Source of the DNA: Tribonema minus
Lineage: Eukaryota; Sar; Xanthophyceae; Tribonematales; Tribonemataceae
Direction of reading: 5' to 3'
Assembly: GCA_017506865.1 (NCBI GenBank)
Contig: JAFCMP010000390.1
Location: forward strand, 1-64,000
Length of the DNA: 64,000 bases
Below, piece after piece: positions 1 through 64,000 of the stretch. A program made the position numbers and the translations under genes. Below the pieces are notes generated by a model. The model was not told the DNA's origin, ran no database searches, and was given only the letters and a program-made list of their open reading frames with translations. Position 1 is the stretch's first letter. Each line of letters starts with the position of its first letter.

Positions 1-258
1 TTGCTCAACTTACAATTGGGTCAGATGCTTGTCGTGTCATGCTGCTGGTGACAGCAGCAATGATGCTTGTCCGCATCGCGCTGCCGATAACGGCAGCAAC
101 GCTGCTGACTGTGAGTACGCACCTGTGCAGCTTGCAGCACTCAGCAGAAGCCTGCTTGCCAGCAGGCAGGCACCATCGGCACGCAACGCCCATGTGCACT
201 GCTTCATCAATATCATGAGCCAATGGACATGGATCTGCGACCTGGCTGCCCTCCGCAG

Positions 259-3200
259 GCTGCAGGTGTCGCTGGAGCAGACGCACGAGGCGTACAGCAC
301 CACGGCGGAGGCGCGCGCAAAGTCGGAGCTCGATCTGGACCAGGTGAGGCCGGTCAACGGGGCCAGTGCAGCAGCCCGTGACTTTGCGACAAGTTGCTAT
401 TGACTGCGTGGGCGACACAGGGGAGCTGCGCGTGACGCGCAGCACGTTGAGCGCTGCAGCTGCCCCCATGCTAACGCATCACGTGAAGTGTGTTGAATCA
501 GGTGATGCTCCGGCGCCAACCCACGCCGTGACGTAGTGCTGGTGCCGCGTTTGCAAGAAGCACATTGATGGCTCACTGTCACGGGGGGCGCGGAGCGGCT
601 GCACGATGCCTCTTTGTGCCTTCCGCCACAGTGCAGCGCCGCTGCCTGACCCTATCCCCAACCCTGTCAGAAGGAAGATGCCGGCATTCTCTGTCATGAG
701 GCGCAGAGCGGTTGCAGCGACATCTCCGCTGACTATGCCGGTGGCATGATGCTACTGTTATCATGGGCCCTCCTGTGTTGGCGGCAACGCTGCCGCGCGA
801 CTTGTTCAGAAATGACCCTGTGGGTGTCGACATGAGTCCCTTGTGTCAGTACGCTGTCTCGCACTATACCACTGACACGCGGGAGCACGTATGCGCGCGT
901 TGTGTGTGTATGGCGCGGCGCGTTGACAGACCAAGGAGGAGTACGCGCGGCGCAAGCAGGCGACGGAGGACCTCGCGCAGGCGCACGCAAAGAACATGGC
1001 GGAGCTCAACGCGCTGCAGGACACGCTCAGGTGCGCTTCAGTCAGCACTGCTCAGCGCCGCTAACGCACATATGTCAGCGCTCAACGCGCTGCAGGACAC
1101 GCTCAGGTACACCCCAGGACAGCGCTGCTCAGCGCCGTCGCGCATCAGTGTTAATGGCAGCGCTCAACCTAGCGTCAGCGCTCAACGCGCTGCATGACAC
1201 GCTCAGGTGCGCTTCAACCAGCACTGCTCAGCGCCGTCGCTCATCAGTGTTGATGGCAGCGCTCAACCTTAGCGTCAGTGCTCAACGCGCTGCAGGACAC
1301 GCTTAGGTGCTCTTCAACCAGCACTACTCAGCGCCGTCGCGCATCAATGTTAATGGCAGCGCTCAACCTTAGCGTCAGTGCTCAACACGCTGCAGGACAC
1401 GCTCAGGTGCGCCGCCGCCAGCGCTGCTCAGCGCCGTCGCGCATCAAGAAGTATTCATGGCAGCGCTCAACCTTGAAGTCAGCGCTCAACATGCCGCAGG
1501 CAGCATGCTGCAGGACACGTTCCGCTGCGCCCCGGTTCGTACCGCGTAGTGCTGTCACGCATGCTCACATGGTGCTCCGCCAGTAGCGTGCAGATGAAAC
1601 GTAAACACAGCGGCGCGCAACCAGCGGTGCTCACACAGGTGTTGCGTCAGTGCTCAGCCAGCAGTGCTCGTCACTCCTGTCCACATCTGTGCTGCACCAC
1701 CACACCCCAGCACTTTGTGAGTTCCGGGAAAAGTGGCTGCGCGTAGGCGCTGCGCAGAGTGCATACCTTAGGCAGCACAGTAAATTAATGTTCATTACAG
1801 CTGCTCACCATTGTAGGCTTGCTCAGCTGTTGTTGGCGGTGTGAGTGTCACGCCAATCGGCCGCGCTCATCACCACCGGAACTGTCCCTTTGTCAAACCC
1901 CTTTTGGCATGTGTGATGGCCACTCAGCAGTTCTGCGCTGGAACCAACACGCAACATCTCCGCTGCTCGGCGCACCCTCGATGCTTTGTGATTCGAGGTG
2001 CGACGCATACGGCAGCTGTCCGCAGTCCTGACCGGCACTGCCCCGGTCCCGGTGAAATGTCACCATGATGCAGCCAGACCGCTGTGCGCCCGCGGTGCGC
2101 GTTCAACCGCGGCAGTCGCGTGTGCTTCTTGTGTTCCCTCCACCGCAACTCGCCTGTGATGAGTCGACACTAGGTTAAACTGTGAATTCATATGAGCAAC
2201 TCCACAATGAGATGGGCTGACGACGCTTGCGGCGCCGGACTTGTGACGCCCATCACTACAGTACACAAAGGCCTAAAAAGGCATGCGTGGCCCCTGGAGG
2301 GAGGGCATGCTTAATTGTCCTTTGACGCGGCCTCTGCTGGTCGCTGCTGCCACAGGCAAGTGGAGCAGTACAACGAGGAGGTGAAGGGCGAGATCCTCGT
2401 GACGCGGCGCGCCACGTACAAGGCCGAGTCGGCCATGCAGGGGCTGGAGAAGGAGAAGGGGCGCCAGGACGTCTACATCAACAACCTGCTGGACCAGGTG
2501 ACGCGCGCACGCTTGAAGTTACTATTGCAGTTGAGCAATTGCTTGCAGTTGAAAGTCGACTGCAAAGTGGATTTCTGAGCGAGGGCGCAGTGCGCGCGGC
2601 CCGTCCACACACCGGAATCCCTCACGTGATGCGCACATGTGCTTGTTTGGGCAGTGATTGAAGTTGAAGTTGAGCGAGGGCGCAGTGCGCGTGGCACATC
2701 GGAATTCCTCACACACCTGTGAGTGAAGCACGCGCCTGCTCAGACCACGGCGACGATGCAGGCGACGCGCTGACGGCGTGGGGGTTCAGCCCCCCCCCAT
2801 CAGCAGCAGCCTGCAGACACATCGTGATGTCCATGCTCGAGTGGATAGTTGTGCTCTCAGTCTCTCAGTGCTTCGCGTGTACAGATTTGGAGGTGCTATC
2901 GGCTTGACGAGTCAGACTTGGAAAGCGCTACTGGCCGCATACATGATATGTAATACAATCGTGTCTGCTTCGTAAGCTCGATGAGACAGCTGTGACCGGC
3001 TGACGAGAACTTCACACAGCAAGGCCACATTCACCCTTGAAGCATCGACCGCTGCGCTTAGACTAGTGGCCTACCTGTGACTGACGACCTTCAAGTCAAG
3101 TCGCCGCAGTTTCTTCTCTTGGTCTCGGCTCTACGTGACGTGACATGACAGCGTGCACCCATGTAACTCACGCATAACCGTAACTGTGCACTGCGACCGC

Positions 3201-6200
3201 CGAGTTCACACGTGTACCCCCACGACCTCACGTAATTGTACCCGTGTACCGCCACTGTGTCGCAGGTGAAGCGCCTGCAGGAGCAGGTGGTGCTCCAGGA
3301 GGCGCAGATCGCGTCGCAGACGGGGCAGAGCACTGAGGCACAGGACATGATCAGGGAGACCGCCAAGGCAAGCGGACCAGCATTGCGAGCAGTGATGCTG
3401 CATCTCGACGTCTGTCGGGTGTGCTGCCATAGCATGTGCTGATGATGGCAAGATGTATCTGCTTTGCCGCTACATCGAGTGATGGTGGCCACTATGTAGA
3501 TGTGATCATCAACACCGCTAACGCAGCGGCGGCAACGTCCGGGTTAGGGTTAGGGTTAGGATTGGGGTTGGGGTTAAAATTAGGCTTATGGCACTGCACG
3601 CAGTGCACACGTCATCTCTGCCCGCCTCGAGCACAATCACAGCATGAGCCGCGGTCAGAAAGGCCACCAAGGCAAGCTCAGCACAGCCTGATGCTGATTT
3701 TAGCCCCAAACCCTAATGCTAGCCCAAACCCAGGGCGCTGGTTGTCCAGACGGCATATTCTGTGCAAAACACGATGGCTGCACACACTGGGACGGGGCTG
3801 CTGCTGTTGTCAATCAATCTCAATGATGCGCGAACACCAGACCCATAAGTGCACGAGTAATGTGCGTGATGCTGTTGGCAACACAACGCTCAAGCTTTCA
3901 CAGCTGCATGCTTGTCACCAAGCGTGTCAATTTTGAACATGCGTCATACATCATGTGAGCGGTGCAACGAAGGCTCTCCATATCAAAAGCAGCTTGTCAG
4001 GGTCAGACAGAGCTGCTTCGCGGCTGTAATGACCAATCGACTGCCTAAATGTGGACTGCGCACCGTGTCATTAAACCGTCACCAGATCACAAATGGCACT
4101 GCCCCTTGTGCCTCTAAAGAAGCTTTAAGTGCTGACAGTCATGTCGGCACTCAGCAATACTAATATGAGGAGCACAACAGACTCTGGCAGCACCATGCAC
4201 GCTGAACACGTTACCACACTTGCTCACACGCCACAAATGTGCACTGCTCCCTACAATAATGCCGCACCCTTGCAGGAGATGGAGGTAATCCACTTTGAGA
4301 AGAAGCAGCTGCTGCAGCAGTGGCGCAGCGCGCTGGTCGGCCTGGCACGGCGCGACGAGGCGCTGACTGCTGCTACTAATGCGCTTAGGTGGGCCTCCAA
4401 CCGATGCATGCACGCATATGTCATGACGCCAGACCTTTCATGCCGGGGACTGCTGGCCATTGCATACTGTAATCGTACAGATCCCAAATGGTTGCAAGAT
4501 ATGCTTGCACGTTTGAAGGCTACACGCTCAAAGTGCGTGGCGGTGAGAGCCTTTTCAACGCACAGCATTGATGAATGACGAAGGATGACTCGTCTCTGGC
4601 CGTGTGCGTACTCGTGTGGAATTGGTGACATTGGTATACAGTGCAACCGCAGCATTGGTGTGTGTAGCTCAGCAGTGGACTGGTCATAAACGATCACCCC
4701 GATCACAGGGCCTGCTGGGCAATGACATGTTGCTGATGCTGATACCAGGCTGATCTTACGCTCCAACTGTTGCGCGCTGCGCAGGGACGCGGAGAACGCC
4801 TCCCGCGAGCACGAGACGGAGATAGAAGGTATGCACACTTGTACATTACTTCCCTGTGTATGTACGATATCTATCTTTGACAGAGGCGCTCCATGTGCAT
4901 CATCTCATGAGTAGGGGGGTCCAGAGCCCTGCTCTTCTGATGAGCACTAACGTAGTACGCGCCGCTCTAAAAGTAGAAGTATAAAGACAGGCATGACAGC
5001 GCACCCAAGCCCTGGTAGTCATTGGGAGCACAGGGTGCAACCTCTCTGCCAGCAGGGACGCGTTCAAAATCGGGCTAAAGCAGGTGCAGCGCAACAGCGC
5101 TCTGCGGAGAGAGGCGTCACCGCGCGCGGCCAGCGCGCACTGCTGGGTGCATGCGGCAGCTTGTCGTGCGCCTGCGACTTACGCTGGGCACAAACACTCA
5201 AGCAGCGCTCAGGTGGTGCACACTCCTCCAGGGGTTGCGCGCATCACACCACCATCACATTGTGCATTTGGCTGCTCTGCTGTGATGACAATGAGCGAGA
5301 CGCGTGCACTGCAAGCGCGCGCATCGCGTCGCGGCTTCGCTCATTGCGAGCGCGCCTTTTGCTGAGCGGCGTCGCAGGCCTGAAGCGCGAGATGGTCAAG
5401 GCGCAGGCGGAGAACGAGACGCTGGTCGCCGTGAAGGACCGTCTGCAGAGCGAGGGCAAGTACGCAGACGAGCTGCTGGAGAAGCTCAAGGTAGGCATGT
5501 ATGCGCAGTGTGCGACATCCGCGCTGAACGTTGCTTGCGCGTTGTGCAATCATTGTCCGGACCAACAGCGCTCAGAGGTACATATCAGTGACTTGTTATC
5601 TACTCTGAAACATGTACTTCAAATCAGATACTTTATAGCACACAGGGGTTGCGGGCTGGGTCTGCTCTTGTCGCTCTTGCAATCATGGTGCGTGGTGGGC
5701 GGTCGGTGATGGCAATCTGAAGCTGTGCACGGCTGCACCGCCAGCGATGCACCTGGTGATCTTGCTCATATTGCCACGCTTTCAAAAGTATAGAAGTACG
5801 AAGCCCTCGAGTACTTCAGGAGCGTGCCGAAGCTCCAGACACGCCTTTCACGATGACTTGCCATCACATTGTTGCCGCCCGCAAGCACCATTGCGCCTGT
5901 GTCGTCTGACGCCTGAATTCAGTAGATGCCAGGTGCTGGCGCGATCCTTGAACATTCAGCCAGAATGTGGAACATACGGTGACCTGTTGCTGTTGTCACT
6001 AAGATTCTGTTTGTCTGATGCTCTGGCACCGCTGCTCAAGATGCCGCTCTGGCGCCGCTGCTCAAGATGCCATTTGGTGACTGTTACATCCGTGCAGCCC
6101 GCTTCATTGCGAAAATTCAGGGGAGATGGCAATGCTGGTGGTGTTATGTACGGCAGGTTACGACACATTGCTGATTCTGCAGAGCGCTGCAGCAAGCTGT

Positions 6201-9200
6201 GTGTGACACGACCGTCAAGAGCACCCAGCCCTGCGCATGATGAGCACTGCGGCAAGTTCAACATGCGACTTCAACCACGACCTCGCAGCTGAACAACAAC
6301 CGCCCGGCAAACACACACATCGCATTTGGGCCCTTGTGTTGCCATTCACCTACTGTGCGTAGCCCGCAAGCGACGACGATGCTCACCCCCCCCCCCCCCC
6401 CCCTTTGCCTTGTCCCGCAGGCGGACGGCGACCGCCTGGCAGAGACGTACACCATGCTGCAGCGCTCCAAGGCGCAGATGGAGGAGGAGGAGGGGCGCGT
6501 GGACGCAAGTCACAAGCATTTGCGCCACCAGGCGAGCTATCGCGCGCAGCACGCGCAATGTCACAGCTGAAACCAAAGAAAGCAAGTAAATGTAGCTGTG
6601 CACGGCTACTTGCGCCGCGGCGTCACAGCTCTAGCGACGGCCTAAGAGGTTACTCGGCTGCTCCCGTGCGTGAGCTGGTCACGTGCGCTCTGCTGTCGCG
6701 TGCAGGTGCGCTGCTGCCGCTGCACCCGCAGCTGCCGCAGCTGCTGCAGCAGCTGCTGCAGCGGACGGCGGCGCTTGACACGCCTGTCGCAGGCGCGCGC
6801 ATGCATACGCGCAGAGGGCTCTGCCGCCATGCCTGCTGGTTGAATAGGCATCAGCTACCCGACGGCCTTCACAGCGGTGCTGCATGAAGGCAGACACGTA
6901 CAGCTGCTGCCGCAGCAGCTGCTGCCGCAGCAGCTGCTGCATACCGTGCTACTCGACATGCATGCATCGCGCTTGCCAGTGGGCGCGTGCAAGCGGCATG
7001 CACACACAGCATTGCCCACACATGGTGGACAGCTAAAAGCAGTCGCACGAGCGGCTGCAGGGAAGGCAAGAGGCTAGCATCACGACCGCACTGGCCCACG
7101 TACATCCACGGCTGACTCTGCTGACTCCCCCCCCCCCCCCCCCGCGCGCGCGCCCTGCAGGTCGGCATCCTGACGCAGAGCGTGCAGACGGTCACGCGCG
7201 AGCGCCAGAAGCTGGAGAAGGCCGCCGCGCTCGCCGTGGAGCAGCAGAGCACCACCAGCAAGGCCATCTCCATACTGGCCAAGCAGCGGCAGCAGGCGCT
7301 CGCAGAGTGCCACGAAAAGGAGGTGAGGCTATGATACACTGCGCAAGGACCGGCGTCACATCGTAGGCAGCGCAGCGCCGCCGTAGGCCGCCTGGCGCGC
7401 AGCAGCGTTGCTTCCGCCCATGTTTAGAACAGGCGCTGGCGCTCGTCAGGGCCTAGTGCGGCCGTTGTGCGCATGCTGCAAGCTGAGCGTGCAGATGCGA
7501 CCGTTTGCATTATGATGTGCGCCAGGGAGGATCGCGCACAGTTTTGATGACTGCAACGCAAGCGCGGGGCAGCACGAGCGCTGCAACCAAGCGCACCACG
7601 CTGCTTGCCTCCATCACATCCGGTGCAATGCGTGATGTCGCCTGAGCCTGCACCCCCTGACCGCAGCTGCACATGCACGGCGGTGCCATCGCCGCTCCAC
7701 TTCTGACTTCAGCAATCCCCGACGCCCCGCCGCTCGTGCGCCGCGCGCCGCAGGCAGAGGAGGCAAACCTGCAGAACGAGCTCGCGCGCGTGCGCGTGGA
7801 CGTGCTCAACACGGAGGCGCACAACGCTCAGCTGCGCGAGCGCGTGGCCGAGGTGGACGCGGAGCTTGCGCGGCGCGACCGCCTCATTGCGCGCTACCAG
7901 CTCGAGATCCGCCAGCGCGCGGACGAGGTGGAGAAGAAGATGTACAGGGTGGACAGGTGCTGACCCTAACCCTAAGGCTGACTCTAACCTTAGTAGTACC
8001 CCTGACTCTAACCCCACTGGTAGCCCAGGACTACTGGTAGCAGTCCTGAACGCTGGGGCGAACGCGCCGCCCGCTCATCAGCTCAGCGCGCAGTGGCAGG
8101 CTGCGTCTTCCTGGCAAGCTCGCACGTTTCGTTTGTCGTGTCGGCACAGGGCCGAGGTCAGCTCAGTGCAGCGCGTCACACAGCGCCTCTGTTGCGCTCA
8201 TGCGCTTCGAAGCAGGTGTTGTGCTTTATATGGGTTGCTCAGGGTTAGGTCTGGGTACGCACTAGGGTTAGGGGTAAGTTTCAAGCGCCCCCCCCCCCCC
8301 CCCCCCCCTGCACCCTAGCGGTAGCTGGATGTCGCCTGGTCACGTCACAGCACGTACAGCCTGCCAGTCCTTAATGCCACAATCTTGGTGTAGTTGCTCT
8401 CGTGGTCAAGTTCAAAAGTTGCGCGCCCGGGTCGCCGTGTGCGCACCACGGCTACGCTTTCTCAGCTGCAGCACGCCTCAGCGCTGTTCTCATGCTGTCA
8501 TCTCTGCCATTGTTGCCGCTGGTGTTGCCGCACAGGCTGAACCGACGCTACGAGAAGCTCGTCCAGCGAGCTGCTGAAGACGAGGCAGGCATCGAGGGCA
8601 ACGGGCCGCTGGAGGGGGCCATCAGAAACCTCAACAAGGAGGTGCGGTGAAGTTCGTGATGTGTAGCTGTGACGCGTGGCGCAGTTCGAACCAACGTGAG
8701 CTCAGAAGCTCAGGTTCAACACGTTGAGTTGAAGGAGCACTTTGCAGAAGGAGTCCGCTATGCCAATGAAGTTTTGCGTATGTTGATACTACTCTCAGGA
8801 ATGCATCCTACACCATGAAGTCCAGAGCACAGCAGAGGCAGCTCAGGGCAAGCGCTGGGGATTGCCGAGGCTAGGTATGTATTGACCGATACCTTTAGAC
8901 CCCCCCCCCCCCCCCTTCCCCCTCCCCCAAACACACTTCCTCCAAACACCAGATTCTCACAAAACGGTTGAGCACAGCGCGCCTCACCCCCCTCCCCCCC
9001 CCCCCCCCTCCACCTTGCGCGCAGATCGACGCGACGCGCGCGGAGCAGGAGCGCCTCAAGCATGAGTGGCTGCGCGACCAGACCAAGCTCGTCTCCACGG
9101 CGAGCGCGACGGAGGACGTGCTGGAGGCCAACGATGAGCTCAAGGCGCACAGCGGCATACTCGCAAGGCGCCGCGCGCGCATCATGGGCGAGGCCGCCAC

Positions 9201-12200
9201 CAACGAGGCCGAGGCGAAGCGCCTCGCCGCCAGCATACAGGTGGGCGCTGGCGTGCTGTTCAAGTTTGAAGTTGAAGGTTAATGTGCCACCAATGAGGCA
9301 AGCGCCTCGCCGCCAGTATACAGGTGGGTCGCCACGTGAGACACCCTTGACCACACACGTATAAGTTGGAAGTTGAAGTTGGAAGTTGAATGTGCCACAA
9401 ACGAGGCTGAGGGCAAGCGCCTCGCCGCCAGCATACAGGTGCGCGCTGAACACGCTGTTGAAGTTTGAAGTCGGAAGTTAGGTGTTGAATGCACGCCGCC
9501 AACGAGGCCGCGAGGCCCAGCGCGTCACGCCAGCATGCAGGTGGGCCGCGGCGTGAGACGTCCCTGACGGGGGCGCGCCGTGCATTTGCTGCAGGAAGTT
9601 GAAGTTGTAGGTTGAAGCCATTGGAGAGCACGGCGACGTGCAGGGCGCAGCAGGGCGTCGTGTATGGTTTGGCCGTGCCGCCGCCGCTGCCGGCGACTGC
9701 GAAGTTCGTTGTTGTCTTGCCACCAGCGTGCTGGTGCGACAGTCCGGGCAGCGTGTAAATGTGATTGCTGGAGGGGTAGTGGGGGGGGGGGGGTGCAGGC
9801 AACGGCTGCAGTGCTGCTACACTGTACCGACTCGTTCCTGCACGGTGCAGCAATGATGCGACGCCTCGCTTGTGAGGCCACGATGCCAAAAGTGGTGTGC
9901 CACGCCGCTGCTATGCCGTCGGCATCCAGTTGTGAGGCGGAGCGGACTGGCTGCTGGCGCGCTGATGGAAGCCAGCATGTTTGATCCGGCACACGCCTGT
10001 GCCGCACGCGTAGCGCTTACAAGCACGCCGCACTGGCAAGGCCCCACGCGCCCTGGAAGACCGCGCGATGCACCTCCAGCATCGTCCCGTGCTCTGTCGA
10101 TTGACGTCAGTCTCATGCCCCGCCCCCCCGCCCGCTGCCGCTCGCACCATGTGCCCCCCCTCTGCAGGCCATGCACCTGGACATGGCACGCCTCAACCAG
10201 CTCATCGGCAAGAGCGGCGCGCAGGCCGCGGAGCTCGGCAACGCCTCCAGGTGAGGGCTCGACTTATGTCAGAGTCTAGCTGCGGCCGGCGCAGAGCTAC
10301 ATCAGGATTACGTTTTGGCGAGCCTTGACCAGCCTGTGGTGCTTCTCGGGGCAATTTGATGATAGGATCGGACCGCAACTTCCCACATATTGCGGAGGTG
10401 TCACAGCGCTCGTCAGGCAGGGGCGGCGCGGCGGCCGCCGTGCCCCAGGTGCCGCGGCCGCGCTCCTTCCCGCTGTTATGCGTGTGCCACCTTGGATGCA
10501 TGATCATGTGCTGCGCGCATGCGCAGCAGACGCTTCCCACGCACCAATTGCGCAATCTGGCTCTCGCGCCGGTTGAGGCACCTGGCGCAGACCCGCGCCG
10601 CACCGCCTTCGTGCTGCATCACGTCCGTGCTGCTGGCCATACCTTTCACTGGCTGTGCCCCAAAGCCATTGCGACGCACAATATTGTTGACACTCCTGCC
10701 ATGCGCCGCCCCCCTCCCTCCACGCGCCGCGCAGCAACATGGAGCGCGACTTCCTGCTGGAGCTCAAGGCGCTGGAGGCGGAGAGCCTCGCGCTGGAGGA
10801 CAAGATCGGCACCGCCAACGGCGCCAAGGTACCCAGTCGCTGCATATATGCATGCTCTCCGCGTTATGCACTCCCCCCCGCAGCGGGCGGCAGGCGTGCA
10901 CCCGCATCCTGGAATCGAAACGTGGGGAGCGTCCATGCAGACACGGTTCTGAAACGCATAATCCGAACATGCCCCAGGAAAAGATGTCGTTTGTAGCACT
11001 CGTAAACCACAATGCTGCATGACCCCTACGTACTCCCGGTTGCTGCCGCCTGAGCATCATCATCAGCAGCAGTGCATTGACGCGGTGCTCGTGTCTGGCC
11101 CCCTCCTGCCACCCCCCCCCCCCCCGCATTGCCGCAGAACGACATCCTGGCGGAGATCGTCGAGACGGAGCGGCAGCTGCTGCTGTGGGGCAAGAAGATC
11201 CAGCTGGAGAAGGAGACACAGGCAGCGCTCGACCCCGAGGCCGGCAAGGGCGAGGTCAAGGGTATGGAACGGGAGGTATGTACTTCAATAGAGCATGTAT
11301 GTATCGTCATGCAAGCCATGAGCTACTTCAGGTGCTCAGCTACTTCAAACAGCGTCGCACGATGCAGTGCCGCTGAACGCGCGTCACCCCCTACCCACAC
11401 ACGCCCGCGCGCACGCGCCGCCCGCAGATCCACCGCATGCGCGTGCGCCTGGACACCCTCAAGCGCGAGCAGGAGACCATGATACAGGACATGGAGCAGG
11501 CCATCATGAAGCGCGAGCAGATCGCCGTGCGGTACAAGGTGAGTGGCAGCGCTCCACCAGTGGCAGCGCTCCAGACGTGCGCGCGCACGCCCTCGTGCTG
11601 CAGTGCACACGCGATCAGCGCCAGGCATGACGTGCGCATGGCTGTCCAAGCATCCTGCATGCTGAAGCGTCACCGCACACGCGTTCGCGCGAACCACCGT
11701 CGGCGCGTGATGTCTCACGCGGTGCCAGACCCTGCACACCCGCCGGCAGCACACTGGCGCGCTTCGCGTCGCCGCACGCACGCTCGCCATGTTGGACCGG
11801 ACGTCACCAGGAAGTTCATCATAGCCCGTGCGCTGTCACTTGAAGCTCGCACCGCTTGCATTCCTCGCCGTCATGCTCATGTTTGGCGGTTGAACTTATG
11901 CGCGTTCATGGCCGCTGCGACCTCCAGCACCGCCCTTGACTCGCGGCGCGTGCTGCATGTTTGTCTTCCTCGCGCGGCGCGCGTGCAGGGCAAGGCCGCG
12001 GCGAGCGCCAGCAAGCCCGGCGCGTGGGACCTGACGCAGGCCGCGCTCAAGAAGCGCGTCGCGGGCGCGCAGAAGGACCTGCAGCGCCTCGGCAGGGAGA
12101 TGGCGCAGGCAACGGCCGCCGCCGGCGACAGGCGCGCTCAGGTGGGCGTACGCGAAGCCCCATGGTTGAGGTGGCAAGATTGATGCTTGATGGCAGGCGT

Positions 12201-13440
12201 TGCGTCTCTTGATGAGCTGACTGCGGCCAGTCCGGCAGGCCGCTCGCTGCCGCCTCGAGGCAGATGCGTGATCTCGTCCATCAGCGACGGTTGTTTGCGT
12301 CCGCTCTGCTAGCGCATCACTGCGCGGTGTGCTGCATGACTGTGTGCGATTGTGTGGCGTGGCCAAGTGAGCTGCAGCAGGAGCTGGCCTTGTATTTCTC
12401 ACTGTAGCACCAGCTACTTGAATGACGCAACTCTAAACCGCTGGCAAATGGCCATTTGTAACCCCCCATGTGCGTTGATTTGATAGTGTTGAATGCCATG
12501 CATCCAATCCAGCAGTGCCCTCACATCACTCACATCGCGCTCATCGCACGTGTGCCACCGCAGCTTGACAAGCTGACTTCGGAGCTTGAGCGCGCCACCA
12601 CCGGCTACGAGGATCTCAGCAGGCAGCGCGAGGAACTGCAAGCGCAGATCAACACTGGCCTGTACGAGAAGCAGCGCCGCACGCAGGCAGCAGGTGCGTC
12701 GCTGGACATGCTTGTTCCCCAAGCTCCCTCTGCTTCCCGTGTTTATGCAGCGCCTGCTTTGTAGATTACAGCTTGCAAGAGCGAGTAGCAATGCCCCCCT
12801 ACTCTGTTTGTCACCAGAAGAGGCGCAACACAATACTGGCGGCAGAGTGGCGTGTGGGTCTTGCGCGCGATGCTGGATGCGTATCTGCGTGATCAAGTTC
12901 GGCGTGGGCGCCCCAGCGCCGTCAACTCAGCTGCCATGATTTGTGCGCGCTGCGCTGCAAGCACCCCTGGAGCATCCTTCGCACGCTCCGCCGTCTGTCT
13001 GATCATCATGATGGATGGCATCATGCACGTGGATGCGGAGCGCTGCGGTGCGCTCCACGGCACGCTCGCTTAAACACGACGTGCAATCAATCGATGCGCG
13101 CGCAGTGGGCCGCTGCTGCGAGCGCGCAGCTACCGCCACCTGCCCAACACATACACACCCCTGACGGCACGCGCATTGTTGCCCCTGCCGCCTCACCGCT
13201 CGTCAAAATGTCGCAGCTGCGCGCACGAAGATGGCGCGACGGCTGCAGAACATTGCGCGCGGCGCCGCGCAGCCGCCGGACCGTCGCGACAGCATGCGCA
13301 TCCAGCAGGCCCTGTTCACCGCGGAGGCGCGCCTGGGCAGCGTGCGCGACACGATAGAGGCGCTCGCCGCCCGGCACCCGCACCTCGGCGAGGTGCTGTC
13401 GCGCGTCCTCGCGCTCGCGGACGACGCCACTGGGCAGTGA
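259..13440 (+). CDS. CCDC40: CCDC40/FAP172 cilia protein, 3' part (5' end outside window)
   Basis: Coiled-coil protein that, with CCDC39, forms the 96-nm ruler placing dynein arms and the dynein regulatory complex on ciliary doublets. Nineteen phase-compatible exons encode 800 residues to the TGA: 259-343, 930-1030, 2356-2497, 3266-3367, 4276-4388, 4785-4828, 5378-5490, 6421-6504, 7161-7322, 7754-7956, 8536-8641, 9025-9240, 10168-10250, 10735-10828, 11138-11275, 11428-11538, 11989-12141, 12564-12693, 13217-13440. Almost every exon is heptad-rich, charged helix. Blocks I recall as conserved in CCDC40 are an EKKQLLQQWRSALVG block (exon 5), GPLEGAIRNLNKE (exon 11), LLLWGKKIQLEKE followed by GMEREIHRMRVRLDTL (exons 15-16), and a terminal RVRD-like helix. 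The first exon starts in phase 2, so upstream exons lie left of the window. Two introns begin with GC instead of GT. Family call strong; individual exon edges less so. Confidence 0.88.
1031..1530 (+). repeat. ~100-bp intronic tandem repeat copying exon end plus splice donor
   Basis: Directly after CCDC40 exon 930-1030, the last ~28 exon bases and the adjoining GT donor recur in the intron. GT donors fall at 1031 (real), 1107, 1207, 1307 and 1407, followed by a decayed copy near 1500. Each copy is preceded by a GTCAG-type acceptor-like motif, so each looks like a short exon with both splice sites. Confidence 0.9.
2577..2712 (+). repeat. Two-copy direct repeat, period ~95 bp, in CCDC40 intron
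   Basis: The block beginning GAGCGAGGGCGCAGTGCGCG occurs at 2577 and again at 2672. Each is followed by a related CGGAAT..CCTCAC segment. A TTGAAGTTGAAGTTGA tract separates them. It lies downstream of exon 2356-2497 and does not copy its end. Confidence 0.75.
3541..3576 (+). repeat. Interstitial telomere-like TTAGGG tract
   Basis: Three uninterrupted GGGTTA units, then decayed GGGGTT variants, inside a CCDC40 intron. A reverse-orientation CCCTAA-like stretch follows near 3700-3735. Confidence 0.8.
6020..6071 (+). repeat. Short tandem duplication, 26-bp unit x2
   Basis: Two adjacent copies of a CTCTGGC(A/G)CCGCTGCTCAAG unit in a CCDC40 intron, differing at one base. Confidence 0.75.
7964..8275 (+). 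repeat. Scattered telomere-like motifs in one intron
   Basis: CCCTAACCCTAA at 7964-7975 follows the exon ending at 7956. TCTAACC variants come next, and AGGGTTAGG occurs near 8241 and 8264 in the opposite orientation. All lie within the same CCDC40 intron. Confidence 0.7.
9241..9545 (+). repeat. Intronic tandem repeat copying the end of CCDC40 exon 9025-9240
   Basis: The exon end encoding NEAEAKRLAASIQ, with its CAG/GT donor, is copied three more times. GT donors lie at 9241 (real), 9324, 9439 and 9541. Copies are joined by GTTGAAGTTGAAG-type linkers and carry small indels that break the reading frame. Confidence 0.88.
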
Positions 13441-13921
13441 CGGCGTGACGATGCACTTTGCTGAATGAATGAATGAATGCATGCTTATTTATGATATGTG
13501 CATTTGTTGCGGATTCTCGCCTCATGCTGCTGCTGCTGAAGCTTGTCTTTTGTCAATTCACACCGTGTACTATGCGTGCTTTGTGAACAAGGCAAATTAC
13601 AGTATGGTAAAGTGAAGTTTGCAATTTTTATCCTGGGCAGCCCAGGTGCAAGCCTTGTGACAACTTCTGCATGCGCAGAGTGCTGATGATGTGTTGCAGC
13701 ACGCTGAGACCAAAGCGGTTCTATAATTTTTTCTTTTCTAGCCCCCCTTGCTGAGACTTCACAACGCAACCAGAGCTCAACTTGAGCGCCAAAAATGTTT
13801 GAAAATTCGAATCCGACATCTTCGCGCGGTGTGATCTTCACCAGGCAGGCACAATTGGATTTGTTGCGAGCTGCAGCGCTGAGCTGGACAATATCCAGGT
13901 AGCACAAAAATTAACGGCATC
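13441..13921. other. Spacer between CCDC40 and RNASEH2B
   Basis: Less GC-rich stretch of ~480 bp with no gene seen. A (TGAA)4-like microsatellite lies near 13463-13480. It must hold the CCDC40 3' UTR and the RNASEH2B promoter; no clear poly(A) signal or TATA box was picked out. Confidence 0.6.
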
Positions 13922-16343
13922 ATGAGCAAGACACGGCTGATGCTGTTGCAAGGGCAATCGGGAGAGGAGGGGGTCGCAGGCCTCAAGCGCTTAGCAGCAC
14001 AGCCGGCCTCATCAGATGGCCGCTTGCTGGGAAGGATAGTGACCATGGCTCATCCGAGAACAGGTACAGACGTTCGCGTTCGTGTATCTGCTACACAAGT
14101 CAGTCGTGAACGCTGCATTGTGTTCTGTTCTCTGGGACACACCAACTTCAAATGCGTCCTCTTGAAACAAAAAGCTGCATGACACCTCGTCGCCTCGAAT
14201 GTGGCTGATTTCATTGCTCGTGTCGCAGGCGAGAAGGTGAAGTGGCTGCTGAGACCAACCCACGACGAACCAGGGAGCCTGGATGTGCTGGAGCTGCAGG
14301 TGACCAGGGTGGCGCCCACGAGCTTCTGCAGCTTCTTCGTGGGGCAGGCGGTGCAGAGCGACGGCGCCGTGTACATGGCGACGCGCGTGGACCCCGCGCT
14401 GCTGCTGCTGCCGCTCATGACGGCGTGCAAAGACAGGTGCTCACGACTGCGGCCGCGGCACTGGCAACAACATTCATCGCGTGTGTCGCGCCTCAGAGCC
14501 AGACCGAAAGCGCTGCATCTCCCCGCTGTGTGATGCGGTTGTGACAGAGCTTGCCATTGGCTGTGCGCAGGCATGCGCGGCATTGCATCTGCTGATGAAG
14601 CAACACCGTGATGTGGAATGCGCTGCTCGCTGCTCGGCCGGCGCAGGTGGATTCCGTTGGGGCAGCAGCTGCAGGAGGCGCGCTTGGCGTGGCTCTTGAG
14701 GTGCAGGCATCTCGGCGCGGACAAGATCTGTGACGTCAACGGTGCGTGCCGCGGTGAACAACTTGGGTGGCGGACATACTGTGCTTCAGTGTTCAGCGCT
14801 TTAATGATGGTGACCTCCTGTAGTCAAACATGCGCTGTCCACGCTGGAGAGGCCCGTTTGGCATTGTGCTTTCAGATACCGGCGTGGTGGCCAGGTACTC
14901 TGCATCTCCCAATCAGTGTAGAGAGAGCAGGCGTCTCGCATGCGTGCCGACAAGGCAGCGTCGGCACTGCCGCAGCTGCAGGAGATCGTCTGCTACATAC
15001 AGCTGACGCGGCGGCAGTCGATACCATGCGCATGGTTCGAGCTTCAATTTTGAGTCCTACAATAGCCTCTGCCAAGCATGCAGCACACTTGTGAGCTGTG
15101 CTGATGTGCCAGTTCCCCCAAACACGCGCATCGGTGGACATGATCATAGGGCACTTCTACTGTACTATGCGCAAACACGCTTCACTCTTGCGTTGCATGC
15201 GAGAAGACTAAGTAGAGCGGACTGCGCCGCAGTGCGTCAGCGACCACCTCCTTCCACATTCCCACATGGCACATCTTCGTCGTTTGTCCATCGCAGACCG
15301 GCTCGGCCCCGACCTCATGCTGTACCGCCTGAACGAGGCAAAGGCGCTGGCGTGGCTGCTGAGCAAGGTGGACAGAGTCGCGGCGCACCTGGACGGCGGC
15401 GCGCACGGCGGCGCCGCTGCTGACGATGCGAACGCCGGCGCTGTGGAGGGCATGGCGGCGGGGTTCAGCGGCAATGCGGCGCCGAATGATGCGGTGATTG
15501 GTACGTGCCACTGGCATGCTCCGCTGCTCTTTGCGGAGGGGGAGGGGGGAAGACGGTCTTCGTTTGCGCAATGCTCAACGGTCGTGGAGGCGCATGCAGT
15601 TATCACATCACGCGCATTGCTAATGTTGCAGGGTCGCGCTATCGACCCGAGTGAATGAAATGATTGTAATGCAGCCAACCAGAGCATCACCGACCATCAG
15701 GTCAACGAGGGTCGGCTGAACTTGCGGAAGACCCACGTTGACGCAGCGCCGCAGAGGCTGATGTCTACTCTGCGTATCAGGCAGAAGACAGCCCTCAGCA
15801 GAACACACACAGCACACGTCCCTGCTGTGCGCGTCCTGCACTTGTCACGCGGCGCGCTGCACTCATCGAACCCCCCCGGCCCCCCCTGCAAACCCCCACG
15901 ACGCGCGCTGGCGGCTGACGCGGCGCCTCCCGCCGCTGCACCCCCCTGCTGCTGCGCTGCAACGCGCAGACCCCGCCGCGGCCGCCGCGGAGCGCGCGCG
16001 CGCGCGCCGCGCGCGGCTGCTGCGCACCGCGCTCGAGATCGTGTGCGACTACGTGCCGGCGGAGTGGGCGGAGCGCGTCGCGGCGCGGCACGACGCGACG
16101 GCGGCGGCGCTGCTGGAGGCGCGCGGCGGCGGCGGCATCAAGCGCAAGGCGCCTGCGACCGCATGGGAGGCGTGCCGGGAGGAGGACCGGAACCTGTCGC
16201 TGTCGCTGGGGAACGGGAACAAGGGGGAGGCGGGGGGGAAGAAGGCGAAGGCGCCCCCCGCCAAGAGCAAGCTCGCCAAGGTCAACACCAAGGGGATGAA
16301 GAGCCTCGCGACGCTGTTCGGGAAGCAGCAGAAGGCGAAATAG
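13922..16343 (+). CDS. RNASEH2B: Ribonuclease H2 subunit B
   Basis: Non-catalytic scaffold subunit of nuclear RNase H2, which removes ribonucleotides from DNA and RNA:DNA hybrids. Five exons, 340 residues, all phases compatible: 13922-14063, 14229-14436, 14647-14741, 15297-15500, 15970-16343. Start is the ATG of MSKTRLMLL. The sequence gives MAHPRTG then EKVKWLL (triple-barrel fold with subunits A and C), SFFVGQAVQSDGAVYMATRVDP (the family's FxxxQSVxxDGxxYxATPxDP block), WIPL, DLMLYRLNEAKALAWL and a helix ending VCDYVPAEW. The basic tail ends GMKSLATLFGKQ, which resembles the family's PCNA-interacting peptide, with Leu where the first of two Phe usually lies. The region between the DxxYRLNE block and the tail is Ala/Gly-rich. 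Confidence 0.85.
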
Positions 16344-16759
16344 CGCGCGCGGAGGGCGCCGCGCGTCGTGACGCTCTGGTGTGCTGCGTACAACAGTCTG
16401 TTGACCTTGAGATGTTATGCCTGTAAGCAGAGGTTGTCTAAATGTACGCTGATTTTACTGGTGATCCTGGCGCTGAGTGGGATGAGTTGTGCGCCTGCCT
16501 TTGCATCACGGCGTTGAAGCAGCAAATCCGCGATCATTGTGCATGCTACCTGTGCAGAGCCACGTGTGCAGCTCATGTGTGCAATGACCGCCGGCAGCGA
16601 GGGGGTCTTACCCCTTCTGACCTCATCACATGAAGTTCTTCCGGGGGGTGCTGCCCCCGTCAATTGGATCTATTAGATCCAAGCTCAGCCCGTGTCGGAC
16701 GAGGTATTGTCGGTGCTGGCGGCAGGCGTATCGACGGCATTGACAGTATTCTGGGAAGC
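16344..16759. other. Spacer between RNASEH2B and LSM12
   Basis: About 415 bp without a supported gene. The next gene's frame is open upstream from about 16664 but has no earlier ATG, so this is read as untranslated sequence. Confidence 0.5.
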
Positions 16760-19224
16760 ATGGATCTGCCTGTGGGTGCAAGAGTACGCGTCTGGACATG
16801 CCTCAACGAGACCGTCGAGGGCACGGTCTACACTGTCGATCACACAACAGGCATGCTGGTACTGCAGTGCACTCCAGTCCCGCCAGTGGGCGGCAACTGC
16901 AGCATGCGCATGGTGAATGCCGGGCATCTGACGGCTACGGAGGTGCTGGAGGCGCCTGCTGATGGGGGCGCACTGGGTCCTCATGGCCGCATCAGCAGTG
17001 CCAAGGAGCTGGAACGAAAGGAGGCCAAGGCTATGAGGGTACGTGATCGTGATGCAGCAGCAAAAGCTCTACTATAACACAGTGAAAGTGGTTTGCTGCA
17101 GCCTGATGCAGTGTTGGTGTTGTCGCTCTGGGTGATCACGCCAGAAGTTCAGCTTCCGATCAGCAGCAAAGTGGACCAAATTCTGGATGAAGTATACGTT
17201 GGTAAGCAGCTCCACAATTGGCTGCTGCATTGGGTTCGCGCCAGGCACACCTGCCTTCACACACAGAGGCACTTCACACCTATGCCAAGCAGCTGGGTCA
17301 CTCTCATGAAAACTCTACTGTTGTCGCGAATTGAGATCGATGTGAGTGGCACACGAAACAACCGTCCACAAGCACTGTTCCAGATGGCACTGGGCAGCTT
17401 GATCTCACAAGTAGTCTCGACAGCACATGCCTTCACATTTCGACTGGTGTCAACTGGGCCTCAAACGGCCCTGTTCTTTGTTGATGTGTAGCACCTGAAT
17501 ATGGATTCATGCGGTGCACAATAATGCACAGCAGGTGAGCTGCAGGTTCTCACGTCGCCATGACAGCTTGCGCTTGGTGCTCAGCGCCACTGTAAAGTAC
17601 TGGAGTGCTGCCGCTTGTGCGGAGTTGCATTTTGGGAGACACCCATCGCCACCTGATGGCTATCTGGCACGATTGTACAGTCACGCCGTTCGAGACTGCT
17701 GACCGGCGGGTTGCTGTTACCCCGGCAAGTGACTGGCGGTGTTAACTGTTGCTCCAGTAAAGCGAGTCTGGTGGATCGGGCCTGTCCTCATCACGCACAA
17801 ACTGCTGCGAATGCCAGTGTTGCGCGGCCAGCAGCGCATGCCTGCGCGCCCTCCGCCACTGTCTTCGACACGACGCATCTTTCGCGCATGCCATGTCGGG
17901 GGCATAAGCATCAGCAACAGCGCCCGTAAGACCCACACATCATGCAATTTCATGCGTGATGCCACATCTTGCGAGGCGCCAAGTCCTCGGCCCACATCTG
18001 CTCTTCGTTGACCTGAAAAGAACGAACGCAATCATGACCACAGCTCGTTCTCACTGTACACATCGTTGATGTGTGCACAGGATGCGGAACGGGCGCTGTC
18101 GCAGATCAACTTCAACGCCAGCGGCGAGGCGCAGGCGATCTTTGACGCGCTGGCGCGCACCATGGACTGCGAGTGGCTGGGGCTCAGCATTGTCATCTAC
18201 GACCAGGTGCAGATAGACCCGCCGTACGCGCCCGCGCAGTGCGTCAGGCTGCACGGGTGTCCGGCGGGGGCTCTGGAGCGGGTGCAGAAGGTGAGGAAAA
18301 CCGCTCGCATTGTGGGTACATAGGCACTTGAAGTATGTACTGTGGTCATGTGGTGGTTGGGTTCCGCGTGGAGGGGGCGCTCAACAACAGTCTGGTTGAT
18401 CAGCCCATGCAGGTGGAGTTGTCCGCACACGAGGAGCTTGTGCAGTCTCAACGAGGCCTTTCTGGGGCGCGCGCTTGCTTGCACTGCAGCAGCAGCAGCA
18501 GCGCATGACCTCAAGAATACTGAGTGATCGATCGGAGCTGCGGCTTACGCGTGGTGATCGTTGTGAAGCACACTGCGCAAGGACATTTCCTGTGGTGCTT
18601 GCACCTCTGAGCGTACACGGTGCTGCTGTTTGCCAGGGCCGCTTTCCGAAGCGTCAGCACACATCGTTTCCACTCTGTCCGCATTTGCACAAAGCTGCAG
18701 GCACGCCTCATGTACCGGTTAAAGGAGTGTAGCAGAGACCTCATCTGCAAGGAGGCAAGGTCCCCCCTGACAGCATGGTAGGTGCACCACACCTCTGGCA
18801 GCTCCCGCTAACACCGCTGATGATCGCTGACGCGCTTTGTCACCAGGTGCTGGAAGGCGAGCGCCGCAAGCTCGTGCAGCTGGCCAAGCGCGACAGCGCC
18901 AGCAGCGCCGCCGCCGCAGGGGAGGCAGCCCGAGAACATCGCAGCAGCAGCAGCAGCAGCAGCGCGCCAGTAGCAGCAGTGAAACAGCCGGTAGCACCAC
19001 CAGGGCTGCCACCGCCACCACCGGGCCATGCAGCAGGAATGGCAGCAGCGGCAGCAGCAGCACCAGCAGCAGCAGCATCCGGAGCAGAAAGTAGTGGCCA
19101 AATTGCCGCTTCGCTGGCTCCGCCTCCACAGCTGGAGCAGCCGCAGTCGCTGCCGCCGCCTCAGCAGCAGCAGCAGCAGCGCGCAGCCGAGGGCAAGCGG
19201 AAATCTGGCCACAGAAAAGGCTGA
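16760..19224 (+). CDS. LSM12: LSM12 homolog (Lsm + anticodon-binding-like domains)
   Basis: RNA-associated cytoplasmic protein; in animals LSM12 links ataxin-2 to translation and also acts in NAADP signalling. Three in-phase exons, 288 residues: 16760-17038, 18081-18290, 18847-19224. Residues 1-70 form the divergent Lsm domain (VGARVRVWTCLNETVEGTVYTVD, then MLVLQC), followed by ISSAKELERKEAKAMR. Exon 2 is the C-terminal domain (FNASGEAQAIFDALARTMDCEWLG.SIVIYDQVQIDPPY), whose order and wording match LSM12. Exon 3 starts VLEGERRKLVQLAKR and then becomes a ~100-residue Ser/Ala/Pro/Gln-rich tail absent from the short animal protein. Start chosen because MDLPVGARV is the first ATG and begins at the domain edge. 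Confidence 0.85.
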
Positions 19225-20114
19225 TTCTTGCACACCACATGCACATACACCACATACATAGAGAGAGCACACAAAATGGTATGTGTCTGCGCAACGGGTC
19301 TGCCTCTGCTCGTTAGATTTTGCATGTGTGGGTTCTGATGGCGGTGGTCTTCAAATTGCTAGTCTCGCTTGCTCACCTGCTGTGTATCCGCCATCTGGGG
19401 GCACTCTAGTGCATGGCGTAATACTGGTTCTCCAGCCACCATATCATCATAAGCAAGTGCTCTTGCTGCAGAGTCTTGCAGGCTTGTCTTGTTGAAGCTG
19501 TCTTGTTTTCAATGACAGCCAGGGCTACGTTGGGTACCGTCAGGGTTGTGGAGGGCGCATTTGCCAATCTAGTTTGTGCAAAAAGCATATGCTTTTATGT
19601 CTGCTCCATCAATAACCAGGGTTTTTGTCATGTGAGAGCTACTGATTGACCTTGAATGCTGTCAGCGGCACATTGCTTGAGAAAGCAAGCATCATAGTCT
19701 AATGGTGTATTGATGGCATTCAACAGGGCACAAGCATTTGAGTCGACGATCACCAGTTGAAGACGCTGAACATGCTGCGCTGACATGCCATGGTCTGTGA
19801 ACACAGGGATGCAGCTACCAAAGCGGCGGTGCATAAAGCACGTAATCATTCACGTTGCTGCGATATCTGCGAGTCCAGACTCAAAGTGCATGCAAACACT
19901 GAACATCACAGAAACGACAACACTGCAGGGGATGCAGACGGTTGTTTGCTCGAATAATGGCAGACACAGTGCTTCTTCGGTCAGCAGCATAAGCATATGC
20001 CCTTGGAGATGGTCTACGACAAGCTGTCAAGTGACACACTGAACAAAACGCATTCCGGTAGCGAGCAGCAACAGTCAGCCGTCGCGCAGAGGATCCCCGG
20101 AGGCACCACCTCGT
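19225..20114. other. Spacer between LSM12 and duplication arm A
   Basis: Roughly 890 bp with many stops in all frames and no recognised protein or RNA. It includes the LSM12 3' UTR. Confidence 0.5.
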
Positions 20115-20378
20115 TGAGCCTGCCGTTGTTGCTGCCGGCGAGAGCAGCGGGCAGCTCGCAGCACAGGCGAACGGTATGCGAGGAAAGTCGGTGTTTGTCG
20201 TCTTTGAAGCGGGCTGTGGTCAGCTGCAGCGGGCATCGAAGAGGCTGTGTGCCGTCGCTCGCTTCACAAGTGACTTGCACCAAGGCACCGCCAGTGACAA
20301 AGATTGAAGAGCAGGAGAGACTGGCCGATGCGGCGTCTAGGATTTGCTGCTGTCGCTCCCCTTGCCCTTTTCTCTCAT
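20115..20378 (-). pseudogene. Broken 5' fragment of the FANCB-like gene
   Basis: Reading leftwards from the ATG at 20378, this matches the first ~85 codons of the intact gene starting at 31533. One A is missing from the run after AGCAGC (AAAT here against AAAAT there). The frame therefore hits TAG after about 13 codons (MREKGKGSDSSKS). Past the indel the old frame is still recognisable (TLSCSSIFVTGGAL-like, then CPLQLTTARF). Homology ends near 20115, with no trace of the remaining ~2 kb of that first exon. It is a truncated, frameshifted relic. Confidence 0.85.
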
Positions 20379-20565
20379 ATGCTGCCTGCAAGCCAAGGCT
20401 CGCATTGATGCAAGGACCCCAGAGAGGCAAGTTCTAGTTGAAGTGGTGACCTGAGGGACCCCATCTTCACGGGTGCTCACGTCACCGAGCAGCTTTCTTT
20501 TTATCAGCCGTCGCGTTTGCAGAGGCTCACTACCTGTTCTACACACGAACACCACACAAGTAGTC
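20379..20565. promoter_or_regulatory. Divergent promoter, arm A copy
   Basis: 187 bp between the ATG of the plastid-targeted gene and the ATG of the broken FANCB-like fragment. Nearly identical to 31341-31532. A shared TTTTTATCAG stretch ~60 bp upstream of the plastid gene could be a TATA-like element. Confidence 0.5.
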
Positions 20566-21711
20566 ATGAAGTTCGCCGTGGTTGCCCTGCTGGCCCTTGT
20601 GGCCGCCGCCAGCGCCTTCGTGGCTCCCTCCGTGCCCCTCGCCCAGGTAAATCCAACGTCTCTCGCATCACGCTCATGTTACCAAGCGTCCTGGGCAGTA
20701 ATGCGGTTGCCATCGCTGTCTGCACACTTGCGGGGCACCAGGCACATCGCAAGTGCTGGCGTATTGCCCTGCAGCAGCGTGTATTCACGCCCCGTGCACG
20801 CATGCCGTACATGGCTTCAGACACGGCTAGATTGAAGTTGAACGGAAAAAATTCGCTGTGACTGCAGTCACGCCGCACGCTCCTCTTCGACAGGCTTACT
20901 GACGCCTGGCCTCCACTCTTTCTCCCTTGTCTCCTGCAGCGTTCCTGCTCTAGGCTCTTCGCCGAGGGCAAATACGACGGCAAGCTGTGGGACGAGGCCG
21001 CCAAGCAGGACGTCCTGTCCACATACGACGCCTCCAAGCCATGGGGGGAGACGGTGAGTGGCATGCAACGCATGCAGAGCACTTTCCTGTGTCTGTCCGC
21101 CTGCAGCGTGCCTCTGCTGTGACATGTAGCTGCGTCGCGAGCGCTAGATTTGTTGCAATGTGCGGTCAACGCGATGCGGCGAGCAGACCGTGTGTACGTG
21201 GCGGATCTGCTGCGTAGTCATTGTGTTACGACAGCAGTCGACGACAAGTGTGCTCTATGTGCGCATGCTTGGCCGCTTGGAACCGGCGTGGCTCGTGCCC
21301 CGGCTGTTGGTGATTGCATTTGTACGCATTTCGTTTGAACGCATGCAACGCAGATGCCATGCCATGTATGGTTGCTGTGCATACATAGCTGGCTTGGGCT
21401 GCAGTCTGTCTGGTGCTTGAAATGCCATGCATTCATGACTTGCCTTGACCAGGGTGCATCACCAGCTGCATTATGTAGCCACCACCTGCCCCCCCCCTCC
21501 CCATTGCACCACGCTTACTCACACATCTTTTTCTTGAACTGTTGCTGCTCCTCAGAACTTCGACCCCTACAAGCGTGACGGCAACGGCAACGCCTGCGAC
21601 CCCAGCGGCTACTACCCGGGGGAGGGCAAGTACAAGGACCCCATCCGCCCCTCCGTCAGCTTCGCAGAGTACCAGAAGCAGCGCGAGGAAGCCGCCAAGG
21701 CTGGCAACTAG
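20566..21711 (+). CDS. Small plastid-targeted protein, copy A
   Basis: Unrecognised 116-residue protein. Exons 20566-20646, 20940-21053 and 21556-21711; both introns are phase 0 and GT-AG. It starts with a hydrophobic signal peptide (MKFAVVALLALVAAASAF) whose cleavage region is ASAF, followed by a short Pro/Ala stretch and RSCSRLFAEG: a bipartite targeting signal for a complex red plastid. The mature part is short, hydrophilic and rich in Asp, Lys and Tyr: KYDGKLWDEAAKQDVLSTYD, then NFDPYKRDGNGNACDPSGYYPGEGKYKDPIRPSVSFAEY, then a charged helix. No membrane segment. A small extrinsic subunit of a thylakoid complex is one possibility, not shown. Copy B differs at residues 23 (V/A) and 105 (Q/L). 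Confidence 0.85.
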
Positions 21712-21876
21712 GCTTCAGTTTAGAATTTGTCACACGTTGCGTCCTGATTATCTAGCAGGTGTAGCTGCCGCCGCTGGGCCCGAGTACAAGCGGACTCAGC
21801 GCTGCATTTGTACAGACACAAAGAAAAAAGAAATGTGTATCTGTCCAGGGCTCTGACCTTTTGCGGGCCCGTTTCC

Positions 21877-21884
21877 TGTACATA
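21877..21884 (+). promoter_or_regulatory. Pumilio-type site UGUACAUA in 3' UTR
   Basis: TGTACATA matches the UGUANAUA consensus of PUF proteins. It lies 166 bp past the stop, in a short block shared with copy B although the rest of the 3' flank has diverged. Confidence 0.4.
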
Positions 21885-21890
21885 TGCCAA

Positions 21891-22894
21891 GCAAAAAAAT
21901 GAAATCAACACCTGACTTGGACCTGAGACGTCAGTCTTCCTCAATTTCAATTGTTTGCATGTTGTCACCTGTTTGCAGCACCACGTTGCTCGACATAGTC
22001 CTGCTCTTGTGGCCGAAAACACATGATGCTGATCGATCAGATTCAATCAATTGGTTTCAATGTAGCTATTCGCTTGCTGCACAACTCTGGATGCATCGAT
22101 CGTGTTTGATCCATGCTGGTGCAGAGAGTTCCATGCGCACATGTGGGTTCGTTCATGCACCACAGCTTCACTGAACAGGCTTGTGCACATGAAGGCAATG
22201 GCCAGGTATGTGCCAAGCTCAACTTGCCCATTTTGTTGGTTGTATTGGTGGCTGAGTGTGTATGCGCAGGCTGCTCAGCGCTGATTGGCAGCTGCGTATG
22301 CCGTGTTCCCAGGCTAAGACAATCTCCCTACAGAAGCGCGTGAGCCTTTGAAGCATCACAACAGGCACGCCACATTACAACTTGCAAGGCTATTTACTGC
22401 TCACAAAATCATCTCATGTGTGTGCAGTGCATGCACATTGCATTGTGCACTGGCTGCATGCATACATATGTGTGCACTCGCTGCATACACAATGGACAAG
22501 CATCTGCAAGAAAGCATGAATGCCTTTTTTAAAAATTAAGTCAAGTCACGAAGCCAGGTGTGAATATATTGATCTGGTCTATGCACAAAAATGGGGATGA
22601 GACTCACAGAAAGTTTGCTGAGGCGTGCCTGTACAGGCCCGACAGCAATGATGCCCTGACGCTGGCAAACTTTAAGTAGCCACAGCATACATATCTGAAT
22701 TCAGACAATGGTGTATCTGTCCAGTGGGGGCGGGCACACCGGCCAGACGCCCGCATGTGACGTTGGCGCGGCCGCATGGAGCTGCCGCTGCCATCACCGC
22801 ACAAGCCAGTCCAAGAGCCATCCTACATGGCTCAGAACTGCCAGCAACTGACGTACATGCACGACAGCTCGCGTGCAGCCGGCGCCACCGCACG
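21891..22894. other. Spacer between arm A gene and membrane-protein gene
   Basis: About 1 kb between convergent genes, lower in GC and rich in TGCA-type words (22420-22490). No gene seen. Confidence 0.5.
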
Positions 22895-25800
22895 TCATCG
22901 CTGTTGCTGCTCCTGGTCCTCGTACTGCTGCTGCAGCTGCTGCCGCTGGTGCTGCAGCTGCAGCCTGCGCGCCCTGCTCCGCTGCAGCGAGCGCTTGAAC
23001 GTGCGCTGCAGCTCCAGCAGCAGGTACTTGCCCACGAGCAGGCGCATCAGCCACTCCACCTGCAGAGAGAGTCGCAGCAAGGAATAGTTCAGAAGCCAAA
23101 TATGGAGACGGGTCCCCACATGAAGCGCAGCGACTGTGACATCACGGTGCTGTGCTTCTTGTGCGCGGGGTCATAATGAAGGCAGTGCAAGATGACCATA
23201 ACAAATAGGGATGAGTGTTCGTTGAGATTGAGAAGGCTTTGAAGCGCCAAGCGATGCTTCCTCTTGCTTGCGGCTTCTTGCCGGGTGGTACTATTGCAAC
23301 AGCCTCCATGCAGGATTTTGTCACAATTCTCAGGACATGCCCATGCCAGCTATGCACCGCACACTCTGGCGTCGCAATCTCAATACAGAAGCTGCCACAA
23401 CTGGTTCAGCAATGCATTCACACCTTTCTGAATGCCAAGAGACCTACCTGCACTGGTTTATTAAAGTCAGAGAGTGGTGGCGTATACAGTGGTTGCATGA
23501 GCCACCTCCTATTGCTGATGCTCCATGCAGAACATACGATCAGCCAGCTCCTTACACCAGTCCATTGCCTTGCTAGAGTAGACTCGCCCTGTAATGCCGG
23601 CATTCGTGCTCGCTTCGTCCATACAGCAGGCCAGCAGGCCACCTTGATGCCAAGCACATTCTCCAGAGTGCCATGCACAGCATGCAGTCCTACTCCATGT
23701 ACCTACAGCCCACGGACCCTAAACCCTGGTGGCATATAAGTGCAACTTCAACTTCAACTTATGAAGGGGGGGGGCTTTTTGAGATCAATTTTTGATGCAC
23801 ACGTGTGTGTGCCGCATGGCACGACCACTCTCAATTACGGGCTGTACGCCAGAAGCCACGAGCACTGACAATCTCTTACTGAACAACGCAGAATACACAC
23901 AATGCGTGCATCTGCGCGTACGCGCCGCACGCCGCGCACCTGCAGCAGCGCGCGCGCCGGCGACCCCACGCAGTCCCGCACCACGCAGTAGAGCACTGCC
24001 GCGTGCGCCTGGCCCGCCGTGACGAGCGACGCCACCGCCATGGCGCTCAGCGCTATGCCTGAGGCCACGCCCGTCGCCGCCGCCGCCGGCCGCACGCGCA
24101 GCAGCACCGCCGCCAGCAGCGCCCATCTCGGCCCTGCGGCAGTAGCAGCGCGCGGGTTGCGGTCATGTCAGCATTTGCGAACCGGCGAGCGCAGTGCAAC
24201 ACACAACAGCGAGCGCGCCGCGACGCTGCGCAGGAGCTCCGTGCGCAAACGCTGGGCGAAGATGTTGCTACGGACAGCGCGTGCGAAAGCTGCGAGGACA
24301 GCAGAGCTCAGCTTTGGTGCATGCACTGTGCCTACAAACCTCAACAGCGGCTCTGACCTGAACCATTAGAAGCTACGGCGGGGCAGACGCGAGGAGGGAC
24401 GACACAGCAGCGCTCGACAGAGTGCGCGGTGACAGATCTGCATGACACTCCGCAGCAGTTTGCGCGCGAAAAGCGGCACTGCTTGCAGCGCACCCCCCCT
24501 GCCTCCGTCCGATGCCGTGCGCAAGCGCCAGCTCCAGCAGGACGCCATTGCTCAGCCGCGGACGACACCGCAGCAATGGGTCCAGCATCGTGCGCGGAGA
24601 GGCAGACACCAGCCATCCCACATCCTCTGAACCACCACAACCGCGACCCTGTCTCTGCGCGCGCGTCAGCGCATTCGCGCACAAATACTACATAGGTATG
24701 CACATACCTGCTAGCGCCGCGGCAGCGGCCATGCGCGTGACGGCGGGGTCGCGCCCGCCGCGCGTCGACACCAGCGTGTACCCCCCCACGCGCGTGCCCT
24801 CCATCTCGCGCAGCTCCGCCAGCATGCGCGCGTCGAGCAGCGCCGTCAGCGGCCGCGCGGTTTCGCCGTAACCGCCGCCGCCGTCAGCGCCGCCGCCGCG
24901 CGCCATGCCCTCCACGACCGCCTGCGCGAGCAGCTGGCCCGAGGTGCTGCTCAGGTCGAAGCCGCGCACCTCCGCGAGCGCGTCGATGCGCATGGCCGCG
25001 GCCGTCGCCGCCGCCGCCGCCGCCGCTGGGGGGGGGGGGGGGGCAGCGCGAGATATAGGGGCGCCTGAGTCACTGGAGTGTCGCGTATGCGGAGTGCTGC
25101 CGCGCACTCAATGCTGAGACACGTGTGCTGTCGGAAGCGTTCGGGTATCAGCGTGTCTACGCGCAAGCGCTGGGGGCTTGCGGTACAGCGCCGTCAGCAA
25201 TGACACGCCGAGGTCACGCGCCGCAAGGGGTTGAGCGGCGTGGCCGCCAACCCCTGCACGTACATTAAAGGGGGCGGCGGCGAGCAAGGCCATGCGCGCT
25301 CAGCTGCCGCGCCGCGTACTGCAGACTGTTCCATTGCTAACCGCTGCGCAGCGCAGCACAAAGAACTGGCGGCCCCAAGCAGCGCCGCGTCGCGTGCGCA
25401 CATCATGGGAAGAGTATCACCATACGCACAGCGCCGCGGCGACGGCGGTGGCGCTGACCTGGGTGCGCGCCGCCGGCGCCGCCGAACGCGAGGGTGGCGT
25501 TGCGCTGCGCCGCGACGCGATCCACGGCGCTGCGCGTCGCGTTGAACGCGGCCCAGTCGGCGACCTCGCGCAGCGACGGCGGCGCCGCGGATGGCGCGCG
25601 CAGCGCCGCCGGGTCGCGCCGCACCTCCGCGCCACCTGCCAGCAGCGTGCGCAGCAGCGCGTACGTGACGGCGAGGCACGCGAGCTGGCCCGCGATGGTG
25701 GCGGCGACTGCGAGCGGCAGGAGCCCGGCGTGGTAGCCGACCAGCAGGCCCGCGTCGGTGCCGGACCAGCCCGCCTTGGCGAGGACCTGCGAGGGGGGGA

Positions 25801-27423
25801 GGCGGGGGGGTGGAGGGGGGGGTCGGGGGGGGGGGGGGGGGGGGCGTGAGCACAAGCGGGGGGGTGGTTGGGGGGGGGGAGGGGTTTGTGGGCTGGCGGG
25901 TGGGTGGGCGTGCACAGCGAACGGCGCCGAGTTTTGTCGGCACAGGGCTTGCGTGATCTACGCACTCAAGGTCAGGGACACTCACACATGAACAGGGTGC
26001 AACTATCGTCTGCGTAGCGCTCAGCGAGAACATGCTGCGTGCATGTCCGCCCGTCGCTTGCTTGCCGGAGATGCGCCGGATGACTAAGGCAACACTCAGT
26101 GGCCGCAGAGCAACAGGACAACTGTGACCGTCCGACAGACGTGCACGGATGAGCATGACGTGCCCCCCTCATGCCAACCGCCACCACCACATTTGCAAAC
26201 CTCTGCCGTGTCTCCGCCGCTAGCGCTGCCCCCCGACAGCACCGCTGTGCACGTCGCGCAGCCGACGCGCATGCGCAGGACTTGCAGGCGATATTCTCAA
26301 ACCCCCGCATGCGTCTCTCAAGTCGCATCGGTCACCAGCTGCACGGGGCCGCTGCCACTCACCAAGGCCCTGCCGATGGGCGGCAGGCGCGCGCCCAGCA
26401 GCTGCTTCGCCAGCGCGCGCGCGGACGCGTCCTGCGCGGCGCAGAACTCCGACACCAGCTGCCACCCGGCGCCGCCCGCAGCCGCGCCTATCACAGGGGC
26501 GCGCACGCGATGGGAAGTGTTGAGGAGGCCACGAGGACCGTTAGCCGTGGACTTCTACACGCGGGCGTCAAAGGCGGCAGGTGGCATACAGAGGAGGCAT
26601 GAGCGGAGCAGCTACAGCGACGTCGCCTCTGACCGACACTGAACGACACAGTGGGCTGGGCCGATGCCCCCCCCCCCCCTCCCCCTCTTCACTGCAGACA
26701 CGCACGAAAGCCAGCTTGCGGGCCTGGCCGCCGACGCTGCATACGGGGCCCGCGGAACACAGAAGTGCACATAGCGAGCACCGCAACTGCTGCTGAGCGC
26801 AGTGTAGGTACAAGGCAAAGCAGCTCAGCTTTGCATGCTCATGGTGACCGCTAAGACTTGTCACATGTCGGCCTGATGAGCACCTGCACGCGCATGGTGC
26901 ATGCGCTGACTCGCAGTTGCAACATGATATGCAGCTGTGCTGGCGGTAACAGCGTCCAGACTGCATCCTTGCGCGGCGCAGCTGTGGTTGTAAACTGCAC
27001 GGTGCTGTACCTCCGAGCATCAATGCAGCATTGCTCAACGCTCTTCAAGCTGGTGACTTGCCGCTTATCAAGGCATTGCTGTGTGTTGTGCTGCTTCAGT
27101 CGGAGCGGATTGATGCAAGCACGGCGCTTGTGAACTTGAATCGGTCAGCACTGCCAACAGCGATATGCCTTGCGGCCGTAAGCTGGCACATACAGCTTGT
27201 CAACATGGGCGTGCCATTTTTTGTGATCGCGACAGGCCTGAATCTCGCGCACCACATGTCACCACACAGGCGAGCAGTTGTGCTACGGCTGTACATACCT
27301 CCTGGTGAAGCCAGTGCACATGCTGCTGCGGGCGTCAGGCACGCCGCAGCTCCCGCCAGCAGCGCCGCCGCACGCCGCTGCACGCCTCCTCTCCATGCCG
27401 CCTCCGCGCCGCCTCCATCAGAC
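22895..27423 (-). CDS. Unknown Ala-rich membrane protein (N-terminus not found)
   Basis: Six exons join in phase to an open 417-residue frame: 27423-27299, 26487-26363, 25786-25459, 25025-24708, 24133-23940, 23059-22895 (TGA). I do not recognise the family. Hydrophobic segments that could cross a membrane: RRAAALLAGAAACLTPAAACALA (exon 1), a long LLPLAVAATIAGQLACLAVTYALLRTLL stretch (exon 3), and ALLAAVLLRV...GVASGIALSAMAVASLVTAG then HAAVLYCVV (exon 5). Between them lie soluble parts with FNATRSAVDRVAAQRNATL (two possible N-glycosylation sites) and RIDALAEVRGFDL. The last exon is a basic, Gln-rich tail. Acceptors are preceded by sense-strand C runs. No ATG is in frame in the first exon, so one or more exons lie upstream. 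Confidence 0.5.
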
Positions 27424-29954
27424 CTGCAGCAGCATTCACGTTCAGCTGAAATGAAGATGTACAATGTTGGCTTGGGCCGACCGGCTGGCACGTGCCCTAT
27501 GTGGGTGGCGCAGTTGCCTAGGAGTGTACTACACACATATGCAGCAAGCAGAGGTTGGTGAGTTTGTTTTGTTGCCCTGAGATGCGTGCAGGGCCTGTCC
27601 CAACATCCAATGCAGGTTTTGACGTGTGACCTGAAGCCATATTGACGCCTCTTCAACTCACCTGGTGTTTATGCCATGCCTATGTCGATCATGTGCCTCA
27701 CATGCTGTGCGCGGTGCCTGGAGCACCGGTGCACCTGGGCAGCAGAGCATGTGAATAATTGAGATAAATGGGCAAGCTGCATAGTGGACGATGTTGGTTT
27801 GCTGCTGCTCCAATCGCAGGTGATGCAGCATAAATACATCAATCGAGCTTCGTTGAGGATGCAAGTTCACTTTTAGCTCACCATCATAATGGCATGGTAG
27901 TGATCCAGCACTCCGCCTTGGGCGCGAGCGAGTTGAATGCGCTGGACAAGTAGTGTAGGCTCGGGATCTAGGTTTGATGGCGACGGTCCGACTCGCCAGC
28001 ACCTGCGACATCCGGGCAGTGAAGGTTGAGGTCACCTACATACCTGTGGTATCAGAAAACTCGCTGCTAGCACTACCTGGCAATTCGTTGAAGCATCGTT
28101 TTTGAGATTGCTGCAGCTTTATCTTGCGTTCGGGTTATGTCTGGATCCATCACGTAGATCTATCCTGGGGAACACACCTGCTGCGCCAACGAACGCCAAC
28201 TGCCGTGCTGACCACTGATGAAGGCAGCTGCGCACCTTCCGGCCTGGCAGCAATGTAGCGCGATGGTAGCTGTGCCCCACACCAGCCGCACCATTGAAAT
28301 TGATTTGATAGGATTCCATCGAACCTTGCAAAGGGCCCCACACTAGCAGGTCAGGAGGACCCCTCCCGTCAGGTCACCCCCCCAACATCGCAGTTGAGAT
28401 AGATTCGTGCATTGTATGTGATTTCATGCATCATACTAGTCTACAGAAAGTCATTGATTGAAAGCTTGTTCAGCAGGTTGTGACTTAGAAAACCACTCCA
28501 TCAACCGACCAGGGCTGTCTATGTATCAGCAGCCTACATGCACACGCAATGGGTGTGTCCCGCCGCATGATTGTATGGCATCGAGCTGTGTTGTGATTGA
28601 TGCACCACAATCTGTGACAACGCACTTGCTGGCGTAAAAGTGTCATCTCGAGCAATGTGTGGCTGATTGCACTGGTGACAGGTGACAGCGGACGTGGGTG
28701 AGGTTGTATGTCATGCTGTGCTTCAGTGCGCAAATATCCATGGCTGAGATAGGGCGTATCTGTGGTGTTCCTGACCAGATCAGATCATTAGGTTACATCA
28801 CACAGTACCTTGTCAGTTAAAGTCATCACCCGTATTTACTTCACTGTAGACTACGTCATCAGGTCAAGTCATTACATATTTCAAAGGTACTGCATTGCAC
28901 CGTTCTCGCTGCATGTAGGCGACATCACACAACAAGCACTGTGGAAGTATATATACTTGGCAAGTTGGCAACAGGTCAAACACCCGACCGTACGAGGTTT
29001 TTGTTCGTAAACGTATTGCATAGGCGCAATCAGCACAGAGGTGGGTATTTTTTCTGCCACTTGATGCAGGCTGCTCAACACAATGCGTGGGCAAGAAGCT
29101 GGAGCAGGTGGTGCACAAGTCTTGCTTCAACAATGTTCCTGACTACAAATCTTTGAAATGAGTGCTGGTCGGGCACACCAACTTCTTGATGGTTGGGTGA
29201 TTGCAGGTCTTTGATGTAAAACTGACAATATTGCAGCTCATTGTGCAAGTGACTACAAGCAGCACGCCTTAGAACGTTGTTTGTTCATCATGGTCTTCAT
29301 TACTGATGATTATTTTACACATCCAAGGCTACACTCGAGGGCACAAGCAGCCACTCATGAATTGCAACAGTACAGCTGAAAACGCAGAAGCAGTTCCGGT
29401 TATCAATTTTGTAAGATACTCATCAGCCCGAGAATGCACAATTTGAAGCTTAATCGCAAGTGTTGTGCACACCGAGGAAGCAGGTGCACGGAGCAACATG
29501 TGCCATTTCGCAGCATAACCTCTGACCAGACTCTACAGCTGTTTGCATGCTCCGGAGGTGCAGCAGTGTGACAACTGCACGGCCGATAAAGTGAACCAAC
29601 TCAGGCACCAGCACTCACCTGCAGCCGCCGTTTCTACACTCCCAATGTGCATTCGTCTGGCCCGCAGCATCGTCCACACAGCCATCGGTGATGATTGAGC
29701 CAGAAGAAAATACCAGAACAAGGCCCAAAGCCTCGGGGGGCAGGGTAGGAGTAGTGTGCCAAAGCCTGACCTGAAAGTTCCTGGCAATGTTCTAGTTTCA
29801 CTGAAGCCCGCGCAAGCCACGTGTAATCAAGAGTACAGTCATGATTCTCTGAACATATGGGCCAGCGGTGAGACCAAACGATTGACACGTGACGAAACTT
29901 GCATGTATATAAATTCAATGTAATTTTATTGATTGTTTTTTTCTGCCACCACCA
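27424..29954. other. Gene-poor stretch between the duplication arms
   Basis: About 2.5 kb, clearly less GC-rich than the genes, stops in all frames. The missing 5' exon of the minus-strand membrane-protein gene may be here. No repeats, RNA genes or transposon proteins recognised. Confidence 0.5.
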
Positions 29955-29959
29955 CTGCA

Positions 29960-29967
29960 TATGTACA
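29960..29967 (-). promoter_or_regulatory. Pumilio-type site UGUACAUA in 3' UTR, copy B
   Basis: TATGTACA on the plus strand is TGTACATA in the gene's direction, 228 bp past the stop. It lies in the same short conserved block (GGGCTCTGAC ... GTTTCCTGTACATATGC) as in copy A. Confidence 0.4.
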
Positions 29968-30194
29968 GGAAACAGGCCCTTGTTGCTGGGTCAGAGCCCT
30001 GCACACACACACTCAATCACCACTCGTTACATACAGAGGTGCGGCTGCGCCTGCACCCTCACCGCTAGTCAGGGCTGGACGGCTGCTGTCCGTTTGAAGC
30101 AGGCATTGCCTTGTCGGTCACCGGGCATCTGTAGAAGGGCCGTCACCAGAGTGTTGGTTCGTCGTCTTGTCTAACTGCTGAGGGAAGTGTATAC

Positions 30195-31340
30195 CTAGTT
30201 GCCGGCCTTGGCGGCTTCCTCGCGCTGCTTCAGGTACTCTGCGAAGCTGACGGAGGGGCGGATGGGGTCCTTGTACTTGCCCTCCCCCGGGTAGTAGCCG
30301 CTGGGGTCGCAGGCGTTGCCGTTGCCGTCACGCTTGTAGGGGTCGAAGTTCTGAGGAGCAGCAACAGTTCAAGAAAAAGATGTGTGCGTAAGCGTGGTGC
30401 AATGGGGAGGGGGGGGGCAGGTGGTGGCTACATAATGCAGCTGGTGATGCACCCTGGTCAAGGCAAGTCATGAATGCATGGCATTTCAAGCACCAGACAG
30501 ACTGCAGCCCAAGCCAGCTATGCATGCACAGCAACCATGCATGGCATGGCATCTGCGTTGCATGCGTTCAAACGAAATGCGTACGTATGCAATCACCAAC
30601 AGCCGGGGCACGAGCCACGCCGGTTCCAAGCGGCCAAGCATGCGCACATAGAGCACACTTGTCGTCGACTGCTGTCGTAACACAATGACTACGCAGCAGA
30701 TCCGCCACGTACACACGGTCTGCTCGCCGCATCGCGTTGACCGCACATTGCAACAAATCTAGCGCTCGCGACGCAGCTACATGTCACAGCAGAGGCACGC
30801 TGCAGGCGGACAGACACAGGAAAGTGCTCTGCATGCGTTGCATGCCACTCACCGTCTCCCCCCATGGCTTGGAGGCGTCGTATGTGGACAGGACGTCCTG
30901 CTTGGCGGCCTCGTCCCACAGCTTGCCGTCGTATTTGCCCTCGGCGAAGAGCCTAGAGCAGGAACGCTACAGGAGACAAGGGAGAAAGAGTGGAGGCCAG
31001 GCGTCAGTAAGCCTGTCGAAGAGGAGCGTGCGGCGTGACTGCAGTCACAGCGAATTTTTTCCGTTCAACTTCAATCTAGCCGTGTCTGAAGCCATGTACG
31101 GCATGCGTGCACGGGGCGTGAATACACGCTGCTGCAGGGCAATACGCCAGCACTTGCGATGTGCCTGGTGCCCCGCAAGTGTGCAGACAGCGATGGCAAC
31201 CGCATCACTGCCCAGGACGCTTGGTAACATGAGCGTGATGCGAGAGACGTTGGATTTACCTGGGCGAGGGGCGCGGAGGGAGCCACGAAGGCGCTGGCGG
31301 CGGCCACAAGGGCCAGCAGGGCAACCACGGCGAACTTCAT
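30195..31340 (-). CDS. Small plastid-targeted protein, copy B
   Basis: Second copy of the 116-residue protein at 20566-21711, in opposite orientation. Exons 31340-31260, 30966-30853, 30350-30195, with the same lengths as copy A. ATG at 31340 and TAG at 30195. The signal peptide and ASAF motif are intact. Two residue changes are visible: Ala for Val at 23, in the transit region, and Leu for Gln at 105, in the C-terminal helix. The first intron ends TAG here rather than CAG; both are usable acceptors. The frame and splice sites are preserved, so this copy is probably expressed. It is divergently arranged with the FANCB-like gene, 192 bp apart. Function unknown. Confidence 0.85.
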
Positions 31341-31532
31341 GACTACTTGTGTGGTGTTCGTGTGTAGAACAGGTAGTGAGCCTCCGCAAACGCGACGGCT
31401 GATAAAAAGAGAGCTGCTCGGTGACGTGAGCACCCGTGAAGATGGGGTCCCTCAGGTCACCACTTCAACTAGAACTTGCCTCTCTGGGGTCCTGGATCCT
31501 CGCCACAGCCTTGGCTTGCTGCTAGGCAGCGT
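31341..31532. promoter_or_regulatory. Divergent promoter, plastid gene B / FANCB-like gene
   Basis: 192 bp between two start codons on opposite strands, so both genes must be driven from here. Almost unchanged between the arms, including the CTGATAAAAA stretch. Confidence 0.55.
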
Positions 31533-34500
31533 ATGAGAGGCAAGGGCAAGAGGAGCGACAGCAGCAAAATCCTAGACGCCGCATCAGCCACTCTCTCCTG
31601 CTCTTCGATCTTTGTCACTGGCGGTGCCTTGGCGCAAGTCACTTGTGAAGCGAGCGACGGTACAGAGCCCCAATGCCCGCTGCAGCTGACCACAGCCCGA
31701 TTCAACGACAACAAACACCGACTTTCCTCACATACTGCTCCCCTGTGCTGCAAGCTGCCCGCTGCTCTCGCCGGCAGCTGCAGCGGCAGGCTCGACATCC
31801 TGGATGCTCGGGAGTTGGAGTGCCTGGACCTCTGCTGCCGCGCTGTGTGCGTGTTGCTGAGGAATGCTGGGCGTCTGTTGCTGGCAACACTGCCTACCGA
31901 GGACCTGTCTGCACCGGCAGCCGTGGAAACCATCTCCACTGACACGACTGTGATCGCAGGCACCGAGTGGCAGCTGCTAGATGGCCCCGCTGTCGTCTCG
32001 GTGTCACCGCTGACAGACACGCGCAGCCGAGTGCTCGTGCGGCGGCAGCCAGGTGAAGCGTGGCATGAGACCACTTTTACACCGGAGAGCGTGTGCACCC
32101 AAGATTCAGCCACATTGAGCACTGCCCTCTGGAGCCGCCGCCCTGCAGAGGGCGGCGGTGTTGCAAACGCGCAGCGCGCGGCAGCCGGGCGTGCGCAGCT
32201 CACCGCGCATCCGCTCGGTCACCTGCGCACGCTGCTGCTCAGCAACTGCAGCGACTGCAACGTTGACGGACGTGTGCAGCTGCTGCTGACCCTGTGCGAG
32301 GACGACACAGGCGGTTGCGCATTCGCGAGTGTCGCCCCGTGGCCGCCGCCGCTGCCACCCTCCACAGAGCACGCCGCCACCCCTGCAGCCGCCGCCGCCG
32401 CAGTGGTATGCGCATGTGCAGCATCACCGCGACCGCAAGCTGACCTGTACGCGGGCGCCGCCGACGCGCAGCTGCTGCTGTGCGCGCCAGGAGGAGTCCC
32501 GCGCTGCGCGACGCCGCTGCCGGCGCGCGCCGTGGACGTCCAGCTCGCGAGCGTCGACGACGCCGGCGGCGCAGTCGTTGTCACCCTGGCCAGCGCCAGC
32601 GCCAGCGCCGCTGACGCAGTAGAAGAAGCAGCGCAGCCGCCGTCGCAGCGCTGCGTGCACCTGCTGGCGTGCGACGAGCTGCAGCACGCGACTGTGGTGT
32701 CCTTTGACGGCGCCAGCGCGGCGCACGTCGCGGACTTTCTGGGTACGGGGCGGCAGCAGGTGGCCGTAGTGCCCGCGGGTGGCAAAGCGTCTCTCGCCGC
32801 GGTGGCCAAGCACATTGTGGTGACGGATGGGTGGACGGTATGGCGCGACGGCAGTGCTCAGCGCATCCCCTCGTCCGGCCACACGTACGTGCTCGCCACC
32901 ACCACCTCTGAGCCCACTGCGCCGTCTTCCAAGAAGCGTAAGAAGGGCAGAGCTGCTGGCGCTGCCACGGATGGCGGCGGCGGCGGCAATGGCGGCGGCG
33001 CGGCGGACGTCGGCGCCACCGCTACCGCCGCCGCTGCCGCAGACGGCGCAGGGGGAGATGGGCCTGAGGACGGCGGCGCTGCTGCGCCCTCAAAGAAAAA
33101 GCAGAAGAAGCGCAGGGATATCGCGGCCGCAGGCGGTGTGCAGGAGCAGACTGGCGCTACTACTACTGGTGATGGCGCAGCTGCGGCCGTCGCTGGCGGC
33201 GAGGCTGAGGGCGCCGCCGCCGCCGCCGCCGCAGCCGCCGCTGCAGCAGCAGCTGGAGCGACAGCCAAGCACACGGGGCGAGAGCGGCGCCGCAACGCGC
33301 GCGCTCAGCAGGACGCTGCGCAGCACAGGGCGGCGCAGCTGCAGGAGGTGGCGGCGGCGCTCGCGGCGCTGGAGGCGACGGAGGCCGCCAGACTGGCGCA
33401 CATGCGGCGCGAGTGCGCGGCGAAGCGGCAGCTGCTCTGCGCCGGCGAGGGGCTGCTGGCGGAGATGGCGGAGGCGGCGGCGGTGGCGGCGGCGGAGGCG
33501 GGGGCGGTTGCGGGCGCACGTGTGAGTTATGCGCTGCGAAGGCGTGAGATGCGCTGGCAGCATGTCAGATTCGGCGGCTGGTTGGCAACAATTCTTGCTT
33601 GCATGCAGACGCACGAAAGGGAGCGCTGCGGGGCATCACAGCGTTGTTGCGTGGATGGCAGTGTGGGGCGCGCTGCAGACGTCTTGTCATGCTTGCAGTA
33701 GTTGCACTTGATGCACCACTTTGGCGTGTCAGCAGCAGCGATGCGTGGAGCCGATGCATCGACGAAAACGAGGCAGCGGATGCGTGCTGATGACGTTCAC
33801 TTACTCAAACACATTGCGAGTCACAGTCGTCGAAGCGTGTGTGTGGGCACCATTACCCCCATTGCATCTATCTGCCTGTCATGACGTGCCTGGCGTCTCC
33901 CCTGCCTCGATGTCGCAAAGTTCCACCTGGTCTGATGATGACCTCACAACGCTCGCGCTGCAACCCACCCACGCTACGACCGCGCGTCGCGCAGGAGCCG
34001 GCGGCGCTGTTCGCGCCCTTCACGGGCGACCTGGTGCCGCTCTTCAGCAGCGCTCAACCCGCAGACACAATGCTCACGCAGCATCGCTCGGCGCCAGCGC
34101 CGCCCGGCGCGCCGCCTCCGCAGTGTCTCTCCAGCGCCCTGCAGCTGGCTGCGGCCACTGCGGATTTCGATGCGGCGTCCGGCACGCTGAGCATCTCGGC
34201 GCTCGTGAGGAATGCGTCGGCTGCTGCGCTCGCGCGGCGCGTCTGTATCAGCGCTGCGCCCGCGATCGGCGCGTTGAGGTGAGGACTTGTGTCTGGTGTC
34301 GTCGCGATGCGTGCGCGCGCGTTGTTTGTCGCCGCAGCGGCCATGGCGCAGGTGGCGGCGGGAGCGGCTTGTGTGTACGTAGTTGAAAGCGGGGCTGAGG
34401 CTGCCGCACTACGGTCTGCGTGCAGCGGCGGCTGGCGCTGAAACGCGTCAAGCACATTGCATTGCGGCGACCCGCTTTGGCTGACGACAGCGGGTGTGAG

Positions 34501-36637
34501 GCTTGCTGCCGCGTTTGTGCTGCAGGAGTGATCTGATGCTGCCGCCGGCTGCCGTCGACGCTCAGCATGGCTACTCGCTGTGGTGAAACCTCTCACAGAT
34601 CCAGCCCTTTGCGTGTGCCGCCCTGCTGTGCCTTTCATGCACTCATGCCGCTGAGGCAGCGCGACCGCAGTACCAACTGTCTCACGTACGCCTTCCAGCG
34701 ATGCTGACGATGAGGAAGTACGATCCAGCAAACATGCTGCGCGCCCAGTGTTTAAACAAAACCGCTGGAACTAACCGCAGCCATGCTCAACATGCGCACA
34801 ATGAACGCATTTCGCTGTGCCCGCCGACCTTGAACGCCATCCACGTCGCGCTCTGCCCGCAGCGTCACGTCGGACGTCATCGCCACGCTCCGCCCCGGCG
34901 CCGCTGCGCAGCTGCTGGCGACGGCGCGCGTGCCGCGGCGGCTGCTGCGCGGCGCACCGCTCACGCTGCCGCTGCTGCTGCACTGCGCCGGCGGCAGCAC
35001 CGCCGGCGGCAGCGACACTCAGCACCCCCCGCAACGGCGCGCTGTCCCCTGCGGCAGCGTCGCCGTCTCCGCGGCGGCGCTGGTGGGGCTCACGGACGCT
35101 GTGGCGGATGAACAAGCGCAGCACCCGCTGCCTCCGCTGGCCGCTGCGCCGCCGCCGCTGCCGCCGCGGCACTGGCGCGCGGCGACGCTGGCGCTGCGCT
35201 CGCGCGCGCGCGGCCTGACGGACCTGCCCTCGCAGCTCGGCGCGCTGTCGCGGGGCGCGCAGGGGCGCCTGTTTGCGCTGCGCGCGCGGCTGGCGGCGCG
35301 GGTGCACTGCCGCACGCTCGCCACCCTCAGGTGCGTGCCTAGAGCGCGCATGGACGTACGTCATCGCGCTGCAAACGGCGGGTGCGCGGGCGGGGGAGCA
35401 GTGCTGTGTCCATGCGCGATCGACAAGAGCCGCGTCGTGGCGCCTGCAGCGGCTCTGTCGTCGCCCAGGCGGCACATCATGCTTGTGATCGCGGTGCGCA
35501 GGGGAGTCTCGCGGCGTGGCACGCTGCAACGTCGGCAGCGCAAACAGCACGTGCTCGCCTGCAAAGTGGCATCAGCGACGGCGTTTCCGCGCACGGCCGC
35601 CCGCGCATGCGGCCGCTGCGCACCCCTTGCACAGCTGCAAGCGGCCCGAGCGATGCGTGGGACAGCCGCAATGACGGCTGGCCGACGACTGCTGCTCGAC
35701 GGCGCCGCTGCACTCATGCACGTCCTTAACGAGGCAGCCCACCTGCAACTGCCTGCATTCGATGTTGCTGATCAGGCATGTCACTGCGTTGTCGCTGCCG
35801 CGCAGGGTCCACGTCAAGGACGCTACGCTGCTGGCACCGCTGCTTCAGGTGATGGCGACTCATCGGTGGCTGTAGGTACCAGCATGCTTCGTTTCTTGTG
35901 TCGCTTACTCCCGCGTGTACCGCAATACCTCACAAGTACTTTGAATGTTGAACAAGGTCGCAACTTTGTCCTGCGCTGTGATGGTGTACTGGCATGTCAC
36001 TCAGCGAAGAGGGGACTGCAAGCATGGCACTTCAAATCACGCCGCAGCAGCATGGCAATGAGGTTTGTCGTAGCTTTCACAGTCCTGAGGAGTCTCTCAT
36101 CACAGCAACAGGTGCTGGTGTGGCTAGACGTCACATTGCGAGCCTTCGCGCAATGATGAGCGTTGAGGCGCTTGACGGGCAATGCGTGCTTGACATCATG
36201 CACAGGCGATGTGCGCTGACTGCTTGTCAAGGCCATGCCGGACCTCCTGCCTACGTTACCCGGCATGCGGCTCACTCGAAATAGTTGCTCGAGTGCCTGC
36301 ACCGCTGGCCGCCGCACCAGCGCGCAGCGTCGTGCCACCGATGACGACGGCGCGCTGCCGCCCTGGGCTGACGACCGCGTCGTGATCTGTTCCGCTGCAG
36401 GCCGTGCGGCAGCTGCTGCCTGCGGATGTCAGCTTGAGCGCGCACCCCTGCGATGCGCGTCTGCTAGCCTTGGCGGCAGACGGCCTGACCGGCATTGAGG
36501 CAGAGCTGCCGGGTGCACGCGCGGCGCCCGCTTCTGGGGCGTACGACACCGGCGGCGGCGCGACGCGCAGCAGTGAGCGCCAGGCGCACACCGACCTGTG
36601 CGCCGCGCGGCTGGTGTCTGCATTCGCCGCGCTGTAG
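31533..36637 (+). CDS. FANCB/FAAP100-like Fanconi anaemia core protein (tentative)
   Basis: Probable homolog of FANCB, a core subunit of the Fanconi ubiquitin-ligase module that acts on DNA crosslinks. Exon 1 (31533-33521) encodes 663 residues. Residues 1-450 look like a divergent beta-propeller, with VTCEASDGTEPQCPLQL, a WQLLDGPAVVSVSPL block and VADFLGTGRQQVAVV, which resembles FANCB's DDFIGSGTEQVLLLF. Two basic clusters follow (SSKKRKKGR ~463, PSKKKQKKRR ~519; possible nuclear signals), then a Gly/Ala insert and a coiled coil (580-663). Exons 33995-34278 and 34863-35330 are beta-rich, as expected of the C-terminal sandwich; 36401-36637 ends the protein (VRQLLPADVSL...). Phase requires at least one more exon between 35331 and 36400, not resolved. 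The order propeller, coiled coil, beta domain fits FANCB and its paralog FAAP100 equally. Confidence 0.45.
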
Positions 36638-38021
36638 CTGGCGGCGTGTGCTTGGGTTGTATTTGGCTGTGTGCATATTGGCTGCACTTGTGCGGCAGAT
36701 TGCAGCTGAACAGGGGCTCTGTTGCGAGTGAGTAGTGACAGTTCCCTGGCATCGTGCCGATCTGAAATGAAATGCGTTCAGTGTCATGACATGCAGTGTG
36801 CTGTTGCTTGGTTTGCACAGTATGCACTGTGGTGTACATGTTCATGCATCGCAAGGTGTCAAAATATGTGTAATGTACTGGTCACCATGACACGTAAAAC
36901 TGAGCGATCGAGATGCTTGTGTTTAGCTGGTCACCACGTTACATTATCACTGAGCACTGAGGCTCACTCAAAATCAAGCATGATGTCTTATGTAGGAGCT
37001 TGCCATTGACACGTTGCATGCAAGGCACCAGGCACACAAATGACATCATCCCATGCAGGGCCTGATGTTTGATAATCTTGACCTCTCAAAGATGACAGGG
37101 CAAGAGTCAGGCGCCGGCACACTGAGCAGTAGATGAACAAGCATCTTGTGCAATATACACATTGCTGAACAGGGCAACAGCTTGACTTGTGACTTGGGCA
37201 TCTTCACTGGGGTGGTTGCCGTGAGCAATGAAGAATAAGACGCCACAAGCAGGCGCTGGGGTGGTTGCCGTGAGCAATGAAGAATAAGACGTCACAAGCA
37301 GGCGCGATGCGCTCATGAGCACATCAAAGCAGGGAAGCACAAAAGAACACCGGGGCATAAGAGGCTACACATCACACAATTAAGAAAGGGGCTATATTGA
37401 TGCAGCAAGGATTAGTTCGCAGTGGGACCAATGCAGCTCTCCGGCTGGACATTGTTGAAATGCGTCAAAGACAGTTACTCTTACGTCTGCGAAAGCCACC
37501 GACTGACATGCGTGCCGATTCAACCACGCTTCTCACCATGGACCGCATGGGACGCACGCGAAGCGAGGGTGGTCTGCACCCACACAACCGCAAATTGCGC
37601 GCAGGACTGCGGCAGCCAGTGACTGCGTCCCGATGTAATGCGAAAAGTGCGCCAGATACCTACCTACATGTGGTTACACGCCGCCCCCCGTGGTTGCAGC
37701 AACACCCAAAAGCTGCCAACACATTGAAGGAATGCGGTCACAATGCCGCAGAGTCCGCGCCAGTACCTTGGCGACAGCAGCAGCGCGCGCAGCACACCCC
37801 ACCACTCGCACACCCTCGCTCAGCCGTGTAAGAGTGTAGACAGCGCTGCTGCCGCACGGCCGCGCCGCCAGTGCTTCAACGGTATGCGCGAGGCAGCGCG
37901 TGGCCTGTGGCCAGCTGCGTCAACTTCGCTGGCGCCACCCACACTCAGCGCCGCACTCCAGGGCCCGCGCACGCAGCCGCCCGGTACCGGACCCGGGGGC
38001 AAGGGCGCGCAGCGGCGTGCC
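36638..38021. other. Spacer between convergent FANCB-like and MDR genes
   Basis: About 1.4 kb holding both 3' UTRs and a 49-bp tandem repeat. An open frame near 37397-37831 has no family resemblance. Confidence 0.5.
37207..37304. repeat. Tandem repeat, 49-bp unit x2
   Basis: Two consecutive copies of a unit containing GGTGGTTGCCGTGAGCAATG, differing at one or two bases. Confidence 0.9.
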
Positions 38022-42588
<4,567 letters not shown>

Positions 42589-43699
42589 GTTTTTCAGTAC
42601 TGGGTGCCGGTTTGGCCTTCATTTGCTGCTTCCTTGCTCGGCCTCATCGAAGCTTAAATTCTTTGAAGTTCGGGCCATTGAACTTGAAGTTTCCGGGTTG
42701 TGCACTTTATGATTATATGCTGATGCACACAGGCCATAGAGCACCCTAAGCTTGACGCATAAAGTCTGAAAAGTCACTAGTGGTCGCCAATGTGGTTCAC
42801 ACATGCCAAAACGGCGGCTAACAACAAGATAGATGCCATCCCCTTGTACACGGGGCGCTCTGACGTGTAGGCAGGTTCTCACAGGCACACATTCTAAAGA
42901 TATGCTCGTGCCATAATCACGCACAGCTTGTGACAAAAAAATTCGCGTGTAGTGACTTCAAATGAAGTGCACAATCTTAGAAGGCATACTGGCATGCCAC
43001 AATAAGGACCTGCACCCATGCTGCAAATTAGAGCCGAATCTTAACATAAGCAAGTGGTGGAGGCAATACGCACAGAGCAGGCAACGCATATGATATGTGC
43101 CGACTTTTAATAGGGTGTCGTGCTTGGAGACCATTCGTCAACACAGATAGAACGACGCAGGTACAAGAAGTCGCATGCAAATTTGTTTTCTGCAGCTCTC
43201 CGGTACCTGAGACTGCCAATGACGATCATGATCAGCCCACGAACAGCACAAAAGATGACCGTACTGCTTGCACAAGCGCAGTATGGGCACTGCACAACCA
43301 GGTGACATGATCCGACAGGCTGGTTGATTTTGCACGTGGTCTACTTGAAGAGTGGGACAGCGCTGAAACCAGCCACACATCACATGCTTCCTTCACAACT
43401 GCATTGCAGATGCCGACGGCAGCCGAGATGTGCATGGACAAGAGGCAATGCCATGTATCATTTACATCCGTCAATGCTGCCGTGATCCCCATATAACGCC
43501 TGCGCATTGTGCGGCAATCACCCGTGCTCGACCGGCCCTGGGGCACCCATCAAGCGCCGCACTATAAAAGCGTAAGTGTACAAGAAACCAGGTCCTCAAT
43601 GTACAAGACACCAACTCCTCTCGTCCGACTAATCGCTGAGCTCCACCATGTATGCACAAGTTGATTAAACTATAGACAGACACATCGCCATGCCGCTGC
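42589..43699. other. Spacer between MDR promoter side and SDR 3' end
   Basis: About 1.1 kb between two minus-strand genes, moderate GC. Holds the MDR promoter and SDR 3' UTR; no further gene seen. Confidence 0.5.
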
Positions 43700-46313
43700 T
43701 CAAGCCTTGAGTCTCCACCCCCCGTCTATCTCGTGCACGCTGCCCGTGATGAAGCGTGCCTCGTCCGACGCCAGGAAGCACACCAGCGCGGAGACCTCGT
43801 TGGAGGTGCCGGCGCGGCCAACGAGCGACACGGGCGCCGCAAAGTCGTGGTAGCCCTGCTCGGTCATGCCTTCGCCCATGAGCTCCGTCCTCACGATGCC
43901 CGGCGCGACGCTGTTGACGCGTGTCTTGTGCTTGCTGGCCTCGATCGCCTGTAGACAAGCGTGACCGGGCGGTGTGAGCAAGCACCGCTTCGTCGCGACG
44001 GCGCAAGCCAAGGCCTGCGCCACTGTCAGGCATGCTCTCCTGACATCCCTCATCAACAGCTGGTGCGCCGCAAAATGTATGCCAAGGCAACTCGCTGAGA
44101 GTATGTGTGCGCAAGTACGCATGCTTCACGTGCCTCGCAGATGTCGGTGCAAGGCAGCAATCACACAGCAACGCCGTCCCCGTGCTCACGTACCGCGTAG
44201 CGCATGATCATGTCGGCGGCCGCCTTGCTCCCCGCGTACAGCCCAGCGCCCGTGAACGTTGGGTTCGCCGGTGCGCGCAGCCCCATGCAGCTGGAGTTGA
44301 CGACAACGCTGCCGCCGCCGCCGCTCCTCTCGATGGCGGGCAGCACGTGCTTCAGTCCGAACGCCACGCTCTTGACGTTGGCGTCGAATATCTGTAGTGA
44401 GACAGTCAAGATGGACGGTGGCGAGATTGGAGAAGAAAGTCATGGGGATGCATGCATCTGCGAAGGCAGTAGCTCGGCACACCTATGACAGCAGGACAGA
44501 GGCGCCCAGGGGGCAGCCGCGTTGTAGGCCTGGGGCCCGCCGACCGGCAAGCGTGACATGTGCATGGTGCTACAGACGTGCCGAGACCGCTCAGAACAGG
44601 GCTCAAAGCTGAGTGTGTTGATGTACATGCTGTCATCAAGCCTGCGCGCATGACATGAGCCGTTCTAAACTAATTCTATTTGGTTACAAACGCACCTTGT
44701 TGAAGAGCTCCTCGGTCACCTGCACACACCAGTAGAACAGACAGCAGTCGATGGAGAAATGTGAGTGGCACAGCCACAAGGGGGATCACAGTACATGTGA
44801 ATCACGCTGAAAGCATGCTGCAGGCAGCCGGCTGCATCAGCGGTAATACATCCAGCATGTGGGACAGCTCTTTCCAGACCTTGTGTATGACAGGTGCTGC
44901 TGCACACACAGACACCCCTTGACATGATCGATGGTTGTTGAAGCACCATGTACTGCGCCGGGCTGTTTGCAACTACTTCGAAGTATTTGCAAAAATTCCG
45001 TGCCGCTTTGCAGCATGTCCTCATTCGTCGCTTGGCTACATGTTTGCTGCAGTTGCTGCGCGCAACTCTGTTGACATATTGGCCTATGCAGCTGTCATCG
45101 CATCCAGCAGAGCCGCGGATGCTTGCGTCACGTTCATGCAATGGGACAGCATACGTACCTGATCAACAGGTGCACCTCCATACGTCCCGGCATTCAGGAA
45201 TGCGACGTGCAGCTTGCCATACGTCGACAGGGCTGCCTTCACCATCTCCTCATTCGCGGCATCGGTGGACACATCTGCTGCCACTGCAAGCACGTCCCCA
45301 CCTGCAGCCTGAGCGTGCAGATACAGCCAAGCTTGCGTGAGTGTTCGCATGCGAGCATAACTCAGGATCACATGTGTGTATATTTGTCACAATGAACGTG
45401 ATGCTTCACGGCTGTAACTTGACGTCAGTTTGCGTGAGGTTTGCATGCGAGCAGACTTCAGGATCACATGCACGTATCTTTTGTCACAACAAACGTAATG
45501 CTTCAACCTTGATGTCAGCGTGCATGAGGGTTCGCATATACGAGCAGAACTTAGCATCACATGCACATAACTTTTGTCACAACGAATGTTCTTGCTACAC
45601 GGCTGTACCTTGATGTCAGCTTGCGTGAGGGTTCGCATGCGAGCAGAACTTTGGATCACATGCACGTATCTTTTGTCACAATAAACGTGATGCTTCACGG
45701 CTGTACCTTGATGTCAGCTTGCATGAGGGTTCACATATACGAACAGAACTCAGGATCACACGCACATCTTGATGTCAGCTTGCATGAGGGTTCACATATA
45801 CGAGCAGAACTCAGGATCGCACGCACATAACTTTTGTCACAATGAATGTTCTTGCTACACGGCTGTACCTTGATGTCAGCTTGCGTGAGGGTTTGCATGC
45901 GAGCAGAACTCAGGATCACAATAGTGGAGAACAGCAGCGGTTTACTGCGTTAGCTTCACGGCTGTACCTTGATGTCAGCGGCGGCTGCCTCCAGCTTATC
46001 CTGCGTCCTGGCCACCATGACCACTTGGGCGCCCTCTGCTGCCAGCTGGCGCGCAGTTGCTAGGCCCATGCCAGATGAGGCGCCAGTCACAAGAGCTACC
46101 CGGCCTTCAAAGCGCTGAGGGGTGGAAGGCAATTGCAATATTTTGTGAGGACGACTTGCAGGACCTACTCAGGTGGTGCGCTGTAAATTAATTACTTTGC
46201 AGTGGAAGTGGCAGCGACGAGCAGAGCAGAGAAAGCCAGCTAGGATGCTATCCGGTCTGGATCGATCATTGGCAGCTCAGCCTCAGCCCAGAGCCCACCT
46301 TGCTAGCCGCCAT
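43700..46313 (-). CDS. Classical short-chain dehydrogenase/reductase (SDR)
   Basis: NAD(P)-dependent oxidoreductase, 260 residues in six exons, all phase 0: 46313-46299, 46114-45968, 45308-45159, 44719-44696, 44391-44194, 43948-43700. Motifs are in order: TGASSGMG cofactor site (15-22), ADVS (cofactor-side Asp), NAG (93-95), NSS (catalytic Ser 145 or 146), YAGSK (Tyr164, Lys168), and NSVAPGIVRTEL. The end is GSVHEIDGGWRLKA, as in 3-oxoacyl-ACP reductase-like SDRs. No targeting peptide is seen, so it is probably cytosolic. Exon 1 has only five codons and exon 4 only eight (VTEELFNK); the latter is needed to complete the helix before the NVKSV segment. The second intron is mostly tandem repeats. 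Substrate cannot be told from sequence. Confidence 0.9.
45412..45980 (-). repeat. ~100-bp tandem copies of SDR exon 2 end and donor
   Basis: The exon end GCTGACATCAAG with its GTACAGC donor (real end 45968) recurs with exon-equivalent ends near 45868, 45767, 45706, 45608, 45507 and 45418. Most spacings are 98-101 bp. The 45767 copy has lost the GT, others keep it. Units share a TTTTGTCACAA(T/C) block and a CGCATGCGAGCAGAACT-like block. Confidence 0.92.
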
Positions 46314-47379
46314 GATGAAGTGATTTCGGTCAGAAGGGTTCGGTGAGGGTGTGATGAATGAACCTGATGGAGGATGCTGCCGGCGAGCCTGTGCGACTGT
46401 GCCAGGGGGGGTGGCCGAGGCTCGGGTTAATATACGAGTCACTGTGAGAATAAACATGTACTGATGTGTACTCTGCGAGATTACTCGGCCAGATCCAGCC
46501 CGTAGCAAAATGTGCCTTACCAGCCCAGTAGTGTAGCAAGATGTGCCTTATTTTTGCCCAAAACTTGGTAGCTCAGCCACGTGATGCTCATTGGCACGTG
46601 TTGCATTCACAGCAACTGCCAGACAAGTGCACGAGTTGGTGGCAATAGGACAGCACAGAGGAGACAACTTGGCCTTGCGAGGGTTGTCAACATTGTGTGT
46701 TTGTTGTTGGTTGTGTGTGTAGATCGGGAACAAATCAGAGGAGACAGATCAAATGGCACGCGTATGTGTGCAAAATGCTGCAGCGGGCTGCCACATCAGC
46801 AGTGGAACAGCAGCTTGGACGGCAGCGCGAGCCGTCAATAGTCGAGCGTACACGCGCTTTGAGGACCAGAAACGCACCCAGATAAACAACAGAGCCGACC
46901 GCAAACAGCAGGCAGCTGCGTAAGCATGTGCAGCTTCAGCCCCAAGGCGATCATGCGGCGCTCCTGACCAGAGTCCGCCAACGCTGTGCACATGCACTGA
47001 TCGCCCGCAGCCCTGATGCAGAGTGATGCAACAGCGACGCTGGTGCACTGACGAAGCGGCAGCAGCGCGTGCCATCACGCCCTTGTCTGACAGTGAGTAC
47101 CACCGCTCCGCGCGCCGCCTCGGCTGAGATAAGGCTCTCAAATCGTCATGGCGCAGCTGCCTCAAAGCATGCCGCACACATGGACACAGCCCCCACACGA
47201 GCCCGCAGCAGCGTGCCGCAAATGGCGAACGCAACGCTCCCCGCCGTGGCGAGCCCGTGCGCTGACGCCGCGCTCCATGGCTCTCAAGTAGCTGCAACCG
47301 ACGCTGCTGCCCCACACGGCGCGTGCGCGCGTGCATCTCGCGAGAGACATGGAAGGCTCCGCTGCGGCGCTGTTCAACA
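46314..47379. other. Spacer between SDR promoter side and ZNG1 3' end
   Basis: About 1.07 kb between minus-strand genes. Long open frames occur in the GC-rich part (46750-47380), but none resembles a known protein or joins ZNG1, so they are read as untranslated. Confidence 0.5.
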
Positions 47380-50300
47380 TCATGCGTCGGCGCCGCCCTC
47401 CTCAGCGGCGGCGCCGTCCGCTGCTGACCCATCGTCGGCCGCCAGCGCCCTGCGCAGCGCCTGCTCTATCCACTCCTTGTCCAGGTCGTAGCCGATGAAG
47501 ACGATCTTGCTGTGGCGCGGCGGGCCCGCGGCGTCGGCGGCGGCGGCGGCGGCGGCGCTGCCGTCGTCGCTGCTGTCATCCGCGTCGTCCTGGACTGCGT
47601 CAGGCCAGAGGTGCGGCGTCGGCTCGCAGACGATCTGCTCATGCACGCCCTGGAAGACGTACTTGTTGGGCTGCCCCGCAAAGCTCAGCACGCCCTGCGG
47701 CGCGCGCGTAAGAAAGCGAGCGGTGGCAGCGATGAGCATTGGTCGCTGCTGCGAGAAAGGCTGCAGGAATGTCGCCTCTGTCGCACACAGACAAGTTACA
47801 CCATCTACGGCTTTCCCTTGTAGCGCCACAGTGACTGCGTGAGTTGCCAGATGTAGAGTGCTGTCGCAGTACATCCCCGCCTATACGCCATGGAAGCGCA
47901 CCTGGAGCACTATGTGCAACAGCAGCGCGCTCCCTCCTCCCCAGCGCTGACGGCACGTGTAGCCGCACCCCGCTGGCACGCACCCCCCCCTACGCTCGAG
48001 CGTGTCCGCACATCCTTGCCCGACGCAGTCCTAAGCACACACACTCGTGCGCATGCGCACCTTGCAGCGGTACATGTCCGCGGCCTTGCGCTCCATGAGG
48101 TCCGCCATGAACTCGTTGAAGAGCGCGACGTCCAGCGACCCCGGCAGCGTCAGGCCGATGCTGCCGACCTTGGTGTTGTGGCGCGTCGCGACGACGCTGC
48201 CGAGCGGCGCCGCGCGCTTGTGCGCCGCCCCGTCGCCGTCGCCGTCCGCCTTGCGCTTCTCGCCGTGCGCGTCGTGGCCGTGGTCGTGGGCGTGGCCGCC
48301 GTGGCCGTGGTGGTCGTGGCCTGCGGCGGTGGACGAGGTGGGGGCACGCGCGCGCTCAGCAAAGGGGTGGCTTCGCCGCGTGCAGCGCAGCGAGCGGCGT
48401 TACACGTTCACGCCGGGGCTTTGCCCGTGCCTGCAATTCGCACGCCGGAGCGGGGGCGAGCTGCGCGGGACGAAGGCGCGCTGCCGCGACCTGTGAACTT
48501 CAACTTGAAGATGACTTCAACTTGAAGATTCGCAAAACTAAGAATGACCGCTCCCAGCTCCGCGGCATGCAACGGCACCCTCCATCCACCGCTGCCGCCG
48601 ACGCACCGTGGTCATGGCTGCAGCCCGCGTCTCCGCACGCGTGCGCGCCCCCGCCGCCGCCCGCAGCTGCGCCTGCGTCCTCCGCAGCGTGGCTGTGGCC
48701 GTGCGCATGCCCCGCCGCCGCCGCTGCCCGCTGCTGCGCCTCCTCCGCTGCCTTGGCCTCCGCCGCCGCCTCCGCCTCCAGCAGCTCCAGCGTGCGCTCC
48801 AGGTTGAAGCTGGACAGGCCCAGCAGCTGGGGGGGGGGGGGGGGGGGGGGGTGTGTGTGGGGGGGGGGGGGGCGAGGGGGGGCGTACCTTGAGGCGATTC
48901 AAGACTGGTGTGGGCGTGGGTACAGATGCTTGCGGCCGTCGTGGCAGATATACACGCCTGCCATGGCGGCCGGTGTCATCATCGGTGGTAGCACGGTCAC
49001 TGACAGGCTTCGCTTGGGTATTGCTTCCAGACGGTATTATTGTTGATGTGCAGCATTGTGCGCTGCTCACCAGTGCTTGAGAGAGTAAAAGCGACAGCCT
49101 GCTCTGTGCCCTACTGAGCTCTAATTGCCTGTCGGAACCAGACCGGGTCAGTGCGCCAACACTCCTACAGCGGACAGCTGCAGAACATGCACAATTTCAA
49201 GCAGCCTGGCAGTTGGCGCTGCTCAACTGGCGCATGGGCGCAAGGCCGAGCGTTGCTGCCCTGTAAGCACCCACCTGCTTGATTGGCGCCCGTGACTTTT
49301 GCGTCTCTATGATTTCCGCAAAGGCGTTGACTTGCGATATGTGCTTCTTTGCCAGCTCAAGCTCCTCCTTGCTGACCAGGTCTGTCTTGTTCAGCAGAAT
49401 CCTGCAATGGAAGCGTCAAGTCGGTGCACAGCGCTTCATGAGCAGGGCAGGTCATGTAGTCGGCACGTAGCGCATTGTAAAGTCCACCAATAGAAGGACA
49501 ACAGCCAACCGAAGAAGAGTTGCATGGCAACGCAGCTTGCGTCTTGCAGCTGACGAGCAGCCGGGTACTCGAGGCTTCTAGAACTGTGATGTGAACAGTG
49601 CCAGCAGGCATGACAACATGTATGGTCTATGTAGATGTTGTACATGCCCGCTACTGTCTAAAACAAGTTTGCTGCCCGGCTCCAACAACTGCACCCTCTG
49701 ATCTGCCCTTCTGTCACCCTGACCAACTTGAGTCTGCCTAGTTCAGCGCATGAAGCAGATGCAAATGTACCCCGGGCATTCCAGGCGCCGCCGCCTCGGC
49801 ATCCTGCGCAGCGCCGACATCACCGCTGCACGCCCGCAGACGACATGTATGTACGCACGACACAACCCGTACAGCACGTGCAAGGCGTCAGCAGCTGGAC
49901 TGCAGCATGGCGCAGGGAGTTGGCCATCGCACCGCCGCGTGCGTGGCAGCGGCGCTCATCAGCGCACCTGTCGGCGAAGGCCAGCTGCTGCGCGGCCTCG
50001 TTGACCTTGCCCACGTCCTCCGGCGGGGGCTGGCGCTGCAGCTGCTGGCCGATGTGCTTGGCGTCGACGACGCAGATGAGTGAGTCCACGCGGTAGAAGT
50101 CGTTGATGTCCTGGTCCAGGTTGAACGTGCTGCGGCGGTCGAAGGAGGCGCGCGGCGCGTGTGGGGGGTTGCTTGAGACGCAGAAGCGCAGTGTGCGGCG
50201 TGTTTCGCGGTGTTGTGGTGATGCTCAATCCACCAACAGGCCGCTAATGGTGTCTCTTGTACAAGTCACCAGTGACGGAGTCCGTGCAGTGCAGGCTCAT

Positions 50301-52013
50301 TGACTTGACTCGCTGACTTGGTGCTCGTGACTCACCCAACCTCATTCGTGCACTGCGCATTGCACAAAGCCCACGGCGCCGCTGCGTGTCAACGCCAGCG
50401 TCAGTTTTAGGGTGACACAACCACGGTGCATCACATAACCTCTGCCGCATAAGTTTGTATGCCTACGGCCAACTATCAGCGAGAGGTGCCGCCGCCGTAG
50501 CAGCAAGGCTGGGATGTGCCGCTAGCACACGTTTGACATGCCACCTCCCGTGCAAGCCGTGCAACCTTGACACACATACATAAATTGCGGCATCAGAGGA
50601 CCTGGAACCATACGATATGAATCATGATTCATACCTGACAATAGGGCTGGGGTCAGCCAGGCCAGTGGTCTCCAGCAGAATAAAGTCGAAAACCTTCTGC
50701 TTTCCGGAAAAGCCTAGCAGCGTCTTGACCTGCGAGCCGAGACAATCAGCAGGGATGCAGGAGCACTAGGGGTCATTGGAGCTGAACATGGTTGGGTACT
50801 CCCCACAACACAGCAGGTCGCGCCTGCGGTCTTTAAACAGAGCTAAACAGAGGCGAGTGTCTGGCAAAGCATGCCAGAGCCTGTGCCGACGCCGCCGCCA
50901 CTGCTGCAGAACGTCTGCGCCGCGCGCGCAAATCAGCTTGACGTACTAAGCACCACGCCAGGAGTCAAGGAGCTGTGCTGCCGCCACCGTGGGACTCTTC
51001 AAGTAGCTGTAGTGTTTCCATGCAGAAGATGCCATGCACGATGCTTGTGTGAACGTGCTCCTTGCAGCCGTGCAGAAACAGCAACATTGGCACATCTGCT
51101 GTGCACATGAGTAACTGACCAGATCGCCGCGCACAGTGCAACACACGCAGCCGTTGTCCATCACAACAATGTCCTCGCTCTCCCTGACGTTCTCGCTGAC
51201 AAGGTCGTCGTCGATGGATACCTGCAGTCACGGCAGCAGCAGTGCGCAGGGCTGAGTGGTGATGTTTAAATAATGTTATGCGTAACCCTAAAGTACCTGC
51301 ACGGCATGCGTTATCACACCATGACAACAGCTTGAACAGCAATAGAAGAATGTGCGACGCAGATACCAAGCATGCCTATGCACACATTAAGGCGCAGCCT
51401 CCCGAAAGGTTTCCCCTTCTGGCAGGTCATTTGAGCAAGCTCACCAAGGTGGCATGAATGGTGCCAATGGGTGCAGAGAGCGCACCATACACCATGTATT
51501 CTGTCGATGTGGCACATATTGTGTACTGTATATATATTCTGCATGACAAATGGGTGCTCACCGCGCCAAACTCGTTCTCGATCACGCAGATCTTCAGATC
51601 CCTCTGCTCCTTCAGTATGTAGTTCACCTAAAAACGAGCGCCGCAGGATAATGTCAGCAACAGCAGCGAGAAAACCGTCCAGGCGAGCGAATCAGCCCTT
51701 TGGGACGACAAAAGGTCCACAGTGATACGTATGTATTTCAGTATGAAGCATGAAAGTGTACACTCTCAGGCAACTTGAAGACACTCACCAGCGTGGTCTT
51801 CCCAGCGCCGAGATAACCAAGCAAAATCACCACAGGCGTTTTGACCTCATCAGGGATCTCGTAGCAGCCTTCCTCCTCGCTATCGTCATCGGGATCGACC
51901 TCTTCAGGATCGCGGTTCACACCATCCTGCAGATAGTATTGCTGCTCCTCATCATCGGAGAACTGGTCAACAGCACCATGGCCGCCTTGATCCCGCTGAT
52001 CGGCACCACTCAT
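47380..52013 (-). CDS. ZNG1: ZNG1/CobW-type GTP-dependent zinc metallochaperone
   Basis: COG0523 GTPase that hands zinc to client enzymes; methionine aminopeptidase 1 is the known eukaryotic client. Nine exons, 523 residues: 52013-51789, 51627-51562, 51221-51120, 50729-50635, 50129-49968, 49401-49275, 48826-48607, 48320-48061, 47694-47380. Walker A GYLGAGKTTL (66-75), VIENEFGA, metal site GCVCC (C122, C124, C125), LLETTGLADPSPIV, DSLICVVDAKH, guanine site NKTD (221-224), then a C-terminal domain ending YVFQGVHEQI and FIGYDLDKEWIEQAL. Between the domains, exons 7-8 encode a His-rich loop with about 16 His (HAHGHSH, CSHDHGHDHHGHGGHAHDHGHDAHG), likely metal binding. The acidic N-terminus contains CYEIPDEV, possibly a drifted form of the CPELVPI client motif. 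An upstream ATG at 52166 is also in frame; 52013 is preferred. Confidence 0.9.
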
Positions 52014-52194
52014 CCTCGCCAAGGCTTTGAATGTACGCGTCTTTCTTCTGTGCTTTTCCGCCGGCGAAGTTGCCAAGTTCAAGTTTGAAGTTTTGCCAAC
52101 TTCAAAAATGTGCCTGTGCCCACGGAGAGTGTCGATCGAGCAGCTGGCTCGCAGATGCGATCCCACCAGCGTGTGTCAGTGCACACGTAAAGCA
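52014..52194. promoter_or_regulatory. Divergent promoter, ZNG1 / cis-prenyltransferase
   Basis: 181 bp between opposite start codons. Contains an AAGTTCAAGTTTGAAGTT stretch and its partial inverted repeat (CCAACTTCAAAAATG), the same short motif scattered elsewhere in the window. Confidence 0.5.
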
Positions 52195-54967
52195 ATGGAC
52201 AACTTCACATTCACAGAGTGGTTCGGTGGCGGCCGATGCGAAGGCTTGCCGGCATCGTGCCTGCCGTGTCCTGTTTACTCAGTACCGTCGATAGTGGCGC
52301 TTTGGCTGGCATCGGTGGCAGCAGGGGTTATCGCCACACTTGTGCTGTGGGAGAGGCTGGTGGGTTCCGCTGCCAAGCCGTTGGGGAAATATTGGTACGC
52401 CTGGAGCGGATCTGCTGGGGGGATTCAGGCAGAACAAGCCGCGACACCAAGCAGCAGGTGCGCCACCTTCATGCTCATCAATCGTCTAGAAGTTCATGCG
52501 TCCCCTACCGTCGCCGTCTTGCTTAACGGAGCTTGGAGTTCAGGCTCTTGTGCTGCTGCCACAGTGCCCCTCTGGGTGTGCCCTGTAGCTGGCTGGTTGT
52601 AGAGCCTTGGGCTCGCCAGCAGTATATCAGCCTCAAGCCGCTTTTCACTGCAATGCCGCTACGTCTGGGCCTGCTGTTTCTGCTGCTGCTGCTGCTGCTG
52701 TTGCTTGTGCAGTGAGCTGCAAGCGGACAGCAGTGGGCTGCAAGCAGGCAGCAGTGGGGCTGGCAGGCCCTCCGACGACCAACCTCCGCCGCAACACGTT
52801 GCCGTCATCATGGACGGCAACAGGCGATATGGTGCCGCCGCACATGGAGACCCACTGAGGGTGCGTCTCAAGCTTTTTCAGTGGTACCAGCGTGCACAAG
52901 TCTCACTTGCAGATGTGTGGTTTTGTTCATCATTGCTTGTGGGCAGGCTGATGCCGATCAATGTGCCGTCATGTACTTTCATATAGTGCTCCCTCTGAAA
53001 CGTCTGCACATGTGTGCTCGCACATGCATCAATACCAACTCAATAGACATTGCGTGTAGGCCTTGTGCAGTGCGCGACACAAGCAAGCACAGCAAAGCGT
53101 ATGCGCAACAAGACATAAGCGCACGGCCGCCTGACGTGTGCGATCGCCTGCGCGCCCCCCCCGCGCACTTACCGCGCACCGCTCGCCGCCTCTCCTGCGC
53201 ACACATACAGGGCCACGCCGACGGCGGCAAGGTGCTGGCGGACTTTGTGGAGTGGTGCGTGGACGCGGGCGTGGCAGCACTTACCGTCTTTGCGTTCTCC
53301 ACCGAGAACTGGCGGCGCGAGCGGCGCGAGGTGGACCTGCTGATGGACACGCTGTGCGAGTACTGCGACAGGTTCCGGAAGGACGCAGTCGCGCGCAACG
53401 TGCGCATCCGCGGCCTCATGACCTCGGCGCACAGGGTGAGCGCCATCGCGCGGCCGCGCTCGGGCGACACAAGCTGATGCTTGGTGGCTTTGCCTGGTTC
53501 TTTGTGGAGCTCGCACTTAGGGGAGAGGGCGAGAGCCGTGCATGTCGCTTGCGCGCTGCGCCTCTCAGTGCTCACACCCGATGCGTGGCGTCGCCGCTGC
53601 GCGCGCCGCCTATGCGCACAGCTTGCGCACCATCCAAGGCATTCGCATCGGGTGCGCGCGCCGCTGACGGGCTACTAGCGCCACGTGGGCTTTGTGTTTT
53701 CTTGTGCTTGTGTGACGCGACCGGAGCCGGGTAGTGCACACTTGTCAGCACGTGGCAGACGCACTCGAACCCGCACATTTAGTTGCCCACTCGAACCCGC
53801 ACATTTAGTTGCCTGGCGCTGGAGTATGGGAGGACCGCGAAAGTTTTGTAGTGTGTCGCTGAGCTCTAGACTTCCTGAGCTGCGTGATGGAAGGCCCACT
53901 GTCAGCCAGAGCACCACATCCGCTTCTTCTTGGTGCCAGGAGCTTGCAGGGTGCCCTGATGCGCACTCAATTGTTGAGCAGCAGCTGCACTCGCTGATGG
54001 CGCCGTTGAACTGTGCCGCTGCGCCTCTGCAGCTCCCGCCGTCCGTGCTCGAAGCGGTGGCCAACGCGGAGCGGGACACAGCCGCGTGCACCGGTCTTGT
54101 CCTCAACATCTGCTTGAGCTATGGGGGGAGGGAGGAGCTGGCGGGCGCATGTCGCAGGATAGCCGAGGACGTTCAGAGCGGCGCCATGGCTGCCTCCAGC
54201 ATCGGTGAGGGCCGCGCATCACGTTTGGCGGCAGTTTCCGCATTTGAGCACTGCTGAATTGTGCGTCATGTTACAGTGTTCAGCAGATGAAACGGATCAT
54301 GCCGGAACAATGCGGCAGTCATGGCTCAAATGCCGCAGCCCATTCTATACAGTCATGCGTGTGCGATCCGCACCAAGGACGTCATGCACTCAGGCAGTAC
54401 AGTAAGCGTTCACGGAGTGTTTCTGCGCTCCGAACACGAGCGACCCTCTGCTGTGTCAGGTGCGAGCGGCGGGCGTATAGAGCGCCCTTGCCAACCGCTT
54501 GGGCAAGACCGCTTTTCTTTCGATTACGTAAGCTCTAAACCACACACTTCACAACCGCGGACGGGCTCCTCAGATTGCATGGGCGCCTCAGGTTGCGGGC
54601 TGAGACGCGGACACTGAAAAAAACGAGTGCGCGGCCACACAAGCAGCAGGGACGCGTCCCATCACATCGGGGGACAACAACTGAGTTCTCCTATTGATTC
54701 GCACGATTTGTGCCGCATGCGCCGTACGGCTTCCCGCGCGCTGCAGACGAGGACGCCATCCGCGACCGCCTGCTGACGCGCCACGTCGGCGACCCCGACG
54801 TCCTCATACGCACGTCCGGCGAGCGGCGCGTGAGCAACTTCCTCCTGTTCCAGCTCGCGTACACGGAGCTCTTCTTCCTCGAGAAGCACTGGCCGGAGGT
54901 GACGCGCGACGACCTGAGCGCCGTCTTCGACCAGTACCGCGCGCGGCGGCGGCGGTACGGCCGCTGA
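52195..54967 (+). CDS. cis-Prenyltransferase (UPPS/DHDDS family)
   Basis: Elongates farnesyl diphosphate with isopentenyl diphosphate in cis to make long polyprenyl diphosphates (dolichol or plastid polyprenol precursors). Five phase-compatible exons, 342 residues: 52195-52457, 52713-52860, 53211-53435, 54033-54204, 54747-54967. Family motifs: HVAVIMDGNRRYG, FAFSTENWRR, LNICLSYGGREEL, and DPDVLIRTSGERRVSNFLLFQLAYTELFF. The C-terminal RRYGR provides the RxG motif of catalytically competent subunits. Residues 31-52 (PSIVALWLASVAAGVIATLVLW) form a likely membrane anchor ahead of the catalytic domain, followed by a low-complexity linker. The N-terminal exon is less certain than the catalytic ones; its donor was chosen because only that phase joins exon 2. 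ER or plastid location not decided. Confidence 0.87.
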
Positions 54968-56849
54968 CATGCGAGGCGCGCAGCAGCAGCGCAGCGCGGC
55001 GCGCAGCCGCAGCCGCAGCACAGCGGCGCGCGCCAACAGAAACGTCGGCCCCGTGCGCAGCGCGCGCGCGCGCCGACGCCCCCTTGAGGACCGCTGCGGC
55101 TGCCGCACGGCCGCTGCCTGCGCGTAGTGCCCCAGCGTGTGGTGCTGCGCAAGGCGACCACGAGTACTCGAGCAGCGCCAGCTGTTTCTGAGGCACCGCG
55201 GAGTAGGCAGCGCTCAGCAAGCGCCACCTGAGCGCTGCTGCTTGCCAGGCGCAGCACCGGCCACGTGCAGCGGCTGCCGGCTCTTCCCTGCGCACGTGCA
55301 GGTCTCTGCTGCCACGAGGTGAGCAGCTGCTGCGACGGCGAGCGACACAGCTCAGACGCGCCTGCGCAAACTCACTGACGCCCTGCAGACGCTTGGACCG
55401 AAGCGCAGCAGGCACTGCCGTTGATCGAGGTTAGTTCGTGTCCACTCGGGCGCTGTCGCTGGCTGCTACAGCACGGCGCCTTTTTGAGAAGCGCTGAGCA
55501 TCGTGTCGGCCCGCAGTAGCAGCCACCGCGCAGTCCACCTGTTTGCCTCGCTGGCATTGTTGCCGCCGCAGCAGGGATGTAGGGGTGGAGCAGGCGCATG
55601 ACAAGGCGCCAGCCAGCCACATTGTACATGCCAGCTTTGTCCTTTGTCGCCACGCATCATCATGCCTTATAGCAGTGATGAATCCATCAGCAGTACACAA
55701 GGTTCTTGCAAGTGTTCTTGCCATGTACTGATAATATCACACACATCTAAACAGGTGTTGTGTATGGAGAGAGCCATGTCATGTGCTATTGATTGCTACA
55801 CTCAGAGAATGTCCCCCGCATATTTGCATGAAGTCGTGCATGCCCAGATTAGCAAGAAGACACTAGCAAGCAAGATATTTGTGCTAGTTTGGATTTAAAA
55901 GCATGATACGATCATGAACTGCAATGCATACACATGCACTACAGATCACACTTCACCGCCGCTGCGTGCAACACACGATTGTTGTGTGCGATGTACTTTG
56001 CTGGTGACAGCAGACAGAATGCATTGTACACATTGTTGCGAGAGATGCATCCAGCTCCTTACTGCTATTCAAGCGCAACGTGTTGCAAACTGCATTGGCA
56101 TTCCAGACATTGGTATGCAACCAATTTTCATGACAAGATATGGATCATGGGGTGTGGTGTTTGCCCTGCCAGGAATGCCAGGGTACATATGAATCAGTCA
56201 TTGTGCACAGCAGCATCCGAATTTGGTATGCAATAAATTCTCGTGACAAGATGTGGATCCATGGGGTGTGGTGTTTACCCTGTCTGGAATGCTAATGTAC
56301 ATGGGAATCAGTCATCGTGCACAGCAGCCTGTAAATGGCGAAAGCATCTAGCAGCAAGACTACCAATGACAAGCACGGGCCCCGATACACGAGAGTGCAT
56401 GTGTGTGTGGTGTGTGTGTCGTAATTACTTCTCGGGAGACATGAAGGTGCCTCAACTGTGATGCATCATCTTCTCTAAGTGCGACACTGTACAGCAGCTA
56501 TGGACATGCAAATTGTCAACATCCGGACACTACTACATACTGGTACACATACAGACCAAGCGCGCTCCGCCGGAACGGCTGCTGCTGACGCGCGCGCGCA
56601 CGGAAACGCAAAACAGCATGCCCGTGGACAGACCCTCGCGCAGCGCCGCGCCAACCAGTCCCGAAGACACTCTACAGTGACTATGCTCTACACCACTGTT
56701 GCTCTGCTCAAAGCCCCCGCAACCCCCCCCCTCGCGGCGCACTTCGCAATGCTTGGCCAGCCCCGTCAATCACAAGGGCTCGTCCGCGCAGTGCCGCTTC
56801 AGCGAGCCCGACACTTCAACTTCAACCCGGCGGTGACTGCCACAGGTGC
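54968..56849. other. Spacer between convergent cis-prenyltransferase and plastid-protein genes
   Basis: About 1.9 kb. First ~450 bp very GC-rich, the rest moderate, with a two-copy tandem repeat at 56110-56330. No gene supported. Confidence 0.5.
56110..56330. repeat. Tandem repeat, ~113-bp unit x2
   Basis: TTGGTATGCAA(C/T) starts near 56110 and 56223. Each is followed by a TGACAAGAT(A/G)TGGATC block and a GAATCAGTCAT(T/C)GTGCACAGC block. Confidence 0.85.
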
Positions 56850-58159
56850 TTAGACCTGCTTGTAGAGGCGCGCGAGCGCGCTGCGCTTCTCGCCCTCGGG
56901 CATGGAGCCGATGATGTCGAGCGCGGACTCGCCGAGGCCCGCCTTGCGCATCGCCACGGCCATGTCGCGCGCGCTGATGGCGCCGCGCATGTACTTCTCG
57001 GTGCGCGACGTCACCGCCGTCGGCGCATTGAACTTGGCGGGGATCGTCCAGCTCTGGTTGGAGGCCTTGCTCGCGGGCGCGCCGCCGCCGCCCCCGGAGG
57101 GCGGCACGAACGCGCGGATCGCCGTCTTGCCCTCCTTCCTGTCGGGGTCGACGCGAAAGCGCGACGCCTTCCACTTGGAGTTGTTGACGTCGCCGTTGGG
57201 CTGCGGCGTTACGGGGGGGGGGGGCGTTGATGTGAATCGGCCTTGAGTGTGCATGTGTGTGTGGGCGTATGGCGCTTGCAGCGGAGAGCTGTGAGCAGCG
57301 CGTGTTTGCAGTGCAGTGCGTCTCTCAAGTGTTGGCTGCTGCGCGCCTGGTGTGGCACTTTATGTGTGAACAAGCCATGACATGTCCACACCTTGCGGTT
57401 GGATGCCAGTGGGTTCATCTGACAACATGGCAACCAGTCACTGTGACTGCTCCAGCTCAGAACAGAAGCAGAATTTAATATCGCACCCAATGCGGCTGCG
57501 CAAGCATTCTTTGACTGTTCCACTTGAGCTCTTGTATGCTTGCACTTGGAGTCGAAGTACGATGCGGCCAGTGCCAAGCGTGACCATGCTCAACGCCCAG
57601 CTTCTGAGAGAAAAAAATACTGGAACTCACCGTAGAGCCGCCAGTGCTGGCTCCATTGGCCTTAGCAGCCACTTGCGATGCTGCACCCTTGGCCTTTGCT
57701 GTCACGTCTTCTGCTGTTTCCGCAGCCTTCTTGGCGCCTCCTCCCAACAAGTTGGCCCAGAAACCGCCCCCGCCGCCGCCACCGCCGCCGCTGGACTTAG
57801 GTGGGCTTGGCTCGACAAATGCCTTGACTGCGGATTTGCCCTCGTTGTCAACTGCGCGGAATCGCGAGGCCTTCTGCTCAGGATTCTGTGGGAAGGAAAC
57901 GGAATAGATGCATGTACATTTAGTTGCGGTACTCGCGGGCCATCATTGCACAGTACACGCGTCGCGACATGATGCTGTGAGGCGAGATGAGCCTTCGGGA
58001 GCTGCATCGCGTGCAAGCCGGGGCGCATGCCGTCAACAAAGAACTCACCCTCACTGCTAGCTGGGTGGAGGGAAGATTCTTTGGCAATCCCGCGGGTGGC
58101 GCGAAGGCCCCAGTGCAGGCCACGCAGGCGATGACGCAGATAACGCTCTTTGTCATCAT
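56850..58159 (-). CDS. Unknown plastid-targeted protein with duplicated SRFR module
   Basis: Three phase-0 exons, 238 residues: 58159-58049, 57885-57631, 57200-56850 (TAA). The N-terminus MMTKSVICVIACVACTGAFAPPAG is a signal peptide followed by GAFAPP, the FAP-type motif of complex-plastid precursors. Exon 2 has QKASRFRAVDNEGKSAVKAFVEPS, then nine glycines, GFWANLLGGG and a charged Ala/Lys helix. Exon 3 repeats the module as KASRFRVDPDRKEGKTAIRAFVP, then a Gly patch, QSWTIPAKFN and a helical end (TEKYMRGAISARDMAVAMRKAGLG ...). The module duplication is visible by eye. I cannot name the family; the shape suggests a soluble plastid scaffold or linker, as a guess only. Start taken as MMTK because the signal peptide begins there. 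Confidence 0.75.
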
Positions 58160-58565
58160 GTTGTGTGGTGTGTGTTGTATGTTGTCAAGCTTTGTTGATT
58201 GCGTGTCTGTCGTGTGTGATCCAAACTGCTGTCGGTGTTTCAACCTCAGAACATGCTGAGCATCGATGCATAGTCTTCAGCGATCTATTGCTCACCAACA
58301 ATCAACGCGCCTACATGGCGCGCTGTGCGGAATACAAGCAATGTCCTGTCTCCATGCGTGGCGCGCGAAAGCTCGATGGCGCACCAGGATGCGGCGCGGC
58401 GGCGGCCGGGGCCTCTTGGGGATCAACTCCTGAAGGAAGAAGAGGTTGAAGGGGGCAGGCGAGTCACCTGCTGGCTCTCTCTCTCTTGCTTTTGGTTTTG
58501 CTGTTGTTCTCGCCACTTACCTCGCTACCACAGAGGCACGGAGCACTCAGCCAACACCATCAGAT
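58160..58565. promoter_or_regulatory. Divergent promoter region
   Basis: 406 bp between start codons of a minus-strand and a plus-strand gene. Contains a CT-rich run (CTGGCTCTCTCTCTC, ~58470-58490) upstream of the plus-strand gene. No TATA box identified. Confidence 0.4.
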
Positions 58566-59074
58566 ATGGCTGCCGGCGACTCGCCTTCCAACTTCGAGCT
58601 CGCAGAGAAGTTCAGGTGAGCTCAGGAAACACGGATGTGTGTGTGTCTGGGTGCTTCCGCGTCATTGATTGTGCGACCTCTCTGCCCCATCCTTCGCTGT
58701 GATACAAGCTTGCTCCTCTCAACCTCTGATAGCATCGACACTTTTTGTCGAACCTGTGCAGGGAGCTCGCCCGAGAGATTAGGCCCGACAAAGTGTGGTT
58801 TGGCCTCAGCAATGCGGCCGACGCGATCGAACATGCACCATGGGCCATAACATACGAGGACCTGCCCACCATGACGCTCACGCCTGCACCGAACCACTGC
58901 TTGAAGTTTGTGAAGAGGGGCATCCTAAATATGTTGAAGGAACACTTCATGGCAAAGGTAGGGGGGCAAGACCAGAGGCTCTGCGCTGCAAGGGCGATTG
59001 AGCTCGGTCGCGCAACTGCCTCTCAAGCGGAGCCGATCGAGGACCCAGACGAGGCTGCTGAGGCAAACTCATAG
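58566..59074 (+). CDS. Small unknown acidic protein
   Basis: Exons 58566-58615 and 58762-59074 give 120 residues: MAAGDSPSNFELAEKFRELAREIRPD, then VWFGLSNAADAIEHAPWAITYEDLP, a basic helix (KFVKRGILNMLKEHFM) and an acidic tail (EPIEDPDEAAEANS). The junction restores AGG (Arg) across a phase-2 intron. A GTAGGG at 58958 could be a further donor that would shorten exon 2. No signal peptide, membrane segment or recognised domain. The composition suggests a soluble helical protein. It is divergent from the plastid-targeted gene on its left and convergent with the phosphatase gene on its right. Confidence 0.5.
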
Positions 59075-59439
59075 GTCACTGCCGCGCAGCTGCCTTGCGT
59101 GCCTCTGCGACTGGTCACTTTTGGCCGTTGTGAGCAACGCTTTTGTTGGGGTGTTGCGGTGGCTCCAGCCTGTAGGATGGACCATATGAGTTGTGTATCA
59201 TGTGAACACCGTCCAGTGATACAACATTTGTCAAGCCGACACGGTGCTCAGAGCAAGTTCAGGCCACCGGCCAACGCTCTGTTTGGCTTCAACAAAGTCA
59301 TGTGCTGGGTGTTACTCAAGCATCAAAAGGCCACGCCACACTGGCCTGTGCGCACTCGCTATGTAGCAGAAATCAACGGCTCGCACACTCCTCAGCGCAA
59401 GCACCCCACTGCCGGCGCGTACAGACACACAGAACACAG

Positions 59440-59482
<43 letters not shown>

Positions 59483-59527
59483 CTCTCTCATCAACCAACT
59501 AAGTGTGTACATTGGCGCAAGGGAGCC
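59075..59527. other. Spacer between convergent genes
   Basis: About 450 bp holding two 3' UTRs and a (CA)n microsatellite; no gene seen. Confidence 0.5.
59441..59473. repeat. (CA)n microsatellite
   Basis: Uninterrupted CA dinucleotides over 33 bp. Confidence 0.97.
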
Positions 59528-62500
59528 TCATGCTGTTGCTTTTGCGTCAGGCTCTTCGCGCACTTCGCCGCCCGCCGCTGCCGCTGACGGCGCCGCGGAC
59601 GCCGTCACCGCCGCAGCCGCCGTCGCCGCCGCCGCTGCCGCTGCCGCCGCGGTGCGCGCTGGAGAAGCGGGCAGGCTGGCGGCGTCGCCCTCGCCGTCCG
59701 CCGCGGACAGCGCGGTGGACCGGAGCATGACGAGGATCATGGTGACGTTGTCGCGCGTGTGGCGCTCGCGGATGGCGCGCAGCGTGATGCTCTGCGCGGC
59801 GCGCGAGGGGGAAGCGGGGGGAAGGGGGATCAGCAACGGCGGGCGCATGCACGGGGGTGGTAAAGGCGCGCTGGCGGCGGCGGTGCCAGTAGGTACGTAT
59901 GGAAGCACACATGGACGAGTGAACCATCGCAAAGCGGTGTGTGTGTGTGGGTGGGGGGGGGGGGGGGCAACGCAGGAGAGTGTCACTGCGCAGGTGGCGG
60001 CGATATGAACGAATATATGGGCTTGATTGGCAGTGTGCATGGCAACGATGTAGAACGTGCTTGCAACACGGCTCGTGCCATTTCTCACTACAGTGCCATC
60101 AAGCCTGCAGGCAATCTCTACAACCGGCGTGACCGCTTGGTTGCTCTCGTCGCAGCTGTTGTCACGTGCTTCGTGAGTTGACCTTGACTCAGCAGCACGC
60201 AACAGTGAGGCGTTTGTGACTCGGAGGTACAGCACAGCGACTGGATGCAGGAACAGAACAACGCGTACCTCACAACACTTCTGTGCGTCGCCGTGCACGG
60301 CCATCTCCGCGCACACCGCCTGCACCACCTCCACGTTGGAGAAGACGTCAAAGAGGCCGTCGCAGGCGAGGACCATGAAGTCCTCCGCCGGCGTTAGCTG
60401 AACCACAGTGAACTCCTGCGCGAGGCAAGGGAGATAGACGCACAGGCAAAGCATGAGCTGCTGAGCTGTTGTGTTACAATGGCAGTGGCAATCAAGCGAC
60501 AGATTCCGGTGAGACACTGAACAAGGCAGTAGGGGCCGCCTCTCTGCCACTGAATGCAGCACCAGAGAGGGGCATGTCTTCACCGCGACAAAAAGAGAGC
60601 CCGTTGGACAAAAATGGCCACACAACAAGACGAGTAAACACGAGTCAGCGCCAGCCGCAGCGACAGTCGCGAGCTGCATGCATCAGATGCTCAGCGCGCG
60701 CCTTCTCCGCTCAAGACAGAGTGCGCTCAATGCGGAGCACGGCGCCGCAGGTGCACCTCCGTTGGACAGGCACGCACGTGTCATGCGGCAAGCGGACGCC
60801 GCGATAAGAGCATGGAGAACCGCAACTTGAAGCAGCATCATCCCCCTGCCCCCCCCCAGACAGACACGCACCGGTTCTGAAATAACAAGGGGCGCGCAGC
60901 CGCCGGACGTGGAGTCCAGGCCGTCCGCATCCGGGCCGTGCGCGCCGATGCCGCGCTTGAACTCGGCATCGCCGAACGCGCGGCTGACGGCCAGGTTGCC
61001 CATCACGCGCTGCGGGGGGGAGGGGAGGGGGTGGGGGGGGGTGGGGTTGGGGGGGGGGGGTTAGAGAGGTGGAGACGCGGCGCACAGTGGATGTACCTTG
61101 CAGTGTGAGCGCGGCCTGCGGCGGCGTTGATTGGAGCGCAAGTTGTTGCCGTGGTCTGTGTGATGCCAGCGCTTGTGGCGCGTGATCGGCACGAGTCCGG
61201 CGCGTCCCTGCCCGGCCTCAACGGCGACGTGCGTCTGCCGTCACGTCGCCCATGCGCTGCTCGTGAGGCGCAGTGGGCGTGGAGTATCGGAGCGCACCGA
61301 GCTCTGGCTGGTGGCATGCGCGTCAGGAGGACATCAAGCGCGATGACCCCAATAACGCCTGACAGGCGAAACGCTGCGCAAAAATGATGGCTCTTACGAT
61401 TTTGTCCAGTAGCGCGATACCATGCTCAGCAGACTCTGGCAATTACTTCAGTCCGCAGTGGCACTTTTACATCATCAAGCGCAGCAAGCAGCGGGCAGCG
61501 ACGCCAGCACCAAGCTGGCCCGGCTGCGCCACTTGGCGTGCTACTGCAGCAGCCAGCAGCGAGTGATGGCGAAAACCGGCGCACCGCTCACCTTGTGCAC
61601 GATGAAGCCGCCCGCATTTCTGATGCGCTCTTCTTCGTCCTCGCTGCATGCGGGAGACAGCGACGGGCGACGCACGAGCGTTGCAATTATCAGCTTGGGT
61701 GCGCAAGTTGCAGTGTCCGCGAGCAGCAGCGCATCAGACACTGGCCACACACACGCAGCGCAGTCTGCATGTTCGCTCCCACGCAAGGCAAACGCGTGCG
61801 CCTGCTCAAGAGCTGCTCGACATGCCCGCGGGTGCCGCAAATGGCGCATCGAGGTTTATTTAGCGCCGCTGCGCCGTGTGCGACGCGACGCGCACTGCAG
61901 GCGCGCGCGAGCTGCAGACGTGGAGGCGCCGCCGCGCTGCACACAAGCCGGGCTTGCGCAGCCACCTACACATGCCTGAGAGAGTGCAAGCATCTCAAGG
62001 CGAACAAGCGCCCACGCGCGTCGTCTTTATGCGCCGATGCCAGCTCAGATGCCCTCCCCCCCCCCCCCCCCCTCAGCACAATGTGCCGCCGGAAAACATG
62101 CCCTGTCACCTCGTCTCTCACCGTTGCGGCTTGTGGTCCTCGCTGGCGGCCAGCACACGCCCCTCGCGCGTGATGATCGTGCGGCTGTCGCCCACATTCG
62201 CCACGTACACGCGGCCGCCCAGGATGAGCGCTGTCGTGGCGGTGGACCCCGCCTGCAGCAGGAGCTCGCGCGTGCGGCAACAAAAAGCGCTGAGCCGTGC
62301 GCGCACGGGGGGGGGAAGAGGGGTGGGGGCACGCAAAGCTTGAAGGAGGGCGCAGTCGCGCGCCCGGCCTTCGCTTCTGTAAAGACCTGTGAGTCGAGAG
62401 GCACACCTCTGAGCCTGGCTGGCTGCGCTTCCAACCCCGTGTGATGCTGACGTGCCTTTCGCACACAAACGCCGTCCTGCTCCGTCCCCGCACCTGCGAA

Positions 62501-64000
62501 TTCTGACTTAAAACGCGCACGGACGCGCAGCCCTCGCTGCGACGCTCTGCATGCACGCATGCCAACAAAGTCGCAGCGTGGCAGCACAGCCACACGCACC
62601 TGCGGGTGCTCCGAGTCCTTGATAAAGGCGTCGTCGGTGGCCTTGAAGGCCTCCATGAACGCCTGCTTCACCAGGCCGTCCAGCAGCGCAAAGGACCCCT
62701 CCACGTCGTCGCCGCCGACCTCGCCGGTGCTGCGCGCGGGCAGGAGGGGGGGGGGGGCGCGTGGCGCGCGCGTGTGAGGGCACGGCTCAGTGCACAGCAG
62801 GATGGGGCAGGCGCTCTTGGGGGCAGGGCGCTGAAGTCGGCCCGTAGTCATTGTTTGAAACAAAGGAGAAAACACAAGTCAACATACATCTTACTTTTCT
62901 GGCTGCTGTTTTTTTTTTTTTTTTAAGAATTGAAAAAGAGGGTGCGGAAGTTGCACCACGCGTCGGAAACGAGTTTTCCAGAGCGAGTGCTGACTTTTCG
63001 CTGATCTGCATCCCAGCCTCGGGGGCGCGAACGACCCAGGGTGACGCCAGCTGAGCCACTCAGTCTGCCCGTCTGGTGCAAGGGCCAGGCGGTTCAACGC
63101 CCAGGCTCCCCTGTACGTAATTGCTCACTGCCTACACGCAGGTTCCACATCGCGCCTTGCAGGTCTGTCGCCGCCGCCGCTGCTCTCCCCCCTCACCTCA
63201 CGGAGCTGTCTATCGCCTCACCGTCAGCACTATCAACTGCATGCTGAACGCTGAAGGTCCGCCATCTTACACCACCGCGCATGTTCCAACCGCCGCATCA
63301 ACACTGAACCTCCATCATCGTTTACACACCATTTCCCCGACCACTATACGCACCGCCCAGCCACACCATGTCATAGCGCTGCTGACTTGTACTGTATCAA
63401 TGATATCTTACTACTCCCTCGCTTCCGGCTCAAGGTACCGCCAGCGCCCGTCGCCGTCTGCCTCACCTCATGGAGCTGTCGATCTCCGCCGCGGCAGCGC
63501 TCAGCTCCCCAGCGCGCGCCTGCAGGCTGTCGGCGAGGCGCAGGTGCAGGTTGTCCCACAGGTACTCGCTGGCCTGCGCGCCGCCGTGGCCGTCAAACAC
63601 GCCCACGAACGTCTGCGGCCACAGGTGCGTCCCCGTCAGGCCCGCCACGGCCATGTCCTGAAGGGGGGGGGGCGAAGGGGGGGGGAGCAAGGGGGAGAGC
63701 AACGGGGGGGGGGGGGGGGGCAATGAGCGACCAGGGGGGGGCACGGCAGCGGCGGATGCACGACATGGCGGCAGCGGCGGCGGCAAGAGAGAGTGGCCGA
63801 CAGACAGCGATAACGATGCACACGACAGACGGCGGCGGGTGTGGGGGGCGCTTCACAGCCACCGTGCGCGCAAGGCGGCACTTGCGTGATGGGGCAGGGC
63901 GCGCCATGTACCTGTATGATGGTGCTCTTGTCCTCCATGGACGGCCGCGACCCCATGCGCTCGCTGACTCCGTAGTCAAAGCGGTTCACGCTGAAACCGG
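59528..64000 (-). CDS. PP2C-type protein phosphatase (5' end outside window)
   Basis: Mn/Mg-dependent Ser/Thr phosphatase. Eight exons join in phase: from the window edge (likely 63993) to 63912, then 63657-63467, 62729-62600, 62252-62122, 61643-61592, 61009-60872, 60415-60269, 59791-59528 (TGA). Motifs in PP2C order: YGVSERMGSRPSMED, FVGVFDGHGG (metal-binding Asp), GSTATTALI, VYVANVGDSRTII, EDHKPQREDEEERIRNAGG, RVMGNLAVSRAFGD, DFMVLACDGLFDV, and RDNVTMILVML (metal-binding Asp). All core metal-site acids that fall in the window are present, so it should be active. After the core comes a ~65-residue Ala-rich tail ending in an acidic stretch. Acceptors of the 63657, 62729 and 61009 exons have long sense-strand C runs just upstream. 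Start codon and any targeting signal are off the window. Confidence 0.92.
62909..63120 (-). other. Possible retroposed element with A16 tail in PP2C intron
   Basis: On the minus strand a ~200-bp segment ends in 16 A residues (T run 62909-62924). It contains TGGCTCAGCTGG (63047-63058), which fits the tRNA box A consensus. A convincing box B at the right distance was not found and no target-site duplication was identified, so a SINE is only a suggestion. Confidence 0.2.

Follow-up and report, generated by a model that had tools for sequence, protein, structure and literature searches.

How did the introns of this locus come to hold repeated copies of the edges of their own exons? A sequence-only reading of the window, by which we mean the whole 64,000-nt stretch of DNA analysed here, had proposed that a recurrent process copies exon edges into introns, mostly in ~100-bp units, and that the resulting arrays could be introns being born, lengthened or supplied with spare donors.

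Exon-edge arrays in the window and beyond

We confirmed the seven reported arrays between 1031 and 45980, which lie in three genes on both strands and whose outermost copy is the exon edge, and found an eighth at 63188-63490. On the plus strand, a coiled-coil gene holds two donor-edge arrays. Array A (1031-1533) has copies at offsets 76, 176, 276 and 376, plus another, decayed, at 494; its unit 0 is the last ~28-31 bp of the exon at 930-1030, with the donor CAG/GTGCGC. Array A2 (9241-9559) has copies at offsets 84, 198 and 299, and its unit 0 is the last ~45 bp of the exon at 9025-9240; both exons were placed from the gene model and the sequence. As a contrast case, a 95-bp duplication within an intron on the same strand (2573-2702), 75 bp from the donor, is without exon sequence.

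The other arrays lie on the minus strand, in genes assigned from Pfam to the MDR (zinc-dehydrogenase) and SDR families and in a PP2C gene. The first 26 bp of the MDR last exon (38017-38345) are copied upstream, at 38346-38600, where an acceptor-edge copy with Py tract, CAG and exon prefix stands at an offset of ~192-195. The same gene has donor-edge arrays at 39353-39534 (exon 39497-39688, first intron base 39496, offset 125) and 40085-40394 (exon 40368-40586, spacing 98-106), together with an acceptor-edge array at 41318-41570 (exon ending at 41317, spacing ~130). Both acceptor arrays are the weakest of the seven: that at 38346-38600 was detected by exon-edge alignment only and missed by the array scan, and the exon part of the copies at 41318-41570 comprises only 15 bases. 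The SDR donor-edge array (45325-45984, exon 45968-46114, spacing 61-101) occupies most of a 659-bp intron. The eighth array is a degenerate donor-edge copy in the PP2C gene (63188-63490, exon 63467-63657, offset ~235-270).

Gene models came from a home-made, self-trained finder, checked against Pfam at loci L027-L034 and five window genes only, where it fused SDR and MDR into one gene. The finder predicted several copies, which bear splice sites and coding-like sequence, to be exons, a warning for annotation wherever such copies occur.

Further exon-edge arrays, at both donor and acceptor edges, were found in other contigs, namely C1, which was chosen without regard to arrays, and loci reached via chaperonin and kinesin genes. 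In all 15 aligned arrays the copies contain exon and adjoining intron sequence in register, so that each unit crosses the junction, and the units stand head-to-tail in tandem, as in minisatellites. Donor-edge copies sit downstream of their exon edge and acceptor-edge copies upstream; six of six protein-level copies spotted by eye in Pfam tables were on the expected side, and none were seen by eye in the other Pfam tables inspected. A larger duplication of 342 bp in L029 copied several units together. The ~100-bp unit suits the window better than other loci: in a list of 59 units assembled by hand, lengths run from 61 to 235 bp (median 117) with 19 at 90-110 bp, and a fixed ~100-bp unit was rejected.

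Copies against chance, and their source

We aligned 40-bp exon edges to their own introns, using the self-trained gene models. At a score of at least 30, matches were found for 5/70 donor and 3/76 acceptor edges (8/146 in total, one of them, in intron 39689-40317, with a misplaced edge), compared with 10/2872 for shuffled exon-intron pairs (Fisher P 7e-7) and 0/146 for reverse-complemented own introns. After first-order Markov shuffling, 100 kb of contig C1 contained 0 repeat hits at a threshold that yielded 1.45-1.72 clusters per 10 kb in real DNA. The excess over shuffled pairs predicted by the sequence-only reading was thus borne out on this small scale, but interior 40-mers were repeated nearly as often as edges (58/1718, 3.4%, versus 6/104, 5.8%, at a score of at least 30; Fisher P 0.18; 104 of 152 edges used after removal of low-complexity or short ones). 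Copying of exon edges into introns recurs across contigs, but a process aimed at the edges is therefore not established.

An assembly artefact is unlikely because the copies differ from one another, with copy-to-copy divergence of 0.03-0.33 per array and part.

Introners occur in photosynthetic algae of several lineages, and a plastid-type leader in the window hints, weakly, at such a lineage. It is nevertheless scarcely credible that the units come from transposable introns of the introner type or from some other dispersed element. The units consist of the local exon edge, and four array-bearing queries had one genome match each, in a search that skips very common words; in the search that led to the SDR paralogue, the array part of the query matched itself only. 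These single-locus matches argue against introners for the arrays searched. Genome searches with the array queries found no second allele of the array loci, and a search with the MDR gene gave no match beyond itself. Matches of the PP2C gene fell mostly at one short GCG-type repeat, near 59.57-59.65 kb.

Lengthening, birth or a junction hotspot

We consider it likely that short tandem duplications crossing or abutting exon-intron junctions make pre-existing introns longer. Tandem duplications of about 60-240 bp would arise repeatedly in and around genes. When the segment crosses or abuts a junction, purifying selection would preserve the outermost copy as the true exon edge, while the remaining copies would land in the intron, be spliced out and drift. 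Further duplications, some multi-unit, would build arrays and extend introns already present. The outermost splice site is presumably the one used, and we infer that the mutations arise by slippage, microhomology-mediated repair or unequal exchange.

Divergence of the copies agrees with this course of events. Relative to unit 0, the exon part of the copies differs by 0.074 and the intron part by 0.182 in 15 arrays; the ratio of 0.41 (95% CI 0.29-0.57) is near the 0.5 expected for a static exon with neutrally drifting copies. Between copies, the corresponding values in nine arrays are 0.117 and 0.254, a ratio of 0.46 (CI 0.31-0.63). The latter counts against the lengthening model, since a ratio of 1 is expected if arrays copy their own units.

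Alternatively, selection might maintain the copies for a function in buffering or regulating splicing, as spare or decoy sites. GT or AG is preserved in 37/40 copies, and the exon parts of the copies are less diverged than the intron parts, but the unit-0 ratio is already matched by a static exon with neutral copies. The offsets of 32 donor copies gave remainders 0, 1 and 2 modulo 3 in 12, 9 and 11 cases; this lack of frame preference speaks against spare donors, as does the finding that 21/25 tested copies are out of reach with an open frame. Copy number and unit length also vary widely. The suggestion of spare donors thus found no support, and we regard such a function as improbable.

The birth of introns fared no better. 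Under the Rogers model, tandem duplication of exonic AGGT would make the arrays introns in creation, and the intact donor cores in the copies, like the preserved GT and AG, fit this. However, the copied units include intron sequence and not exon alone, and the signature of such a duplication (19/30 or more identical positions between stretches one intron length apart) was present in 0/77 introns, compared with 21/1534 control offsets. In addition, a paralogue of the SDR gene at 45-46 kb, in contig C22 (L035), already has an intron at the same position, 327 bp long and free of any array, compared with 659 bp here. In this one intron compared, the array therefore marks lengthening, not birth, which upholds one of the three proposed outcomes and contradicts another. 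We consider intron creation by AGGT duplication highly improbable.

A stronger form of the proposal is that exon-intron junctions are a mutational hotspot, at which some process tied to transcription or splicing recopies the edge again and again, candidates being R-loops, nicking at junctions and lariat-templated repair. New copies would then appear right at the junction and push earlier ones inward, where these decay, so that introns might lengthen at their ends in conveyor-belt fashion, a picture we hold to be doubtful. Under random duplications alone, 34-51% of arrays are expected to straddle an edge. In a hand-curated table with estimated extra lengths, 26/38 arrays straddle one. The expected number is 15.4 (P 4e-5), and a detection bonus raises it to 18.0 if 1.5-fold (P 2e-3) and to 20.0 if 2-fold (P 0.017).

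The table, however, includes W38345a, found via edge alignment and not by the array scan, and three arrays (W41317a, L029_2035d and L034_3180d) scored as straddling by alignment and exons though classified automatically as intronic; W45968d, automatically classed 'outside genes', was positioned by hand. With W38345a removed and those three set as non-straddling, the count was 22/37, against an expected 15.0 without a detection bonus (P 0.005), 17.6 with the 1.5-fold bonus (P 0.06) and 19.5 with the 2-fold one (P 0.21), and this weaker excess lends the hotspot less support. Left out of the table were the low-complexity cluster at 33011-33241, clusters outside genes, most short-unit (<60 bp) clusters, L031/L032, which were selected because copies were visible, and two C1 clusters classed as straddling (81167-81309, with an unclear gene end, and 124578-124874, with a unit of 40). 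In arbitrarily chosen contigs, 3/9 arrays straddle an edge versus 2.0 expected.

Other observations bear on the hotspot as well. Non-straddling arrays cluster near exons, 11/17 lying within 80 bp versus 5.5 expected, but the 80-bp zone was picked post hoc. Exon-proximal copies are most like the exon (P 0.0014; 8 of 10 arrays with at least two copies each entered, the L032 junction being guessed), but array ends normally decay distally anyway. This gradient is also compatible with repeated fresh copying from the exon edge. The low copy-to-copy divergence of the exon parts would suit a hotspot, and so would the several distinct junction points inside single arrays in L029 and L030, but the window and these two loci are non-random picks. 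Interior 40-mers, as described above, were repeated nearly as often as edges. We therefore lean against a junction hotspot, which remains a minority expectation beside the lengthening of existing introns by ordinary duplications.

Comparison with known systems

How introns lengthen is poorly known, as is whether junctions have a mutability of their own. Ordered, decaying copies of exon edges in introns would constitute a record of intron growth readable without relatives. Among open-licence papers, going by the titles and abstract openings listed, we found no description of exon-edge arrays. Intronic minisatellites are built of units of around 100 bp arranged head-to-tail, and their arrays are decayed at the ends. 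The arrays described here share these features, but their unit 0 is an exon edge maintained by selection.

Three published cases can be compared from parts of the respective papers. The novel introns of Drosophila (PMC2891723) likewise involve short stretches of coding sequence duplicated in tandem within genes, a change that splicing tolerates, but they were judged by coding proto-splice sites, and the passages compared contain no arrays at existing junctions. The AGGT tandem-duplication model of intron gain (PMC3443670), in the part compared, also invokes local tandem duplication by AG/GT sequence; unlike here, exonic sequence is duplicated to give an intron of unit length, a signature that none of the 77 introns carries. 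In the potato RdRp gene (PMC4974935), in the text compared, a tandem duplication crossing an intron-exon boundary inherits the parental splice signals. There, one event gave a new intron with RNA-seq support, whereas here multi-copy arrays stand at several loci and the sole intron compared with a paralogue was merely lengthened.

Exon-edge arrays in the window

The window is the first part of contig C390 in a 158 Mb genome of 554 contigs; GC is ~60%. Taken together, tandem-repeat and self-offset scans, edge alignments and sequence reading recovered the seven arrays that the sequence-only reading had placed between 1031 and 45980 in three genes; in each, an exon edge forms the outermost copy. 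One gene, on the plus strand, encodes a coiled-coil protein whose BRE1 score of 25.7 bits falls short of the 27.9 cut-off; the other two, on the minus strand, are an MDR zinc dehydrogenase gene and an SDR gene. An eighth array was found at 63188-63490 in a PP2C gene (−). Donor-edge copies sit downstream of the exon, and acceptor-edge copies upstream, with a pyrimidine tract and CAG.

We aligned 40-bp exon edges, from genes called by a self-trained gene finder, with their own introns at a score of at least 30. Matches were obtained for 5/70 donor and 3/76 acceptor edges, compared with 10/2872 shuffled exon-intron pairs, and reverse-complemented own introns gave 0/146. The proposed excess over shuffled pairs was seen for these edges (8/146 vs 10/2872, Fisher P 7e-7), and repeating the test with a revised gene model without low-complexity edges gave 6/104 edges versus 0/101 shuffled pairs.

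Several other features were observed. A 49-bp tandem duplication outside predicted genes (37207-37305, 98% matches) is probably recent, and six interstitial GGGTTA copies lie at 3541-3576. Long stretches of G (C on the coding strand) at 25791-25846, 48829-48882 and 61014-61060 lie 3-5 bp past predicted acceptor edges of minus-strand exons and are poly-C polypyrimidine tracts at these predicted acceptors. A gene of ~107 aa is present as two near-identical inverted copies (20564-21708 and 30198-31342). Its ASAFVAP-like leader weakly resembles plastid light-harvesting protein leaders in PDB (best FCP5, E 0.006), a sequence likeness that hints at a secondary-plastid alga. Introns of the window and contigs C1 and C10 carry TTGAAGTTGAAG at 0.6-1.7 per 10 kb, versus 0 in Markov sequence; its sense core TTGAAGTT lies within 150 bp of donors at 12/24 intron sites and the reverse complement at 0/13, in-array sites not being independent.

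Recurrence at other loci

Exon-edge copying was expected to recur, and arrays are indeed present outside the window at loci L029 and L030 and on C1. L029 and L030, chosen partly for copies already visible in Pfam tables, are rich in both donor and acceptor arrays. At L030, five copies, each combining a pyrimidine tract, CAG and an exon segment of 49-105 bp, come before the true exon. On C1, a stretch picked blind, one exon (presumably aminopeptidase-like, by motif) is followed by three donor-edge copies. L034 has one array, L027 has two, both without exon sequence, and no arrays were found at L028 or L033.

Whole-genome Pfam searches, which give exons singly, were read by eye (at least 132 kinesin, 56 TCP1 and 80 HSP70 rows). 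Among the matches listed, at least six rows repeat the neighbouring exon's edge, downstream of the exon on C5, C246 and C511 and upstream on C51 (two) and C135; no wrong-direction copies were seen. No edge copies were seen by eye among the HSP70 matches listed or in 131 kinase rows. Kinase and HSP70 matches recur at equal or near-equal scores on C144/C223/C278 and C90/C179, which suggests unmerged haplotypes. Exon-edge copies are also an annotation trap: the gene finder took them for exons at L029 4789-5077 and L030 2651-2985.

Probable lengthening of introns and decay of the copies

The sequence-only reading left open whether these introns were being born, lengthened or supplied with spare donors. 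Lengthening was supported. On C22, an SDR paralogue whose exon pieces share 80-86% identity has in the same place a 327 bp intron without repeats at the scan threshold, versus 659 bp with the array in the window. Birth was not: the signature of AGGT duplication, in which a tandemly duplicated exonic AGGT creates a new intron of unit length, occurred in 0/77 introns. The arrays appear to lengthen introns and not to create them. Each array-bearing query had a single genomic locus within the limits of that search.

The spare-donor proposal fared no better, since donor-copy offsets favour no reading frame (remainders 0, 1 and 2 modulo 3 in 12, 9 and 11 of 32) and an open frame cannot reach 21/25 copies tested. 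In 15 arrays with 40 copies, divergence is 0.074 between the copies' exon parts and the exon itself, and 0.182 between their intron parts and the first intron unit. The exon-to-intron ratio, 0.41 (CI 0.29-0.57), is compatible with a static exon and neutrally drifting copies, for which 0.5 is expected. GT or AG is intact in 37/40 copies; neutral drift of copies could account for this as well, since these bases do not change in unit 0, the real exon edge. Copies within nine arrays differ from one another by 0.117 in their exon parts and 0.254 in their intron parts, and resemblance to the exon falls with rank (P 0.0014). Both observations suggest that the exon edge, rather than sister copies, is the source, although faster change of pyrimidine tracts or normal decay of array ends may give the same pattern.

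Junction bias and known duplications

Junctions might themselves duplicate more, or random duplications might survive where they are spliced out. When random duplication was simulated, the share of arrays straddling an exon-intron junction was 34% for introns of the observed lengths and 51% for short ones. Among 38 hand-curated intronic arrays, 26 straddle an edge, versus 9.3 expected at current intron lengths, 15.4 with collapsed lengths (P 4e-5), and 18.0 (P 2e-3) or 20.0 (P 0.017) when a 1.5-fold or 2-fold detection bonus is added. By group, straddling reached 8/9 in the window, 15/20 at chaperonin loci and 3/9 on arbitrarily chosen contigs (2.0 expected). In a stricter table, with one edge-alignment-found array removed and three doubtful arrays reset to non-straddling, 22/37 straddle versus 15.0, 17.6 or 19.5 expected (P 0.005, 0.06, 0.21). 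Arrays straddling or within 80 bp of an edge number 34/38 versus 22.5 expected (arbitrary contigs 7/9 vs 3.4), and non-straddling arrays within 80 bp 11/17 versus 5.5, the 80-bp zone having been picked post hoc and the non-straddling test giving P 0.07 at 60 bp. Against a junction hotspot, interior 40-mers are repeated in 58/1718 tests versus 6/104 for edges (P 0.18). The preferred reading is that survival in spliced-out sequence accounts for most of the pattern, possibly with an extra junction bias.

The AGGT model is reviewed in PMC3443670 and used on Drosophila in PMC2891723. Among the papers listed by a search of open-licence literature, none described multi-copy arrays that occur in several genes and flank introns already present at both their edges. 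In potato RdRp, as described in PMC4974935, one tandem duplication across a junction made an intron. Unlike that single event, several genes here carry multi-copy arrays, apparently at introns that already existed.
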